In this document: positions 1 to 64,000 of the stretch, piece by piece | How the letters are laid out: each line of letters starts with the position of its first letter | Position numbering within the stretch: position 1 is the first letter of the stretch | Source of the DNA: Corynebacterium sp. | GTDB taxonomy: Bacteria; Actinomycetota; Actinomycetes; Mycobacteriales; Mycobacteriaceae | Length of the DNA stretch: 64,000 nt | Direction: 5' to 3' | Assembly: GCF_030538285.1 (NCBI RefSeq) | Contig: NZ_JAUNUG010000002.1 | Location: forward strand, 76,154 to 140,153 | Notes under the pieces: model-generated | Told to the model about the DNA's origin: nothing | Seen by the model: the letters and a program-made list of their open reading frames with translations, nothing else | The model's database searches: none | Made by a program: the position numbers and the translations under genes

Positions 1-591
1 GAGGCGAGTCCGCAGCTGCGGACTCCGTACCGGCAGCGCCGGGAGTTACTGCGCCAGGTCCTCGCCGAGGGGGAGCATGTCACCGTCCCTCCCGCTCACA
101 CGGGCAGCCTCGCGCAGGCGGAGAAGGTGAGCCGCGAGCTGGCCCTCGAGGGTGTGGTGGCCAAACGTGCGGACTCCACCTACCTGCCCGGCAAACGGGG
201 TAAGGCATGGCTGAAGCTCAAGACCCAGCTGCACCAGGAAGTGGTGGTCATCGGAGCGCGGCACGGCAAGGGGGGTCGGGCCGGTGGAATCGGATCCCTG
301 CTGCTGGCGGTGCCGGAGGAAGGCGAGCTGCGCTACGCCGGTCGCGTGGGCACCGGGTTCACGGCGGCGCAACTGAAGGACATCGAGACGCTCCTGCGCC
401 GGATTGAACGCAAGACCCCACCCGTGGACGATGTACCGGAGACTGACCAGTCGGATGCCTGGTGGGTGACCCCCAAGCTGGTCGGCGAGGTGTCGCTGGC
501 TGGCCGCACCCGGGAGGGGCGCGTGCGGCAGGCTGTGTGGCGCGGATGGCGCGAGGACAAGGACGCGGTCGAGGTGCGCTGGGAGGTGTAG
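1..591 (+). CDS. ATP-dependent DNA ligase, 3' end only (LigD/LigC type)
   Basis: The reading frame is open from the first base, so the N-terminal part, including the adenylated lysine motif, lies outside the window. What remains shows ligase motif IV (EGVVAK, encoded at 148-165) and motif V (WLKLK, about 208-222), followed by an OB-fold region whose end resembles LigD-type ligases (WWVTP, then RGWREDKD, before the stop). The enzyme would seal nicks using ATP, typically in non-homologous end joining in actinobacteria. Whether polymerase or nuclease domains are fused upstream cannot be seen. A leaderless hydrolase gene follows 28 bases later on the same strand. Confidence 0.85.
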   Translation, partial: EASPQLRTPYRQRRELLRQVLAEGEHVTVPPAHTGSLAQAEKVSRELALEGVVAKRADSTYLPGKRGKAWLKLKTQLHQEVVVIGARHGKGGRAGGIGSLLLAVPEEGELRYAGRVGTGFTAAQLKDIETLLRRIERKTPPVDDVPETDQSDAWWVTPKLVGEVSLAGRTREGRVRQAVWRGWREDKDAVEVRWEV

Positions 592-607
592 GTGTTCTGC
601 CCCGGCC

Positions 608-613
608 TAGGCT
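608..613 (+). promoter_or_regulatory. -10 hexamer TAGGCT of a leaderless gene
   Basis: TAGGCT lies exactly six bases before the ATG at 620, which puts the predicted transcript start on the A of the start codon. The intervening GGAGGC looks like a ribosome site but is too close to be used as one. Confidence 0.5.
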
Positions 614-619
614 GGAGGC

Positions 620-1108
620 ATGACGGTGCTCTTTCTGCACGGCGGCGGCGGGTGGGATGATGACCAGCCGATCGTCGACGCACTCCGTGCCCAATACCAG
701 GTCCACACGCCGGTGCTCGACGCCGCGGACTTGTCCTATACCCGGTGGTCCGCGCAGATCACCGACGCACTGAGCCCCGGCACCCCACTCGTCGTCGGCC
801 ATTCCCTCGGCGGGTCGGTGGCGCTGAAGATGGCCACGCAGGGGCGCCTGCCGGTCCACCGACTGGTTCTCCTCGCCGCCCCGGAGTGGGGACCTCGGGG
901 TTGGGACGTCGCTGACTATGCCCTTGCCGACACCGCCAGGCTCCCCGCCAACCTGCAGCTGGAGCTGCACCACTGCGCCGACGACGACGTCGTGCCGCCC
1001 GCGCACCTGGAGCTGTTGGCCGCCCGTTTCCCCGAATCACGTGCGAGACTGTGGCCCGACGGGGGCCACCAGTTCACCGGGCGTGACGTCGTGGGGAGCT
1101 TGCCGTGA
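620..1108 (+). CDS. RBBP9/YdeN-like serine alpha/beta hydrolase
   Basis: A 162-residue single-domain hydrolase. It begins with a beta strand and the oxyanion region LFLHGGGGW. The nucleophile elbow GHSLGGS places the serine at residue 62, the acid is probably in CADDD (about 121-123) and the histidine is H150 in GGHQF. Size and motif spacing fit the RBBP9/YdeN family of small cytosolic esterases, whose natural substrates are usually unknown. The gene follows the ligase on the same strand but has its own leaderless-type -10. The neighbours give no hint of a substrate. Confidence 0.8.
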   Translation: MTVLFLHGGGGWDDDQPIVDALRAQYQVHTPVLDAADLSYTRWSAQITDALSPGTPLVVGHSLGGSVALKMATQGRLPVHRLVLLAAPEWGPRGWDVADYALADTARLPANLQLELHHCADDDVVPPAHLELLAARFPESRARLWPDGGHQFTGRDVVGSLP

Positions 1109-1312
1109 AAAAGGTCGTGCTCACGCGGGCGCCCCGTGCCGAAATCGCAGTTCCAGGGCCACACTCGGGGCATGCAGCAGGCAGCTGAACCACGGGGCCG
1201 GCGCAGTGCGGTGGTGGATCTGCGCCATGGACACCTCGTACCCGCGACGAGGGCCGCACCGCTGTCACCTGGTGGGTGAAGGGGACGTCGATAAGCGGTA
1301 TGCGGTGCGGAC
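1109..1312. other. Intergenic region between convergent genes
   Basis: About 200 bases between the hydrolase and the convergent DUF4185 gene. I see no convincing reading frame and no hairpin with a T tract. The only notable element is one copy of the GCTTATCGAC decamer at 1287-1296. Confidence 0.5.
1287..1296 (-). repeat. GCTTATCGAC motif copy, intergenic
   Basis: Exact decamer on the minus strand, continuing as GTC. One of only two copies outside genes. Confidence 0.85.
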
Positions 1313-2608
1313 CTACGGCAGCGGCCCGACCGTGAGCTCGGTGCCCGCGAAGTCCTGCTCCGGGGTCTGCGCGGTGAGCGGGACCTCGGTGGTGTTGATG
1401 ACGGACTCGTCGCCAACCTGCGGCACGGTCTGCGGGGCCATGCGACCCTGCGGAGCCGGGGCACCAATGCCGTAGAACTTGTCCAGCCCCGTGACGTTGA
1501 ACTGGGTCGACATGTAGCGGCGGTTGTTCGACGTGTTCCACTGGGAGACCACCAGATCCATGTTGCCGATCGTCGAGCCCGGCACGATGTACGCGCCGTA
1601 GACCTGGGCAAAGTTGTCGGCGTCCTGCGCATCCCGCCAGTTGCCGCCCTTGATGACGGTGGCTGGTTTAACCGCATTCCAGTTATCGGTGATGTTCTTC
1701 GTGATGCGCACCTCCACCGAGTAGGTGGCGGCGTTGAACATCGCCAGCACCCAGTGGCCGTCGATGTAGCGCAGGGTCATCTCACCGGCGGAGACGTTCT
1801 GCGCCAGGATCGGGGTGCGGGCGAAATTCGTCGACCAGGTGCCCGTGCGGGTGTCGTAGTGCTCCCAGGTGTTACGGTCGCCGATCTGGGCTGGCAGGAA
1901 GCGGGAGAGGAAGACGTTATCCTGGCGCTTGAACTGCGAGGACATGACGTAGACGTATCCATCGGGGCCCTGCTCCCAGGTGATGAGGTTGCCCAGCCCG
2001 TTCATGTGGGAAGCCGGGGTGGTGCCCACGGACTGCCACGTGGCGCCGTTGTCTTCCGACTTCCAGATCTGGGTGCGCAGGACATTGCCGATTCCCCGGT
2101 TCCACATGCCCTGCATGTAGAGGGTGCCGCCGATGTTGATGGCGTCCGAAGGGATGACGGTGATGCCGTCGGTGTGGGAGTAGTTAATGAGCTGCTGGGC
2201 AATGTCGCCGTTGTTGAGTGGACGCAGGATCTCGATGCGGCCGTCGGCGTTTTTCACCGCGACGACACCCACCGGGCTCATCCACTCGCCCTGCCCGAAG
2301 GCGGGGCCGCGCCAGGAATCGCCGAAGATGATGGCGAACTCCTCACCCACGCCGATCTGGGTCATGATGCCCAGATCACCGATGAGCAGGCCGATGTCAT
2401 CGGAGATCCCGACCCCGAGGAGGTCGCCGATGACGGAGACCACCAGGGGGCCTTCCACGCGGTCATCGCCGAATTCCACATCGTTCGGCTGCGGGCGAGG
2501 CTTACCGGAGGTGGAGCTGCCGGAGCTCTGCGCCCATGCGGGGCTCAGTACCCCGCCGCCGACGCTGAGGGTGAGGGACAGGGCGAGGATGGTGGCCGTT
2601 TTCTTCAC
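1313..2608 (-). CDS. Secreted DUF4185-domain protein
   Basis: A 431-residue exported protein. The likely start is the GTG at 2608: it is followed directly by a classical Sec signal (KK, a hydrophobic core, then PAWAQ as the signal peptidase site). The mature protein has features of the DUF4185 family, including FGDSWRG, YMQGMWNRG, and a beta-propeller-like repetition of tryptophan-rich strands (WKSEDNGATW resembles a BNR/Asp-box repeat). DUF4185 proteins are extracellular and of uncertain function; the Asp-box-like repeat suggests carbohydrate binding or hydrolysis, which is inference. It is divergent from the sugar-dehydrogenase lipoprotein at 2678 across about 70 bases. Confidence 0.8.
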   Translation of the reverse strand: MKKTATILALSLTLSVGGGVLSPAWAQSSGSSTSGKPRPQPNDVEFGDDRVEGPLVVSVIGDLLGVGISDDIGLLIGDLGIMTQIGVGEEFAIIFGDSWRGPAFGQGEWMSPVGVVAVKNADGRIEILRPLNNGDIAQQLINYSHTDGITVIPSDAINIGGTLYMQGMWNRGIGNVLRTQIWKSEDNGATWQSVGTTPASHMNGLGNLITWEQGPDGYVYVMSSQFKRQDNVFLSRFLPAQIGDRNTWEHYDTRTGTWSTNFARTPILAQNVSAGEMTLRYIDGHWVLAMFNAATYSVEVRITKNITDNWNAVKPATVIKGGNWRDAQDADNFAQVYGAYIVPGSTIGNMDLVVSQWNTSNNRRYMSTQFNVTGLDKFYGIGAPAPQGRMAPQTVPQVGDESVINTTEVPLTAQTPEQDFAGTELTVGPLP

Positions 2609-2665
2609 GTGTAGGCACAATACCAGCAGGTGGGCGCGACGGCGGATGACAAGCATCACACGACG

Positions 2666-2671
2666 TAGGGT
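2666..2671 (+). promoter_or_regulatory. -10 hexamer TAGGGT of a leaderless gene
   Basis: TAGGGT, then GGGGCT, then the ATG at 2678. The six-base gap predicts a leaderless transcript. Confidence 0.55.
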
Positions 2672-2677
2672 GGGGCT

Positions 2678-3808
2678 ATGCGTCGAATTCTCGCCCTTTC
2701 CCTGGCCGCCGCCCTGCTCACCGGATGCACCAGCGCCCCGCAGGAGGTGACCCCACCGCAGGAGGGGGCGACCGTCGCACCCGCCACCCCCAGCGACTCC
2801 GGGGCGACCCGTGAATTCATCGTCGACGAGCACGGCACCTTCAACACCGGTTGGGCCATGGCTTTTCTGCCGGGAACCGACCATCTCCTGATCAGCGAGC
2901 GTCGCGGCGCGCTGCAGCTGCGCAACCAGAACACCGGCCAGGTCACCGAGGTCACCGGAGTGCCGGAGGTGCATGCCGAAGGGCAGGCCGGCATGCACGA
3001 TGTCATCCCCGGCCCCACCTTCGAGGAGGACGGGATGATCTACCTCAGCTGGGTGCGACCGCACATAAACGGCGCGCAGGGTGTGGTGGGACGTGCGTAC
3101 CTGGACATGGAGGGGGCGTCGATAAGCACGGTGGAAGAGATATGGGAACAGACCCCGGCTGCCGGCAACGGACACCTCTCCCTGCGTTTGCTTATCGACG
3201 CCACCCACCTCTACGTCACCTCCGGTGACCGCATGGAGATGACGCCTGCGCAGGAGCACGACACCAACCTCGGCTCCGTCCTGCGGCTCACCCACGAGGG
3301 GCAGCCCGCGCCGGACAATCCCTGGGGCACGGAACAGTGGACGATGGGGCACCGCAACGCACTTGGCATTGACACGGATGCGCAGGGCCGGATCTGGGTC
3401 TCCGAGATGGGCCCGCAAGGTGGCGACGAGCTTAACCTACTGGTGGAGGGCGACAACTACGGCTGGCCCGAGGTGTCCATGGGTGTCCACTACAACGACG
3501 ATCCCATCCCGGACCACACCGACGGCGACGGCTTCCACGGCCCGGCCGCGTGGTGGGTGCCGTCGATCTCGCCGGGCAACCTACTCATCTACTCAGGGGA
3601 GCTTTTCGAAGGCTGGGCCGATTCCGCCCTCCTCGGCGGACTGTCCGGTCAGAAGATCGTCCGCGTGGAGCTCGGCGAACCTGCCACCGTGGTCGATGAG
3701 TGGGAGATGGGTGCCCGCATCCGGGCGCTCGCCGAGGCTCCCGACGGCGCGATCTGGGTGCTCGAGGACGGGCCGGAGGGACGTCTGTTGGAGCTGCGCC
3801 CGGCCTGA
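2678..3808 (+). CDS. PQQ-dependent sugar dehydrogenase family lipoprotein (GSDH type)
   Basis: A 376-residue lipoprotein with a short signal peptide ending in the lipobox LTGC, lipidated cysteine at residue 17. The mature part is a six-bladed propeller of the glucose/sorbosone dehydrogenase family: YVTSGD, then HDTNLGSVLRL, then GHRNALGID and WVSEMGPQGGDELN. These blades carry the quinone and calcium site in soluble aldose dehydrogenases. It would oxidise a sugar or aldehyde outside the membrane. No PQQ synthesis genes are visible, so PQQ would have to come from outside. It is convergent with rtcB, with only 7 bases between the stop codons. It holds two copies of the GCTTATCGAC motif. Confidence 0.82.
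   Translation: MRRILALSLAAALLTGCTSAPQEVTPPQEGATVAPATPSDSGATREFIVDEHGTFNTGWAMAFLPGTDHLLISERRGALQLRNQNTGQVTEVTGVPEVHAEGQAGMHDVIPGPTFEEDGMIYLSWVRPHINGAQGVVGRAYLDMEGASISTVEEIWEQTPAAGNGHLSLRLLIDATHLYVTSGDRMEMTPAQEHDTNLGSVLRLTHEGQPAPDNPWGTEQWTMGHRNALGIDTDAQGRIWVSEMGPQGGDELNLLVEGDNYGWPEVSMGVHYNDDPIPDHTDGDGFHGPAAWWVPSISPGNLLIYSGELFEGWADSALLGGLSGQKIVRVELGEPATVVDEWEMGARIRALAEAPDGAIWVLEDGPEGRLLELRPA
3118..3127 (-). repeat. GCTTATCGAC motif copy in the sugar dehydrogenase gene
   Basis: Read by the host gene as Ser-Ile-Ser, not the Leu-Ile-Asp reading used elsewhere. Inverted relative to the copy 62 bases downstream. Confidence 0.85.
3190..3199 (+). repeat. GCTTATCGAC motif copy in the sugar dehydrogenase gene
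   Basis: Read as Leu-Ile-Asp-Ala in the host frame. Confidence 0.85.
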
Positions 3809-3815
3809 CCCGCCC

Positions 3816-4991
3816 CTACAGCCCCTTGACGTTGAGCACCTGTCGCAGCGTGTGGCGGATGCGTACCAGCGGAGCGGCGTCCTCCATGACCACGTCGATG
3901 GGTTTGTACGCGGCCGGGATCTCATCCACCCACTGTTTGCCGGGGCGGTAGACAATGTCGCCCATGGCCTTTTCCAGGTCGGCGGCGGTGTACCTCTTCT
4001 TCGCTTGGGTGCGGCTGAGTGCTCGACCGGCGCCGTGCGGGGCGGAACGCAGGGCCTCGTCGTTGCCGAGGCCTTCGACGACGTAGGACTGCGCGCCCAT
4101 GGATCCGGGGATGAGCCCGGGGCGGCCGTCGGAGGCGTCGATGGCACCCTTGCGGGTGAGCCACACGTGGACGCCGTCGATGACGGCGGGTTCGGTGTAG
4201 TTGTGGTGAGAGTTGATGCGTTCGACCTCGCCGACGTCGCTATCGCCTAAGAAGTCGGCCAGGGCCCAGGCGAAGCGGTCCATCATGTCCTCTCGGTTGA
4301 GCAGGGCGAAGTGCTGGGCCCAGCGCAGCTCGCGCAGGTAGCGGTCGAACTCGGGGGTGCCTTCGCGCAGGTAGGCGTGGTCGGGGTGGTCGAGAATGAC
4401 CCCTTCCCGGCGGCACTGCTCCTGGGCGGCGCGGATGTGGACGCGGGCGATCTTGTTGCCCACGCCGCGGGATCCGGAGTGGAGGAACATCCACACGTTG
4501 TCGTCCTCGTCGAGGCACAGTTCGATGAAGTGGTTGCCGCCGCCGAGGGTGCCTAGCTGGACTTTCCAGTGCGGGGAGTGGGAGAGGTCGACGTCGTCAC
4601 GCTTCGCCAGGTCGGTGAGTTCCTGCAGCCGCGGGGCGGTGAAAGTGAAGCGGTCGGTGCGTTTGTTGTAGTTGCCGGGGGAGAGCGGGATGACGTGTTC
4701 CAGGGTGTCGCGCAGCTGGGTGAGCTCGTGTCCCTGCAGGTCGGCGGCGGTGTAGCGGGTGCGGGCGGCGATCATGCCGCAGCCGATATCCACGCCGACG
4801 GCTGCCGGGATGACCACTCCGACAGTGGGGATGACGGTGCCCACCGCGGAACCGAGTCCCGCGTGGGCATCGGGCATCAGCGCGATATGCGGGTGGATGA
4901 ACGGCAGCTGCCCGAGGGAGCGGGCCTGGTCGGCGGTGGTGTCGTCGAGAAGCGATGCCCACGACTTCACGGAATCGGAGAGGGACTGCAT
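3816..4991 (-). CDS. rtcB: RtcB-type RNA ligase
   Basis: A 391-residue RtcB homologue. These GTP- and manganese-dependent ligases join RNA 2',3'-cyclic phosphate or 3'-phosphate ends to 5'-hydroxyl ends and act in RNA repair or stress-induced rRNA and tRNA healing. Diagnostic motifs are present: GVDIGCGM with the metal-binding Asp and Cys, GGGNHFIEL, LHSGSRGVGNKIA, and PGSMGAQSYVVEG near the guanylylated histidine region. Length is typical of short bacterial RtcB. The start is supported by AAAGGAC seven bases upstream. The amphi-Trp-like reading frame ends 15 bases upstream, so the two would form one transcript. No rtcA or archease is seen. Confidence 0.9.
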   Translation of the reverse strand: MQSLSDSVKSWASLLDDTTADQARSLGQLPFIHPHIALMPDAHAGLGSAVGTVIPTVGVVIPAAVGVDIGCGMIAARTRYTAADLQGHELTQLRDTLEHVIPLSPGNYNKRTDRFTFTAPRLQELTDLAKRDDVDLSHSPHWKVQLGTLGGGNHFIELCLDEDDNVWMFLHSGSRGVGNKIARVHIRAAQEQCRREGVILDHPDHAYLREGTPEFDRYLRELRWAQHFALLNREDMMDRFAWALADFLGDSDVGEVERINSHHNYTEPAVIDGVHVWLTRKGAIDASDGRPGLIPGSMGAQSYVVEGLGNDEALRSAPHGAGRALSRTQAKKRYTAADLEKAMGDIVYRPGKQWVDEIPAAYKPIDVVMEDAAPLVRIRHTLRQVLNVKGL

Positions 4992-5006
4992 GGTGTCCTT
5001 TGTACT

Positions 5007-5285
5007 TCAGCTGACGGCGAAACCGGAGCGCGGGTCCGGATGGTCCGGCGGGGTGCCGTCGACCTCGATGGGCCATTCGATCTCCAGCTCGAGCTCGCAT
5101 TTGAGCACGCGCTTGCCGGTGTCCTGGGCCTCCATCTCGACGCTGAACGTCTGCGGCAGGTCCATGTCCACCTGGCCGGCGCCTTCGCCGAGGGGGAGAT
5201 GGCCCTCGCGGATGCGTCCGGCCAGGCCTTCGAGCAGGTCAGCCAGCTCATCGCGGGTGAATTTCGCCTAGCTCCTTAGGCTCAT
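5007..5285 (-). pseudogene. amphi-Trp-domain-like protein interrupted by an amber codon
   Basis: On the minus strand an ATG at 5285 reads M-S-L-R-S and then meets TAG at 5268-5270. The same frame then continues without a stop for 86 codons to a TGA at 5007-5009. The downstream part looks like an amphi-Trp-domain protein: an amphipathic helix (TRDELADLLEGLAGRI) followed by strands with alternating acidic and hydrophobic residues ending in LELEIEWP. A strong AAGGAG lies at 5273-5278, but no ATG, GTG or TTG follows it at usable distance in this frame. So the gene has either a nonsense mutation, a small deletion that destroyed its start, or an unusual start. It sits directly upstream of rtcB. The domain assignment rests on pattern resemblance only. 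Confidence 0.5.
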
Positions 5286-5315
5286 GATCGCACGCTTTAA
5301 TCAGGGGATAAAGGG

Positions 5316-5675
5316 TCAGCTGTGGGGCAGTTCCGTCCACGTGATCACCACGTCGGCATCGGCTGCCTCGAGGATGCCGCGCAACTCCTCGGCATAGTGG
5401 GCGATCGAGTCGAAGGCATCCTGCCCGCGCGAGATGATCCGTGCCGTGGCGTGCTCGTCGTTGAGGCGTACCGGGGCGGGGAAGCGGCAGCCGCCAGCGT
5501 AGGCGAGCTCACCCTCCTTCGGCATGTCCTTCCACCAACCGCTCAAGGCCGCCCACATCTTCTCGCCGTGGTCATAGGAATCGGCATCCACCTGCAAGGT
5601 GACGGTTGATTCCTCCGTCCACTGGGTGGGGCCGAGGCGGTGCCAGTCATAGTTCAATTCGTAGTTCTTAGCCAT
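5316..5675 (-). CDS. Conserved-looking hypothetical protein, 119 residues
   Basis: I do not recognise this protein. It is 119 residues, soluble, acidic and rich in Trp and Tyr, with no signal peptide or membrane segment. The N-terminal half reads like beta strands (TVTLQVDAD) and the C-terminal part like a long helix (DAFDSIAHYAEELRGILEAADAD) followed by a final strand VVITWTELP. The overall alternation could suit a small alpha/beta sandwich. The ATG at 5675 begins M-A-K-N-Y. It stands alone between the amphi-Trp-like gene and arfB, all on the minus strand but with gaps of 30 to 70 bases. Confidence 0.65.
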   Translation of the reverse strand: MAKNYELNYDWHRLGPTQWTEESTVTLQVDADSYDHGEKMWAALSGWWKDMPKEGELAYAGGCRFPAPVRLNDEHATARIISRGQDAFDSIAHYAEELRGILEAADADVVITWTELPHS

Positions 5676-5742
5676 GGCCCCAGCTTAAAGTACCAGCTCA
5701 CACCCTGTCCTTCCCGGGGCAACCTTCCTGGCCAATTGCCAG

Positions 5743-6192
5743 CTATTCCCCAGACTGTTCCGGCTTCCGGCGGGTGGATTTCAGGTCCGAGCGTCGCCGT
5801 TTGGCTGCTAATCGGCGCCGCATCGACCCCTTTGTCGGCTTCGTCCTGCGCCGGGGTGGCGGGGGAGGGGCGAGCGCCTCCCGCAGGAGTGTTGCTAATC
5901 GACGCCGCGCCTGCGCCCGGTTGCGCAATTGCGAACGGTGTTCCGAGGCTTGAACCTGAAGGACGGTGCCGTCGAGGCGGTGGGCGAGGTGGTGCAGCGC
6001 GCGGCGGCGCAGGCGTTCGTCGAGGGCGGAGGTGGTGGCTAGGTCAAGAGATAGCTGGACCTTCGAGTCGGTGGTGTTGACGCCCTGCCCGCCGGGACCG
6101 GAGGAGCGGGCGAACTGTTCGCGGAGGTCGGCGGCGGGAATGCTGAGTCCGTCGGGGATACCGGGGCCGGGGTCTAGCACTAGCGGGTCCAT
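5743..6192 (-). CDS. arfB: ArfB-type peptidyl-tRNA hydrolase (ribosome rescue)
   Basis: A 149-residue protein with the release-factor catalytic core SSGPGGQGVNTTDSKVQL; the GGQ tripeptide is at residues 34-36. The codon-recognition domain of true release factors is absent. Instead there is a C-terminal tail very rich in Arg and Lys, the feature that lets ArfB/YaeJ enter the empty mRNA channel of stalled ribosomes. It would hydrolyse peptidyl-tRNA on ribosomes lacking a stop codon. The ATG at 6192 is preceded on its strand by TATACT and seven bases, a near-leaderless layout. It is divergent from the PIG-L gene, whose start lies 24 bases away. Confidence 0.88.
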   Translation of the reverse strand: MDPLVLDPGPGIPDGLSIPAADLREQFARSSGPGGQGVNTTDSKVQLSLDLATTSALDERLRRRALHHLAHRLDGTVLQVQASEHRSQLRNRAQARRRLATLLREALAPPPPPRRRTKPTKGSMRRRLAAKRRRSDLKSTRRKPEQSGE

Positions 6193-6199
6193 AAATCAG

Positions 6200-6209
6200 A
6201 GTATAGGGT
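6200..6209. promoter_or_regulatory. Overlapping divergent -10 boxes for arfB and the PIG-L gene
   Basis: The plus-strand -10 TAGGGT (6204-6209) stands six bases before the ATG at 6216. The minus-strand -10 TATACT (6200-6205) stands seven bases before the arfB start at 6192. The two hexamers share two bases, so polymerase can occupy only one at a time. Confidence 0.5.
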
Positions 6210-6215
6210 GGTGAC

Positions 6216-6923
6216 ATGACAACAAACGTGCTTCGCTCCCTCGACTGGTCCGATTTCCGCCGCGTGCTCATCGTCGTCGCCCACCCCGACGACGCTGAAT
6301 ACGGGCTCTCCGCCGCCGTCTCCATGTGGACTGAGGCCGGAGTGGAGGTCGGCTACCTCCTGCTCACCCACGGTGAAGCCGGAATCCGGCACCTGGAACC
6401 GGCAGAGGTGGCCCCCCTGCGCGCCGAAGAACAACGCGCCGCCTGCGCCGCCGTCGGAGTCAGCGACCTCACCCTCCTGGAGCACCCGGATGGCCAGCTC
6501 ATGGATTCCATGGAACTGCGCCGCGACATTGCCCAGCACATCCGGCAGTTTCAGCCCGATACCGTCATCACCGCCAACTTCGAACTCGAGGCCTACGGCT
6601 CCTTCAACCAGGCCGATCATCGCGTGGCGGGGCTCATGACCGTCGATGCCGTCCGCGACGCCGATAACCCCTGGGTCCACCGCGACCTGGATCTGCCGGC
6701 CCATAAAACCAAGCGCCTGCTGGTGGCCAACGCGGGCGATCCGACTCACCGCGTCCTCGTCGATGAGAAGGCCGAGCAGCGTGGCATCGAGTCCCTGGCC
6801 TGCCACAAGGTCTACTTCGAGGCCCTGCCGGATCACCCGAAGCCGGAGGATTTCATTCCCATGATGCTCGAGCAGCCCGATGGGGAGCGTGCAGTGAGCT
6901 TCCGCGTCTTCGATCCGATTTAG
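6216..6923 (+). CDS. PIG-L family deacetylase
   Basis: A 235-residue member of the LmbE/PIG-L zinc deacetylase family. The metal-binding motif VVAHPDDAE is at about residues 20-28, and a second histidine is in NQADHRVAG near residue 140. Family members remove acetyl groups from N-acetylglucosamine linked to inositol, small thiols or lipids. Because a clear mshB (59744) and possibly other paralogues exist, this one probably acts on a different GlcNAc-type substrate. Start is fixed by the leaderless -10. It is convergent with the GIY-YIG gene; a 7-bp hairpin lies between them. Confidence 0.82.
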   Translation: MTTNVLRSLDWSDFRRVLIVVAHPDDAEYGLSAAVSMWTEAGVEVGYLLLTHGEAGIRHLEPAEVAPLRAEEQRAACAAVGVSDLTLLEHPDGQLMDSMELRRDIAQHIRQFQPDTVITANFELEAYGSFNQADHRVAGLMTVDAVRDADNPWVHRDLDLPAHKTKRLLVANAGDPTHRVLVDEKAEQRGIESLACHKVYFEALPDHPKPEDFIPMMLEQPDGERAVSFRVFDPI

Positions 6924-6940
6924 GGAGCGGAGGCCGCTCC
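6924..6940. terminator. Possible bidirectional hairpin between convergent genes
   Basis: GGAGCGG (6924-6930), loop AGG, CCGCTCC (6934-6940). The stem is perfect but neither side has a real T run, so termination is uncertain. Confidence 0.35.
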
Positions 6941-6973
6941 ACCAAAGGCATGAATCGCTCGAACTTCCCGGCC

Positions 6974-8152
6974 TCAGCGATTGTCAATCGGCACCAGCCT
7001 CTGGGAGGTGCGGTCGTAGACGACCTCGACGATATCGCCCGTCATGATCATGTCGACGGCCTGGTTGATCACCCGCAGCGGGGCGATGAACCACTCAGAG
7101 GGGTTGTAGGTGCGCCCCCCGGGTCCGACCTGGGAGACCTGCAGTCGGGAGGCGGCGAACACACGGTGCAGCAGATGTTCCAGCGCGGAGGGTCGGAGAT
7201 TGTAGGCCCGGTAGTCGGCGATGACCTCGACCGGGGCCATGAGATATGTCGGTTCCTTAGCGGCGTCGGCCACCCGCTGGTCCACGGAGGTGGTGGAGAA
7301 ACCGATCTTGTACAGGTCGTCCAGTGCCGCGATCTGCGGGTCCTCGCTGAGGGAGCGCAGCACGTAGATGTGGCCGGTCTCCTGGTCGGCGTCACCGATC
7401 TCGGAGGCGTCGAATCCGGTGCGTACCACCGCGCGGCCGTTCTGCTCGTAGAGCCGGATGGAGAAGGACTGCCGGTACATGGAGGACTCGGTGCCGTTTT
7501 CGAACACGACACGCAGCCGTTCCTTCGGGCGCTCGCGGTCACCGTTGGGCTTGAACTCGGTTTCCCCGACTTCAGCGACAAACGCCATGACACCACCGAG
7601 CACGAAGAAGGTGCCCACTTTGATGGTGGAGAGGCCACGGAAAGGAATGAGCTGCCAGGTTCCCTCCTGCAGTTCGGCGTGCTTGGCGGCGAAGAGAGGT
7701 CTAAAGACCTCGAAGTCCTCGGCCTTCGTCCGTTTGGCCACCTCGTCGGCGGAGCGCGGCTGCGCCGGTTGCTCGGGTAGCCCGGACAGGTCGAAGATGT
7801 CCGCGTCGCTGTCGAGCAGATCCAGGTCATCCTCGGCCAGAAGATCATCCAGGGAGTCGATCTCGGGGGCATCCAGCAGGCCAAACTCATCGAATGCGCG
7901 CACCTGCTGGGCCCGTTCCGGAGTGGCCCGGAAGCCGTCGAGCCGGGCGCCGAGTTTCCGTTCGGCGATGTCGCGGGTCGACGACGAGGGTTCGCGCCCG
8001 TGCGCGCGATAAAACTCCACGATCTCCAGGAAGCCCTTCTCCAGGCGGCTGTCCGCCGTCACCGGCGGGGGCTTGATGGGGGTGTCCAGCAGGCCGTCGG
8101 TGTCCGCGGCAAAGAGGTCCGCCAACACCTGCGGGTCGATCTCCTTATTCAT
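6974..8152 (-). CDS. GIY-YIG nuclease-domain protein of a putative restriction cassette
   Basis: A 392-residue protein. The C-terminal third carries a GIY-YIG fold of the T5orf172 type: HIYVLRS at 261-267, YKIGFS at 281-286, an arginine at 293 and the metal-binding glutamate candidate in EHLLHRVF at about 325. The N-terminal 130 residues contain a strongly acidic stretch (SLDDLLAEDDLDLLDSDAD), and the middle is predicted mostly beta. It probably cuts DNA. The ATG at 8152 is chosen because it overlaps the end of the helicase gene (TAA at 8145-8147), giving translational coupling. This gene is last in the methyltransferase-helicase-nuclease operon. The target and cofactor needs are unknown. Confidence 0.8.
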   Translation of the reverse strand: MNKEIDPQVLADLFAADTDGLLDTPIKPPPVTADSRLEKGFLEIVEFYRAHGREPSSSTRDIAERKLGARLDGFRATPERAQQVRAFDEFGLLDAPEIDSLDDLLAEDDLDLLDSDADIFDLSGLPEQPAQPRSADEVAKRTKAEDFEVFRPLFAAKHAELQEGTWQLIPFRGLSTIKVGTFFVLGGVMAFVAEVGETEFKPNGDRERPKERLRVVFENGTESSMYRQSFSIRLYEQNGRAVVRTGFDASEIGDADQETGHIYVLRSLSEDPQIAALDDLYKIGFSTTSVDQRVADAAKEPTYLMAPVEVIADYRAYNLRPSALEHLLHRVFAASRLQVSQVGPGGRTYNPSEWFIAPLRVINQAVDMIMTGDIVEVVYDRTSQRLVPIDNR

Positions 8153-10121
8153 CGGTGTTCTTCTCCTGTGACTGTGCGTGTTCGCGCTTGAGTCGTTGCA
8201 GCACGAGCACCGCTTCCGCGTACAGCCGCTCCGTGGGGTCCTCACTCCTGCGGTCGGGGCGCTTCCCGTTCACCTTCACCCAGTTCTGAACGGTGGGGAA
8301 AAGCTCCATCGCCTCCTGAGGGCTCATGTCGATGCGGCTGGCGGCGATCGAGTCGGAGATCAACCGCAGCACCGACGGGGTCACGGACTTGGACATGACC
8401 TCGAAGGCGCGTTGGAAGGGGTTGACTGCATCGATGAGATTGATGTGCAGCTTCTCGATGTCCACGAAGGAATTGGCGAGTTTGATGAAGCGCTTGTCTC
8501 CGACCTCCCGTACCTCGCCGGTCTTGATCACGGAGTCGACGACCACGCGCTGGCGTACCTCCTCCAGCTCTGCATCGGTCAGATCGGGATAGCGCTCCCG
8601 GATGATCTTCGGGATGAGGATCTTGTTGGTGGTCTCCGGGTCGACACCGCCGGCGGCGGCACGTGCGAAGGTGTCATCCTGGAGGATGGTCGCCTTGAGG
8701 TCATTGAGATCGGAATCGACGATCTGCCTCACCCGGTCGGTGGACGGCTCCCGGAACCCGTCGACCTTGATTTGACCGGGTTTGGCGTGGTCATCATTGC
8801 CGTGCTTCGTCTTGAAGTCGAAGTTCTGCGCCAGCACCTGCTCCATCAGCAAGGAGGCGGTGATGGCCTTGAGCATGTTGTTGACGGACACGGTCACCTC
8901 GTCCTGCGTGGCGTCCGGCTCAGCGATGAGGTTGGTGAACTGGGCGTGTTCCTTGCCTTCGACGTCACGGGTGACACGTCCGATGATCTGGATGATCTCC
9001 GTGAGCGAGGCGCGGTAGCCGACGGTCAGGGCGTGCTCGGCATACGGCCAGTCGAAGCCCTCCTTGGCCATGCCGAGGGCGATGATGATGTCGATGCCGT
9101 CGCGGTCCTTCGCCGCCACCTCGGTGAGGTAGATCAGGGTGGCTGCGCGCGCCTTCTGATCGGTGTCGTCGACGAGGTCGGCGACCTGGAGGATCTCTCC
9201 GGTGTCGCGTCGGCGCACGCTGATGATCCCGGTGTCTTCGTCAACGCCGTCGACCTCGCCGATGACGTCGAGGATGTATCCGACCTCCTCCAGTTTGTCC
9301 TTGGTGGATTCGCCGGAGTTCACGCTCGGGATGTGGAGGATGGTCTTTTTATCCAGGTCCAGCACCTCATCGATCGCGTCGGTGTAGCGCCCCTGGTAGA
9401 AGTGGTGGCCGATGCCGAGCGACTGCAGGTGGCGGTAGCCGTTGAGCTGGTCGTAATAGTTGAAGGTGACGGGGGTGAACTTCGCCTCGTCCTCGGGGGA
9501 GAGCACCGGCACGGTGTCGCCGCGGAAATAGGAGCCCGTCATAGCGACAACGTGGGCGTCGGAGCCCGCCATGACGCTGCGCAGCAGAGAGCCGAGGCGG
9601 CTGGAGTCGAGGTCGGCGGAGACGTGGTGGAACTCGTCGATGGCCAACACCGTGCCATCGAAATCCTCCGGGGCGAGCTTCTCGAAAGCAAAGCGCAGGG
9701 TGGCGTGGGTGCACACGAGGATCGGATCACTGCCCTGCAGGAAGCGCACGAAGGAATCGACCTTGCTTTCCGACGACCCCGGGATACACAGGTTGTTGCG
9801 CTCCTCCACCGCCCAGTTGGCGAAGAAACCGTGGGTGACCAGGTCGGTGTCGCCGAAGGAGGCGCCGATCGAGCGTTCCGGTACCGCGACGATGACCTTT
9901 GTGCGCCCCTGGTTGTAGAGCTTGTCCAGACCGACGAACATCAGCGCGCGGGACTTGCCCGAGGCCGGCGGTGCCTTGATCAGCAGGTAGGGGGAATCAC
10001 GATGCTCAAAGACGCGGCGCTGCATCTCCCGCATGCCCATGGCGTCGGTGTTGACCGAGGTGCCCGCCTGGGCGTAGGTCACGTTGACGATATTACTGAC
10101 GGGTTTGCTGTGTTTGCCCAT
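8145..10121 (-). CDS. SF2 DEAD/DEAH-box helicase or translocase of a putative restriction cassette
   Basis: A 658-residue superfamily 2 ATPase. Walker A is APPASGKS (about 50-57), motif II is DEFH (162-165), motif III is TGSYF (195-199) and motif VI is QIIGRVTRD. The segment ALGMAKEGFDWP corresponds to the motif V region of restriction-type helicases. The second half after motif VI is a long helical region with no recognised domain. It likely uses ATP to translocate on or remodel DNA for the nuclease encoded next. It starts 8 bases after the methyltransferase stop, behind GAGGAAT. Related bipartite helicase-nuclease restriction enzymes are known (for example CglI of Corynebacterium glutamicum), but the nuclease type here differs. 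Confidence 0.85.
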   Translation of the reverse strand: MGKHSKPVSNIVNVTYAQAGTSVNTDAMGMREMQRRVFEHRDSPYLLIKAPPASGKSRALMFVGLDKLYNQGRTKVIVAVPERSIGASFGDTDLVTHGFFANWAVEERNNLCIPGSSESKVDSFVRFLQGSDPILVCTHATLRFAFEKLAPEDFDGTVLAIDEFHHVSADLDSSRLGSLLRSVMAGSDAHVVAMTGSYFRGDTVPVLSPEDEAKFTPVTFNYYDQLNGYRHLQSLGIGHHFYQGRYTDAIDEVLDLDKKTILHIPSVNSGESTKDKLEEVGYILDVIGEVDGVDEDTGIISVRRRDTGEILQVADLVDDTDQKARAATLIYLTEVAAKDRDGIDIIIALGMAKEGFDWPYAEHALTVGYRASLTEIIQIIGRVTRDVEGKEHAQFTNLIAEPDATQDEVTVSVNNMLKAITASLLMEQVLAQNFDFKTKHGNDDHAKPGQIKVDGFREPSTDRVRQIVDSDLNDLKATILQDDTFARAAAGGVDPETTNKILIPKIIRERYPDLTDAELEEVRQRVVVDSVIKTGEVREVGDKRFIKLANSFVDIEKLHINLIDAVNPFQRAFEVMSKSVTPSVLRLISDSIAASRIDMSPQEAMELFPTVQNWVKVNGKRPDRRSEDPTERLYAEAVLVLQRLKREHAQSQEKNTDE

Positions 10122-10129
10122 GATTCCTC

Positions 10130-12817
10130 TTACTTCTTCTCCGCGGCGATGGCGTCTTCATACATAGCAAACAGGGTGGACAGACGGGCTTCATCAGTCT
10201 CGAACGCTCGTGTGGAATACAGCTTGTCGACGGCCGCATCCACCTCCGCATGCGCCTGCCGGAGATTCGCGGGCATCTTATCCGGGTCGTACAGCTGCGC
10301 CAGCGTGAACTCGCAGTGATACTCCCGCACATCGAGAACCCGCAGGGCCAGCTCCGTGAGTTCCTCCTTGGAATGTGTGCTCAAGGGCGGAACCGGGAAG
10401 TTGTTGTAGACAATGGTGTTGGAGTAGCGGAAATCCGTCTTCATCTTCCCGCCGACGGCTCTCACCCACACCATGTGCATGCGTGAGGTGAGCAGTGCGA
10501 AAAGCCAGGGTTCGGCGTCATAGACGGCGAAGGCGAGGTTCGAGATGACCGTATCGGGTCCGAGATAGCCGATCGGGATGTAGTCCCGGCGCTCGGAGGA
10601 CACGCTCGGCACGATGATGGAGTTCGTGGGTTTGTAGGCAATGTGCCCAAAAGAATATGGGATGGCAGCCAGCTTTTGTGTAGCGGGTCGCTTACTGGAG
10701 ATCCTGTGTTCCCGTACCTTTTCTATCCGTTCGAGAATCGGCGGTATAGAGGATAGCTTCAAAAAGCTCTTTGCGTCTAACCATAGGGCCCAGCGCTCCC
10801 TGCCGCTAATCAGCTCACTGGCTCCAATGAAGCGCTTTAGGAATTCTGGGCACTGAGGATATTGCTTAATGAGGTCATTCGATTCCTCGGTAGTAAGTAG
10901 AAGATTTCCTCCGTCGTTCGGCATGCTGCCGAACACCATTGAGGGAAGCACGTTACTTGTCGGCTTAGTTCTTCTTGCTACTGTCACAAATGGGCCGTCC
11001 GCCAGATACCCGTTGATATTCGATGCTCGGATCCGCAGGTCATCGGTGAAGATGTACTTCGGTTTGTCGCTCGACATGCGAAGTGAGACCACCACGACGG
11101 TGACGCCCGCGTTGTACTTGGCGTTGTTCTCCCATTTGAATGACGTGTAGGCGTAACCGATCTCGATGCCCATGTCGAAGATCATGGGGAACATCAATGC
11201 GACGTGTTCGCCCTGAACCACCGAATTCGTCGACACCAACGACAACTCGGCACGCGTATCCCTTATGTAGTCCGCGCCCTTTATGAACCACAGAGCGATG
11301 TAATCCAGGTTCTTCGAGAAGGGCCGTGCCCCGAAAACGAACTCGTAATCCTCCTTCTGTTCCTTAGTCTGCTTCTTAGATCCGCCGTACGGCGGGTTGC
11401 TGATCAGGTAGATCTCATCCGTGCCGTTGTTTGGGCACACCTGGTTCCAGTCCAGGCGGGCGGCGTTGCCGGCGACGATGTTGCCGGTCTCCTTCAGCGG
11501 GATGAGCGGGATGCTGATGCCGAACTTCTCGGCGAACTCCGCGTTCATCTGGTGCTTGGCGATCCACATCGACAGGATCGCCACTTCCACAGCAAAGTCA
11601 TCGATCTCGATGCCGAAGAAGTTCTCGATGTTGATGCGCGAATCGGTGAACAGGGCGTCTTGGGTCTTGTTCAGGCTGGCCAACCGGTCGAGGATCGCGT
11701 GCTCCAGGCGGCGTAGTTCCTTGTAGGCGATGACTAGGAAGTTTCCCGAACCACACGCCGGATCGAAGATCGTGATCCCGGCGATACGGTCGTAGAGGCG
11801 GTTGAGTTGGGGGATGCTGTCGTAGGCGGCGTCGAAACGCTCCTTCAACTCGTCGAGGAACAGCGGCTCGATCGTCTTTAAGATGTTCGGCACCGAGGTG
11901 TAGTGCTGCCCCAGGTCCGAGCGCGTGCCCGGGGAAACGATCGCCTGGAACATGGAACCGAAGATGTCCGGGTTGATCTCCTGCCACATCAGGGTGCCCA
12001 GGTCGATGAGCAGCGTGCGCGCCTTCGCCGTGAAGTCGGGCACCACCATGGCGGCGTCCGCGCTGAACAACCGACCGTTGACGTACGGGAAGTCCCGCAG
12101 GTGTGTGGGCTTGTCCTGGGGAACAGGGGTGTCCAGCGCGGAGAAGAGGTCGGTGAGGAAATCCCGGGTGTCCGAACCATCGGGCAGGGTGTGGGAACCG
12201 ACGGCGTTGGTGAACTGGTTCTCGGTGAACACGCCGGTGTCCTCGGCGAAGAAGCAGAACAGCAGGCGGGTGAAGAACACGTTGAGGCTGTGGCGGCCAG
12301 CCGGGGAGGTGATGAGGTCGGTGTTGGCGGTGAGCAGCTCGTCGAAAAGCTTGCCCATGCGCTCGGCGGCGCGCACATCCGCGTGAGCCTCGGCGACATA
12401 CTGGGCCTTTTCCATACCCGCCCACGGCAGGAAGAACGTGAAGTGCGCGGCGATGTCCCGGATCGGGATGACCAGGTTCTCGCGTGTCTTCATGTCCAAC
12501 GCCACCAGCTCCTCGAAGTCGGTGGCGATGACGAAGCGCGGGGTGTAGCGCACCACATGTGCGGCGGCGCGCAGCTCCTCGACGGCCTCCAGGGCCTGCC
12601 CCTGGGGCACCTCCCGGAAGTACACGACGTTCTTCTGGGCGACCTCCACGTCCGGCTCGGCAGCCACATTAAGGGAACCCGTGCGCAGGCGGGTGAGGGA
12701 GGACTTCGGCTTGCCGTAGGCGTCCAGGAGCTCGAAAATGAACTCCCGATCATAGGACTCGCGGTAGCCCAGGGGCTCGATTCGAGCCTCGACGGCCTTG
12801 AGACTCAGCTTCGCCAT
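10130..12817 (-). CDS. MmeI-like class I DNA adenine methyltransferase
   Basis: An 895-residue N6-adenine DNA methyltransferase. The SAM-binding motif FDPACGSGNFL is at 351-361, preceded by GQHYTS (304-309), and the catalytic motif IV NPPYGG is at 474-479. The N-terminal 200 residues resemble the MmeI-type N-terminal and helical spacer domains (FFTRLLFCFFAEDTGVF), but I see no D-ExK nuclease motif there, so cutting must be done by another protein. The region from about residue 506 to 740 should hold target recognition and has a much lower GC content (about 51% over 10681-11040). First gene of the island; GGAGGAAG precedes the ATG. A methylation-only role cannot be excluded. Confidence 0.85.
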   Translation of the reverse strand: MAKLSLKAVEARIEPLGYRESYDREFIFELLDAYGKPKSSLTRLRTGSLNVAAEPDVEVAQKNVVYFREVPQGQALEAVEELRAAAHVVRYTPRFVIATDFEELVALDMKTRENLVIPIRDIAAHFTFFLPWAGMEKAQYVAEAHADVRAAERMGKLFDELLTANTDLITSPAGRHSLNVFFTRLLFCFFAEDTGVFTENQFTNAVGSHTLPDGSDTRDFLTDLFSALDTPVPQDKPTHLRDFPYVNGRLFSADAAMVVPDFTAKARTLLIDLGTLMWQEINPDIFGSMFQAIVSPGTRSDLGQHYTSVPNILKTIEPLFLDELKERFDAAYDSIPQLNRLYDRIAGITIFDPACGSGNFLVIAYKELRRLEHAILDRLASLNKTQDALFTDSRINIENFFGIEIDDFAVEVAILSMWIAKHQMNAEFAEKFGISIPLIPLKETGNIVAGNAARLDWNQVCPNNGTDEIYLISNPPYGGSKKQTKEQKEDYEFVFGARPFSKNLDYIALWFIKGADYIRDTRAELSLVSTNSVVQGEHVALMFPMIFDMGIEIGYAYTSFKWENNAKYNAGVTVVVVSLRMSSDKPKYIFTDDLRIRASNINGYLADGPFVTVARRTKPTSNVLPSMVFGSMPNDGGNLLLTTEESNDLIKQYPQCPEFLKRFIGASELISGRERWALWLDAKSFLKLSSIPPILERIEKVREHRISSKRPATQKLAAIPYSFGHIAYKPTNSIIVPSVSSERRDYIPIGYLGPDTVISNLAFAVYDAEPWLFALLTSRMHMVWVRAVGGKMKTDFRYSNTIVYNNFPVPPLSTHSKEELTELALRVLDVREYHCEFTLAQLYDPDKMPANLRQAHAEVDAAVDKLYSTRAFETDEARLSTLFAMYEDAIAAEKK
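10600..11300 (-). other. AT-richer target-recognition segment inside the methyltransferase gene
   Basis: Six consecutive sequence lines (10681-11040) count 26 to 34 G+C per 60 bases, about 51%, while flanking parts of the same gene look like the rest of the window. The segment corresponds to the expected target-recognition region, where sequence exchange is common. Confidence 0.7.
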
Positions 12818-12964
12818 GGGCTTCCTCCACCTGATTGAACATCGCTACTGGCAATGAGTGTATCGGCGGTGGGGGACTTTCCGAGCTGCCGGGTCGAGGT
12901 GTGCCGCCTGTATCTTTCGTGGCGGGTCCACCACGTGTGGCCGCGCCCGCCGGCGTCGTACAGT

Positions 12965-13576
12965 CTAGGAACTGACCCCGTAGGCTTTCCGGATCGTCGA
13001 TTCATCGTCCACGACGTCGAGGATGAAGCGGGCGAGATCGATGCGCGGGATCGACCCACCGAGGGTGCCGTGGTCGGTCACCTCGAGGGCCCGGACGTGA
13101 CCGGTCGGCGGAGCCGTCCGCAGACCGGTGGGGCGCACGATGGTCCAGTCCAGGCCCGATTCCCGCACCGCTTCTTCCTGCTCGTTATGGTCCGCCAGCG
13201 GCTTCGCCAGCAACACCGTCATCAACTGCCGCAGGGGAACCGGCAGCTGGGAGGCGGAATCCCCGGCGCCGAGCGAGGACTGCACGATCAGCCGACGCAC
13301 CCCTGCCTCCTTCATCGCATCAATGACCGCGCGGGTGATCTGCGTGCGGGGGCGCGATGAGCCGCGGGAGGCGCCTACGGTGACCACGACGGCGTCGGCA
13401 CCCGCGAAAGCCTCGCGGAGTACCTCCGGGTCGGTCGCGGAACCGGTGATCGCGCGGGTGCCCACGGGGGCGTTGCCGCTGCGCGAGACGACGTTGACCT
13501 GGTGTCCAGCTTGCCGGGCGGCGATGGCGACCTGCGCCCCGGTGCCCCGGGATCCTCCGATGACGGTGATGTTCAT
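12965..13576 (-). CDS. Atypical SDR / NAD(P)-binding protein (NmrA-like)
   Basis: A 203-residue Rossmann-fold protein starting MNITVIGGSRGTG, with the dinucleotide-binding glycines at about residues 7-12 and the conserved segment VRPTGL. It lacks a clear YxxxK pair, so it belongs with atypical short-chain proteins that bind NAD(P) as sensors or reduce flavins or quinones. The ATG at 13576 is preferred over an upstream GTG at 13585 because TAGGGT lies seven bases before it. The stop of pcm lies 11 bases upstream on the same strand. No substrate can be assigned. Confidence 0.75.
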   Translation of the reverse strand: MNITVIGGSRGTGAQVAIAARQAGHQVNVVSRSGNAPVGTRAITGSATDPEVLREAFAGADAVVVTVGASRGSSRPRTQITRAVIDAMKEAGVRRLIVQSSLGAGDSASQLPVPLRQLMTVLLAKPLADHNEQEEAVRESGLDWTIVRPTGLRTAPPTGHVRALEVTDHGTLGGSIPRIDLARFILDVVDDESTIRKAYGVSS

Positions 13577-13586
13577 GCCCCTCACC

Positions 13587-14153
13587 CTAGCGACGGCGTA
13601 GGAGAGGTACGAAACGGAACCCGCCGTGCGAGGTCACCTGCACCTCACCGTCTGGGAGCTTCTCGACGCGCGACATCGCCCCCTTGACCGGAATGACCAT
13701 GATCCCGCCGGGCGCCAGCTGCTCGACGAGGTCAGCGGGCAATTCGGTGGCCTCCGCGGACACCAGGATGCGGTCGAAGGGGGCAATATCCGGCAGCCCG
13801 AACACCCCGTCGGTGGCCTGTACGATCCGCACGTCCACTCCGGCAGCGTCGAGGTTGGCCTGTCCGAAGGCCACGAGTTCGGGGACGAGTTCGACGGCGG
13901 AGAGGCGGCCGCGGCCGTCGAGAAGCGCATGGAGCAGCGCCGTCGACCACCCTGAGCCGGCACCGACATCGAGGACGCGGTGACCGGGTCGGACGTCGAG
14001 AAGCTCAAGCATGAACGCCACCGTCCACGGCTGCGAGTTCGTCTGCCCGTGCCCGATGGCGATGGGGGCGTCAAACCCCGCCTGCCCGCGGGCGCGCTCA
14101 GGGAGAAAACCTGCCCGGTCCACACGCGCCATGACATGCCGAATTCTCTCCAT
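13587..14153 (-). CDS. pcm: Protein-L-isoaspartate O-methyltransferase-like protein
   Basis: A 188-residue SAM methyltransferase. The order of motifs fits the PCMT family: an N-terminal segment that precedes the core (GHGQTNSQPWTVAFMLELL, matching the usual GQTIS-P-V-A-M region), motif I VLDVGAGSGWSTALL, the acidic ribose contact in VELVPEL, and PFDRILVSAEA. It would methylate isoaspartyl residues in aged proteins and so start their repair. The ATG at 14153 follows TAAGGT with exactly six bases between (14160-14165), a leaderless layout. It is divergent from the metallochaperone gene, whose FNR-type promoter lies next to it. Confidence 0.8.
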   Translation of the reverse strand: MERIRHVMARVDRAGFLPERARGQAGFDAPIAIGHGQTNSQPWTVAFMLELLDVRPGHRVLDVGAGSGWSTALLHALLDGRGRLSAVELVPELVAFGQANLDAAGVDVRIVQATDGVFGLPDIAPFDRILVSAEATELPADLVEQLAPGGIMVIPVKGAMSRVEKLPDGEVQVTSHGGFRFVPLLRRR

Positions 14154-14159
14154 ACCCCG

Positions 14160-14165
14160 ACCTTA
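14160..14165 (-). promoter_or_regulatory. -10 hexamer TAAGGT of leaderless pcm
   Basis: On the minus strand TAAGGT, CGGGGT, ATG. It lies only eight bases from the FNR-type box at 14173-14186, so a factor bound there could also affect pcm. Confidence 0.45.
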
Positions 14166-14172
14166 GCGATCT

Positions 14173-14214
14173 TTGATCTACGTCAAGGAACTCCCCGCGC
14201 GGCGGCCCTAACGT
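14173..14214 (+). promoter_or_regulatory. FNR/CRP-type box plus -10 driving the metallochaperone gene
   Basis: TTGATCTACGTCAA (14173-14186) matches the FNR-family half-site arrangement TTGAN6TCAA. A -10 TAACGT stands at 14209-14214. The predicted start near 14221 puts the box centre at about -41.5, the class II activator position. The same arrangement with identical spacing recurs at 14547. Confidence 0.6.
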
Positions 14215-14250
14215 CAAGGGTGTCAGAAAGTAAAGAGAGAGGACACCATC

Positions 14251-14469
14251 ATGAAGAAGACCACGCTGCGCTCCGACGAGTTCTCCTGCCCGTCGTGCGT
14301 GACCAAGATCGAGACGAAGCTCAACGGCCTGGACGGGGTGGATACGGCCGAGGTGAAGTTCTCCTCGGGCCGCATCCTCGTCGACCATGACCCGGAGAAG
14401 GTCACCGTTCGCGAGCTGGTCGACGCCGTCGCCGCCGTCGGCTACACCGCCAAGCCCTCGGCCGTGTAA
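14251..14469 (+). CDS. Heavy-metal-associated (HMA) domain metallochaperone
   Basis: A 72-residue stand-alone HMA domain. The metal-binding CxxC is C13-P-S-C16, preceded by F-S rather than the usual Met-Thr of copper chaperones. The remaining fold is normal (a helix with VTKIETKL, the strand VDTAEVKF, then VTVRELVDAVAAVGY). It would pass a soft metal ion, copper or zinc, to a membrane ATPase. The P-type ATPase that follows lacks an N-terminal HMA domain, so this protein probably replaces it in trans. The gene has its own promoter and its own terminator, so it can be made in excess of the pump. Confidence 0.85.
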   Translation: MKKTTLRSDEFSCPSCVTKIETKLNGLDGVDTAEVKFSSGRILVDHDPEKVTVRELVDAVAAVGYTAKPSAV

Positions 14470-14483
14470 GTGCTGGCGGGTAC

Positions 14484-14518
14484 AACCCCTCGTTTCCGGT
14501 GCCGGAAACGGGGGTTTT
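14484..14518 (+). terminator. Rho-independent terminator after the HMA gene
   Basis: A near-perfect stem (AACCCCTCGTTTCCGG paired with the following CCGGAAACGGGGGTT, one G-U pair) followed by TTTT. It separates the chaperone transcript from the ATPase transcript. Confidence 0.75.
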
Positions 14519-14546
14519 CCCATGCCGGCAACCACTTCCGCGTTCT

Positions 14547-14588
14547 TTGATCCGCGTCAAGGACTTCCCCCGCGGGCCTCCATAACGT
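14547..14588 (+). promoter_or_regulatory. Second FNR/CRP-type box plus -10, driving the P-type ATPase
   Basis: TTGATCCGCGTCAA (14547-14560) and -10 TAACGT (14583-14588). The distance from box to hexamer is 36 bases, identical to the upstream promoter, and the sequence between is also similar. This looks like a promoter duplication. Confidence 0.6.
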
Positions 14589-14620
14589 CACAGGTGACAA
14601 CACAAGAAAGGACAGGAACC

Positions 14621-16462
14621 ATGAAAACCTGGGGAATCGTGGCAGTCTCCGGACTGCTCATCGTCGCGGCGCTGGTCACCGGCGTGGATCTGCTCATGAT
14701 CGCCGCCGCCGTCGTCGCCGGCTGGCGCATCGCGATCTCGGCGGTGCAGGCGCTGCGGATCCGCGTCATCTCCATCGATCTGCTCGTCGTCGTGGCCGCG
14801 GTCGGCGCGCTGTTTATCAACAACTACTGGGAGTCGGCGGCCGTCACCTTCCTCTTCGCTCTCGGCAAGGCCCTGGAGAAGGCGACGCTCAACCGCACGC
14901 GCCGGGCGCTGAGCGAATTGGTCGAGGCCGCCCCCGAGACCGCCACCCTGCTGCGCGACGGGGAACCGGAGACCGTGGAGATCTGGGAACTGGAACCCGG
15001 TGATGTGGTGCTCGTGCGCAACGGGGAGCAAGTGCCGGTCGACGGGCGTGTCGTCGCCGGTCGCGGCGGAGTCGACGAGGCTACCATCACCGGTGAATCC
15101 GTTCCCGCCGAAAAGGCCGAGGGGTCCGAGGTCTTCGCCGGTACGTGGCTGCGCTCCGGTGTCCTGCGCGTCGAGGCAGTCGGGATCGGCTCCGATTCCA
15201 CCCTGGCCAAGATCATCCACCGCGTGGAGGACGCCCAGGACGACAAGGCCCGCACGCAGACCTTCCTGGAGCGCTTCTCCGCCTGGTACACCCCCGGTGT
15301 CATGGTCGGTGCGTTGGTGGCCGGGCTGCTCACCCGCGACATCGAACTGGCGCTGACGCTGCTGGTCATCGGCTGCCCCGGCGCCCTGGTGATCTCCATC
15401 CCGGTGTCCATCGTCGCCGGTATCGGCCGCTCCGCGAAGGACGGCGTGCTCATCAAGGGCGGCGAGTACCTGGAGACCGCCGCGAAGGTGGACACGGTGG
15501 TCGTCGATAAGACGGGCACCTTGACCAACGGCCGCCCGGAGCTCACCGACGTCCGGGCCTTCGACGGCTGGTCCGAGGAGGAGGTGCTGGTGCTCGCCGC
15601 CCGCGCCGAGACCGCATCCGAGCATCCCCTCGCCGACGCGATCATCCGTGGAGCGGAGTCCCGGGGCCTGGAGGTCCCGCTTATCGACGCCGCCGAGCCC
15701 GTCACCGGTCACGGCATCCGGGCGCGTATCGACGGTCGTGACGTCACCGTCGGTACCGCGGCCCTGCTGCAGGTGCAACCTGATCCGGCCCCGGTGCTGG
15801 AACTCAACGAGTTGGGCCGCACCGCGATGTGGGTGGGTGTGGACGGTGCGGCCGTGGGCATCGTCGCCGTGGCAGACACCGTGCGCAGCGACGCCGCGGC
15901 GGCCGTCGATGAACTGCACCGACGCGGGATCCGGGTGGTCATGGCCACCGGTGACGCTGAGCGCGTGGCACACAATGTCGCTTCCCAGCTCGGTGTCGAT
16001 GAGGTCCGGGCGGAACTCATGCCGGAGGACAAACTCGACATCGTCCGTGCACTGCAGGGTGCGGGGCGGGTGGTCGCCATGGTCGGCGACGGCGTCAACG
16101 ACACTCCCGCCCTCGCGCAGGCAGATATCGGCGTGGCGATGGGCGCCGCCGGATCGCCGGCCGCCATCGAGACCGCCGACATCGCGCTCATGGCCGACCG
16201 CCTGCCCCGCCTGCCCTACGCCCTCGGCCTGGCCCGTCGCACTGTGCGGACCATGCGGATCAACATCGCCATCGCCCTGGTGACCGTGGCGGTGCTGCTC
16301 GCCGGCGTGCTGGTCGGCGGGGTGACCATGGCGATCGGCATGCTTGTCCATGAGGCCTCTGTGCTGCTGGTCATCGCCATCGCGATGCTGCTGCTGCGGC
16401 CGACGCTCAAGGATGATCACCCGGCGGTGCGGGTGGCACCGCGGGATGGGGTGCGGGTCTGA
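14621..16462 (+). CDS. P1B-type heavy-metal ATPase with CPG membrane motif
   Basis: A 613-residue P-type ATPase that pumps a metal ion across the membrane. Phosphorylation motif DKTGTLTNG has its aspartate at residue 296; the actuator TGES is in ITGESVPAEK; the hinge is MVGDGVNDTPAL. It has no N-terminal HMA domain, which is encoded separately upstream. The transmembrane metal motif reads C252-P-G rather than the usual CPC, CPH or SPC, so metal selectivity cannot be read from it. The ATG at 14621 follows AGAAAGGACAGG. Its 3' end overlaps the convergent epimerase gene by 46 bases. The FNR-type promoter implies expression under low oxygen or redox stress. Confidence 0.85.
   Translation: MKTWGIVAVSGLLIVAALVTGVDLLMIAAAVVAGWRIAISAVQALRIRVISIDLLVVVAAVGALFINNYWESAAVTFLFALGKALEKATLNRTRRALSELVEAAPETATLLRDGEPETVEIWELEPGDVVLVRNGEQVPVDGRVVAGRGGVDEATITGESVPAEKAEGSEVFAGTWLRSGVLRVEAVGIGSDSTLAKIIHRVEDAQDDKARTQTFLERFSAWYTPGVMVGALVAGLLTRDIELALTLLVIGCPGALVISIPVSIVAGIGRSAKDGVLIKGGEYLETAAKVDTVVVDKTGTLTNGRPELTDVRAFDGWSEEEVLVLAARAETASEHPLADAIIRGAESRGLEVPLIDAAEPVTGHGIRARIDGRDVTVGTAALLQVQPDPAPVLELNELGRTAMWVGVDGAAVGIVAVADTVRSDAAAAVDELHRRGIRVVMATGDAERVAHNVASQLGVDEVRAELMPEDKLDIVRALQGAGRVVAMVGDGVNDTPALAQADIGVAMGAAGSPAAIETADIALMADRLPRLPYALGLARRTVRTMRINIAIALVTVAVLLAGVLVGGVTMAIGMLVHEASVLLVIAIAMLLLRPTLKDDHPAVRVAPRDGVRV
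15679..15688 (+). repeat. GCTTATCGAC motif copy in the P-type ATPase gene
   Basis: Read as Leu-Ile-Asp-Ala. Confidence 0.85.
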
Positions 16463-17382
16463 TCCTGCAGGTCAGCGACCATGTCGGTCAGGCTCTCCCG
16501 CACCGGGCGCGGCCGGAACAACAGTTCCCGCCGCGCCCGCGTGCTGTCGAAACGGTTGCCGGAACCGAGCGTGTACAGGGAGTAGCGGGTGAACAGGGGA
16601 GGGCGTCCGAAAACCTTCCCGATCCACTCCGCCGGGATGGCACCGGCCCGGGCGATCCACGTCGGCAGGATCGTCGGGCGGCGCCGGCCGACCAACTCCG
16701 TGACAATCCTGCCGATCTGCCGGAGTGTGACGTAGTCACCGGTGGTGAGGTAGCAGCCGTCCCCGGTGCGGCAGGCCGTGACGATCGCCGCCGCGACGTC
16801 GCGCACGTCGACCATGTCGTAACCGCCGTCGACCACCACGCCGAGCTCACCGCTCATGAGCCGGCGTACGAGGTTGGTGAGGTTGGTCGACCCTGGATCT
16901 CCCGGCCCCAGCAGGCCGGAGGGGTGGATGATGACGCGCTTGAGATCGTCGGCCGCCAGCACCAGCGCGGCAGCCTCCGCCTTCGTCTTCGCATACCCGC
17001 CCACCACGGTGTCGGGGTCGAAGCTGTCCGCTTCGCGCATGACCACCCCGGTCGGGGCCTCGGTGAGTGCGTGGACGGAAGAGATGTAGACCAGACGGGC
17101 GCCCAGCCGGCGCGCGGCGTCGATGATGTTTGCCGTCCCGCCCACGTTGACGGCGTGCACCTCTGGGCGAACGATGTCGTCGATAGTGACCACCGCCGCG
17201 CAGTGGACGATGACGTCGCAGGGCCCGATCGCCTTCGCCACCTGCGCGGAGTCGCACACATCGCAGACCGTCGGGTCCGCCAACGCAGTCACCCGGTCGC
17301 CCCGGGCCCGTAGTTGATTGACGACATGGGTGCCGAGGAAACCCCCGGCCCCCGTGACCGTGACATGCAGTGGAGTGCCCAT
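16417..17382 (-). CDS. NAD-dependent epimerase/dehydratase-like protein (extended SDR)
   Basis: A 321-residue extended SDR protein. The nucleotide-binding TGAGGFLG is at 10-17, the serine of the catalytic triad is in YISSVHALTE (about 99-108) and the active-site pair is Y130 with K134 in YAKTK. The C-terminal part carries the substrate region of sugar or hydroxysteroid-type dehydrogenases (IIHPSGLLGPGD). Substrate unknown. Start at the ATG at 17382, preceded by TACTGT and six bases. The rhodanese gene ends 33 bases upstream on the same strand. Confidence 0.8.
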   Translation of the reverse strand: MGTPLHVTVTGAGGFLGTHVVNQLRARGDRVTALADPTVCDVCDSAQVAKAIGPCDVIVHCAAVVTIDDIVRPEVHAVNVGGTANIIDAARRLGARLVYISSVHALTEAPTGVVMREADSFDPDTVVGGYAKTKAEAAALVLAADDLKRVIIHPSGLLGPGDPGSTNLTNLVRRLMSGELGVVVDGGYDMVDVRDVAAAIVTACRTGDGCYLTTGDYVTLRQIGRIVTELVGRRRPTILPTWIARAGAIPAEWIGKVFGRPPLFTRYSLYTLGSGNRFDSTRARRELLFRPRPVRESLTDMVADLQDQTRTPSRGATRTAG

Positions 17383-17388
17383 ACCTCC

Positions 17389-17394
17389 ACAGTA
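17389..17394 (-). promoter_or_regulatory. -10 hexamer TACTGT of a leaderless gene
   Basis: On the minus strand TACTGT, GGAGGT, ATG at 17382. Confidence 0.45.
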
Positions 17395-17415
17395 CGCGTG
17401 CCGGGGAAAGTGTTC

Positions 17416-17835
17416 TCAGTGTCGGACGTCGACCTCCCCGTGGTGCAGGGGCAGGCCAGCCGCCTCCCAGGCCTCGAAGCCGCCGTCGATGTCAGTCGCC
17501 CGGTGCAGTCCCATCTGCCGCAGGTTCCAGGCCGCCAGGGAGGAGGAGTAGCCGTGCCGGCAGAAAAGGATGATGCGCTGATCGAAGCCCGTGGCTTCGG
17601 GGATGCGGTGGCTGAACCCGGGGTCGAGCCGCCAGGGCAGGACCGTGAGGTCCACGGCGATGGCGCCGGGCACGCCCGCAGCGCAGGCGCGGTGGGTGTC
17701 CGTCCGGACGTCGATAAGCAGGGCGCCGGAGCGCTGCTCGGCAAGGGCCTGTGCGGGGGAGAGCCGGTCGAGGCCGGCGCGGGCGTGCGCAAGCAGGGAC
17801 ATGGAGCCGGTGACAGGCAACCCAGGGGGATACAT
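17416..17835 (-). CDS. Single-domain rhodanese-like sulfurtransferase
   Basis: A 139-residue rhodanese. The fold markers are LLIDVRTDTHR, the active-site loop FCRHGYSSS with the persulfide cysteine at residue 92, and the closing GGFEAWEAAGLPL. The loop CRHGYSS allows sulfur or phosphate-like ligands. It may carry sulfur, and a role near the divergent selenium/formate genes is possible but not shown. The ATG at 17835 is taken; an internal ATG at 17802 is an alternative. Its start region and the formate dehydrogenase start are 57 bases apart. Confidence 0.78.
   Translation of the reverse strand: MYPPGLPVTGSMSLLAHARAGLDRLSPAQALAEQRSGALLIDVRTDTHRACAAGVPGAIAVDLTVLPWRLDPGFSHRIPEATGFDQRIILFCRHGYSSSLAAWNLRQMGLHRATDIDGGFEAWEAAGLPLHHGEVDVRH
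17710..17719 (-). repeat. GCTTATCGAC motif copy in the rhodanese gene
   Basis: Read as Leu-Ile-Asp-Val, part of the conserved rhodanese strand. Confidence 0.85.
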
Positions 17836-17880
17836 GCAGACAATTCTATGGCAGCACGTTGTGTCGCGTGCGTCACTTGC

Positions 17881-17886
17881 TAAAGT
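17881..17886 (+). promoter_or_regulatory. -10 hexamer TAAAGT of leaderless formate dehydrogenase operon
   Basis: TAAAGT, GGTGAC, ATG at 17893. The string GGTGACATG after the hexamer is the same as at the PIG-L gene (6210). Confidence 0.5.
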
Positions 17887-17892
17887 GGTGAC

Positions 17893-20800
17893 ATGTCCAG
17901 AATCAGCCCCCTGAATTGGCCGGTCATCCGGCAGCTGCGGGACGGTGACCCCTTCGGTCGGGACCGCAACGTGCAGTCGCGGAAGAGCGCTGAGCTCCAG
18001 CCCCGTGTCGCAGAGGCAGACCGTGTGGTCAAGAGCGTCTGCCCCTACTGCGCCGTCGGCTGTGGCCAGCTCGTCTACGTCAAGGACGAGAAGGTCATCC
18101 AGATCGAGGGCGACCCGGATTCGCCGATCTCCCGCGGCCGACTGTGCCCGAAGGGATCCGCCTCCGAGCAGCTGGTGAACTCCTCCACCCGCGTCACCGA
18201 GGTGCTCTACCGCGCCCCGAAGGCGAAGGAGTGGCAGAAGCTCGACCCGGATGAGGCGATGGACATGATCGCCGACCGCTTCCTCGAGGCCCGCCGCAAC
18301 GGCTGGCAGGACACCGACCCCCAGGGGCGCCCCGTCAACCGCACGATGGGTATCGCCGGGCTTGGTGGCGCGACGCTGGACAATGAGGAGAACTACCTCA
18401 TCAAGAAGCTGTTCACCGCCGCCGGCGCGATTCAGCTCGAGAACCAGGCGCGCATATGACACTCCGCCACGGTTCCTAGTCTAGGAACCTCGTTCGGCCG
18501 CGGCGGCGCGACCCAGCCGCTGCAGGATATGGCGAATGCGGACTGCATCGTCATCCAGGGGTCAAACATGGCTGAGGCTCACCCGGTGGGATTCCAGTGG
18601 GTGATGGAGGCGAAGAAGCGTGGAGCCAAGCTCATCCACGTCGATCCGCGCTACACCCGTACCTCCGCTGTGGCGGACCGTCACATCGGCATCCGTGCCG
18701 GCAGTGACGTGGTGCTGCTCGGTGCGCTCATCAGCTATGTCATCGAGAACGATCTGTGGTTCAAGGACTATGTCCTGCACTACACGAACGCCTCGACGCT
18801 CATCCACGAGGACTTCCAGGACACCGAGGACCTCGACGGACTGTTCTCCGGTTTCGACCCGGAGACCGGGCAGTACGACAACGACACCTGGGCCTACCAG
18901 CGTGCCGACGGCTCCCACCGCAACCCGCAGGGGGAGAGTGACCAACAGGAGGAGGAGCACCAGCGCGCCGCCTGGGCGCAGTCGACCGGTTCCGGTGGGC
19001 AGCCGCTGGACACGTGGCGGTTCAAGAAGGACGAGACACTCCAGGACCCGAACACCGTGTTCCAGATCCTGCGTCGCCACTACTCCCGATACACCCCGGA
19101 GATGGTGGAGGAGACCTGCGGCATCTCCGTCGAGGACTTCCACTACCTCGCCGAGGCGATCACGCAGAACTCCGGCCGCGAGCGCACGACCTGTTTCGCC
19201 TACGCGTTGGGGTGGACCCAGCACACCCTGGGCGCGCAATTCATCCGCACCTCCGCGATCCTCCAGCTGCTGCTGGGCAACATGGGTCGCCCCGGCGGCG
19301 GAATCATGGCCCTGCGCGGTCACGCATCCATCCAGGGCTGCACCGACATCCCGACGCTGTTCAACCTGCTGCCGGGCTACCTGCCGATGCCGACCGTCGA
19401 GGAGCAGTCCTTCGACGACTACCTGTGGACGGTGAGCAACCCGAACCAGGCCGGTTTCTGGCAGAAGGGTGACGCCTACGCCGTCAGCCTGCTCAAGGCC
19501 TACTTCGGCGAGCACGCCACGGAGGACAATGACTGGGGCTTCAACTGGATCCCCAAGCTCACCGGCGCGCATTCGACGTACCACACCCTGCAGGCCATGC
19601 TCCGCGACGAGGTGGAGGGCTACCTGGTCTTCGGCCAGAACCCGGCCGTCGCCCAGTCGCACGGCCGCCTGCAGCGTCTCGGCCTCTCGCACCTCAAGTG
19701 GCTGGTGGTCCGTGATTTCCAGCTCATGGAGACCGCGACGTTCTGGAAGGACTCCCCGGAGGTGCTCTCCGGTGAGCTGAAGACCGAGGACATCGACACC
19801 GAGGTCTTCTACCTGCCCGCCGCCAACCACGTGGAGAAGTCCGGTACGTTCACCCAGACGCAGCGCATGCTGCAGTGGCGCTTCCAGGCGAAGCTCCCAC
19901 CGAACGAAGCCACCAGCGAGCTGAAGTTCTTCTACGACCTCGGCGTGCGCATCCGCGAGAAGATCGCCGATTCCGAGGACCCGCGTGACCTGCCGCTGAA
20001 GAACATCACCTGGGACTATCCCGTCGACGAGCACGGCGACCCGGACGCCGAGGCCGTGCTCCAGGAGATCAACGGCTACCACCTCACCGGTGACAACGCC
20101 GGCGAGCTGCTGAGCAACTTCACCGAGATGAAGGCTGATGGCTCGACCTCCGGTGGTTGCTGGATCTACACCGGTGTCTTCGCTGACGGTGTCAACCACT
20201 CGGCGAAGAAGCGCCCGGGATCGGAGCAGAACGAGCTCGCCATGGACTGGGGCTGGGTGTGGCCGCTCAACCGCCGCATGCTCTACAACCGCGCCTCTGC
20301 GGATCCGGATGGAAAGCCTTGGTCGGAGCGCAAGAAGTACGTCTGGTGGGACGAGTCCCAGCAGAAGTGGGTCGGCGACGACGTCCCCGACTTCCCCGTC
20401 GGACTGCGCCCGGACCATGTGCCCTCCCCGGACGATGTCGGCCCGGCCGCCCTGTCCGGCACGGACGCCTTCATCATGCAGGCGGACGGCAAGGGCTGGC
20501 TCTACGTGCCCAAGGGCATGGTCGACGGGCCGCTGCCCACGCACTACGAGCCGCACGAGTCCCCGGTGGGCAACGCGCTCTACGGGCAGCAGCAGTCGCC
20601 GGCGCGTCTGACGTTCCCGGGTGCGGACAACCTCTCGCGTCCGGCGCCGGGAGAGTTCGGTTCCGACGTCTACCCGTTCGCGTTCTCCACCTACCGTCTC
20701 ACCGAGCACTACACCTCCGGTGCGATGACGCGTGCGCTGCCGTTCCTTGCGGAGCTGCAGCCGGAGCTGTTCTGTGAGGTCTCCCCGGAGCTGGCTGAGC

Positions 20801-21210
20801 TGCGCGGGCTGGAGAACGGTGGCTGGGCCACACTCATCTCCCCGCGTGGTGTCATCGAGGCGCGCGTGCTGGTCACCGACCGTATGCCGGCGATGGTCAT
20901 CAACGGGCAGGAGTACCACAACATCGGACTGCCGTTCCACTTCGGCAACGGACCTTACGCGCCGGTCACCGGTGACGGGCCGAACGATCTGCTGGGCATC
21001 ACGCTCGACCCGAATGTGGCCATTCAGGCCTCCAAGGTCGGTGCGTGTGACATCCGGGCGGGCCGTCGTCCGCGTGGAGCGGAACGAGATGATCTCACCC
21101 GCCTCTACCAGGTCCGCGCGGGCCTGACGGCGGCGTCGGGCAACACCAGGGTCTCCGACCCGGAGGAGCTGAGCGAGCTGGAGAAGGAGAACGACAACCG
21201 TGAGCACTAA
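17893..21210 (+). CDS. Selenocysteine-containing formate dehydrogenase, catalytic subunit
   Basis: A 1105-residue molybdopterin enzyme once the in-frame TGA at 18457-18459 is read as selenocysteine, residue 189. The flanking residues (QARI-U-HSATVPSLGTSFGRG) match the active site of FdnG-type enzymes, and the frame continues intact for 916 codons. N-terminal cysteines C50, C53, C57 and C85 bind a 4Fe-4S cluster. The enzyme oxidises formate to CO2 at Mo or W bis-MGD. There is no Tat twin-arginine signal, so it appears to stay in the cytoplasm, unlike Escherichia coli FdnG. It overlaps the beta-subunit gene by 11 bases and depends on the selD, selC, selA and selB genes just downstream. Confidence 0.95.
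18457..18459 (+). other. UGA selenocysteine codon
   Basis: In frame with both the upstream 188 codons and the downstream frame to 21210, and placed at the active-site position. Confidence 0.95.
18471..18489 (+). promoter_or_regulatory. Bacterial SECIS hairpin
   Basis: GGTTCCTAGTCTAGGAACC begins 11 bases after the UGA. It folds into an 8-9 bp stem with a GUC apex, comparable to the GGUC apex of the E. coli fdhF element bound by SelB. Coding reads Val-Pro-Ser-Leu-Gly-Thr. Confidence 0.9.
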
Positions 21211-22183
21211 CCAGGTGACCGAGTACCCGGCCCACGTCGGTTACGCGCTCGAGGCACGGAAGGCCTTCTTCACCGACACCTCCGTATGCATCGGCTGCAA
21301 GGCGTGTGAGGTGGCGTGCAAGGAGTGGAACCGCAACCCGGTCGAGGGTTACGAGCTGTCGGGCAACTCCTACGACAACACCGGTTCCCTCGGCGCGGAC
21401 ACGTGGCGCCACGTCGCGTTCATCGAGCAGGATCACGAGCGCATTGAGCAGGCCCGCGAATCCGGCCGTCAGCTCACCGGGCTGGGTATGCCGACCATCG
21501 GCGATCCCTCCCAGCAGAAGAACGAGCACCCGGACACCCCGGATTTCCGCTGGCTGATGTCTTCGGATGTGTGCAAGCACTGCACGAACGCCGGCTGCCT
21601 CGACGTGTGCCCGACGGGTGCGTTGTTCCGCACGGAGTTCGGCACGGTCGTCGTGCAGGATGACGTGTGCAACGGGTGCGGCACGTGTGTCGCAGGCTGT
21701 CCCTTCGGCGTCATCGAGCGCCGCGCGGACGGCGGCGTGCAGAAGCGCAACAGCCGCGAGGGCGAGGACTTCACCGAAGGCGTGCACGCCCCGACCCGCA
21801 ACGTCGGCGTCGCCCAGAAGTGCACCCTGTGCTACGACCGCCTCAAGGACGGGTTGGCCCCGGCCTGCCAGAAGGCGTGCCCCACCGAGTCCATCCAGTT
21901 CGGTGACCGCGAGGAGATGCTGCGCCGTGCCCATGAGCGCCTGGCCACCCTCCACGCGCAGGGGCGCACCGAGGCGCGCCTCTACGGTGCCAATGATCTC
22001 GACGGTGTCGGCGGCACGGGCTCGATCTTCCTGCTTCTCGACGCCCCCGAGGTCTACGGCCTGCCCCCGGATCCCCGGGTGCCCACCGCCGATCTGCCAC
22101 AGATGGCGAAGACGGCGGCCTTCGCAGCCGCGGGCATGGTGGCGGCCGTCGTCGGTTCCTTCCTGATCGGAGCGCGTGCATGA
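21200..22183 (+). CDS. Formate dehydrogenase iron-sulfur (beta) subunit
   Basis: A 327-residue ferredoxin-like electron-transfer subunit starting with GTG inside the end of the catalytic-subunit gene. Four cysteine groups are visible: CIGCKACEVAC (C30, C33, C36, C40), CKHCTNAGCLDVCP, CNGCGTCVAGCP and CTLCYDRLKDG with a later CQKACP. They would hold four 4Fe-4S clusters that carry electrons from the active site to the membrane. A single hydrophobic C-terminal helix (about residues 305-325) anchors it, as in FdnH. It overlaps the membrane-subunit start by four bases. Confidence 0.92.
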   Translation: MSTNQVTEYPAHVGYALEARKAFFTDTSVCIGCKACEVACKEWNRNPVEGYELSGNSYDNTGSLGADTWRHVAFIEQDHERIEQARESGRQLTGLGMPTIGDPSQQKNEHPDTPDFRWLMSSDVCKHCTNAGCLDVCPTGALFRTEFGTVVVQDDVCNGCGTCVAGCPFGVIERRADGGVQKRNSREGEDFTEGVHAPTRNVGVAQKCTLCYDRLKDGLAPACQKACPTESIQFGDREEMLRRAHERLATLHAQGRTEARLYGANDLDGVGGTGSIFLLLDAPEVYGLPPDPRVPTADLPQMAKTAAFAAAGMVAAVVGSFLIGARA

Positions 22184-23265
22184 GCAACCAGTTCGACAAC
22201 TACCGCGATCCGGTCGAGCCCCGCCGCCGCGGCGGGGGAGGCAAGAAGAAGCGACGTCGTTCCGGCGCGGGAGCCCTCGACGGTTCCCGCGAGGAGCGCA
22301 TGGTCCCGGACATGCAGTTCGAGTCTTACTACGGTAAGCCCGTGGTCAAGGCCCCGCCGTGGGAGTGGCCGATCGGTGCCTACCTCTTCCTCGGTGGCGT
22401 TGCGGGCGGTTCCTCCCTGCTGGGGCTTGGGGCCCAGCTCACCGGGCGGAGGGAGCTGCGCCGTAACGCCCGGCTGGCCACCATCGCGGCTGCTGGCGCC
22501 GGTTCACTGGCGCTCATCGAGGACCTCGGACGCCCGGAGCGCCTGCTCAACATGTTCCGCGTGTTCAAGCTCTCCTCGCCGATGAACGTCGGTTCGTGGC
22601 TGCTCGCCAGCTTCTCGACGGCCGCCGCCGTCGCCGCCGCCGCGGAAGTCGACGACCTCAGTGGTCGCCGCCTCCCCCTGCCCGAGGCGATCCGCACCGT
22701 CACCCATCAGGCCGCCGCCCCGGCGGCGGGTGCCCTGGCCGCGACCCTCGGTGCGCCCCTGGCGGTCTACACCGCGGTGCTCTTCGGCGACACGGCCACC
22801 CCGGCGTGGAATGCGGCGAAGTACCACCTGCCGTTCCTCTTCGTCAGCTCCGCCTCGGCCGCTTCCGGTGGCCTGGCGATGATCACCACCCCGGTCGAAG
22901 AGGCCGGCCCGGCCCGCGTGCTGGCCGCCACCGGCGCGATCTGCGACGTGGCGGCAACCAAGGCGATGCACTCCCAGCTGGACGAAGTTTCCGTGGAGCC
23001 GTACCACCACGGCCCGGCCGGCCGGATGCTCACCTGGGCGGAGCGCCTGGTCATCGCGGGTGGGGTGGGCACGCTGCTCGCCGGCCGTCACCGTGTCGGT
23101 GCCGCACTGTCCGGTGCGGCGTTGTTGGCCGGCTCCGCGCTCACCCGTTTCGGTGTGCTCGAGGCTGGCCTGCACTCGGTGACCGACCCGCGTTATGTCG
23201 TCGAGCCGCAGAAGGCGCGCCTCGCTCAGCGGCAGGGCGACGGGAACATCACTACCGGACGGTGA
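22180..23265 (+). CDS. Formate dehydrogenase membrane subunit, NrfD family
   Basis: A 361-residue integral membrane protein with an unusual basic, glycine-rich cytoplasmic N-terminus of about 60 residues, then a chain of hydrophobic helices beginning WPIGAYLFLGGVAGGSSLLGLGAQ. This pattern is NrfD/PsrC-like, not the cytochrome b type FdnI, so it would pass electrons to menaquinone without heme. ATG overlaps the beta-subunit stop. Its stop codon overlaps that of the convergent selD gene by 14 bases. The helix count (about eight to ten) is estimated by eye. Confidence 0.85.
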   Translation: MSNQFDNYRDPVEPRRRGGGGKKKRRRSGAGALDGSREERMVPDMQFESYYGKPVVKAPPWEWPIGAYLFLGGVAGGSSLLGLGAQLTGRRELRRNARLATIAAAGAGSLALIEDLGRPERLLNMFRVFKLSSPMNVGSWLLASFSTAAAVAAAAEVDDLSGRRLPLPEAIRTVTHQAAAPAAGALAATLGAPLAVYTAVLFGDTATPAWNAAKYHLPFLFVSSASAASGGLAMITTPVEEAGPARVLAATGAICDVAATKAMHSQLDEVSVEPYHHGPAGRMLTWAERLVIAGGVGTLLAGRHRVGAALSGAALLAGSALTRFGVLEAGLHSVTDPRYVVEPQKARLAQRQGDGNITTGR

Positions 23266-24244
23266 CCTGACCCGGGTTTCCGGCCGCCGTCTCGCCGATG
23301 ACCGGGTAGCCCGGGACCTCGCCGATGACGAGCAGGCCGCCGGAGGTCTGCGCGTCGGCCAGCATGATGAGGTCCTCCTCGCTGACGCCCTCGGCGACCA
23401 GGTGCGGGCGCACCCAGTCGAGGTTGCGGCGGGAGCCGCCGGAGATGAAACCGTCGCGCAGGGCCTCGTCGGCGCCGTCGACATGGGGGACCGCGGTGTG
23501 GTCGATGACCGCCGACACACCGGAGGCGCGCATCATCTTGTACAGGTGGCCGAGCAGGCCGAAGCCGGTGACGTCGGTCGCCGCCTTGACCCCCGCCGCC
23601 ACCGCCGCGCGGGAGGCGTCCCGGTTGAGGGTGGTCATGGTGTCGATTGCCGCCTGGAACACCTCACCGGTGGACTTGTGCCGGTTGTTGAGCAGGCCGA
23701 CGCCGATGGGCTTGGTGAGGGTGATGGGCAGGCCGGCCTGCGCGGCGTCGTTACGCATGAGCGTGGCGGGATCGGCGATGCCGGTCGCCGCCATGCCGTA
23801 CACGGGCTCGGGTCCGTCGATGGAGTGGCCGCCGGTCACCGGGGCGCCGGCCGCGGTGGCCACCTCCATGCCGCCCCGCAGCACCTCGGTGAGCAGCTCG
23901 AGGGGGAGGACCTCCCGAGGCCAGGCGACGAGGTTGATGGCGGTGACGGGGCGCCCGCCCATGGCGTAGACGTCCGACAGGGCGTTGGCGGCGGCGATGC
24001 GCCCCCAGTCGTAGGCGGAGTTGACCACGGGGGTGAAGAAGTCGGCGGTGGAGATGACGGCGAGGTCGTCGGCGATGCGCACGGCAGCTGCGTCGTCACC
24101 GTCGTCGAGCCCGACGAGGACGTTCGGGTCGGTGACACCGGTGAGACCGCGCACGGCCTCCTCCAGCTCCCCGGGGGGAATCTTGCAGGCGCAGCCGCCG
24201 CCGGCGGCGAAGCTGGTGAGAGAGATGCCGGTATTCGTGTTCAT
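23252..24244 (-). CDS. selD: Selenide, water dikinase
   Basis: A 330-residue SelD that makes selenophosphate from selenide and ATP, the selenium donor for Sec-tRNA. The glycine-rich N-terminal loop has GGGCACKIPP, with C18, C20 and K21 aligning with the catalytic cysteine and lysine of the E. coli enzyme. Here the first position is cysteine, not selenocysteine. Downstream GLDDGDDAAA and the DVTGFGLLGHL segment are typical ATP and metal contacts. The ATG at 24244 follows TACAGT by seven bases, so the transcript is nearly leaderless. It is divergent from the tRNA-Sec gene. Confidence 0.95.
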   Translation of the reverse strand: MNTNTGISLTSFAAGGGCACKIPPGELEEAVRGLTGVTDPNVLVGLDDGDDAAAVRIADDLAVISTADFFTPVVNSAYDWGRIAAANALSDVYAMGGRPVTAINLVAWPREVLPLELLTEVLRGGMEVATAAGAPVTGGHSIDGPEPVYGMAATGIADPATLMRNDAAQAGLPITLTKPIGVGLLNNRHKSTGEVFQAAIDTMTTLNRDASRAAVAAGVKAATDVTGFGLLGHLYKMMRASGVSAVIDHTAVPHVDGADEALRDGFISGGSRRNLDWVRPHLVAEGVSEEDLIMLADAQTSGGLLVIGEVPGYPVIGETAAGNPGQVTVR

Positions 24245-24277
24245 GCACCCGACTGTAGCGATACACGTCCCACGCGG

Positions 24278-24283
24278 TAATCT
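24278..24283 (+). promoter_or_regulatory. Likely -10 of the tRNA-Sec gene
   Basis: TAATCT, seven to eight bases before the tRNA 5' end at 24291. This would start transcription at the mature end. Confidence 0.4.
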
Positions 24284-24290
24284 CGTCGTC

Positions 24291-24385
24291 GGAGGCGTAC
24301 GTGTCCTGGTGGGCGCCCCGGTCTTCAAAACCGGTGAGGCCGAGTACCTCGGTCTGGCGAGTTCGATTCTCGTCCGTCTCCGCCA
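24291..24385 (+). tRNA. selC: tRNA-Sec (UCA anticodon)
   Basis: A 95-nt tRNA with encoded CCA. The acceptor begins GGAGGCGT and pairs with CCGTCTCC, eight positions with one G-U pair and one mismatch at the end; discriminator G. The anticodon stem CCGGT/ACCGG encloses CTTCAAA with anticodon TCA at 24325-24327. A long variable arm (CCGAG, TAC, CTCGG) and T stem GCGAG/CTCGT follow. The length and long extra arm are typical of selenocysteine tRNA. It sits 25 bases before selA and may share its transcript. Confidence 0.95.
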
Positions 24386-24410
24386 GTCGTCTCCTGCGAA
24401 AGGACCCGAG

Positions 24411-25718
24411 GTGGACCCGCGCCGCCGCATCCCGCGTACCGATGACCTGCTGCGGTGCCCCGCAGTGCGGCAGGCCCGCGACCGCCTTGCCGCCCCGGCC
24501 ATCCGCGCCCACATCAGCGCTGCGCAGCAGGCTGCGCGTGACGGGGACATCGCCCCGGAAGATGTCGAGACACACCTCGCCGGCCTGCTTGCCGACGCCC
24601 CCGTCAGCTCCCTCACCCCCGTGCTCAACGCCACCGGTGTCGTCGTCCACACCAACATCGGCCGCGCGCCGCTGTCGGTTGCGGCGACGGGCGCGCTTGT
24701 CGACGCTGCCGGTTACGTCGACGTCGAGATGGACCTGGCCACCGGACTGCGTTCCAGTGACCGGGGGGCCGGGGCCCTTTCCGCGCTGGTCGAGGCGTGC
24801 CCGGGGGCGGAGGACGCCCTCGTGGTCAACAACGGGGCGGCTGCCCTACTACTGGCCACGACCGCGCTGGCCGCGGGCGGGGAGCTCATCATCAGCCGCG
24901 GGGAACTCATCGAGATCGGGGCGGGTTTCCGCCTCCCGGAGCTCATCGAGACCGCCGACGTCCGCCTCCACGAGATCGGGGCGACGAACCGTACGCACCC
25001 GGAGGACTACCTTCGGGCCATCGGGGAGGCCACCCGCGCGATCCTCAAGGTCCACCCTTCCAATTTCCGCATCGAGGGATTCACCGCCGAGACCACGGTG
25101 GCCGAGCTGCGGGAGATCGCCGACGAGCACGACCTGGCACTCATCGTCGACCTCGGCTCCGGCCTGCTCACCCACGACGGCGCCCTGCCCTCCGAGCCGG
25201 ATGTCTCCGCCCAGCTGGCGGCGGGAGCCGACGTGGTCATCGCGTCCGGTGACAAGTTGCTCGGCGGCCCGCAGGCCGGCATCCTCCTCGGTCGCGCGGA
25301 CGTCATTGCCCGGCTGAAGAAGCACCCGCTGGCGCGCGCCGTGCGCATCGACAAACTCCGCCTGGCCGCCCTCGAGGCGACCCTGCGCGGCGGGGAGGTC
25401 CCCGTCGTGGAGGCCCTGCACGCCGACCCTGCTGACCTGCGCCGCCGGGCCGAGGCCCTGGCCGCGCGTCTCGACGGCCACGTCACCTGCCGCGTCGTCG
25501 CCCACGACGGGCGCGTCGGCGGGGGAGGGGCCCCCGGGGTGCCGCTGCCCGGCTGGGCGGTGGAACTGCCCGAGTCGTTGGCCGCCGCCTTGCGCACCGG
25601 CGATCCCGTCGTCCTGCCCCGAGTCCACCAGGGGGCGTGCCTCATCGACCTGCGCTGCGTGCCGGCTGCCGCCGACGACGCCGTCGCGGCCGCGATCCGG
25701 CGCGCGATGGAGGGTTAG
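24411..25718 (+). CDS. selA: L-seryl-tRNA(Sec) selenium transferase
   Basis: A 435-residue PLP enzyme that converts seryl-tRNA-Sec to selenocysteyl-tRNA-Sec with selenophosphate. The GTG at 24411 follows AAAGGA with a seven-base gap and lies 25 bases after the tRNA. The PLP lysine is K282 in SGDKLLGGPQAG; VVNNGAAA and IVDLGSGL are further PLP-fold markers. Slightly shorter than the E. coli protein (463). It lies between selC and selB; selB starts five bases after its stop, so these form one operon. Confidence 0.95.
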   Translation: MDPRRRIPRTDDLLRCPAVRQARDRLAAPAIRAHISAAQQAARDGDIAPEDVETHLAGLLADAPVSSLTPVLNATGVVVHTNIGRAPLSVAATGALVDAAGYVDVEMDLATGLRSSDRGAGALSALVEACPGAEDALVVNNGAAALLLATTALAAGGELIISRGELIEIGAGFRLPELIETADVRLHEIGATNRTHPEDYLRAIGEATRAILKVHPSNFRIEGFTAETTVAELREIADEHDLALIVDLGSGLLTHDGALPSEPDVSAQLAAGADVVIASGDKLLGGPQAGILLGRADVIARLKKHPLARAVRIDKLRLAALEATLRGGEVPVVEALHADPADLRRRAEALAARLDGHVTCRVVAHDGRVGGGGAPGVPLPGWAVELPESLAAALRTGDPVVLPRVHQGACLIDLRCVPAAADDAVAAAIRRAMEG

Positions 25719-25723
25719 AGAGA

Positions 25724-27505
25724 ATGCACGTCATCGCCACCGCCGGTCACGTTGACCACGGCAAGTCCACCCTGGTCAAGGCCCTCACCGGCATGGAACC
25801 CGACCGCTGGGAGGAGGAGCAGCGCCGCGGGCTGACCATTGACCTGGGTTTCGTGTGGACCAGCCTGCCCTCCGGACGCAACGTCGCCTTCGTCGATGTC
25901 CCCGGGCATGAACGCTTCATGGGCAACATGCTCGCCGGGGTCGGGCCGGCGCCGGTCATCTGCTTCATCGTCGCCGCCGACGAGGGCTGGCAGGCCCAGT
26001 CCACCGACCACCGCGATGCCGTGCGCGCGCTCGGCATCCGGCACGGGGTCATCGTGCTCACCCGCGCCGACCGGGCGGACGATGCCCGCCGTGCCGAGGT
26101 CGCCGCCCGGGTCCGGCACGAGTTTGCCGACACCGGGCTGTCCGACGCCCCCGTCATCACCGTCTCTGCCCGCACCGGTGAGGGCCTCGACGAACTGCGC
26201 GCCGCCCTCGACGAGGTGCTCGCCGCCGCCCCGGCCCCGGACCCGGACGCCCGCGTCCGCCTGTGGATCGACCGCTCCTTCACCGTCAAGGGCGCCGGCA
26301 CCGTGGTCACCGGTACCCTGCCCGCCGGGACCCTCAGCGAGGGCGACCGGCTGCACCTCAACGGCACACGTGAGGTCACCGTCCGCGGTCTGCACAGCGA
26401 GAACGAGGCGCACCCGAGCGTCGGCCCCGTCAGCCGCGTCGCCGTCAACCTCCGCGGGGAGAGCACCGGGGACATCCACCGCGGTGACGCCCTGCTCACC
26501 CCCGATGCCTGGCCACAGGTGAGCACCCTCGACGTGCGCCGCACCATGGGCACCCCGCTTATCGACGCCCCCGGTGAGGTCATCGTCCACGTCGGCACGG
26601 CGGCCGTCGAGGCGGCACTGCGCCCTTTCGGCGACGGCCACGCCCGGCTGACGCTGACCCGGCCGCTGCCGCTCATTCTCGGAGACCGCCTCGTTCTGCG
26701 CAGCTCCGGGGCCCGCTCCGTACTGGCCGGCGTACAGGTCATGGACGTCGACCCGCCCGTCCTGCGGCGCCGCGGTGACGGCCGCCGCCGCGCCGAGTCA
26801 CTGACCACCATGTCCGCCGAGGGGGATCTCAGCACCGAGATCACCCGCCGCGGGGCCCTGCGCCGTCAGGACCTGGTGACCATGGGGTTCGAGGTCCCGG
26901 AGCAGCCGCCGAAGGGGGCCGTCGCCCTGCGGGACTGGTGGATCGACGTCCGCCAGCTCGGCCGCTGGCGCGACACCCTCCGCGCCGCTGTCACCAGGCA
27001 CGCCACGGAGAATCCGCTGGCCGCCGGTTTCAGCCGCGGAGCGGCGCTCAGCGTCCTCACATTGCCCGATGACTCGCTCCTCGGACTCGTCATCGCCTCC
27101 GCGAAGCTCGAGCAGGCCGACGGTTTGCTCCGTCTACCTGGAGCAACGGTAGACCTCGGGACGGCGGAGGCGGGGGTGGCCAGCGTCGAGAAGCGTCTTG
27201 CCGACGCGCCCTTTAACGCCCCGGAAGCCGATGACCTGCGGGCTTTAGGCCTGGGGTCGAAGGAACTGGCCGCCGCGGAGCGCGCCGGGCGCCTGCTGCG
27301 CCTCGATGCCGGCATCATCCTCCGGCCTGACGCCCCCGACGTCGCGCTCGCCCGCCTGCGGGAACTCGAGCAACCGTTCACGACCTCGCAGGCGCGCCGC
27401 GCGCTGGACACCACCCGGCGGGTGGCCATCCCGCTGCTTGAACATCTCGACGCCACCGGCCGGACGGTGCGTCTCGACGGCGGACTCCGCCAGATCAGGC
27501 GGTGA
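25724..27505 (+). CDS. selB: Selenocysteine-specific elongation factor
   Basis: A 593-residue EF-Tu-like GTPase that delivers Sec-tRNA to UGA codons marked by a SECIS. G1 is GHVDHGKST (residues 8-16), G3 is DVPGHERF, and G4 appears as TRAD rather than NKxD. The C-terminal half is a series of short winged-helix repeats (for example around [10 protein letters not shown] and [22 protein letters not shown]) that bind the SECIS hairpin. Its 3' end overlaps luxS by 11 bases on the other strand. It is specific for the hairpin at 18471. Confidence 0.95.
26557..26566 (+). repeat. GCTTATCGAC motif copy in selB
   Basis: Read as Leu-Ile-Asp-Ala. The only copy in the 17.7-28.8 kb interval. Confidence 0.85.
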
Positions 27506-27953
27506 CCTGGTTCCACTCCGCGCGGCGCTGCAGGAAGGCGCGGGCGGCAGCCTGCGCATCCTCCAGAGAGTGGCTTTCGCCCCAGCCGCACTGGATCTCG
27601 TTGGCGGCGGGCACCTCGGTGAGCTCGAGCACGTCGGCCAGCGAGCAGGCGATGAGCTCCTCGATCTCCTCCGCCGGGTGATCGCCGACCACCATGAGGT
27701 AGAAGCCGGTCTGGCAGCCCATGGGGGAGAAATCCAGGACATAGTCGGCATGGTTGCGGATGGTCTCCGCCACCGAATGCTCCAGCGAGTGGATGCCGGG
27801 CATGTCCAGGTGATCCTGGTTGGGCTGGCAGAAACGGATGTCGTACTTGGTGATGACATCCCCGGCCGGCAGGGTCTTGCGGTCCGCCACCCGGATGTAG
27901 GGGGCGGCGACGGTGCGGTGGTCAAGGTTGAAGGATTCGACGTTCATCTGCAT
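27495..27953 (-). CDS. luxS: S-ribosylhomocysteine lyase
   Basis: A 152-residue LuxS that splits S-ribosylhomocysteine to homocysteine and DPD, the autoinducer-2 precursor, in the activated methyl cycle. Zinc and catalytic residues are visible: H55, E58 and H59 in IHSLEH, the catalytic cysteine C80 in MGCQTG, and a third zinc ligand in NEIQCGWGE. The start is ATG at 27953 (M-Q-M-N); the second Met at 27947 is also possible. The unknown gene ending at 27968 lies 14 bases upstream on the same strand, so they are probably cotranscribed. Confidence 0.93.
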
Positions 27954-27967
27954 GGCGGCGATCCTAG

Positions 27968-28714
27968 TCATTCCTCGGTGGCTCCGGCACGGAAGGTGAT
28001 GGTGCGCGGTCCGCGGGGGTTGGGTTCGGCGAGGTCCTCGGCGTTCATGGTCACCGCCCACGCGCCCGTTTGCGGCTCCGGTAACGGCTCGGGCTCGGGG
28101 AGTGCGGGGGCGGGGAGGGGCTCACCGAGGCCGATGTCGATGAAGGATTTACCGTCGATCACGAACACCCGCACCCCCAGAGGGCCTTCCTCCAGGGGGG
28201 CGTACTCGAGGTGGCCGATGATGTCCTCGTCGACGATGACATGGCTGCCCTCGACACGTCCCAGCATCTGCCGGTTGGCGCCACTGAGCGTGGCCGGCAG
28301 GCGGGCGCCCTGGGAGAGGATGCGGGTGGCATCAGCGAGCGAGTTCACCGGGATGGCGAGCTCGGGGGCGGGGAGTTCGAGGGTGACGTCGAGAAGCCCG
28401 CGTTCCCGGTTGATGCATACCCGGGCCCAGGCCTGCGGCTCATAATGAGCCTGGTGGACCCTGTCGATGGTGGGGAAAACGTCGCGAAGGCTGGCGGGTA
28501 CCGAACCGATGGTGGCCAGTTCCCAGCGCACGCGCCAGCCGCCGTCCCGGAAATCGGGGATGAGCTGGACCGGGATGAGCGCGCCATGCGGTTCCGACAG
28601 TTGGGCGGTGCGCAGGTGGGAGAACAAGATCGCCTGGCTCACATTCTCCACGGGCAGCGAATGGGCGTCCGTGCCCGCCGGAGGACGGGCGAGGGGGTAA
28701 CGGGGAACGACCAT
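27968..28714 (-). CDS. Hypothetical protein cotranscribed with luxS
   Basis: I do not recognise this 248-residue soluble protein. It has a mostly alpha/beta first 170 residues, then a proline- and glutamate-rich linker ([17 protein letters not shown]) and a short C-terminal strand region. No signal peptide, membrane helix or metal motif is visible. The linker suggests a two-part protein or an exposed arm. The start ATG at 28714 follows TAGGCT and six bases on the minus strand, a leaderless layout. Its position before luxS is the only functional hint. Confidence 0.7.
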
Positions 28715-28720
28715 GGCTAC

Positions 28721-28739
28721 AGCCTAGTCGCGCTAGCGT
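28721..28739. promoter_or_regulatory. Divergent -10 boxes between the luxS operon and a methyltransferase gene
   Basis: Minus strand: TAGGCT (28721-28726) six bases before the start at 28714. Plus strand: TAGCGT (28734-28739) seven bases before ATG at 28747. The two promoters lie back to back within 20 bases. Confidence 0.45.
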
Positions 28740-28746
28740 GGGGGAC

Positions 28747-29178
28747 ATGCGCATCCCTCCCGCCGGGCTATTTGCCCTCGCCGCCGGAGCCCAAATCTTC
28801 CTGGGCCGCTTATCGACGTCCCGTTTCCTCCCCGCCGCGCCCCTCGTAGCGGTCTCCGGTGGGCTGGGTGTGGTGGCGGTGGGGCAGTTTGCGCGGGCGG
28901 GCACGACGATGGATCCCGTGCGGCTGGGACGATCCTCGGCGTTGGTCACTGACGGGGTCCTGGGCTACACCCGTAATCCCATGTACCTGGCGTTGGCGGG
29001 TGCGTTGACCGCGCATGCGGTGGCCCGCGGCTCGTGGTGGGCGCTGGTGCCCGTGGCAGGGTTCGTCTGGGCCGCCGGGCCCCAGATCGCGGCGGAGGAG
29101 GCCGCGTTGCGGCGCCGTTTCGGGGTGGAATACGAGGCCTATGCGCGCCGGGTCCCGCGTTGGATCAGGCTCCGATGA
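28747..29178 (+). CDS. Isoprenylcysteine carboxyl methyltransferase-family membrane protein
   Basis: A 143-residue membrane protein of the ICMT/PEMT type. Three to four hydrophobic helices are followed by the SAM-binding signature YTRNPMYLALAG and the C-terminal EEAALRRRFGVEYEAYARRVPRW that is typical of this family. It would methylate a small lipid-like or thiol substrate at the membrane; the true substrate in bacteria is rarely known. ATG at 28747 is preferred over a GTG at 28738. The stop overlaps the convergent sodC stop by 14 bases. Confidence 0.78.
   Translation: MRIPPAGLFALAAGAQIFLGRLSTSRFLPAAPLVAVSGGLGVVAVGQFARAGTTMDPVRLGRSSALVTDGVLGYTRNPMYLALAGALTAHAVARGSWWALVPVAGFVWAAGPQIAAEEAALRRRFGVEYEAYARRVPRWIRLR
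28808..28817 (+). repeat. GCTTATCGAC motif copy in the methyltransferase gene
   Basis: Read as Leu-Ser-Thr, the third reading phase seen for this motif. Confidence 0.85.
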
Positions 29179-29803
29179 TGCCGCAGGCGAGGCGGTCACC
29201 GGCATCTCCGGTGCTGGTGGTGTCCTCGTCCACGCCGTCGCTGGCGTAGCGCTCGGGGATGTTGGCGTAGTTGTCCGGGTCGGAGTGGATGATGACGGCG
29301 GCGCCGTCCTCGCCCTCAAGGTCTGCCAGGGTGAAGCGGTCGGTGAGGAAGGTCAGTTCCGCGTCGCCGGATTCGGTCACCAGTAGCTGGGGGAGGTCGC
29401 CGGCGTGGTCCGGGTGGTCAGCGTCCGTGGGGTTGAGGTGGCCGCCTGCGGAAAGGAAGTCACCGGTGTCTTCCGGGTTGTCCGGGTCGGCGCTGTCGGT
29501 TTCGCAGGCGCCGAACTCGTGGATGTGGAAGCCGTAGAAACCAGGCTCCAGACCGGAGAGCTGGGCGCTGACCTCAACACCGCCATCGCGCTCGAGAAAT
29601 TCGACGGTGCCGATTTCGGCGCCGTCCGCGGTGTTCATGGACGTCGGCACCCCTTCGGTGTCCGGATCCTCGGTAGTGACCGCGGCGGTGCCGTTGGTGG
29701 CCTCGTTGGTGGCGTTGTCCTCGGTGGCGCAGGCGCTGGCCGTGAGCAATCCGAGAGCGGCGAGGGTGGCGACGGTGGATCGGCGGATGGTGCGGTAAGG
29801 CAA
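29165..29803 (-). CDS. sodC: Cu,Zn superoxide dismutase, exported
   Basis: A 212-residue periplasmic-type SOD that dismutates superoxide outside the membrane. Metal ligands are in GFHIHEFGACE, AGGHLNPTDADHPDHAGD and VIIHSDPDNY; the closing DRLACGII supplies the disulfide cysteine. The N-terminal signal ends LLTASAC, an imperfect lipobox, so it is probably a lipoprotein. No ATG or GTG fits; the start is TTG at 29803, behind GAAGGAG. After the signal there is a low-complexity Thr/Asn/Glu linker. It faces the methyltransferase gene tail to tail. Confidence 0.88.
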   Translation of the reverse strand: MPYRTIRRSTVATLAALGLLTASACATEDNATNEATNGTAAVTTEDPDTEGVPTSMNTADGAEIGTVEFLERDGGVEVSAQLSGLEPGFYGFHIHEFGACETDSADPDNPEDTGDFLSAGGHLNPTDADHPDHAGDLPQLLVTESGDAELTFLTDRFTLADLEGEDGAAVIIHSDPDNYANIPERYASDGVDEDTTSTGDAGDRLACGIIGA

Positions 29804-29897
29804 GATTCTCCTTCTCTGGTGGCGTGTGACCCACGATACATATAATAGTGATCGCATGCGTTGCTGGTGAGGTGGCTCCGTGGTTAGTCTCTCGGGC

Positions 29898-30407
29898 ATG
29901 GAACTGTGCATCGAACCAGGCGACATCACTACCGTCCGCGCCGACGCGATCGTTAACGCCGCCAACTCCGGTCTGCTCGGCGGTGGGGGTGTGGACGGTG
30001 CCATCCACCGGGTCGGTGGCCCCAGTATCCTTTCCGAATGCCGCGAGATCCGCGCCACCTCTTATCCCGATGGCCTGCCTGCCGGGCAGGCCGTTTCCAC
30101 CGGGGCAGGTGATCTCCTGGCGAGCTGGGTGATCCACACCGTCGGGCCGGTATGGTCCGCTACCGAGGATCGCTCGGCGATCTTGGAGTCCTGTTATCGG
30201 GAGTCGTTGCGCGCGGCCCGTGAACTGGGTGCCGCGTCGGTGGCTTTCCCGGCGATTTCGGCCGGCGTCTATGGCTGGCCTCTTGACGACGCCGCCCGCA
30301 TCGCCGTGAGCACCTGCCGGGACGTCGGTGGTGTGGAGAAGGTGATTTTCGTCCCCTTCGGGCAGGCAGCGGAGCGCGCCTTTTACGATGCCCTGGCAAG
30401 TAGTTAG
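29898..30407 (+). CDS. Macro domain protein (ADP-ribose-binding, deacetylase type)
   Basis: A 169-residue single macro domain. IEPGDITTVRADAIVNAAN and GGGGVDGAIHRVGG form the ADP-ribose pocket; FPAISAGVYGWP is the second loop. These match the MacroD/YmdB class that removes ADP-ribose or O-acetyl-ADP-ribose. ATG at 29898 is preferred to GTG at 29880 because it puts the first strand at the usual distance. It is divergent from sodC and stands alone. Confidence 0.88.
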   Translation: MELCIEPGDITTVRADAIVNAANSGLLGGGGVDGAIHRVGGPSILSECREIRATSYPDGLPAGQAVSTGAGDLLASWVIHTVGPVWSATEDRSAILESCYRESLRAARELGAASVAFPAISAGVYGWPLDDAARIAVSTCRDVGGVEKVIFVPFGQAAERAFYDALASS

Positions 30408-30430
30408 GCAATTGTTATAACCGGCGTGTC

Positions 30431-30463
30431 CCCAGGTGAGCTGGCGCTTTCCAGTGTCCTGGG
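30431..30463 (+). terminator. Possible terminator hairpin after the macro domain gene
   Basis: CCCAGG (30431-30436) pairs with CCTGGG (30458-30463), enclosing CTGG/CCAG. A T-rich stretch (TTTCTTTT) follows only after about 14 bases, so termination is uncertain. Confidence 0.35.
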
Positions 30464-30510
30464 CACAGGCGGGTGGTTTCTTTTCGCCCCGACGGCGGGG
30501 GTGGTGTGCT

Positions 30511-30516
30511 TAACGT
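30511..30516 (+). promoter_or_regulatory. -10 hexamer TAACGT of the leaderless BCCT gene
   Basis: TAACGT, GAATTT, ATG at 30523. Confidence 0.5.
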
Positions 30517-30522
30517 GAATTT

Positions 30523-32313
30523 ATGTTGACCCGCCTGGCCTCCTCCCTCCGTCTGAAAACAGACCCACCGGTGTACTTCGCCACCGTGGGTGCCGTCCTC
30601 GCCTTCGTCGTGCTGACCATCGTCGCCGGCAATTGGGTCGGGGACGTTTTTGGTGCCGCCACCACCTGGATCCTGTCTAACCTGGGCTGGTTCTACATCC
30701 TGGGTGTGACGGTGTTCCTGCTCTTCCTTTTCGTCATCGCGATCAGCCGCTATGGGCATGTGCGGTTGGGGGCAGATGATGAACGCCCCGAATACTCCAC
30801 CCCCGTCTGGTTTGCGATGCTGTTCGCCGCCGGCATCGGCACCATCCTCATGTTCTGGGGTGTGGCGGAACCGATCTCGCATTTCGCCAACCCACCCATG
30901 GGGGACGTCTCCCCGGAATCCACCGAGGCCGCCCGCCAGGCCATCGCCATCACCCACTACCACTTCGGGCTGCACACCTGGACGATCTTCGCGCTGCCCG
31001 CCCTGTGCTTCGCCTACTTCATCTACAAGCGCAAGATGCCCCCGCGGGTCAGTTCGATCTTCTCCCCGCTGCTCGGGTCGCGGGTGTACGGGCCCATCGG
31101 CAAGACCATCGACGTCGTCGCCCTCATCGGCACCATCTTTGGCGTGGCCACCTCGGTCGGTCTGGGAACCATGCAGATCAACGCGGGCCTCAGCGAGCTG
31201 TTCGGCCTGACGTACTCGCCCGCTGTCCAGGTGATCATCATCGCCGTGGTCACCACCATCGCCTGTATCTCCGTGGCCGCCGGCCTCGACCGCGGCATCA
31301 AGATGTTGTCCAACATCAACATCTGGATGGCCATCGCGCTGCTCATCTTCGTGGTGCTGGCCGGGCCGACCGTCCTGGTGCTCAAGGGCACCATCGAGTC
31401 TTTCGGAATCTACCTCTCCCGCCTGCCCGAACTGGCCTTCTGGAATAACGCCACCCCGAACAGCCCGGACAACGCTACCTGGCAGAACACGTGGACCGCC
31501 TTCTACTGGGCGTGGACGATCACGTGGTCGCCCTTCGTCGGTATCTTCATCGCGCGCATCAGTCGCGGCCGCACCATCCGTGAATTCGTGGCCGGTGTCC
31601 TCGGTCTGCCGGTCACGTTCTCCCTCATCTGGTTCGGGGTGTTCGGAACCTCCTCCTTCCTCATCGAGGAGCAGAGCGGTGGGCTGGTGGAACGCGTCGC
31701 CGTCGAAGGCGACATCCCCGGGGCACTGTTCGAGTTCCTGTCGAACTACCCGGCCGCGACATTCATGTCCGGGTTGGGCATCCTCATCGTCGTCGTGTTC
31801 TTCACCACCTCCGTCGACTCCGCCGCCATGGTCACCGACATGATCGCCTCCGGCAAGGAACCCGCCTTCGCACCGACCCACCAGAAGGTCACCTGGGCGG
31901 TGCTCATGGGCGCGGTCGCCGCCGTGCTGCTCGCCGCCACCGGTGAAGGAGGGCTCTCCGCCCTGCAGCAGATCATCATCGTCATCGGCCTGCCGTTCTT
32001 CGTCATGGGCTTCATCATGATGTTCAGCCTCGGTGTGGCCTTGAGAAACGATCTCGGCGATCCCGTGCCCACCGTCACCCGCCAGTGGACCTCCGCCGCG
32101 ACCGCCGAGGAATGGGAGGAAATGGAGCAGACCCCCTCCCCGGAGCCGATCGGCCCGATCCACCACATCCCCGACGACGAGGGCGAGGCAATCAACCCGG
32201 CCGTAGTCGGGGCAGTGCTGGAGGAATACTCCAAACAGCAGGACGGCGAGGGCTACGACGTGACCATCATCGAGGAGACGGAACCACAGCACCACAGCGG
32301 CGTCAATAAGTAG
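30523..32313 (+). CDS. BCCT-family betaine/carnitine/choline transporter
   Basis: A 596-residue carrier with about 12 transmembrane helices. The signature LMFWGVAEPISHF lies near residues 108-120 and the tryptophan-rich substrate helix WAWTITWSPFVGIFIARISRG near 328-348. It would bring in glycine betaine or related solutes with sodium or protons, for osmotic protection. The C-terminal tail is long and acidic (EEWEEMEQTPSPEPI), unlike the basic osmosensor tail of C. glutamicum BetP, so regulation may differ. No choline oxidation genes are nearby. Confidence 0.88.
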   Translation: MLTRLASSLRLKTDPPVYFATVGAVLAFVVLTIVAGNWVGDVFGAATTWILSNLGWFYILGVTVFLLFLFVIAISRYGHVRLGADDERPEYSTPVWFAMLFAAGIGTILMFWGVAEPISHFANPPMGDVSPESTEAARQAIAITHYHFGLHTWTIFALPALCFAYFIYKRKMPPRVSSIFSPLLGSRVYGPIGKTIDVVALIGTIFGVATSVGLGTMQINAGLSELFGLTYSPAVQVIIIAVVTTIACISVAAGLDRGIKMLSNINIWMAIALLIFVVLAGPTVLVLKGTIESFGIYLSRLPELAFWNNATPNSPDNATWQNTWTAFYWAWTITWSPFVGIFIARISRGRTIREFVAGVLGLPVTFSLIWFGVFGTSSFLIEEQSGGLVERVAVEGDIPGALFEFLSNYPAATFMSGLGILIVVVFFTTSVDSAAMVTDMIASGKEPAFAPTHQKVTWAVLMGAVAAVLLAATGEGGLSALQQIIIVIGLPFFVMGFIMMFSLGVALRNDLGDPVPTVTRQWTSAATAEEWEEMEQTPSPEPIGPIHHIPDDEGEAINPAVVGAVLEEYSKQQDGEGYDVTIIEETEPQHHSGVNK

Positions 32314-32338
32314 CCCCGCATGTGACCCGAACCTCACG

Positions 32339-32344
32339 TACTTT
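32339..32344 (+). promoter_or_regulatory. -10 hexamer TACTTT of the leaderless P450 gene
   Basis: TACTTT, GGAGAT, ATG at 32351. Confidence 0.45.
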
Positions 32345-32350
32345 GGAGAT

Positions 32351-33639
32351 ATGACGACCACAGAATCCGCCCGTGTCCGACTCGAACAAGGCCTCTCCTT
32401 CCTCCGCAACGGTTACCTCTTCGCCTCCCGCATGCGGAAGAAGGCCGGTGTCGCCGCCACCTCCCACGCCCCCGTGGCACTGACCATGCTGGGCAAGACC
32501 TCCCACCTGGTCCGGGGGAAGGAGGGCGTGCGCCTGTTCTACGACTCCTCTCGCATCAAGCGCGACGGCGCCATGCCGAAGTTCATCCAGGTCCCCCTGT
32601 TCGGCAACGGGGCCGTGCACACCCTGGACGGTGAGGAGCATACGGTGCGCAAGAAGGCGATGGCCGATCTCGCCTACGACGACGCCCGCGTCGCCGACTT
32701 CGCTGACCTCGTCGGCGATGAGCTGGAGAACACCCACCGACGCTGGATCACCGACGGCGGCACCGTCCACGAAGACACCGCCCTCGCTTTTGGTCGCGCC
32801 GCCTTCCGCTGGGCCGGCATCCCCATGTCGGATGAGGAGATGGACACCCGCGCCAAGCAGATGAACCGCCTGCTGGACACCTTCGGCGACATCAAGACCA
32901 ACCCCATCGCCGCCTTCGAGCGCCAGCGCCTGAACAAGTGGGCCACCGGCCTCATCGAGCAGGTCCGCTCCGGGGAGATCACCGCGCCGGAGGATTCGGT
33001 GCTTGCCCACATGGCCGATTTGCGCGGCGTCGATGGCGAGCTTGTCGACGCCGCCGTCGCCGGCGTCGAGCTCCAAAACCTCACCCGCCCCACCGTCGCT
33101 GTCGGCCGCTTCGCGGCCTTCGCCGCCACAGCACTCGTGGAACACCCGGAGTGGGCCGAGCGCATCCGCCAAGCCGCAGGTGAGCAGCTCACCGGTGTCC
33201 ACGAGGCGGAGGCCTTCGCCCAGGAAGTGCGCCGCACCTACCCGTTTGTGCCCATGCTGCCGGGCCTGCTCACCGAAGACACCGAACTATCCGGCTGCCC
33301 CATGAAGAAGGGCCAGCGGGTGTTGCTTGACTTCGTCGGGACGCTGACCAGCCCCGAGGAGTGGGACAACGCCGGATCCTTCGATCCGGAGCGCTTCCTG
33401 CCCTATGCCGGGATGGAGGAGGCGGAAGCCATCGAGGCATTCATCCCGCAGGGCGGTGCGGATGTCTACAGCGGACACCGCTGCCCGGGCGAGAAGATCG
33501 CCGTCACCGCCCTGTCCGCGGCGACCGTGCTGCTCACCCGCCCCACCCTGGAGATCTCCACCGACGTGGAGGACCTCACCTTCCCGTGGACCAAGATGCT
33601 CACCCGCCCGGCCACCGGCGTGCGGGTGCGCGCCGCCGC

Positions 33640-33643
<4 letters not shown>
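32351..33643 (+). CDS. CYP152-type cytochrome P450 fatty acid peroxygenase
   Basis: A 430-residue P450 whose distal helix reads QNLTRPTVAVGRFAAF and whose heme loop reads IPQGGADVYSGHRCPGE with the heme thiolate C378. Both match the fatty-acid peroxygenases such as P450 BS-beta, in which the helix I Arg-Pro pair holds the fatty acid carboxylate and H2O2 replaces the redox partner. The ExxR motif is EVRR. It would hydroxylate or decarboxylate fatty acids. No ferredoxin reductase is adjacent, as expected. Its stop codon overlaps the stop codon of the convergent UvrA-like gene. Confidence 0.88.
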
Positions 33644-35948
<2,305 letters not shown>

Positions 35949-35970
<22 letters not shown>

Positions 35971-37007
35971 TTGTCCCTCCCGAACTTCTCGTCGACAAGC
36001 TTTTCGGCGGCGGCCAGGTCGGTATCGCTCAAGGAGGCGGGTACCGCGCCGTAGCGGTTGGTGAACTCTGTGATCATCGTGTCGATGATCTCCTCGCGTG
36101 GCGCACCCGTCTGGCGGCGCAGCGGGTCGACGCGCTTTTTCGCCGAGCGCAGTCCCTTCGACGCGAGCTTCACCTTGCCGACGCGCAGGACCTCCATCAT
36201 CTTGTCCGCGTTAATGTCATAACTCATCGTCGCGTGGTGGAGGACGGCACCGCGGCGGCGCTTCTGGGCAGCGCCGCCGATCTTGCCGCCGTCGGAGGTG
36301 ATGTCGTTGATGGGCTCGTACCAGGCGTTGACGCCGTGGCGGGCCAGCGCCCCGAGCACCCACTGGTCGAGGTAGGCATAGGAATCCTCATAAGACAGCC
36401 CCGCGACCATCGATTCCGGCACGTAGAGGGAGTAGGTGATGCAATTGCCGCCCTCCATAAACATCGCCCCGCCCCCGGAGATGCGGCGCACCACCTCGAT
36501 GCCATGCTTATCGACACCCTCCTGCTCCACCTCGTTGACATAGGACTGGTAGGAGCCGATCACCGTCGCCTTGTCCTCCCATTCCCAAAAACGCAGCGTC
36601 GGCCCGCGCTCACCGGCGGCCACCTGGTTGAGCATGACCTCATCGAGCGCGACGTTGACGCGCGTGGGCAGCGCGCCGGGCCGGATGACCTCCCAGGAAT
36701 GGTCGGTGAAGTCAGTGCCCCCCGCGACGGCGCGTTTGACGGCGACGGCGACATCCCGCGTCGAAAAGCCGTGCAGGGCCAGGTCCTCGAAGCCGGTGAG
36801 GGCGGCGTCGAGACGCGCCTGCAGATCCTCAGTTGTTTCGCTTATCGACGCCCCCGCAAGCGCCGGACCCAACGCCCCATACGCCTCATCCGGCTCGAGG
36901 AAGAAATCACCGGAAATCTGGGCGGCGGTGATGCGGCCGTCGTCGGTGTGCACGTCCGCGACGACGAGTTTGCCGCCCGGAACCTTGATCTCGAAATGCT
37001 GATGCAT
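35949..37007 (-). CDS. lplA: Lipoate-protein ligase A with N-terminal accessory domain
   Basis: A 352-residue lipoate ligase. The catalytic part (from about residue 105) has VNVALDEVMLNQV, RFWEWEDKATVIGSYQ, VRRISGGGAMFMEGGN and the lysine loop DGGKIGGAAQKRRRGAVLHH. The first 90 residues (KVPGGKLVVADVHTDDGRI, ISGDFF) look like the accessory domain that is C-terminal in E. coli LplA, so the domain order is reversed. It would activate lipoate with ATP and attach it to 2-oxoacid dehydrogenases or GcvH. It leads an operon with the overlapping UvrA-like gene. Confidence 0.85.
36506..36515 (+). repeat. GCTTATCGAC motif copy in lplA
   Basis: Host reads Val-Asp-Lys. Continues ACC. Confidence 0.8.
36840..36849 (+). 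repeat. GCTTATCGAC motif copy in lplA
   Basis: Host reads Ser-Ile-Ser. Confidence 0.85.
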
Positions 37008-37069
37008 AGCGCCCCAGAATAGCGGATGAATAGGGCGCTACCGGTGCCCTGCGCGTAAAGTCAACCGGC

Positions 37070-37876
37070 ATGTACGACCTCCCCACCGTTCTCATCGCCT
37101 TCGGGCTCACGCTTTTTGCTGGCCTGGCGACGGGCATCGGTGGACTCATCGCCGTGATGAAGAACAACCCCGGCAAACGTTTCATGGCCGGGGCCCTGGG
37201 CTTCTCGACGGGCGTCATGCTCTATGTCTCCTTCATGGAGATCCTGCCGAAAGCCTTCGAGGAGTTGGGGTCGGCCTGGGGCGAGCGGGTCGGCGCGTGG
37301 GCGGCGGTGGGGGCGTTTTTCGCGGGCATCGCGGTGATCGCCGTCATCGATCGGCTGGTGCCAGAACCCATCAACCCTCATGAGCGCGGCATCGGCGAGG
37401 ACCCGGCGAAGGCCGCCCAACGGCGCCGGATGATGAAGATGGGCATGTTCACCGCGGGTGCCATCGCGATCCACAACTTCCCCGAAGGTTTCGCCACGTT
37501 CATCGCCGGACTGGAGGATCTCACGGTGGCGGTGCCGGTGGCGGTGGCGATCGCGATCCACAACATTCCCGAGGGCGTGGCTGTCGCAGTCCCCATCCGC
37601 CAGGCCACCGGCTCCCGCCGCCGGGCGCTGACCTGGTCGACGCTGTCCGGCCTGGCGGAACCCGCCGGCGCGCTCATCGGCTTCGCTCTCCTCATGCCGT
37701 TCATGGGCCCGGCGACGCTCGGCCTGTCGTTCGCCGCGATCGCCGGCATCATGGTGTTCATCTGCCTTGATGAGCTGCTGCCCACCGCCGTGGCGACGGG
37801 TCGCCACCATACCGCTATCTACGGCGTCATCCTCGGCATGGCCGTGATGGCGGCATCTTTGTTGCTCATGATGTAA
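37070..37876 (+). CDS. zupT: ZupT-type ZIP zinc/divalent metal transporter
   Basis: A 268-residue membrane protein with about eight helices and the two ZIP metal-binding helices carrying HNFPEG and HNIPEG. A charged cytoplasmic loop (EPINPHERGIGEDPAKAAQRRR) separates the helix groups. It would import zinc, and possibly iron or manganese. The -10 TAAAGT (37056-37061) lies eight bases before the ATG, so a leader of at most a base or two is expected. It is divergent from lplA by about 60 bases. No Zur-type operator is obvious to me. Confidence 0.88.
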   Translation: MYDLPTVLIAFGLTLFAGLATGIGGLIAVMKNNPGKRFMAGALGFSTGVMLYVSFMEILPKAFEELGSAWGERVGAWAAVGAFFAGIAVIAVIDRLVPEPINPHERGIGEDPAKAAQRRRMMKMGMFTAGAIAIHNFPEGFATFIAGLEDLTVAVPVAVAIAIHNIPEGVAVAVPIRQATGSRRRALTWSTLSGLAEPAGALIGFALLMPFMGPATLGLSFAAIAGIMVFICLDELLPTAVATGRHHTAIYGVILGMAVMAASLLLMM

Positions 37877-37911
37877 TTGTCAAGGCTTCGGCCAGGTGTT
37901 CGGTGCGTTTT

Positions 37912-37935
37912 TGTGGATAACTCGAGTTATCCACA
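37912..37935. promoter_or_regulatory. Perfect 24-bp palindrome made of two DnaA-box sequences
   Basis: TGTGGATAA (37912-37920), spacer CTCGAG, TTATCCACA (37927-37935). Each half is a perfect DnaA box, and the whole 24 bases are self-complementary. It lies 55 bases before the HNH endonuclease start and 36 bases after zupT. It could be a DnaA-bound regulatory site, a different palindromic operator, or a hairpin at the end of zupT. Confidence 0.75.
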
Positions 37936-37948
37936 GGCTAGGTTGTTT

Positions 37949-37958
37949 GCTTATCGAC
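37949..37958 (+). repeat. GCTTATCGAC motif copy, intergenic
   Basis: Between the DnaA-box palindrome and the HNH gene; non-coding. Confidence 0.85.
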
Positions 37959-37989
37959 GCCCGCGTGGTCGGCGGTTATCGTCCGGGGC

Positions 37990-39123
37990 ATGAGACCAGC
38001 CGAGTTAGTCCGTGCCCTGGCCACCCAGGGAATGGAGCTTCTGGAGGACATCGCCTCCGGAGCTCTGGTGCGCGCTGACCTCGGTCAGTCCTCCTCGGTC
38101 GCCGGCGCCTGGCAACGCATGGCGGGCATCTACTTCGGACCGACGCGGCAGAAGAAGCTGCAGGCCGCCGCAGTGGCTGCGGGGCGTGGGCTGCCGGTGG
38201 CGGCAATCGAGAAAATCGAGAAGCACCTGCGTAAACTATCGCGGAAGGCCGCGGTGACGGAGTGGGAACTGCGGGTCGAGCTGTGCGCACTGCGCGGCAC
38301 GGTCGACGAGATCGACCGGGAGGCAGCCGCCCGCGTCTTCGCCCACAACCGCCAGGCGCCGGGGTCAGACAACCGAAGCCTGCGTGCTTTCCGCGGCGGA
38401 AAGAACGTCGACGCCCAGGGCATGTCCACCGCAACGTTGACCTTGCCGGCCGGTGACATGGCCCGATACAAGGCACACCTCAAGGTCACCGCCGACAAAC
38501 TACGGCAGGCGGACCCCTCGCTCGACTGGAAGAAGGCGATGGCGGACGCCGCCCTACAGCACGGCATCGGCGGCGTCCCCACCGAGGCAGTTGCACCACC
38601 GGTGCCCTTCGGCGTCATGAAGGCACCCGACTACGTCTCCTACTCCCGCGGTGAGGGCGGCGACACCGTCTTCGGCCTCAGTGACGGCACAACCATCACG
38701 GGTAACGAGTGGGTGGAGAAGGGCTTCGCCGAACTCGGGTACGTCGGAATCTTCGACCCCGTCGAAGGCGGCATTGACCTCTACCGGGAATCCCGCTTCG
38801 CAAACTTCAAACAGCGCACGCTCCTCCAGGCAGAAACTCTCCTCTGCCCCTACCCGGAGTGCACCACCGCGGCGGAGGACTGCCAGTTTCACCACCTCAC
38901 CGCGTGGGAGCACGAGGGGGAGACGAACTTAAGCAATCTCACCGCGGCGTGCCGGGTACACAATGGACGCAACGACGACAACCCCCATGCCCCGCCCCGC
39001 AACGGGCGACTCGAACGAGAACCCGGCGGGGTCGTTTTCCACCCCCCGGACGGTGGGCCACCTCGCACGAACCGTCACCCCCTGCGGAAACTCTCCGCCA
39101 TGGGGCTACTCACCGACGCCTGA
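37990..39123 (+). CDS. HNH endonuclease family protein
   Basis: A 377-residue protein with a C-terminal HNH-like zinc nuclease domain: CPYPEC, then CQFHHLTAW as the His-His core, NLTAACRVHN and the final CxxxH pair. The N-terminal 200 residues are helical (a long basic helix QKKLQAAAVAAGRG and an ADKLRQADPSLDWKKAM segment), of the kind found in multicopy actinobacterial HNH proteins. Function is uncertain; such genes behave like selfish or repetitive elements. TATCGT lies seven bases before ATG. The last residues, RKLSAMGLLTDA, recur in the partial gene at 63894. Confidence 0.82.
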   Translation: MRPAELVRALATQGMELLEDIASGALVRADLGQSSSVAGAWQRMAGIYFGPTRQKKLQAAAVAAGRGLPVAAIEKIEKHLRKLSRKAAVTEWELRVELCALRGTVDEIDREAAARVFAHNRQAPGSDNRSLRAFRGGKNVDAQGMSTATLTLPAGDMARYKAHLKVTADKLRQADPSLDWKKAMADAALQHGIGGVPTEAVAPPVPFGVMKAPDYVSYSRGEGGDTVFGLSDGTTITGNEWVEKGFAELGYVGIFDPVEGGIDLYRESRFANFKQRTLLQAETLLCPYPECTTAAEDCQFHHLTAWEHEGETNLSNLTAACRVHNGRNDDNPHAPPRNGRLEREPGGVVFHPPDGGPPRTNRHPLRKLSAMGLLTDA

Positions 39124-40275
39124 ACGCCACGGGCGGTGAGCGACCACGTATGCCCCAACCGCACCTAACAGCAGGAGCGGCACCGTCCAGAGGGGAGCCC
39201 ACGTCAATTCCCATGCGATGACCGCCGCGAACAGAGGGGCCTTCTGCATGACCGCCAGCACCATCGCCGCACCGAGGACGGCGAGGACGGGGATGGTGGC
39301 GGGTGGGGCGTCGATAAGCACGCCGGAAGCGGCACCCAAAGCGGCACCGACCGCCAGCGCCGGTGTCAGCGTGCCACCGACCGCGCCCGAGCCGAGGGAG
39401 GCGGCGGTGAGCAGCGGCTTCACCAGGAGAAGGGTGAGCAACAGTGGCAGGGCGGTCGCCGGGTCGAGGGCGGAGCGGACGATGTCTTCACCGTTGCCCG
39501 TGACTCCGGGCAGGAACTGGGAGACGGTGACTACGCCCGCGGTCGTCGCGCCGACGCTGAGGGGTAGCCAGCGTGGGTCGATGACTTTCCACGAGTGGGC
39601 GGAGCGCATCAACGCCAGGAAGATGCGCCCGATGATCACCGCGGCGAGCAGCAGCGGCACCAGCAGCCAGAGCACCCGCGCGTCGAAGGGGGAGTCGGGC
39701 ACCCAGTAGACGGAGTGGTTGCCCACAATCGGCCACGCCGTCACCGTCGCCACCCCCGACATTGTCACCGTGATGAGCAGCGCCCGCCCACTGCGACGCA
39801 CGCGCATCGCCTCCAGGGTGAACAGGATGCCGGCCAGCGGCACGTTGTACACGGCGGCGAGGCCGGCACCCGCGGCGGCGGCGACGAGGATGCGCCGGTT
39901 GTCTTCGGCGATGCGCACCACGCGGGAGATCCGGTCGAGGACGGCGGCCGAGGCCTGGCGCGGCGCCTGCTCCCTGCCGAGGGAAATGCCGGAGCCCACC
40001 GCCAGCAGCTGGAGCAGTGCGTCGCTGAAGGTGCGGCCCAGCGGCAGGGGGGTGTCTGTCGTGGCGGACTCCTCGACGCCGCGGACCGGCCCGCTGCGCC
40101 GCAGCCACCACCAGCCGAGGCCGGCGAGGACTCCGCCGAGTGCTGCCGCCAGCACCGGGTGGACGGGGCCGCCGTCGGCTAGCGCGTGGATGCGGTGGAT
40201 GAGCCACGCCATGATCCCGCCGATGAGTCCGGCGGCCACGCCACCGACCAGCGTCACCCCTGCCACTCGCAACAT
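39106..40275 (-). CDS. ClC-family chloride channel or antiporter
   Basis: A 389-residue membrane protein with a ClC core. The key segment GSGISLGREQAPRQ carries the gating glutamate in GRE but has Q-A-P where most ClC proteins have G-P. Many hydrophobic helices follow (ILFTLEAMRVRR; PLLTAASLGSGAVGG). No cytoplasmic CBS domains are present, so it is a minimal bacterial form. It would exchange chloride or another anion for protons. The 3' end overlaps the HNH gene by 18 bases. The start at 40275 gives M-L-R-V-A-G. Confidence 0.8.
   Translation of the reverse strand: MLRVAGVTLVGGVAAGLIGGIMAWLIHRIHALADGGPVHPVLAAALGGVLAGLGWWWLRRSGPVRGVEESATTDTPLPLGRTFSDALLQLLAVGSGISLGREQAPRQASAAVLDRISRVVRIAEDNRRILVAAAAGAGLAAVYNVPLAGILFTLEAMRVRRSGRALLITVTMSGVATVTAWPIVGNHSVYWVPDSPFDARVLWLLVPLLLAAVIIGRIFLALMRSAHSWKVIDPRWLPLSVGATTAGVVTVSQFLPGVTGNGEDIVRSALDPATALPLLLTLLLVKPLLTAASLGSGAVGGTLTPALAVGAALGAASGVLIDAPPATIPVLAVLGAAMVLAVMQKAPLFAAVIAWELTWAPLWTVPLLLLGAVGAYVVAHRPWRSGVGE
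39310..39319 (-). repeat. GCTTATCGAC motif copy in the ClC gene
   Basis: Read as Leu-Ile-Asp-Ala. Confidence 0.85.
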
Positions 40276-40284
40276 ACTTTCAGA

Positions 40285-41223
40285 CTAGTGGGCGGGGGCC
40301 TTCCTGCCGGTGGCTGCCTTCACCCCGTCGAAGGCCAGGGCGACGACCAGGCCCCACAGCAGGCCGACCACCAGGGAGAAGAAGGTGTTGACCACCCAGC
40401 CGATGAAGCCCCCACCGACGGCGACCTCCATGCCGTGGATGAAGTCGTAGGGCCAGGTGAAGCCGAACTCCTCGAGGCCAACAACGATGATGTGGCCACC
40501 GACCCACAGCATGGCGAAGGTGCCGACGATGCCGATGAATGACAGGACCTTGGGCATGGCGTGGACGAGGCCGCGTCCGAATCCGGCGCCGGGGCCGCCG
40601 CGTTCGGCCATGTGCAGGCCAATGTCGTCCATCTTCACCAGGAGGGCGACCGCGCCGTAGACGAGGGCGGTGATGCCGATGGCGACAACGATGAGGACGG
40701 CGGCGCGGAAGGCCATGGGCTGGTCGGCGACCTCGTTAAGGGAGATGACCATGATCTCTGCGGAGAGGATGAGGTCGGTGGTGATCGCGCCCTTGACCAG
40801 TTTATCCTCGTCGGCGGGGGTTTTGTCGACGCCTTGGGCGTTGCTGTGGTCCCCGTCTTTGGCGTGTCCGCGCAGCTTGTGGAGGATCTTGTGGGCGCCC
40901 TCGAAGCAGAGGTAGGTGCCGCCGATCATGAGGATGGGGGTGAGAGCCCAGGGTGCGATCCAGGACAGGAGCAGGGCGATGGGCAAGATGATGACGAGCT
41001 TGTTGAACAGTGAGCCCTTGGTGATGCGCCAGATCATCGGGAGTTCGCGCGCCGGTTGGATGCCGGTGACGAAGCGGGGGGTGACGGCGGCGTCGTCGAC
41101 GACGACTCCGGCGGCTTTCATGGAGGTTCTGCCAGCGGCGGCCGCGACGTCATCGACGCTGGCGGCGGCGGCGCGGGCGATGAGGGCGACGTCGTCAAGG
41201 AGGGCGAGCAGGCCACCGGCCAT
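40285..41223 (-). CDS. DUF808 (YedI-like) membrane protein
   Basis: A 312-residue inner-membrane protein of the DUF808 family. The N-terminus MAGGLLALLDDVALIARAAAASVDDVAAAAGRT is almost a family signature. Five to six hydrophobic helices follow, with a charged loop (HKLRGHAKDGDHSNAQG) in the middle. The function of the family is unknown. ATG at 41223 follows AAAGGTGG. It ends nine bases upstream of the ClC start on the same strand, so both may be transcribed together. Confidence 0.82.
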   Translation of the reverse strand: MAGGLLALLDDVALIARAAAASVDDVAAAAGRTSMKAAGVVVDDAAVTPRFVTGIQPARELPMIWRITKGSLFNKLVIILPIALLLSWIAPWALTPILMIGGTYLCFEGAHKILHKLRGHAKDGDHSNAQGVDKTPADEDKLVKGAITTDLILSAEIMVISLNEVADQPMAFRAAVLIVVAIGITALVYGAVALLVKMDDIGLHMAERGGPGAGFGRGLVHAMPKVLSFIGIVGTFAMLWVGGHIIVVGLEEFGFTWPYDFIHGMEVAVGGGFIGWVVNTFFSLVVGLLWGLVVALAFDGVKAATGRKAPAH

Positions 41224-41269
41224 GGTTGGGCCACCTTTCTCAAGAAGTATGGGCAAATGATACTCCCGT

Positions 41270-41275
41270 TAGGAT
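41270..41275 (+). promoter_or_regulatory. -10 hexamer TAGGAT of a leaderless gene
   Basis: TAGGAT, GGGTGC, ATG at 41282. Confidence 0.5.
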
Positions 41276-41281
41276 GGGTGC

Positions 41282-42148
41282 ATGAGAATTGCGGTGCTGG
41301 GAGTCGGGGCGGTCGGTGGATGGTTCGGCGGCAGCCTGGTGAAGGCGGGGCATGACGTGGTGTTCATCGCCCGCGGCGAAACCTTGCGGGTGCTGCGGGA
41401 GGAGGGGTTGCGGCTTAACGATGAGCCGCCGTTGCCGGTGGTCACCGCCGATTCGCTTATCGACGCCGACCTCGTCCTCCTCGCCGTCAAAGTCACCGCA
41501 GGTACCGACTTGGGCGCGCTTCTCGACGGCCTGCCCGGCCACAGTCTCGTCGCCCTCACCCAGAATTCCGTGGAGGTGCCCGATCTGGTGGCTGAGGTGG
41601 TGGGGCGGGAGCGGGTGCGCCCGGGTGTGGTGCGCGGCTACTTTCATCACACGGGTCCCGCGCGCGTCGAGTTTCATGGGGGTCCGATTTCTTATGAAGT
41701 GGGTCAGGGGGGCGTCGATACGTTTGTGGCGGCGTTGCGCGATGCGGGCGTCGAGGCGACTGCCCGCGGTGACATCGATGTCGACGTGTGGCAGAAGGCG
41801 ATGTATGTGACGACAACGGGTGGGCTGGGGGCCTTGGCGCGGGCGCCGTTGGGGGAGCTTCGCACCCGGCTGCGGCCGTCCCTCACCGAGCTGATGCGGG
41901 AAGTGGAAGCCACCGCCCGGGCGTATGGGGTGGACGTGCCCGAAGATGTCGTCGAGAAGACACTGGCGTTCGCCGACCGGATGCCGGCGGAGGCGACCAG
42001 TTCGATGCACCGGGACCTGGTGGCGGGGCGGCCCAACGAGCTCGACGCGCAGGTCGGGGCCATCTGCCGGATGGCGGCCCGGCGCGGGGTCGCGGTGCCG
42101 ATGCATGACCTGCTGCTCGGGGTGCTGGGGTACCCTCTGAACCCATGA
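41282..42148 (+). CDS. Ketopantoate reductase-family protein
   Basis: A 288-residue PanE/ApbA-type oxidoreductase. The N-terminal Rossmann motif GVGAVGGWFGG (residues 7-17) binds NADPH, and the catalytic lysine is in VDVWQKAMYVTTTGG. The C-terminal helical domain (AEATSSMHRDLVAGRPNELD, with the conserved S-M-D/H-region and N-E-L-D) matches the family. It would reduce 2-dehydropantoate or a related 2-oxo acid with NADPH. Whether it is the main PanE cannot be told. The DUF2218 gene overlaps its stop by four bases. Confidence 0.83.
   Translation: MRIAVLGVGAVGGWFGGSLVKAGHDVVFIARGETLRVLREEGLRLNDEPPLPVVTADSLIDADLVLLAVKVTAGTDLGALLDGLPGHSLVALTQNSVEVPDLVAEVVGRERVRPGVVRGYFHHTGPARVEFHGGPISYEVGQGGVDTFVAALRDAGVEATARGDIDVDVWQKAMYVTTTGGLGALARAPLGELRTRLRPSLTELMREVEATARAYGVDVPEDVVEKTLAFADRMPAEATSSMHRDLVAGRPNELDAQVGAICRMAARRGVAVPMHDLLLGVLGYPLNP
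41455..41464 (+). repeat. GCTTATCGAC motif copy in the ketopantoate reductase-like gene
   Basis: Read as Leu-Ile-Asp-Ala. Confidence 0.85.
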
Positions 42149-42435
42149 CAACCTCCTCGACGACCCGTGTCCGGTGCGAGAACCCGCGACGACTTGCCAA
42201 GTCGCTGGCGGACCGATTCGCGGACACTGCCACGACGGAGTGGGACAGCGAGGAGGGGCGCGGCCATGTGACCTGGGGGGATGGAGCGCAAGCTGGCATG
42301 ATCGCCGGGGATGCGGTGTTGCTGGTGTACCTGGAGTGTGCGGCGGCGGACGTCGAGAAGCGGGAGGCGGAAATCGGCCAGGCGCTCGGCGTGGAGGTGA
42401 CCTGGACGCGTCGCGATGGGGGTAGTCGGGGGTAG
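42145..42435 (+). CDS. DUF2218 small protein
   Basis: A 96-residue protein of the DUF2218 type: the opening TTRVRCENPRRLAKSLADRF, then TTEWDSEEGRGHVTW, followed by the EVTWTR end. The family is small, soluble and of unknown function, often near siderophore or redox genes. The ATG overlaps the end of the reductase gene (ATGA), so the two are translationally coupled. Confidence 0.75.
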   Translation: MTTSSTTRVRCENPRRLAKSLADRFADTATTEWDSEEGRGHVTWGDGAQAGMIAGDAVLLVYLECAAADVEKREAEIGQALGVEVTWTRRDGGSRG

Positions 42436-42510
42436 CCTGTGCTGATAAGCGGCGCCGAATGAAACCGGTGTGAGCAGGTGAAAAGGTGACACGAGTTTGT
42501 TTTGTGCGGA

Positions 42511-42524
42511 TAACCAGGTGGTTA
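42511..42524. promoter_or_regulatory. Inverted repeat TAACC-N4-GGTTA upstream of the peptide ABC operon
   Basis: Perfect 5-base arms spaced by AGGT, about 50 bases before the predicted transcription start. A candidate activator or second operator site. Confidence 0.35.
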
Positions 42525-42541
42525 CGGTCTCATCACAACTG

Positions 42542-42569
42542 CAGGGTGATGGACGTCACCCTGTAACGT
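42542..42569 (+). promoter_or_regulatory. Operator-like inverted repeat and -10 of the peptide ABC operon
   Basis: CAGGGTGA (42542-42549), spacer TGGACG, TCACCCTG (42556-42563), followed at once by the -10 TAACGT (42564-42569). The repeat fills the spacer between -35 and -10, where a dimeric repressor would block polymerase. Confidence 0.5.
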
Positions 42570-42615
42570 GAACGGGAGATTAACTTCTGTCCTTTCACCC
42601 TTGGAGGTCCGCCAC

Positions 42616-44229
42616 ATGGCACTCAGCAAGAAGACACTGGCCCTGCTCGCAGCCACCACGCTCGGGTTCGGCCTGGTCGCCTGCACCGATTCCGGCGACA
42701 ACGGCAACGGCTCATCGGCATCCGGCGACGGCGCCACCGGCGGCGACAACTACGTCCTCGCCAACGGCACCGAGCCGCAGAACCCGCTCATCCCCTCGAA
42801 CACCAACGAGGTGGGCGGCGGCAACATCGTCGACCTCATCTACTCCGGCCTCGTCTACTACGACGCCGACGGTGAGATCCACAACGAGATGGCCGAATCG
42901 ATCGAGCCCGAGGGCGAGAAGGGCTACCGTGTCACCCTGGCGGACGGCTGGACCTTCGCCGACGGCACCGAGATCACAGCAGGGCACTTCGTGGACACCT
43001 GGAACCACGCCGTGGCCAACTCCCACCTCTCCGCCTACTTCTTCGAGCCCATCCTCGGCTACGAGGAGGGTGCGGAGTCCATGGAGGGCCTCGAGGTCGT
43101 CGACGACAAGACCTTCACCATCGAGCTCAACCAGCCCGAGGCCGACTTCCCGCAGCGCCTGGGCTACTCCGCCTTCTACCCGCTGCCGGATGAGGCACGC
43201 GAGGACGAGGCCGCCTTCGGTGAGAACCCGAACGGCAACGGCCCCTACAAGCTGCTCGAGTGGAACCACAACCAGGACGCCACCATCGTCCCGAACGAGT
43301 CCTACCAGGGCCAGCGCACCCCGCAGAACGACGGCATCAAGTTCGTCTTCTACGCCCAGCAGGACGCCGCCTACAACGACTTGCTGGCCGGCAACCTCGA
43401 CACCCTGGACGCCATCCCGGACATCGCCTTCTCCACCTTCGAGGACGAGCTCGGCGACCGTGCCGTCAACCAGCCTTCCGCTGTGTTCCAGTCCTTCACC
43501 ATCCCGGAGAGCCTCGAGCACTGGAGCGGCGAGGAGGGCGTGTTGCGTCGCCAGGCGCTGTCCCATGCCATCAACCGCGAGGAGATCACCGAGACGATCT
43601 TCCAGGGCACCCGCACCCCGGCCACCGACTTCACTTCCCCGGTCCTCCCGGGCTACGACGGTGACATCGTCGGCAACGACGTCCTCGACTACGACCCGGA
43701 GAAGGCGCAGGAACTGTGGGCGCAGGCCGATGAGATCGCCCCGTTCGAGGGTGAGTTCACCCTGTCCTACAACTCCGATGGTGGCCACCAGGCTTGGGTG
43801 GATGCGGTGACCAACTCCATCCGCAACACCCTCGGCATCGAGGCCGTCGGCAACCCGTACCCGGACTTCAAGTCCCTGCGTGACGACGTCACCGGCCGCA
43901 CCATCGACGGCGCCTTCCGTACCGGCTGGCAGGCCGACTACCCGTCCGCGGGTAACTTCCTCGGCCCGCTCTACGGCACCGGCGCCGGCTCCAACGACGG
44001 CGACTACTCCAACCCGGACTTCGACGCCAAGCTCGCCGAGGCCGCAGGCTCCGACTCCCCGGAGACCGCATCCGGCCTGTACAACGAGGCCCAGGAGATC
44101 CTCTTCAACGATCTTCCTGCCATCCCGCTGTGGTACTCCAACGTGGCAGGCGGCTACTCGGAGAACGTCGACAACGTGACCTTCTCCTGGAAGTCTGTCC
44201 CGGTCTACTACGAGATCACGAAGAACTAG
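42616..44229 (+). CDS. Peptide/nickel-type ABC transporter substrate-binding lipoprotein
   Basis: A 537-residue solute-binding protein of family 5 (OppA/DppA). The signal peptide ends in the lipobox LVAC, followed by a low-complexity Ser/Gly/Asp linker. The mature part starts with GTEPQNPLIPSNTNEVGG, the usual family 5 entry, and contains GTRTPATDFTSPVLPGY. It would capture short peptides at the outer membrane face and hand them to the permease encoded next. ATG at 42616 follows GGAGG. A 36-nt hairpin separates it from the permease genes, so it may be made in excess. Confidence 0.88.
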   Translation: MALSKKTLALLAATTLGFGLVACTDSGDNGNGSSASGDGATGGDNYVLANGTEPQNPLIPSNTNEVGGGNIVDLIYSGLVYYDADGEIHNEMAESIEPEGEKGYRVTLADGWTFADGTEITAGHFVDTWNHAVANSHLSAYFFEPILGYEEGAESMEGLEVVDDKTFTIELNQPEADFPQRLGYSAFYPLPDEAREDEAAFGENPNGNGPYKLLEWNHNQDATIVPNESYQGQRTPQNDGIKFVFYAQQDAAYNDLLAGNLDTLDAIPDIAFSTFEDELGDRAVNQPSAVFQSFTIPESLEHWSGEEGVLRRQALSHAINREEITETIFQGTRTPATDFTSPVLPGYDGDIVGNDVLDYDPEKAQELWAQADEIAPFEGEFTLSYNSDGGHQAWVDAVTNSIRNTLGIEAVGNPYPDFKSLRDDVTGRTIDGAFRTGWQADYPSAGNFLGPLYGTGAGSNDGDYSNPDFDAKLAEAAGSDSPETASGLYNEAQEILFNDLPAIPLWYSNVAGGYSENVDNVTFSWKSVPVYYEITKN

Positions 44230-44255
44230 CGCTACGCTGATACATCGTGACCACT

Positions 44256-44292
44256 GATACCCGCGCGACGCCAAGCTCGTCACGCGGGTATC
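44256..44292 (+). promoter_or_regulatory. Intercistronic stem-loop between binding protein and permease genes
   Basis: GATACCCGCG (44256-44265) pairs perfectly with CGCGGGTATC (44283-44292) around a 17-base loop that can pair further. No T tract follows. It may slow 3' decay or partly terminate, raising binding-protein mRNA relative to the permeases. Confidence 0.6.
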
Positions 44293-44329
44293 TGCCTGTC
44301 TGCCAACTCGACCCCCACAAGGACTAGTT

Positions 44330-45256
44330 ATGTTGCGCTACATCGGGCGACGACTGCTCCAGATGATCCCCGTGTTCTTCGGGGCCACGCTGCTCATCTA
44401 CGCACTCGTCTTCCTCATGCCCGGCGACCCCGTCGAGGCACTGGGCGGTGACCGTGGCCTGTCCGAGGCCGCCCGCGCCCGCATCGAGGCGGAGTACAAC
44501 CTGGACAAACCCTTCATCATCCAGTACCTGCTCTACCTCAAGGGAATTCTCACCCTGGATTTCGGTACCACCTTCTCCGGCCAGCCGGTCGCCGACGTCA
44601 TGGCCCGGGCCTTCCCGGTGACCATCAAACTCGCCCTCATGGCCCTCACGTTCGAGGCCCTCTTCGGCATCCTCTTCGGTGTCATCGCCGGCGTGCGCCG
44701 CGGCGGCATCTTCGACTCCACCGTCCTGGTCATGTCGCTCATCGTCATCGCCGTGCCGAGCTTCGTCATCGGTTTCGTCCTGCAGTTCGTCGTCGGTGTG
44801 AAATGGGGGATACTCCCCGTCACCGTGGGATCGAGAGAAACCTTCACCTCACTGCTCATGCCCGCTGTGGTACTCGGCGCCGTCTCCTTCGCCTACGTCC
44901 TGCGCCTCACACGCCAGTCGGTGAGTGAGAATCTGCGCGCCGACTACGTCCGCACCGCCCGGGCCAAGGGCCTGGGCAACGGGCAGGTCATGGGCCGCCA
45001 CGTGCTGCGTAACTCGCTCATCCCCGTCGCCACCTTCCTCGGTGCCGACCTGGGTGCGCTCATGGGCGGCGCCATCGTCACCGAGGGCATCTTCGCCATC
45101 AACGGCGTCGGCGGCACCATCTACCAGGCGATCATCAAGGGCGAGCCGACGACGGTGGTCTCCTTCACCACGGTGCTCGTCATCGTCTACATCATCGCCA
45201 ACCTCATCGTGGACCTGATCTACGCCGTGCTCGACCCGAGGATCCGATATGCCTGA
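44330..45256 (+). CDS. Peptide ABC transporter permease, DppB type
   Basis: A 308-residue permease with six helices. It begins MLRYIGRRLLQMIPVFFGATLLIY, the typical DppB/OppB start, and carries the loop RTARAKGLGNGQVMGRHVLRNSLIP, the EAA motif that contacts the ATPase. The segment FMPGDP after the first helix is also conserved. It pairs with the next permease to form the channel. Its stop overlaps the next start by eight bases. Confidence 0.9.
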   Translation: MLRYIGRRLLQMIPVFFGATLLIYALVFLMPGDPVEALGGDRGLSEAARARIEAEYNLDKPFIIQYLLYLKGILTLDFGTTFSGQPVADVMARAFPVTIKLALMALTFEALFGILFGVIAGVRRGGIFDSTVLVMSLIVIAVPSFVIGFVLQFVVGVKWGILPVTVGSRETFTSLLMPAVVLGAVSFAYVLRLTRQSVSENLRADYVRTARAKGLGNGQVMGRHVLRNSLIPVATFLGADLGALMGGAIVTEGIFAINGVGGTIYQAIIKGEPTTVVSFTTVLVIVYIIANLIVDLIYAVLDPRIRYA

Positions 45257-46252
45257 CATCAACAGAAACGTCGCCAACCCGGCCGGTGAGGACGATATCC
45301 TCGCCGGGAACCGCCTGCACCCGCGCCCGGGCCAGGACCACTTCATCGCCGAAACCGACGAGACCGGCCTCGGTGCCGTCGACGCCGTCGCCGATGAGTC
45401 CGCCCCCGCCTCCATGTGGGGTGAGGCGTGGCGCAACCTGCGTCGCCGCCCACTGTTCTGGGTCTCCGCAGTGCTCATCCTCATCGCCGTGGTCATGTCG
45501 CTGTTCCCGCAGCTGTTCACCTCCGTCGACCCGCGTACCTGCGTGCTATCCAATTCGCTGGGCGATCCGCAGCCGGGCCATCCCTTCGGCTTCGACCGCC
45601 AGGGCTGTGACATCTACGCCCGCACCATCTACGGGGCCCGCGCCTCGGTGGCGGTGGGTATCCTCACCACCGCTCTCGTGGTGGCGATCGGTACCTTCAT
45701 CGGGGCGATGGCCGGATTCTTCGGCGGCATCCTTGACTCGATCCTCTCGCGCCTGACGGACGTCTTCTTCGCCATCCCGCTGGTGCTGGCCGCGATCGTC
45801 GTCATGCAGATGTTCAAGGACTACCGCACGATCCTCACGGTGGTGCTGGTCCTCGGTCTTTTCGGTTGGACGAGTATTGCCCGCATCACCCGTGGTGCGG
45901 TCATGAGCGTGAAAAACGAGGAATATGTCACTGCCGCCCGGGCGCTCGGGGCGTCGCGAATGAAAATGCTCTCCAGTCACATCATGCCGAACGCGGCGGC
46001 GCCGATCATCGTCTACGCCACCGTGGCGCTGGGCACCTTCATCGTCGCCGAGGCCACCCTGTCCTTCCTGGGTATCGGCCTGCCCCCGACCATCGTGTCG
46101 TGGGGTGGCGACATCTCCGCCGCGCAGGCCTCCCTGCGCACCAAGCCGATGGTCCTGTTCTACCCGGCCATGGCGCTCGCGCTCACCGTCCTAAGCTTCA
46201 TCATGCTTGGCGACGTCGTCCGAGACGCCCTCGATCCGAAGGCGAGGAAGCG

Positions 46253-46256
<4 letters not shown>
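45249..46256 (+). CDS. Peptide ABC transporter permease, DppC type
   Basis: A 335-residue permease with a long cytoplasmic N-terminus of about 65 residues (NRLHPRPGQDHFIAETDE), then six helices. The EAA loop reads YVTAARALGASRMKMLSSHIMPN and the region HPFGFDRQGCDIYARTIYGAR is typical of DppC. It overlaps the ATPase start by four bases (ATGA). Confidence 0.9.
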
Positions 46257-47910
<1,654 letters not shown>

Positions 47911-47914
<4 letters not shown>

Positions 47915-48363
47915 GAAGCCATCTCCTCGGCGAGCATGGTCAGCGCGAACCCCCGCGCCGCCGACAGCACTTCCTCCGGGGAACCGGGGAAGTGCTGTCG
48001 CTGTGTGCGGGCCCGACCGCGCACCAGGGTGGAAAACCACGTCGTACCCGGCGGCTGACCGTCCTGGCCTCCCGGCCCGCCTGCGCCGGAGACGGTGACA
48101 ACCGCATCGGCGGACATGAGCTCGGCGAGGGAGGCAGCCATCGTCGATACGCACTGCGCGGAGATGACCGGGCAGCTGGCGGGAACGCCGAGCACCGCGA
48201 CCTTTGTGCGTCTTTGATAGGCGACGACGCCGCCGGCGAACCAGTCGGAGGAACCCTCCTCCGCGGCCAGCTCGGAGGCCAGGGTGCCACCCGTCAACGA
48301 CTCCGCCACCGCCACGGTGTAACCGTGTGCGGTGGCGAGATCGGCGATGAGCTCAGCGCTCAT
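47911..48363 (-). CDS. pncC: CinA C-terminal-domain nicotinamide-nucleotide amidase (PncC)
   Basis: A 150-residue stand-alone PncC domain, which converts nicotinamide mononucleotide to nicotinate mononucleotide in NAD recycling. AESLTGGTLASELAAEEGSSDWFAGG carries the conserved serine and substrate loop; VSGAGGPGGQDGQPPGTTWF is the second loop, with GAGGP instead of the usual GIAGP. No N-terminal CinA domain. The ATG overlaps the last base of the small protein stop (TGATG), so the two are coupled. Confidence 0.85.
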
Positions 48364-48515
48364 CAGTAGTTGGCGGGCGGGTCAGAGGCCGGGAAGGACT
48401 CCTCCTCGAACTGCTCCACCAGCTCCTCCTCGCTGGCCTCATCGCGCTTACCGGGGTTGGTCTCCTCGGCGAAGCGGGTGTCGTCGAGGTCCGGGTTCTT
48501 GTCGGGGTCGGTCAT
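48363..48515 (-). CDS. Small acidic protein with SFPASDPPANY end (copy 1)
   Basis: A 50-residue, strongly acidic and probably unstructured protein. It ends EESFPASDPPANY, a C-terminal motif that I recall from many small bacterial proteins of unknown role. AAAGG lies upstream of the ATG at 48515. It sits 38 bases after the FAD-Rieske gene and is coupled to pncC. A 53-residue paralogue with the same last ten residues lies at 53158-53319, at the other end of the redox gene group. Confidence 0.75.
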   Translation of the reverse strand: MTDPDKNPDLDDTRFAEETNPGKRDEASEEELVEQFEEESFPASDPPANY

Positions 48516-48553
48516 TGCTTTACCTTTCGTTGTGATGGGTATCACGTGCAATT

Positions 48554-49906
48554 CTACTCATCTGATGACAGCTGCGGGAGGTCTTTCACCGCCGGACCCT
48601 CGAGGACCCGGCCATCCGGGGAAAAACGCGAACCATGCAGCGGGCAGTCCCAGGATTGTTCGGCGTCGTTCCACGCCAGTGGGCCGCCCATGTGGGTGCA
48701 CAGGCGGCTGACGCCACAGTCCGGAGTGTCGCCCCGCGCCAGGTTGGCCACCGAATGGCCGGCCGCCTTGGCCAGGGTCGCGGCGGTGGTGGCGGCGGTG
48801 CCGGTCAGCGTGGTGTCACCGAAGGTCTCCGCCGCGCGGCCTTCCAGCAGATCGAGGAGCATGTGGGCGGCGGCCGGGGCCGCTGCCATGCCCCATTTAC
48901 TGTAACCGCCGGCGAAGTACACGCCGTCAGCGAGCTTCTCGACGACCGGCACCCCACCCACCGGGTGATAGTCCTGCGCCGACCAGGCATGGGTGCGCCG
49001 CGCGCCAGGGAAGTGGTGCTCAGCCCACGCGTCGAGGGCCTCCAAACGTTCCGACGTTTCCGTCTCCTGCCCGGTGGGATGCCCCTGGCCGCCGACGAGC
49101 AGCGTCTCGCCCGCGCGCCGCACCGAGATGCTCGGGGATTCGGCGCTGATGTACATACCCTCCGGCAGGGGCCCGTCGACATCGTAAGCACACAGGTAGG
49201 AGCGCTCCGGGGACAACGACATGGTGACCCGCCCGGTGTCGAGGATGGGCGAGGCCGTGGCCAGGATCACCTGTACGGCGTGGAGCTGACCGGCCTGCGT
49301 GCGCAGGGTGGTGCCGTCGATGCCGGTCACCCGGGTGTGGTCGGTGAGGGTGCCGCCTGCTTCGGTGAACGCCCGGCACAGGGCAACGAGTAGATCGGCC
49401 GGATCCAGTTGCAGCATGTCCGGCAGACGCACTGCCGCGTGGGTGGCGAACTCCTCGGCCGGGTGTTCTTCGAGCTCCACCGGCAGGCCGAGTTCCCGGG
49501 CCAGCTCGAATTCCTTCCGGACCGCCTCCGCACCCTCATCGCTGGTGGAGAAGGTGACAGCCGCGGTGCGTCCCACCGGCACATCGTGGGCGGTGCAGAA
49601 CTCCTCCAGCCACTGCATGCCGTGGCGGTTGGCCGCCAGGTATTGCGTGGCGACGTCCGCGTTGTGCTGCGCCGCAAGATCCGACAGGCGGGTGTTCTGC
49701 AGCAGGCTGGTTTTCGCGGTGGTGGCCCCGCTGGCCCCGGCGCCGACCTGCCGGGCCTCCACCACGGCGACGCGACGTCCTGCGCGCGCCAAGAGCAAAG
49801 CAGTAGTCAGACCGGTGAAACCGGCGCCGACGACGGCGACGTCGATAAGCGAATCGGGGAGCGGGGAGACGGTGATTTCGCCGCTGACATCTCTCCAGAA
49901 TTTCAT
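48554..49906 (-). CDS. FAD-dependent oxidoreductase with C-terminal Rieske domain
   Basis: A 450-residue two-domain protein. The N-terminal DAO-type domain begins the FAD site VAVVGAGFTGLTTALLLARAG (about residues 22-42) and ends with VYFAGGYSKWGM. The last 90 residues are a Rieske 2Fe-2S domain with CTHMGGPLAW and CPLHGSRFSPDGRV, giving the Cys-His / Cys-His ligands. Such fusions oxidise amines or sarcosine-like substrates, but the true substrate here is unknown. The ATG at 49906 overlaps the alcohol dehydrogenase stop by three bases. Part of the minus-strand redox operon. Confidence 0.85.
   Translation of the reverse strand: MKFWRDVSGEITVSPLPDSLIDVAVVGAGFTGLTTALLLARAGRRVAVVEARQVGAGASGATTAKTSLLQNTRLSDLAAQHNADVATQYLAANRHGMQWLEEFCTAHDVPVGRTAAVTFSTSDEGAEAVRKEFELARELGLPVELEEHPAEEFATHAAVRLPDMLQLDPADLLVALCRAFTEAGGTLTDHTRVTGIDGTTLRTQAGQLHAVQVILATASPILDTGRVTMSLSPERSYLCAYDVDGPLPEGMYISAESPSISVRRAGETLLVGGQGHPTGQETETSERLEALDAWAEHHFPGARRTHAWSAQDYHPVGGVPVVEKLADGVYFAGGYSKWGMAAAPAAAHMLLDLLEGRAAETFGDTTLTGTAATTAATLAKAAGHSVANLARGDTPDCGVSRLCTHMGGPLAWNDAEQSWDCPLHGSRFSPDGRVLEGPAVKDLPQLSSDE
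49841..49850 (-). repeat. GCTTATCGAC motif copy in the FAD-Rieske gene
   Basis: Read as Leu-Ile-Asp-Val, directly before the FAD-binding strand. Confidence 0.85.
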
Positions 49907-51087
49907 CGGGACTCCTGGGGGTCGAGGACGACCTTGACGCATCCGTCGTGCTTCTTCTGGAACATCTCGTAGGCTTCCGGCGCGGTCTCAAGCGGCAGAC
50001 GGTGGGTGACCAGATCGTCGACACCGAGGGGGTCGGACGCATCCTCGACGAGGGGCAGCAGGTCGTCGATCCAGGCCTTGACGTTGGCCTGGCCCATCCG
50101 CACCTGAAGCTGCTTGTCGAAGAGCGTGAGCATCGGCAAGGGGCTGGCCTGACCGCCGTACACGCCGCTCAGTGAGACGGTGCCGCCGCGACGAACCAGG
50201 TCGATGGAGGCGTGCAGAGCGCCGAGTCGGTCAATGCCGGCGTGGTCCATGAGGGGACGGGCGACGGCGTCGGGCAGCAGACCGACGCCGGTGTGCGCCA
50301 CCTTGCCCAGTGGCGAACCGTGCGCCTCCATGCCGACGGCATCGACCACCGAGTCGGGGCCTCTCCCCTGGGTGGAGTCGCGGATGGCGTCGTTGGTGTC
50401 CTCGCCGAGATCAAAGACCTCCACCCCGTGTCGACGGGCCATGGCGCGGCGCTCCGGCACCGGGTCGATGCCGAAAACCCGGGCGCCGAGGTGGACGCCG
50501 ATGCGTGCCGCCATCTGCCCGACCGGGCCCAGACCAAACACAGCCAGGGTGTCACCTTCCGCGACACCGGCGTAAGCCACGCCCTGCCAGGCGGTGGGCA
50601 GGATGTCGCTGAGGAAGAGGTAGCGGTGATCCGGCAGCTCCTCGCCGACCTTGATCGCCCCGAAGTCGGCGTGCGGCACCCGCAGGTACTCCGCCTGCCC
50701 GCCGGGCACCGAGCCGTAGAGGCGGGAATAACCGAACAGGCGCGCGCCGGTACCCTGCCCGGTGACCTGGGTGGTCTCGCACTGGGAGTACAGCTTCCGG
50801 TCGCACATCCAGCACCGCCCGCAGGCGATGGTGAAGGGGATGACCACGCGGTCTCCCTCCTGGAGCCCGGAGGCACTGCCCGCCTCCACGACGCGGCCCA
50901 TCGGCTCGTGACCGATGATGTCGCCGGCGTCCATGTAGGGCCCGAGGACCTCGTAGAGGTGGAGGTCGGAGCCGCATATGGCGGTGGAGGTGACTTCGAT
51001 GATGGCATCAGTGTCGTCTATGAGCCCCGGGTCCGGGACTGTCTCGACACTGACCTGGCGTTTACCCTGCCAAGTGACTGCTCTCAT
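49903..51087 (-). CDS. Zinc-dependent alcohol dehydrogenase (MDR family)
   Basis: A 394-residue medium-chain dehydrogenase. Catalytic zinc ligands are in CGSDLHLYE and GHEPMGRVVEAGS; structural zinc cysteines are in CGRCWMCDRKLYSQC. The NAD motif is VFGLGPVGQMAAR, and the end of the nucleotide domain has VDAVGMEAHGSP, a feature of formaldehyde-dehydrogenase-like glutathione-independent enzymes. It would oxidise an alcohol or aldehyde; with mycothiol present, a thiol adduct is one possibility. It starts seven bases after the SDR-fusion gene stop. Confidence 0.87.
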   Translation of the reverse strand: MRAVTWQGKRQVSVETVPDPGLIDDTDAIIEVTSTAICGSDLHLYEVLGPYMDAGDIIGHEPMGRVVEAGSASGLQEGDRVVIPFTIACGRCWMCDRKLYSQCETTQVTGQGTGARLFGYSRLYGSVPGGQAEYLRVPHADFGAIKVGEELPDHRYLFLSDILPTAWQGVAYAGVAEGDTLAVFGLGPVGQMAARIGVHLGARVFGIDPVPERRAMARRHGVEVFDLGEDTNDAIRDSTQGRGPDSVVDAVGMEAHGSPLGKVAHTGVGLLPDAVARPLMDHAGIDRLGALHASIDLVRRGGTVSLSGVYGGQASPLPMLTLFDKQLQVRMGQANVKAWIDDLLPLVEDASDPLGVDDLVTHRLPLETAPEAYEMFQKKHDGCVKVVLDPQESR

Positions 51088-51093
51088 GGCTCA

Positions 51094-52707
51094 TCAGTCC
51101 CAGAAGGTGTCGCGGTCATCGCGCAGGGCGCGCTCGCGGGCATAGGCATGGACCTTCTCCAGGGTCTCCAGCTGGCGGTAGGAGGAGGCGATGAGGTCCT
51201 CGAAGACCTGCTCGTCCAGGCCCAGCCCGGCGGCGTGCTCGCGCAGCGTCTCCCAGCCGCCGAGCTTGCCGTTGACCGCCGAACGCATGAGCTCGGCCTC
51301 CAGCAGCATCGTCATGGGGGAGCGCTCCAGGATGCGGCCGTTGAGCTTGAGGCGGCCGACGCGCTCGCCGACCCAGGCGACGGCCTGGCGGTAGGGCTTG
51401 CGGGCCAGGCCGAGATCCTCGATGACGTTGCGCAGCAGCTCACGGTCGGAGCGGATCTCATCGGCGACGGCCGACAGCTCCGCGAACATCGGGGTGTCCA
51501 CGTACTCCTCGGCCATCCGCTCGATGCGGTTGACACCCGCGGTGGCGCCGGTGAGGTGGTCGGACAGGTAGAGCTCGAGAAGATCGCGGGTGTAGGAGTC
51601 CGGCACTTTCTCGCCGCCGTCCCCAGCCCCTTCGCCGGCCTGCGTATCGGCGGCGGCGTTGAGCCGGGAGTCCTTGTCGCGGGGGCGCAGCGGGGGAGAG
51701 GGCAGGCCGTGGCCCTCGATCATGCCCTCGAGCAGCTCGGCGAGGGCGTCGGCGGCGCTGACGGTGGGGCGCCAGTCCAGTTCGGCGGCGGCGCGGGAGT
51801 TGTCCATGAGCGGGACCTCCATGCCCATGTCCAGCCAACCGGGATCGGCGGGGACGGTGCCGGCCTTGTAGGCGGCGGCCAGACCGGCGCGGACCACGGC
51901 GGGCGGCAGCTCGATGAAACGACCGTGATCGACGATATCGGCCAGTTCCTGCGGGCCGAGAACATCGTCGGCGCAGATGTTGAAGGCCCCGCCGGCCTTC
52001 TTCAGGATCGCCGCCACATAGGCTCGGCCCAGGTCATCGGCGTGGACGGCCTGCAGGCGGAGGCCCTTCGGCACGGGCAGGGCGGGCAGCTTGCCGGCGC
52101 GCAGCGCCTGGATGGGGACGAGATCGCCGAGGAAGTACTCCTGGATCTCCGATCCCGCATCGCCCTGGAACGTCAGTCCCGGGCGCAGGCGGGTGACGGT
52201 GACATCTGGGTGAGTGTCCGCGAAGCGGTCGAGGATCTTCTCCTGGGCAGCCTTGTCCACGCTGTAGTGGGAGGAGTCGATGCCGCCGGTGGCCCAGGTT
52301 TCATCGCGCAGTTCCTCACGCGCCTCGTCGGGGGAGTAGGCGCCGACACTGGAGGCGACGACGAGCTGTCCGACACCCGCCCGCGCCACCGCCTGCGTGA
52401 CGCGCTCGGTGCCCTCGACGTTGACGCGGCGCAGCAGCTCGCGGCGGTCATTGGGTTGAATCATCCAGGCGAGGTGCACCACGGCGTCCGCGCCTTGGAA
52501 CACCTCCGCCAGTGCGGCGACGGCATCCTCTGCGGTGGAGGCGGCACCGACATCAATGGAGTGCCACTCCACCCCGGCATAGGGCGGGTGCTCATCGGGG
52601 AGGCGGCGGGCAATGCCGACGATCTCGGTGATTTCGGGGGTATCGTGCAGGGCGCGCAACAGCGCGGTGCCGTGGTTGCCGGTGGCGCCGACGATGACGA
52701 CCTTCAT
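51094..52707 (-). CDS. Fusion of an epimerase-like SDR with a C-terminal helical (ferritin-like?) domain
   Basis: A 537-residue protein of two parts. Residues 1-330 form an extended SDR fold with VIVGATGNHGTALLRAL as the NAD(P) loop and the active-site SSHYSVDKAAQEK (Tyr and Lys). After a charged, glycine-rich linker (about 340-365) comes a 160-residue all-helical region with DLLELYLSDHLTGATAGVNRIERMAEEY and LIASSYRQLETLEKVHAYARERAL. The helices and spaced acidic and histidine residues recall DUF892-type ferritin-like bundles, but the metal ligands are not certain. GAACAAGGAGAACACC-like ribosome site before ATG. First gene of the redox operon. Confidence 0.75.
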   Translation of the reverse strand: MKVVIVGATGNHGTALLRALHDTPEITEIVGIARRLPDEHPPYAGVEWHSIDVGAASTAEDAVAALAEVFQGADAVVHLAWMIQPNDRRELLRRVNVEGTERVTQAVARAGVGQLVVASSVGAYSPDEAREELRDETWATGGIDSSHYSVDKAAQEKILDRFADTHPDVTVTRLRPGLTFQGDAGSEIQEYFLGDLVPIQALRAGKLPALPVPKGLRLQAVHADDLGRAYVAAILKKAGGAFNICADDVLGPQELADIVDHGRFIELPPAVVRAGLAAAYKAGTVPADPGWLDMGMEVPLMDNSRAAAELDWRPTVSAADALAELLEGMIEGHGLPSPPLRPRDKDSRLNAAADTQAGEGAGDGGEKVPDSYTRDLLELYLSDHLTGATAGVNRIERMAEEYVDTPMFAELSAVADEIRSDRELLRNVIEDLGLARKPYRQAVAWVGERVGRLKLNGRILERSPMTMLLEAELMRSAVNGKLGGWETLREHAAGLGLDEQVFEDLIASSYRQLETLEKVHAYARERALRDDRDTFWD

Positions 52708-52796
52708 GGTGTTCTCCTTGTTTTCTCGATCAACGTTCTACTGCCGAGGAAACGGGAAAACCCATCATATTTCAAGCATATTAAGGGAATTGGCTG

Positions 52797-53141
52797 CTAA
52801 ATGATGTCGTCGATCGCCTCGGTGGGGCGCGCAATTCGCACTCCCCGGTCGGTGACCACGAAGGGGCGCTCAATGAGCCGCGGGTGCTGGGCCATCGCGG
52901 CGAGCAACTCCGCCTCCGGCGTCTCGGGCGACAGCCCGAGCTCGGCGTATTCCGCCTCCCGCGTGCGGATGGCGTCGTGGGCGGTGACGCCCGCGGCGTC
53001 GATAAGTTCTTTGAGCTTATCGACGTCCGGCGTGTCATCCAGGTAACGGATAATTTCTGGTTCCAGGTCGCGTTCGCGCAGGTAGGCTAGCGCTTGGCGC
53101 GATTTGGAGCAACGGGGGTTGTGGTAGATGGTGACGTTCAT
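52797..53141 (-). CDS. ArsC-family arsenate reductase-like protein
   Basis: A 114-residue thioredoxin-fold protein starting MNVTIYHNPRCSKSRQAL; the active cysteine is C11. This is the glutaredoxin-type ArsC/Spx family, and the arginine-rich C-terminal half (HPRLIERPFVVTDRG) fits ArsC. With no ars operon near, it may act as a general mycothiol/glutaredoxin-linked reductase. The ATG at 53141 follows TAGGGT and six bases. A 10-bp inverted pair of the GCTTATCGAC motif lies inside. Confidence 0.82.
   Translation of the reverse strand: MNVTIYHNPRCSKSRQALAYLRERDLEPEIIRYLDDTPDVDKLKELIDAAGVTAHDAIRTREAEYAELGLSPETPEAELLAAMAQHPRLIERPFVVTDRGVRIARPTEAIDDII
52997..53025. repeat. Inverted pair of the GCTTATCGAC motif inside arsC
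   Basis: CGTCGATAAG (52997-53006), nine-base loop, CTTATCGACG (53016-53025). The right arm is an exact motif copy at 53015-53024; the left differs at its last base. Together they form a perfect 10-bp hairpin. Confidence 0.8.
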
Positions 53142-53147
53142 GCCACC

Positions 53148-53153
53148 ACCCTA
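53148..53153 (-). promoter_or_regulatory. -10 hexamer TAGGGT of leaderless arsC
   Basis: On the minus strand TAGGGT, GGTGGC, ATG at 53141. The hexamer lies right after the stop codon of the small upstream gene. Confidence 0.5.
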
Positions 53154-53157
53154 GCGC

Positions 53158-53319
53158 TCAGTAGTTGGCCGGCGGGTCGCTGGCGGGGAAGGACTGCTGG
53201 CCCCACTCCTCGGGAAGCTCCTCGAGCTGCTCCTCGTTGGCCTTACCGACATTCTCCGGGTGATTGTGGGTGAAGGGCTTGTCCTCCGGGAACTCCCACG
53301 TGTGCTGCTTTTCGGTCAT
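53158..53319 (-). CDS. Small acidic protein with SFPASDPPANY end (copy 2)
   Basis: A 53-residue protein found by reading the minus strand: it starts M-T-E-K-Q-H-T-W-E-F-P-E-D and ends QQSFPASDPPANY. AGAAGGAAGGAAC lies before the ATG at 53319. The middle is acidic and probably disordered (NEEQLEELPEEW). The last ten residues are identical to the protein encoded at 48363-48515, while the rest differs, so the C-terminal motif is the conserved functional part. Its function is unknown. Confidence 0.72.
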   Translation of the reverse strand: MTEKQHTWEFPEDKPFTHNHPENVGKANEEQLEELPEEWGQQSFPASDPPANY

Positions 53320-53407
53320 GATGCGTTCCTTCCTTCTGAGGTGGTTGTTATCCTCAACCTACCCCGGAAATGTGGGCCGCATCACAACGATGTGGTAACT
53401 CTTGGCC

Positions 53408-53944
53408 CTACTCGGCGGGGACCAGGGTGACGTTATTCGCCCAGGTCAGCTCAATACCGAGGGTGCGCAGCCACTCCATGGCGTTATCCCGGTGGCGGGT
53501 GATGCCCTCGACAGCGGTGAGCGTGGTGTCGATCGCGCGCTCGGCATCCTCGGCGGAGATCAGTCCGGCGGATGTCGCGGCGGCCAGCTCATCGATGTCC
53601 TGCACATCGATCGGCTCACCCGTGACGGACACCAGGTCCACGTATAGATCGCGGGTGGACCACACACCGTCCTCGACATGGATATCGGCGACGTCGAAGT
53701 AGAAGTCCTGGCGCTCATCGACGCCGTCCCGGAAGTGGAAGATGTTGGCGCGCAGACCCAACTTGGGCAGCAACCACGACTCCAGATAGCCGAAGCGCGG
53801 GTGGTTGGCGCCGCGGGCCATGTACAGGCCGAAGTCGGTGACCTTATAGGTGTCCACCTCGCGGAGGTGGCCCTTCGGGTCGATGTTGATTCGGTCGGTG
53901 GTGTTGAAGGTTTCTTCCTTGACCGGGTGCAGATCAGCAGTCAT
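53408..53944 (-). CDS. DUF402 domain protein
   Basis: A 178-residue soluble protein with the DUF402 pattern: LESWLLPKLGLRANIFHFRDG, then DFYFDVADIHVEDGVWSTRDLYVDLVS. Members are cytosolic, bind divalent metal and nucleotides in some cases, and include nucleoside diphosphate phosphatases; the role here is inference. The ATG at 53944 is preceded by GAGGTAAC. It follows the Rv1157c-like gene by five bases on the same strand. Confidence 0.8.
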   Translation of the reverse strand: MTADLHPVKEETFNTTDRINIDPKGHLREVDTYKVTDFGLYMARGANHPRFGYLESWLLPKLGLRANIFHFRDGVDERQDFYFDVADIHVEDGVWSTRDLYVDLVSVTGEPIDVQDIDELAAATSAGLISAEDAERAIDTTLTAVEGITRHRDNAMEWLRTLGIELTWANNVTLVPAE

Positions 53945-53949
53945 GTCTG

Positions 53950-54624
53950 TTACCTCGCATCGATGATCGCAGCAGTGGGGATGAAGTCACAGGGGCCGTC
54001 CTCGGTGTGTACTCGACCGGACACCATGGCGACGACCGTGCCGTTGCCCGTGTCGGCGGTACCGGACAGCGTGGCCGGCCCGTCGGGATTGATCCCGTGA
54101 TTGCCCAGCGCGGTCGCCCCGTGCTGCAGCGTGTTGATGTTGATCCAGTTGACGTGCATGCCACCCTGCCCCTGCGCCGCCGGGGCGGTGCCCAGTGCGG
54201 TGAACACAAAGGCCGTCTGCCCCTGCTTGGCTCCCGGGGCGGGGATATCGGCGGGGCCGGGGACCGCGAGGGCGGTGCCGACGGCGTCCAGCTCGCCGCC
54301 GATGCACGACCCGGACACCGTCGGCCAGTAGAACTGGGTGAACGCCGGGGCGTCGTCTGGCAGGTCCGGTCCACCGTCGCCGTTGTCACCGGCGGTGAAG
54401 GCCAGAGCGGACAGCAGCATGTTCCGCACATCGGCCGGCATCCACGGCTGGTTGGCCAGATTGCGGATCTCTGCCTGGGTGCGGGGGGTGGGGCGGCCGA
54501 GCTCGTCGAGCGGATTGTGGCTGGATAGATCAGGGAGAGGGGAGGCCGAAGCGGCGGGGGTGGCAAGAAGTGCGCTCGCCGCGGTGACGGCGGCGATCAG
54601 TGTCTTCCGGGCGGTGTGTCCCAC
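53950..54624 (-). CDS. Exported Rv1157c-family protein
   Basis: A 224-residue secreted protein with a clear Sec signal (MGHTARKTLIAAVTAASALLATPAASA). The mature part begins SPLPDLSSHNPLDELGRPT and contains FYWPTVSGSCIGG and AFVFTALGT, resembling the mycobacterial Rv1157c family of unknown function. The likeness to that family is from memory. Its location before typA matches the mycobacterial order. The start at 54624 gives V/M-G-H-T. Confidence 0.75.
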   Translation of the reverse strand: MGHTARKTLIAAVTAASALLATPAASASPLPDLSSHNPLDELGRPTPRTQAEIRNLANQPWMPADVRNMLLSALAFTAGDNGDGGPDLPDDAPAFTQFYWPTVSGSCIGGELDAVGTALAVPGPADIPAPGAKQGQTAFVFTALGTAPAAQGQGGMHVNWININTLQHGATALGNHGINPDGPATLSGTADTGNGTVVAMVSGRVHTEDGPCDFIPTAAIIDAR

Positions 54625-54712
54625 TGACAGGCTCTCTTCCAGGTGATCTTGGGGGGTGGCAGTGTTGCAAGTGTCACAGCTCGCCAGGCGGCGTGTTAGT
54701 CACAAAAGCAAC

Positions 54713-54739
54713 TTGGGTAACAGTAGTTTCGATACCCAA
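54713..54739. promoter_or_regulatory. Inverted repeat TTGGGTA-N13-TACCCAA
   Basis: Perfect 7-base arms with 13-base spacer in an AT-rich stretch; candidate operator. Confidence 0.35.
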
Positions 54740-54857
54740 CAATATTCACTTACGTCGCAGAATCAACCGGAATCGAGAAATCCCGGTTACTTATTCTTTC
54801 GCACCCTGAGACTGTTCTGTTACATTTCCGTGAAAATGTGGCGTGAACTGCGGCGTC

Positions 54858-54897
54858 GGGCGGACAGTCCGGACTAGGTCCGGTTTGAGGTCCGCCC
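54858..54897 (+). ncRNA. Strong GC-rich hairpin in the typA leader
   Basis: Outer arms GGGCGGAC (54858-54865) and GTCCGCCC (54890-54897) enclose an inner stem CCGGAC/GTCCGG with loop TAG. No open frame is involved. It could be a 5' leader element of typA, a small RNA, or a terminator without T tract. Confidence 0.4.
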
Positions 54898-55071
54898 GTG
54901 TGCTGGCCATCACTGTGGGGATGGGGGTATCAAGTCTGCTCCGCCGCCTCGTTAGGCCCCCCGGCCGATAGTGCACCAACCCCTCATTGCGAGTATCGTC
55001 AGGGGCTGTTCATATATCGCGCGTTCGGTCGGCCCGGGCCCGCGACCCCTTTTTGTAGGAGCAGCCCACTC

Positions 55072-56985
55072 GTGTCCCATCCTGAGTTCCGCAACGTCGC
55101 CATCGTCGCACACGTCGACCACGGCAAGACCACCCTCGTCAACTCCATGCTGGAGCAGTCCGGCGTGTTCGACGACCACGGTGGTGTCACCGACCGCGTG
55201 ATGGACTCCGGCGACCTCGAACGCGAGAAGGGCATCACCATCCTGGCCAAGAACACCGCCGTGCGCCGCAAGGGTGCCGGCAAGGACGGCCGTGACCTCA
55301 TCATCAACGTCATCGACACCCCGGGTCACGCCGACTTCGGCGGCGAGGTCGAACGCGCCCTGTCCATGGTCGACGGCGTCGTCCTGCTTGTCGACGCCTC
55401 CGAGGGCCCCCTCCCGCAGACCCGCTTCGTGCTGGGCAAGGCGTTGGCCGCGAAGATGCCAGTGATCATCCTGGTGAACAAGACCGACCGCTCCGACGCG
55501 CGTATCGACGAAGTCGTCGAGGACGCCCAGGATCTCCTCCTCGAGCTGGCCTCCGGCCTGGAGGACGAGGAGGCCGCCCTGGCCGCCGAGAGCCTGCTGG
55601 ACCTGCCGGTCCTCTACGCCTCCGGCCGTGAGGGCAAGGCGTCCACCGAGAACCCGGGCAATGGTGTCGCCCCCGACGCCGCGGACCTCCAAGCCCTGTT
55701 CGACGTCATCTACGAGGTGCTCCCGGAGCCCTCCGCCGATATCGCCGCCCCGCTGCAGGCTCACGTCACCAACCTGGACTCCTCCTCCTTCCTCGGCCGC
55801 ATCGGCCTGGTCCGCGTCCACGCCGGCACCTTGAAGAAGGGCCAGCAGGTCGCCTGGATCCACTACGACGACGAGGGCAACCCGCACACCAAAAACGTTC
55901 GCATCGCAGAGCTGCTGCGCACCGTCGGCACCACCCGCGTGCCCGCCGAAGGGGAGGTCGTCGCCGGTGACATCGCCGCCATCTCCGGCATCGACGAGAT
56001 CATGATCGGCGACACCCTCGCCGACCCGGAGAACCCTGTCGCCCTGCCGCGCATCACCGTCGACGAGCCCGCCATCTCCATGACCATCGGTGTCAACACC
56101 TCCCCGATGGCCGGCCGCGGCGGCGGCGACAAGCTCACCGCCCGCATGGTCAAGGCCCGCCTCGACCAGGAGCTCATCGGTAACGTCTCCATCCGCGTCC
56201 TGCCCACCGAGCGCCCCGACGCCTGGGAGGTCCAGGGCCGCGGCGAGATGGCCCTGTCCGTCCTCGTCGAGACGATGCGCCGTGAGGGCTTCGAGCTGAC
56301 CGTCGGCAAGCCGCAGGTGGTCACCCAGGTCATCGACGGCACCGTCCATGAGCCCTTCGAGCGCATGGTCATTGACGTCCCCTCCGAGCACCAGGGTGCC
56401 GTCACCCAGCTCATGGCCGCCCGCAAGGGCCAGATGGTGTCCATGGACACCGGCTCCGGTGACTGGGTCCGCATGGAGTTCGACGTCCCGGCCCGCGGCC
56501 TCATCGGCTTCCGCACCACTTTCATGACCGAGACCCGAGGCACCGGCATCGCCAACTCTTACGCCATCGAGCAGCGCCCCTGGGCCGGCGAGATCAAGGA
56601 CCGCGCCACCGGTTCTCTGGTCGCCGACCGCTCCGGCCAGATCACCTCCTACGCCCTGCAGCAGCTGTCCGACCGCGGCAACTTCTTCGTCGAGCCGGGC
56701 ACCGAGGCGTATGAGGGCATGGTCGTCGGCGCGAATAACCGCGACGAGGACATGGACATCAACATCACCCGCGAGAAGAAGCTGACCAACATGCGTGCCG
56801 CCTCCGCGGACACCACCGTCACCCTCGCCAAGGCGCATGTCCTCTCCCTCGACGAGGCCATGGAGTTCTGTGGCCAGGACGAGTGCGTCGAGGTCACCCC
56901 CGACATCCTGCGCGTGCGCAAGGTCATCCTCAACGCCACCGAGCGGGCGCGTGCCCGCTCCCGCGAGAAGGCCCTCAACAAGTAA
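55072..56985 (+). CDS. typA: GTPase TypA/BipA
   Basis: A 637-residue translational GTPase that binds ribosomes under stress and helps large-subunit assembly. G1 is [10 protein letters not shown]2 [10 protein letters not shown]3 DTPGHADF and G4 NKTD. The C-terminal domain has [18 protein letters not shown], a TypA signature. The GTG at 55072 begins V-S-H-P-E-F and is chosen for its agreement with the family start; AGGAG lies at about 55057-55061. The MFS gene begins one base after its stop, making an operon with the next genes. Confidence 0.95.
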
Positions 56986-56986
56986 G

Positions 56987-58153
56987 GTGTCACGCCCCGT
57001 CCTCGGCGTCGCGCTGCTGTTCGCCACGAACGGGGCGGCGCTCGCCTCCCTGCTTCCCTGGTACCCCACGCTCAAAGCGCAGTGGGGTCTGGGGGATCTG
57101 CTCTTCGGCCTCATGGTCGCCGCCGTCGCCGTAGGCTCACTGGCCTCCACCGTCCTGCCCTCCTTGGCCGTCAACCGTTTCGGCCCGCGCCCGGTGGTGT
57201 TCTACGGCACCATCGCCGTGGCCCTATCCCTCGCCGCCGCCGGCTGGGCCCCGAATGCGGCGGCGTTAGCGGTGGTCCTGGCTGTTATCGGGCTTCTCGA
57301 CGCCGTCATCGACGTCTCCCAGAACGTCGCCGGAGTGCGCGTCGAGGCCGCCCAGGGCCGCTCGATTCTCTCGTCGATGCACGCCTTCTGGTCGCTCGGC
57401 GCGGTTGCCGGGGGAGCGGCCGGCACCCTGGCCGCCAGCTCCGGCATCGACCTGCGCGTTCACCTGGGCGCCGTCGCGCTCGCCATCATCGTCACCGTCG
57501 CCGGTGGCGTGTGGCTGACCGGCCCGGTCCCCGCGGCGGCGCCGGAATCCTCGTCGACGCGCGCGGGCGTCGATAAGCGGATCGGCACCATCATGTGGAT
57601 CGCCCTACCGGCGGCACTCGTGGCCACCTCGGGGACGATGATCGAGGACATCGCCAACAACTGGGCGGGCCTGGCCTCCGTCGACCTGGTCGGGGTGGAG
57701 CTGGGGCAGGCGGGTGTCGCCTTCACCGTGGTGTTGGCGGCGCAGACGATCGGGCGTTTCACCGGTGACAAACTCATCGACGCTTTCGGCCGTGTCGCCG
57801 TGGCCCGCGCGGGAGGGGCGCTCATCGCGCTGGGCGGCGTGTTGGTCATGTCCGCGCACTCCCCGGCGCCGCTGTACATCGGTTTCGCATTGGCCGGCTT
57901 CGGGTGCGCCACCCTGGTGCCGAGTGCTTTCGCCGCGGCCGCGCGCCTGCCCGGCATATCCGAGGGGGCCGGGGTGACCGCGGTGAGCTGGCTCATGCGG
58001 GTGGGTTTCCTGGCCACCAGCCCCGTTCTTGGGGCCCTGTCCGCGGTCACCGAGCTGCGCTGGGCGCTGGGCCTGCTGGTTCTCGCGGGCGGGACCGTCC
58101 TGGTGCTCGCCCCGGCGCTGCGGGAGCGGACCCCGGCCACCCCTGGTACATAA
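56987..58153 (+). CDS. MFS transporter
   Basis: A 388-residue major facilitator protein with about 12 helices. It starts with GTG one base after the typA stop. Weak A-motif loops (NRFGPRPVVF and DKLIDAFGRVAVARAGG) and the opening FATNGAALASLLPWYPTLK place it among small sugar or drug transporters of the YfmO/FucP-like type. Substrate unknown. A charged cytoplasmic loop in the middle carries one copy of the GCTTATCGAC motif. Confidence 0.83.
   Translation: MSRPVLGVALLFATNGAALASLLPWYPTLKAQWGLGDLLFGLMVAAVAVGSLASTVLPSLAVNRFGPRPVVFYGTIAVALSLAAAGWAPNAAALAVVLAVIGLLDAVIDVSQNVAGVRVEAAQGRSILSSMHAFWSLGAVAGGAAGTLAASSGIDLRVHLGAVALAIIVTVAGGVWLTGPVPAAAPESSSTRAGVDKRIGTIMWIALPAALVATSGTMIEDIANNWAGLASVDLVGVELGQAGVAFTVVLAAQTIGRFTGDKLIDAFGRVAVARAGGALIALGGVLVMSAHSPAPLYIGFALAGFGCATLVPSAFAAAARLPGISEGAGVTAVSWLMRVGFLATSPVLGALSAVTELRWALGLLVLAGGTVLVLAPALRERTPATPGT
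57569..57578 (-). repeat. GCTTATCGAC motif copy in the MFS gene
   Basis: Host reads Val-Asp-Lys. Confidence 0.85.
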
Positions 58154-58161
58154 TCGTGGGT

Positions 58162-59757
58162 GTGAACGTCCGTCTCCTGCCCGCCGTCCTGCTCGCCGTG
58201 ACGCTGAGTGCCTGCTCCGCGAACCCCGGCCCCCCGCCGGTCGAGGAGGCCCCGGAGACCACCACCACTTCCTCCGCCACACCGACCTCCACGCCGGCGC
58301 CGTCGCGGTCAGAGCAGGTCATCGCCATCGGCATCGACCCATTGCCCGCGGGTTTCAACCCGCACCTGCAGGCCGATGCCTCCAGTTTCACCCGCTCGCT
58401 GGCCGACCTGGTCCTGCCCAGCGCCTTCCCCGGCGGGGTGATGGACACGAACGTGTTGGTCTCCGCGGCGGAGATCGAGGCGATCGCCCCCGCCGCCCGC
58501 ACCGTGCGCTATGTCATTTCCCCGGCGGCCCAGTGGTCGGACGGCACCCCGCTCACGGGTGCGGATTTCCGTTACCTCTGGCAGGGCATGACCTCCACCC
58601 CGGGGGTGCTTGACGCGGCCGGTTATGACGCCATCACCGAGGTCCGCACCTCGGCGGACGGGCGCACCGTCGACGTGGATTTTGCCTCCCCCGTCCCCGA
58701 TTGGCGAGAGCTTTTCAACCACCTCCTGCCCGCCCACGTCTTCCAGGGTGAAATCGCCCGCTTCGCCACCGCCCTCGACGACGACATCCCGGCCTCGGGC
58801 GGCCGCTATGCGGTGCAGAGCGTGGACCGTTCCCGCGGCGTGGTCACCCTCCACCGCAATGACCGTTTCTGGGGTGCGGATCCCGCCGCCACCGACCGCG
58901 TCAGCTTCCACGAGATCCGTTCCGTCACCCAGGGTGTGGAGCAGCTGCGCACCGGCCAGATCGGCTACCTCGACGCCACCCCAGGTGAAACAGCCATCGA
59001 CTCCTACCGCCTGATGCGGGACACGCAGGTGCGCCTCATCGACATCCCGCGCGAGCTGACGCTCCACCTGTCGGTGACATCCGCGCTGCTGGGGGAGCAG
59101 GAGGTGCGCGCCGAACTACATTCGCTTATCGACGTCCCCCTCATCGCCCGCCTCGCTTCCGGCCGGACCGCAGAACTCAACGTTCCCCCGCACCAGCCCG
59201 CCCGCTCCCTGGATCAGGGGCCGCCGGAGCTGCTGCCTGCACTCACCGAGGACCGTCCCCTGCGCATCGGCGTCGACCCGGCCGATGAGACGGCGGTCGC
59301 CGCCGCCCGTACCCTCACCGATCTGCTTTCCCAGTTCGAGGTGCGCGCGGAGATGGTCACCGCCGAACTCGGCGAGCACGCCGGCGCCCGCCTCCCCGAG
59401 GGGGAGGTGGATATGGTGCTGGCCTGGCAGCGCGTCGATTCGACCGCCTTGCAGCTGGCTGGGCGGTGGCAGTGCCCGCCGTCGCCGGAGGCCCCGCGCT
59501 CCGGCAACTTGAGCGGTTATTGCTCGGATGACACCCGCCGCGTGGTCGAGGGGCTGCGTAGCGGGATCATCCCCGTCGACGAGGGCAAGGGCTTCTTCCT
59601 CGGCCTCAACACGGGCGAGCATCTCACCGTGCCCGTGCTGGGGGAGAGGCGGATGCTGGTACTCGGCGACGGTATCGTGGGACCGGACCCGGACCTGGAG
59701 AACTGGACCGCCGGTATATCGACGGTGGCGAGCTGGAGGACTAATGACAACCCGTGA
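58162..59757 (+). CDS. lpqW: LpqW-like lipoprotein (family 5 binding-protein fold)
   Basis: A 531-residue lipoprotein related to ABC substrate-binding proteins of family 5. The signal ends AVTLSAC, followed by a Thr/Ser/Pro linker. The domain starts IAIGIDPLPAGFNPHLQADA and includes QWSDGTPLTGADFRYLW. Between typA and mshB this is where M. tuberculosis has LpqW, which controls phosphatidylinositol mannoside and lipoarabinomannan branching and does not work with an ABC transporter. No permease genes are near, consistent with that. The GTG at 58162 is chosen; 58156 is another. It overlaps mshB by 14 bases. Confidence 0.8.
   Translation: MNVRLLPAVLLAVTLSACSANPGPPPVEEAPETTTTSSATPTSTPAPSRSEQVIAIGIDPLPAGFNPHLQADASSFTRSLADLVLPSAFPGGVMDTNVLVSAAEIEAIAPAARTVRYVISPAAQWSDGTPLTGADFRYLWQGMTSTPGVLDAAGYDAITEVRTSADGRTVDVDFASPVPDWRELFNHLLPAHVFQGEIARFATALDDDIPASGGRYAVQSVDRSRGVVTLHRNDRFWGADPAATDRVSFHEIRSVTQGVEQLRTGQIGYLDATPGETAIDSYRLMRDTQVRLIDIPRELTLHLSVTSALLGEQEVRAELHSLIDVPLIARLASGRTAELNVPPHQPARSLDQGPPELLPALTEDRPLRIGVDPADETAVAAARTLTDLLSQFEVRAEMVTAELGEHAGARLPEGEVDMVLAWQRVDSTALQLAGRWQCPPSPEAPRSGNLSGYCSDDTRRVVEGLRSGIIPVDEGKGFFLGLNTGEHLTVPVLGERRMLVLGDGIVGPDPDLENWTAGISTVASWRTNDNP
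59124..59133 (+). repeat. GCTTATCGAC motif copy in lpqW
   Basis: Read as Leu-Ile-Asp-Val. Confidence 0.85.
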
Positions 59758-60595
59758 TCTGATTGGCCGCCGCGTCATGGCCGTCCACGCCCACCCCGAT
59801 GATGAATCCATCACCACCGGTGGCACCCTTTTCGACCTGGCCCGGCGTGGCGCAGACGTGCTGGTGGTCACCTGCACCCTCGGTGAAGAGGGAGAGGTCA
59901 TCGGTGACACCTACGCTCACCTGGTGGGGGAGCACGCCGATCAGCTCGGTGGTTTCCGCATCGGCGAGCTCGCACGCGCCCTCGACGTGCTCGGGGTGCG
60001 TGGGGAGTTTCTCGGCGGGGCCGGTCGTTTCCGGGACTCCGGCATGGCCGGTAGCCCCGCCCATGCCCACCCGCGCGCTTTCGTCAACTCCGGCGAGACG
60101 GCTGTCGAATTGCTCACCGAGCTTATCGGCACCCACCGCCCCGACCTCCTCATCACCTACGGCCCCGACGGCGGCTACGGCCACCCGGACCACATCCGCG
60201 CCCACGAGATCACCCACGCCGCCGCCGGTGACATCTCCGTCCTGTGGACCGTCACCCCGCTGGATGCCTACCGCGCCGGTCTGGACACCATCACCGCCGT
60301 CCCGGCGGGCTGGACCCGGCCGTCGGAGGACTATGTGGAGAATCAGGGCGTCGATAGCCACGATCTCGTGGTACCGCTTGACGACGCCGCCCTCGCCGCC
60401 AAACGCGAAGCCATGCGCGCGCACGCCACCCAGATCTGGTTCGCCGACGGCCATGTCTCCACCACCAATCCGCGCGCTGCGTGGGGCCAGGGTGCACACC
60501 CCGTGTGGGCCCTGTCCAACCTCCACGCCCAGCCGCTTCTCGACGCCGAGTACTACCAGCTCGGTGCCGGCCCACTGCCGGAGTGGTGGGCATGA
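59744..60595 (+). CDS. mshB: GlcNAc-inositol deacetylase of mycothiol synthesis
   Basis: A 283-residue zinc deacetylase that removes acetate from GlcNAc-Ins, the second committed step towards mycothiol. The metal motif HAHPDDE (H15, D18 region) and the second histidine in GYGHPDHIRAHE match MshB. The insert GAGRFRDSGMAGSP is typical of MshB and absent in general PIG-L proteins. ATG at 59744 follows GGAGGA, inside the end of lpqW. It supports the assignment to Corynebacteriales. Confidence 0.92.
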   Translation: MTTRDLIGRRVMAVHAHPDDESITTGGTLFDLARRGADVLVVTCTLGEEGEVIGDTYAHLVGEHADQLGGFRIGELARALDVLGVRGEFLGGAGRFRDSGMAGSPAHAHPRAFVNSGETAVELLTELIGTHRPDLLITYGPDGGYGHPDHIRAHEITHAAAGDISVLWTVTPLDAYRAGLDTITAVPAGWTRPSEDYVENQGVDSHDLVVPLDDAALAAKREAMRAHATQIWFADGHVSTTNPRAAWGQGAHPVWALSNLHAQPLLDAEYYQLGAGPLPEWWA

Positions 60596-60984
60596 GCCAA
60601 GGACTCGTGCGCACCGACTTCAGCCGCGGGGAAGCCATCGGCGGGCTCGTGTGGCTGTCGGTGGCGGCGGCCATCTCCGTGCTGCTGGAAGTCGTCTACC
60701 TGGGCACCTGGGTGACCCTGCCCGGTGGGGCGCGCCTGGCGGTGCCGTACACCATCATCCTGGCGTTTCTATTCAACATGGTGCTCACCCGCACCGCCCG
60801 ACTGTGGAACCCTGCCCCGGTGGTGGCCGCCATCCCGCTGTATGTGTGGCTGGGCGGCTACTTCGCGCTCATGATGGGCGTCGCCGTCACCGGGGACCAG
60901 CTGGTAGGCAGTAATATCCGCAGTGTGCTGCTACTTGCCGCGGGCGTGGCCGGAGGCGTCTGGCCGCTGGTGCGCGCGAAGTGA
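60592..60984 (+). CDS. Small membrane protein in the mshB operon
   Basis: A 130-residue protein with four hydrophobic helices and short charged ends. The start overlaps the mshB stop (ATGA). A protein of this kind follows mshB in mycobacteria too, but no function is known to me. Positive-inside charges (RTARLWN, VRAK) suggest both ends in the cytoplasm. Confidence 0.75.
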   Translation: MSQGLVRTDFSRGEAIGGLVWLSVAAAISVLLEVVYLGTWVTLPGGARLAVPYTIILAFLFNMVLTRTARLWNPAPVVAAIPLYVWLGGYFALMMGVAVTGDQLVGSNIRSVLLLAAGVAGGVWPLVRAK

Positions 60985-61026
60985 CATACTAGGACCCACG
61001 TTTCAACTAAGGAGTGCCCGACCCCC

Positions 61027-61350
61027 ATGACCTACATCATCGCCCAGCCCTGCGTGGACGTCCTCGACCGTTCCTGTGTGGAGGAATGCCCGGTCGACTG
61101 CATCTACGAGGGCAAGCGCATGCTCTACATCCACCCCGACGAGTGCGTCGACTGCGGTGCGTGCGAGCCCGCCTGCCCCGTCGAGGCCATCTTCTACGAG
61201 GACGACGTCCCCGAGGAATGGGACCAGTACTACGACGCCAACGTCGGCTTCTTCGACGACCTCGGGTCGCCCGGTGGGGCGGCGAAGACGGGTCCCGTCG
61301 ATAAGGATCACCCCTTCGTCGCCGCGCTGCCGCCGCAGAACCAGGAGTAA
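61027..61350 (+). CDS. fdxC: Seven-iron ferredoxin FdxC
   Basis: A 107-residue ferredoxin with a 3Fe-4S and a 4Fe-4S cluster. C9, C17, C21 and C25 ([17 protein letters not shown]) and the second group [12 protein letters not shown] match the mycobacterial FdxC type. It carries electrons in cytosolic redox reactions. The gene lies just before dapC as in M. tuberculosis. AAGGAG precedes the ATG at a rather long distance (about 12 bases). Confidence 0.93.
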
Positions 61351-61354
61351 CCCC

Positions 61355-62455
61355 GTGGCCCGCACGCCCCTGGGCACCCGCCTGCCGGACTTCCCCTGGG
61401 ACACCCTCGATGACGCCCGGGCCACCGCGGCCGCGCACCCCGACGGCATCGTCAACCTCTCGGTGGGCACCCCCGTCGACCCGGTCGCGCCCGGCATCCA
61501 GCTGGCCCTGGCCGAAGCCGCCGCAGAACCCGGCTACCCGCAGACCGCCGGCACACCGCAGCTGCGGGAGGCGATCGTGGCGGCGCTGGGGCGTCGCTAC
61601 GGCATGAGCGGGCTGGCTCCCGACGCGGTGCTGCCGGTGGTCGGCACCAAGGAAGCCATCGCCCTGCTGCCCAGCCTGCTGGGCATCCGCGGCGGATTCG
61701 TCGTCATCCCCGAAGTGGCGTACCCCACCTACGAGGTCGCGGCCCTGATGGGAGACAACCGTATCCTGCGCGCCGACTCCCTGCTCAAGATCGGGCCCGA
61801 GAAACCCGACCTTGTGTTCCTCAACTCACCGTCGAACCCGACCGGCAAAGTCCTCGGCGTCGAGCACCTGCGCAAGGTCGTCGGCTGGGCGCGCGAACGC
61901 GGCGTCATCGTCGCCTCCGACGAGTGCTACCTCGGCCTCGGCTGGGGTGAGGAAGAACCCGTCTCCATCCTCGACCCGCGCGTCTGCGACGGCGACCACA
62001 CCGGACTCATCGCCATCCACTCCCTGTCGAAGACCTCCAACCTGGCCTCCTACCGTGCCGGCTACCTCGCCGGCGACCCCGCGCTCATCGCCGAACTCCT
62101 GGAAGTGCGTAAACACCTCGGCCTCATGGTCCCCGGCCCCATCCAACAGGCGATGATCGCCGCGCTGGAGGATGACACCCAGGAAGCCGCCCAGAAGATC
62201 ACCTACGCGCGACGTCGGGCGGTGTTGACGAAGGCGCTTATCGACGCCGGATTCACCATCGACAACTCCGAGGCCGGCCTCTACCTCTGGGCCACCCGCG
62301 GCGAGGACTCCCGCGCCACCGTGGACTGGTTCGCCGGCCTGGGCATCCTCGTCGCGCCGGGCGACTTCTACGGCCCCCGCGGCGCGCAGCACATCCGCAT
62401 GGCGCTGACCGGCACCGACGAGCGTATCGACGCCGCCGCCACCCGCCTTGGCTGA
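61355..62455 (+). CDS. dapC: N-succinyldiaminopimelate aminotransferase
   Basis: A 366-residue class I aminotransferase that makes N-succinyl-LL-diaminopimelate in lysine and peptidoglycan synthesis. The PLP lysine is in SLSKTSNLASYRAGY, the substrate loop NSPSNPTGKVL and the phosphate site SDECYLGLGWGE are normal. The GTG at 61355 starts V-A-R-T-P-L, four bases after fdxC. The last codons overlap the TTG start of the next gene by eight bases. Confidence 0.92.
   Translation: MARTPLGTRLPDFPWDTLDDARATAAAHPDGIVNLSVGTPVDPVAPGIQLALAEAAAEPGYPQTAGTPQLREAIVAALGRRYGMSGLAPDAVLPVVGTKEAIALLPSLLGIRGGFVVIPEVAYPTYEVAALMGDNRILRADSLLKIGPEKPDLVFLNSPSNPTGKVLGVEHLRKVVGWARERGVIVASDECYLGLGWGEEEPVSILDPRVCDGDHTGLIAIHSLSKTSNLASYRAGYLAGDPALIAELLEVRKHLGLMVPGPIQQAMIAALEDDTQEAAQKITYARRRAVLTKALIDAGFTIDNSEAGLYLWATRGEDSRATVDWFAGLGILVAPGDFYGPRGAQHIRMALTGTDERIDAAATRLG
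62236..62245 (+). repeat. GCTTATCGAC motif copy in dapC
   Basis: Read as Leu-Ile-Asp-Ala. Confidence 0.85.
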
Positions 62456-63281
62456 CGCCCCCATCCCCGCCCGCGAAGGAATCTCCCCGCAACGGGTCGT
62501 GCTGCGGGGCGAGGTACCCGCCGACCACACCTACTGGGCTGGCCGTTCCGGGGACGCCCCCTACCCCTTCGGCACGCGCCTTCCGGCCGGGGCAGCGTTA
62601 CCGCGTCCCCAACCGGCCTGGTTCCACCCCGTGGTGCCCCCGGAGCCGCCGATCCCCTTCGACCACACGGTGCTGACCGCAGACGAACACCTCATCGTCG
62701 TGGACAAACCACACTTCCTGCCCTCCACATCGAACGGACGCATCGTCCGCGAGACAGTACAAACCCGCCTCCGCATCGCCTACGGTGCAGACGACATCGT
62801 CCCCCTGCACCGCCTCGACCGGCTGACCTCCGGGGTGCTGGTGTGCTCTAGGCGGGCGAGCACGCGCGGGAGGTATCAGCGGCTGTTTCAGGAACGGGGC
62901 GTCGAGAAGCTCTACCGCGCACGCGTCGAAGGAACACCGTCGGTGGGGGAGAAGTGGGAGATGGTGCGGCTCCCCATGATCAAGGACCGCGGGGCGCGGC
63001 AGGTGCGGGTCGGCGCCGGCGGCGTGGTGACGGACACGTGGCTGCGCCGGGTCGGTGACACCGAGGTCGAGGTGCGCCCCATCACCGGACACACCCACCA
63101 GATCCGGGTGGTCCTCAACCACCTGGGCACCCCCATCATCGGCGACGACACCTACCCCTGCGACCGCGGGCTAGACCTGTATGACTTCAGCACGCCTCTG
63201 CAACTACGCGCCACCCGCATCGCCTTCGACGACCCGCTCACCGGGCGACACCGAGTATTCGACGCCGGGGGACTAAGCTAG
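62448..63281 (+). CDS. RluA-family pseudouridine synthase
   Basis: A 277-residue synthase. The catalytic aspartate is in LHRLDRLTSGVLVC, preceded by LIVVDKPHFLPS, and GHTHQIRVVLNHLGTPIIGDDTYP is the second conserved block. It has a 75-residue N-terminal extension rich in proline and no S4 domain, so it is a RluA/RluC-like or tRNA-type enzyme for one or a few uridines. The start is TTG at 62448, inside dapC. It modifies rRNA or tRNA; the target position is unknown. Confidence 0.85.
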   Translation: MADAPIPAREGISPQRVVLRGEVPADHTYWAGRSGDAPYPFGTRLPAGAALPRPQPAWFHPVVPPEPPIPFDHTVLTADEHLIVVDKPHFLPSTSNGRIVRETVQTRLRIAYGADDIVPLHRLDRLTSGVLVCSRRASTRGRYQRLFQERGVEKLYRARVEGTPSVGEKWEMVRLPMIKDRGARQVRVGAGGVVTDTWLRRVGDTEVEVRPITGHTHQIRVVLNHLGTPIIGDDTYPCDRGLDLYDFSTPLQLRATRIAFDDPLTGRHRVFDAGGLS

Positions 63282-63318
63282 ACCGATAGCCGTCGACCGC
63301 CGTTTCAGAGGAGAATCC

Positions 63319-63897
63319 GTGGGTTCCAATGCCACACGGGCTACCGCCCTGGCCAGGGTGCGCAACACCGCCCGACAATTCCTCATGTTCGGTCTCGTCG
63401 GCGGATCGGGAACAATCGTCAACCTGCTGGTCAGCGTCGCGTCGAAAAAGATCGCCGGATGGACCGCCGGCATCTCCGAACACGATGTGTTCATGCCCCT
63501 GTTCGGCACGGACTACAACATCCGCTGGTTCAACATCTTCATGACGATCGCCTTCCTCGTCGCCAACACCTGGAACTACCAGCTCAACCGCAGCTGGACC
63601 TTCCGGGGCCTGCCCCAGCGCACCTGGTGGCGCGGGTTTTTCCCCTTCCTCCTCACCGGCATCGGCGCGTTCATCGTCAGCCAGATCGTGGCGACCCTGC
63701 TCATGAACCCCACCTCACCGCTGGCCCTGCCCTCCGACATCTTCGATGACTCCACCGGCCTGCGCACCAAGTTCTACTGGGCGACCGCGATCTCCATCGT
63801 CGTGGCCATGCCGGTCAACTTCCTGGTGAATAAGCTGTGGGCCTTCCGTAAGCCGCGGAAGGCGGCACGCATCGTCGCCGAATCCCCGCCCGTTTAG
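63319..63897 (+). CDS. GtrA-family membrane protein
   Basis: A 192-residue membrane protein with four helices of the GtrA type: FLMFGLVGGSGTIVNLLV at the start, NTWNYQLNRSWTFRG in the second loop and NFLVNKLWAFRKP at the end. Such proteins are thought to move prenyl-linked sugars across the membrane for cell wall arabinan or teichoic-type polymers. GTG at 63319 follows GAGGAG. Its stop overlaps that of the convergent HNH gene by three bases. Confidence 0.85.
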   Translation: MGSNATRATALARVRNTARQFLMFGLVGGSGTIVNLLVSVASKKIAGWTAGISEHDVFMPLFGTDYNIRWFNIFMTIAFLVANTWNYQLNRSWTFRGLPQRTWWRGFFPFLLTGIGAFIVSQIVATLLMNPTSPLALPSDIFDDSTGLRTKFYWATAISIVVAMPVNFLVNKLWAFRKPRKAARIVAESPPV

Positions 63898-64000
63898 GCG
63901 TCGGTGAGTAGCCCTCTGGCGGAGTATTTCCGCAGGGGGTGGGGGTTAGCTTTGGGTGGGCTGCCATCGGGTGGGTGGAATAACACCCCGCCGGGGTGGC
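63894..64000 (-). CDS. HNH endonuclease family protein, C-terminal end (paralogue of the gene at 37990)
   Basis: On the minus strand the last 107 bases encode GVLFHPPDGSPPKANPHP and RKYSARGLLTDA before a TAA at 63894-63896. The HNH protein at 37990-39123 ends GVVFHPPDGGPPRTNRHP and RKLSAMGLLTDA. The match over about 32 residues shows that a second member of the same HNH family runs into the window from the right. The nuclease core lies outside. Confidence 0.8.
   Translation of the reverse strand, partial: HPGGVLFHPPDGSPPKANPHPLRKYSARGLLTDA

Follow-up and report, generated by a model that had tools for sequence, protein, structure and literature searches.

To our knowledge, DNA-uptake self-recognition tags have so far been described only in two Gram-negative families, the Neisseriaceae and the Pasteurellaceae. 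The DUS of the Neisseriaceae—GCCGTCTGAA and its dialects, with the minor pilin ComP as the receptor—occurs in hundreds to thousands of copies, on both strands and in both genic and intergenic DNA, has dialects built on a common inner core that roughly track phylogeny, and is atypically spread in mobile DNA (PMC3630211, PMC5031613, PMC12616744 and PMC7371117). The word GCTTNNCGACG of Corynebacterium resembles it in copy number, placement, dialects and spread in mobile DNA. It likewise shares its genomic behavior with the Pasteurellaceae USS, which has two types with a common core, AAGTGCGGT and ACAAGCGGT (PMC12616744). In contrast to the DUS, the Corynebacterium word belongs to a Gram-positive actinobacterial host, has a free middle dinucleotide, and would use a Tad pilus instead of a classical type IV pilus. 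Its sequence is unrelated to those of the DUS and the USS, as is its host to that of the USS, and it has a C-rich 3′ flank in the studied genome, while its consensus lacks conserved flanking AT tracts, unlike the USS. Judged by its sequence, the word is convergent with both families and a member of neither, since its core is CGACG or CGATG, and not CTG (DUS) or GCGG (USS).

The window—the whole stretch of DNA analyzed, 64,000 nt in length—comes from Corynebacterium sp. (GCF_030538285.1, contig NZ_JAUNUG010000002.1, positions 76,154–140,153, forward strand), whose genome, hereafter G000, consists of 94 contigs. An earlier sequence-only reading had reported 20 copies of the decamer GCTTATCGAC, and our exact-word search recovered each of them at the same place and on the same strand. 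Its estimate of less than one copy by chance also held, as dinucleotide shuffles of the window contained 0.04 copies on average and one at most. As described before, position 11 is G in 18 copies and A in two, and positions 12 and 13 are C or T followed by C in 19 of the 20. The 18 copies with G have the 11-mer form GCTTATCGACG: ten lie on the plus strand (3190..3200, 15679..15689, 26557..26567, 28808..28818, 36840..36850, 37949..37959, 41455..41465, 53015..53025, 59124..59134 and 62236..62246), and eight on the minus strand (1286..1296, 3117..3127, 17709..17719, 34974..34984, 35427..35437, 39309..39319, 49840..49850 and 57568..57578). The two decamers followed by A, and hence off the core at position 11, are at 33855..33864 and 36506..36515, both on the plus strand. 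According to a simple in-house gene caller, the copies beginning at 1286 and 37949 are intergenic, which is the same number as in the earlier reading.

The decamer is a narrow slice of a wider word, GCTT-NN-CGACG or GCTTNNCGACG, in which position 5 is degenerate and position 6 less so, and GCTTATCGAC represents its best form, with GCTTATCGACG as the best 11-mer. The wider word occurs 45 times in the window, while the same pattern read backwards is absent. In addition to the 18 copies of GCTTATCGACG, the wider-word search found GCTTCTCGACG on the plus strand at 13658..13668, 22033..22043, 22610..22620, 37200..37210, 41518..41528, 48934..48944, 57292..57302 and 60535..60545, and on the minus strand at 4943..4953, 13916..13926, 13994..14004, 27184..27194, 28387..28397, 42351..42361 (intergenic by the in-house gene caller) and 62900..62910. 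The form GCTTGTCGACG is found at 10222..10232, 24695..24705, 33040..33050 and 55386..55396 (plus) and at 35990..36000 (minus), GCTTTTCGACG at 12340..12350 and 36759..36769 (both minus), and GCTTGCCGACG at 24587..24597 (plus) and 56301..56311 (minus). Finally, GCTTTCCGACG (9765..9775), GCTTGGCGACG (46205..46215) and GCTTGACGACG (60376..60386) occur once each, on the plus strand.

Word counts were controlled with the backwards pattern, with the shuffles of the window, and with third- and fourth-order Markov models. Throughout G000, GCTTATCGAC occurs 798 times, 400 forward and 398 reverse, as compared to 0 and 3 for the backwards pattern; the copies are therefore not limited to the segment in which they were noticed. 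The wider word reaches 1,964 copies, against 64 for its backwards control, and thus has the abundance of an uptake word, far above expectation. When all 4-NN-5 words with at least eight copies were ranked, it headed the list in G000 once a run-of-N artefact was set aside, and the word or a dialect of it ranked first in G149, G019, G103, G184, G006, G144 and G048. The G at position 11 is part of the core (782 of the 798 decamers), and the inner core CGACG is nearly invariant, whereas the middle and some positions of the 5′ half vary. The intergenic copies are purer for the optimum: 17 of 25 such copies in G000 have the middle AT, as do 24 of 31 in the relative G149. One-mismatch copies, summed over the five core positions, show no excess over chance (12 vs. 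11.6 in G000 and 2 vs. 6.9 in G149); a simple balance between mutation and drive would lead one to expect otherwise, so that this result speaks against the uptake reading discussed below.

Could codon usage, protein repeats or mutation bias produce such a word? Its commonest reading frame, Leu-x-Asp, would suit this explanation. However, the word dictates the codon choice, and the coding copies come at the cost of rare codons. In G000, Leu-Ile-Asp is spelled CTT-ATC-GAC in 68 of 111 cases, with 3.8 expected, and Ser-Ile-Ser is spelled TCG-ATA-AGC in 11 of 26, with 0.01 expected, a clear departure from codon use. Consistently, Leu-Ala-Asp is spelled CTT-GCC-GAT in 13 of 29 cases (0.98 expected) in the dialect B genome G006, while the word spelling is found in none of eight Leu-Ile-Asp and none of four Ser-Ile-Ser in the word-less G030. 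Together with the backwards controls, the intergenic copies, and the alteration of position 10 in sister species, this spelling refutes an artefact, to which we give practically no chance. The signal at the DNA level postulated in the sequence-only reading is thereby strongly supported.

Among 201 Corynebacterium genomes, the CGACG word is all-or-none: 139 genomes carry 280–1,964 copies of the wider word and 62 carry 8–134, and no genome falls between 134 and 280. None of 217 genomes from elsewhere in the order has more than ten copies of the exact 11-mer. A further 625–1,337 copies per genome belong, in 11 genomes, to a sister word with the CGATG form, GCTTNNCGATG; in ten of these the CGACG form is down to 26–97 copies, so that 149 genomes bear a word of either kind and 52 neither. 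A 38-locus tree places all 11 CGATG genomes in a single clade (support 100), within which G004 and G036, with the CGACG form, and G014, with neither word, are nested. The middle dinucleotide preference also differs between lineages: the relative G019 has a sub-dialect with CT in place of AT at a similar density (57 vs. 66 per 100 kb), within a roughly twofold spread of 28–66 per 100 kb across relatives. A third form, [GA]ATTNNCGACG, is present in G048. The lineages have thus drifted to dialects that differ in the 3′ half (CGACG or CGATG) and in the favored middle dinucleotide, but keep a common inner core and track phylogeny, as uptake words do. In the word-less G014, G030, G133, G147 and G152, of which about 100 kb or more each was sampled, the search turned up no replacement word of similar strength. 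G147 contains GCATCGCGCGA eight times (0.1 expected), and G133 has a longer repeat.

Over the 139 genomes, the strands are balanced (75,566 forward and 75,600 reverse). Replichore polarity was scored in the chromosome of G149 instead of G000, and there the word has no polarity, with 119 leading and 110 lagging copies (p 0.60; counted in 20 stretches taken from this one chromosome, for which GC skew placed the split at 1.26 Mb). Chi and KOPS are asymmetric over-represented chromosomal words that are polar along the replichore, and Chi sites in particular tend to be shorter and to favor the leading strand. The Corynebacterium word is also asymmetric and over-represented, but is non-polar in G149. 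A Chi-type signal read by RecBCD, AddAB or AdnAB, by which self DNA is protected or recombined, would account for an asymmetric word enriched in host DNA and missing from an insertion-sequence cluster (see below). The G149 balance speaks against this reading, and we know of no Chi site that, like this word, spans 11 bases in two parts around a free middle and differs in dialect between lineages; we therefore regard it as very unlikely. Another abundant word, HIP1 of cyanobacteria, is short and dense in genes like the present one; it is palindromic, whereas the Corynebacterium word is non-palindromic and differs between dialects at a core position.

The places of the word change between relatives. 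At alignable sites, the word is kept at 7 of 11, 5 of 13, 1 of 22, 1 of 13 and 2 of 10 in five relatives. Moreover, in G149 no copy occurs in a 20-kb transposase/insertion-sequence cluster and one occurs in a 20-kb stretch of 53% GC; this scarcity in recent or mobile DNA resembles that of uptake words, in a small sample that is partly confounded with GC content, since the word density declines as the GC content falls. G149 also has one word-free gap of 8.6 kb at 65% GC. On plasmid pTP10, five of the seven copies lie inside a 5-kb block of housekeeping genes, which was picked after the positions were known. Unlike in Neisseria, where inverted-pair terminators are frequent, such pairs appear to be rare: 422 kb of G000 contains two hairpins with T-runs formed by inverted word pairs, and close pairs show no excess (31 within 200 bp vs. 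33.9 expected).

Two further explanations must be weighed against the uptake reading. First, the word may be the genome-wide site of a chromosomal protein—a nucleoid organizer, or a segregation or replication factor—whose drifting specificity created the dialects. About 300–2,000 scattered copies on both strands agree with this, and dialects are equally expected from a co-evolving protein. Nevertheless, the orientation random to replication in G149, the shifting places, the rare codons paid for in coding sequences, and the insertion-sequence cluster as the word-free 20-kb stretch are more in keeping with recombination as the means of spread than with a structural role, and we consider such a site unlikely. 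Second, the word may mark self DNA for a modification or defense system, as a methylase mark or in self/non-self immunity, in line with its abundance in host DNA and absence from the insertion-sequence cluster. However, restriction-modification normally depletes its own sites, and a non-palindromic word with a 2-base gap does not resemble the targets of Type II or Type I systems, which makes this mark highly improbable. Among the roles listed in the sequence-only reading, the uptake-type word thus fits best, given the dialects, the absence from the cluster, and the competence and Tad genes, while polar segregation or Chi-like sites are disfavored by the non-polar layout in G149.

How would a DNA uptake sequence be read? 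Genes for natural transformation, which an uptake word calls for, are encoded: G000 has a ComEA-like HHH protein and ComEC (comEA-comEC), ComEC is present in 200 of the 201 Corynebacterium genomes, and the T2SSE (TadA) family and the Flp pilin are each present in 198. In another actinobacterium, Micrococcus luteus, transformation is described with Tad/Flp pili, ComEA and ComEC (PMC6370729). For Corynebacterium, the portion of the literature searched yielded no account of natural transformation. The machinery is no predictor of the word, since 51 of the 52 word-less genomes have ComEC and 51 have the Flp pilin. This is the chief reservation about the uptake reading, to which the twofold spread in density and the seeming rarity of inverted pairs can be added. 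A TadE-like pilin is a candidate receptor: it is divergent in 39 of the 52 word-less and 8 of the 149 word-bearing genomes, a difference confounded by phylogeny and profile construction, and a close TadE-like pilin occurs in 13 of the word-less genomes.

We consider it likely that GCTTNNCGACG, at its best as GCTTATCGACG, serves as a DNA uptake sequence, a self-recognition word for which a surface receptor of the transformation machinery has a preference and of which molecular drive builds the copies. The word-reader is probably the Tad pilus. The Tad/Flp pilus (TadA, TadB, TadC, Flp and small TadE-like pilins) would catch word-bearing DNA and then retract, ComEA would take the bound DNA, and ComEC would thread a single strand inward. 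Recombination of the incoming strand with the chromosome would then spread the word, and the preferred uptake and recombination of word-bearing DNA would let it accrue at neutral and synonymous positions.

On balance, it also seems probable that most Corynebacterium species have sequence-specific Tad-pilus transformation, with a third independent family of uptake sequences, dialects and sub-dialects that partly isolate species, and a TadE-like pilin or ComEA as the receptor. The word could be added to donor DNA as a practical handle for laboratory Corynebacterium genetics, and if the uptake reading is true, the natural dialect switches among about 150 genomes could be used to find the receptor and to test drive models of uptake-word evolution. 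Such a system would have no known precedent beyond the Neisseriaceae and Pasteurellaceae, nor in any Gram-positive lineage. Many Corynebacterium species would then be naturally competent, now or until recently, and uptake words would evolve repeatedly, with the Actinobacteria providing a third, unrelated case.

The sequence-only reading had reported 20 copies of a decamer, GCTTATCGAC, in the window, and all 20 are in place, as compared with 0.04 expected from shuffles and 0.16 from an order-3 Markov model. In G000, the genome containing the window (2.95 Mb in 94 contigs), the decamer occurs 798 times, with 400 copies on the forward strand and 398 on the reverse strand, while the reversed control occurs 3 times; with G added at position 11, the count is 782. 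The contamination estimate for this assembly is 6.73%, and a second organism may supply a few of the counts. The decamer is thus real, but its extent was drawn too narrowly, as it contains a degenerate position (5) and a partly degenerate one (6). The wider word, GCTTNNCGACG, in which a free middle dinucleotide precedes the CGACG half, occurs 45 times in the window (reversed control, 0) and 1,964 times across G000, or about once per 1.5 kb (control, 64).

The two halves of the word and its middle differ in their tolerance of change. Single changes in CGACG (positions 7–11) of the AT form leave 0–5 copies per variant, and the core one-mismatch copies show no excess in total, with 12 observed versus 11.6 expected in G000 and 2 versus 6.9 in G149, a second word-bearing genome. 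Among these variants, the one chiefly in excess has A at position 11 (5 versus 0.6 expected in G000); two decamers of the window, at 33855 and 36506, carry this base. In G019, a relative whose best match to the window is 83% identical, perfect GCTTCTCGACG words stand opposite two GCTTATCGACA sites of G000 in the alignment; these sites therefore look like decayed copies. Change is tolerated at positions 1, 3, 5, and 6 in at least one of G000 and G149, with little tolerance at position 4 and, in G000, hardly any at position 2. Among the 279 copies in 422 kb of G000, the middle is AT in 121, CT in 61, GT in 19, and TT in 18. The AT middle accounts for 17 of 25 intergenic copies in G000 and 24 of 31 in G149, and for 104 of 254 and 56 of 198, respectively, of the remainder, obtained by subtraction from the totals. 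In the commonest coding frame, the codon between Leu and Asp begins with the two middle bases, so that protein constraint accounts for their freedom in this frame. No clear regularity of spacing, as found in some uptake words, was detected (coefficient of variation, 0.85–1.06).

The word is a DNA-level force on codon choice. In G000, Leu-Ile-Asp is spelled CTT-ATC-GAC in 68 of 111 cases, where codon use predicts 3.8; Ser-Ile-Ser is spelled TCG-ATA-AGC in 11 of 26 and Ala-Tyr-Arg is spelled GCT-TAT-CGA in 6 of 23, each with 0.01 expected. The same three spellings account for 30 of 71, 10 of 20, and 3 of 25 cases in G149. In G030, a genome with neither form of the word and sampled less extensively, they account for none of 8, 4, and 7 cases, respectively. 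The genes for the codon, frame, and intergenic counts were called by a simple in-house caller, which got at least one gene wrong (the glucose/sorbosone dehydrogenase at 2678–3808 of the window, clear by Pfam), so that the frame and intergenic counts contain some error. The window also encodes a SelB-type selenocysteine elongation factor, at 25637–27505, which suggests selenoprotein synthesis in this species.

How is the word distributed? Over 201 genomes of the genus (G000 and 200 others, evenly drawn), GCTTNNCGACG is bimodal, with 280–1,964 copies in 139 genomes and 8–134 in 62. A sister word with a CGATG 3′ half, GCTTNNCGATG, reaches 625–1,337 copies in 11 genomes and 12–213 in the others. 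Ten of these 11 fall among the 62 poor in GCTTNNCGACG, and the sole carrier of both words is G143 (352 GCTTNNCGACG and 1,337 GCTTNNCGATG). The remaining 52 genomes are rich in neither word, and three of them, G073, G084, and G200, have intermediate CGATG-form counts (159–213). Outside the genus, the exact 11-mer has at most 10 copies per genome in 217 genomes of the order. In stretches of about 21 kb each, the CGACG form was found in C. haemomassiliense, C. urinipleomorphum, and C. bouchesdurhonense, the CGATG form in Corynebacterium sp. J010B-136, one copy in C. otitidis, and neither form in C. pygosceleis. No substitute word of comparable strength was found in the sampled parts of the word-less G014, G030, G147, and G152. 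In 100 kb of G147 (stretches L088–L092), the 11-mer GCATCGCGCGA has 8 copies (0.1 expected), and the word-less G133 (L083–L087) carries a longer dispersed repeat that includes CCAACCGTGCAC and CACCCCTTAG blocks and is present about 11 times in 100 kb.

Dialects emerged from an unbiased, Markov-based scan covering every 4-NN-5 word present 8 times or more, which took the place of a gap-shift control confounded by codon periodicity. The top-ranked word is GCTTNNCGACG in G149, G019, G103, G184, and, behind a run-of-N artefact, G000; GCTTNNCGATG in G006 and G144; and GATTNNCGACG in G048, where AATTNNCGACG and GCTTNNCGACG are present too. G019, with a density of 57 per 100 kb beside the 66 of G000, favours the CT middle (30 of 57). 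In G164, G175, and G113, the wide word is plentiful (1,752–1,901 copies) and the AT decamer occurs merely 2–4 times, indicating that further sub-dialects exist. In a tree of 38 Tad-TopA loci, built from five gene sets (1 to 5 loci absent from each before G000 joined two of the five), all 11 CGATG genomes fall in a single clade with a support of 100. Nested inside it are G004 and G036, both CGACG, and G014, with neither form. The trio G006, G105, and G153, all CGATG, has G004 as its sister; all nodes uniting the trio, G004, G036, and G143 have a support of 100, while some deeper nodes inside the clade are weak (33–62). The nesting of CGACG genomes in a well-supported CGATG clade indicates that the core letter at position 10 switched more than once.

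Individual sites turn over. Where alignable, with orthology judged by BLAST only, the G000 sites retain the word in 7 of 11 cases in G075 and 5 of 13 in G019, and in 1 of 22, 1 of 13, and 2 of 10 in G103, G170, and G184, respectively. Nevertheless, the density stays within about twofold among G000, G019, G103, G170, and G184 (28–66 per 100 kb), a pattern to be expected if the word is a property of the whole genome and not a set of local regulators. Replichore polarity was rejected: in G149, a single-contig chromosome sampled in 20 stretches of 20 kb and split at the GC-skew turn at 1.26 Mb, 119 copies are leading and 110 lagging (p 0.60).

One sampled 20-kb stretch of G149 (L047, 1,920,001–1,940,000) has no copies, where the mean spacing is 1.5 kb. 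This stretch is a cluster in which transposase and IstB genes from several kinds of insertion sequence recur in repeated copies, and all eight scanned proteins, of 20 called, have transposition domains. A 16-kb word-free run lies in a different stretch, of 53% GC, and another word-free gap of G149 (8.6 kb) has 65%. Composition may contribute to the scarcity, since the lowest-GC bins are the poorest in the word: in 5-kb bins of G149, the lowest-GC fifth has 0.6 copies per bin and the others 2.6–4.3, and the effect is small in G000 (2.5 versus 3.1–4.4). The resistance plasmid pTP10 has 7 copies, 2 in the tetAB region and 5 in a 5-kb housekeeping block (L298, 8609–13582; dihydroorotate dehydrogenase, undecaprenyl-diphosphate phosphatase, mshC, and phosphoribosyl-ATP diphosphatase), a block chosen after the positions were known. 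This suggests that the block was captured from a chromosome. Phage BFK20 has one copy in 42 kb, a count that is uninformative by itself; for the phage and the plasmid alike, the yardstick would be the host's own density.

Which machinery might read the word? In the actinobacterium Micrococcus luteus, ComEA and ComEC work with Flp/Tad pili, according to the part consulted of a review (PMC6370729). G000 has a comEA-like gene and then comEC, in the usual order, followed by a gene resembling holA by eye, and G030 and G147, both word-less, likewise have a ComEA-like stretch next to comEC. The Tad loci that we read contain an ssd-like gene (by eye), then tadA, two T2SSF genes, flp, and small pilin-like genes, with domains verified in G149 and partly in G006. 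ComEC occurs in 200 of the 201 genomes, the TadA family T2SSE in 198 (195 above the family cut-off), and the Flp pilin family DUF4244 in 198; being near-universal, their presence was rejected as the determinant of the word. By eye and uncounted, with exceptions both ways, the ComEC frame spans about 700–800 codons in several word-less genomes and 460–620 in many word-bearing ones. One small TadE-like pilin has two invariant cysteines and is, as a lead only, a candidate receptor. Its match is weak (E above 1e-24, a cut set after the table was inspected) or missing in 39 of 52 word-less versus 8 of 149 word-bearing genomes, with relatedness uncontrolled and with a profile (A2) that leans to the word-bearing side, being built from 8 word-bearing and 4 word-less genomes. 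Of the 52 word-less genomes, the 39 whose pilin is divergent have the wide word at a median of 0.66 of its control, and the 13 whose pilin is close have it at 1.34, a surplus that may consist of remnants of a word since lost.

By analogy with known systems, we consider it likely that the word is a DNA uptake sequence. The main rival is a site for a genome-wide binding protein. Three observations count against uptake: nearly all of the 52 genomes without a known word have the machinery, inverted-pair terminators are rare (in G000, two inverted pairs of the word, at L118:5323 and L119:15616, form hairpins with a T-run behind them and are probably terminators), and core one-mismatch copies are not in excess. 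In favour of an uptake sequence, the word resembles the DUS of the Neisseriaceae and the USS of the Pasteurellaceae, as described in the portions consulted of four papers (PMC3630211, PMC12616744, PMC5031613, PMC7371117), in its copy number, its intragenic and intergenic sites, its conserved inner core, its dialects broadly tracking phylogeny, and its atypical distribution in mobile elements. By titles and abstract openings, the open-licence PMC literature yielded no report of the word or of any Corynebacterium uptake word. Of 44 papers in which its letters occur, none of the 20 listed concerns Corynebacterium by title, and a spaced-motif scan of 569 genomes (PMC5217627), in the part consulted, names three Corynebacterium species, with CRISPR patterns only for them. 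The sequence itself is unrelated to the uptake words of the Neisseriaceae and Pasteurellaceae. The word therefore belongs to neither family, and we propose that Corynebacterium would represent a third, convergent case.
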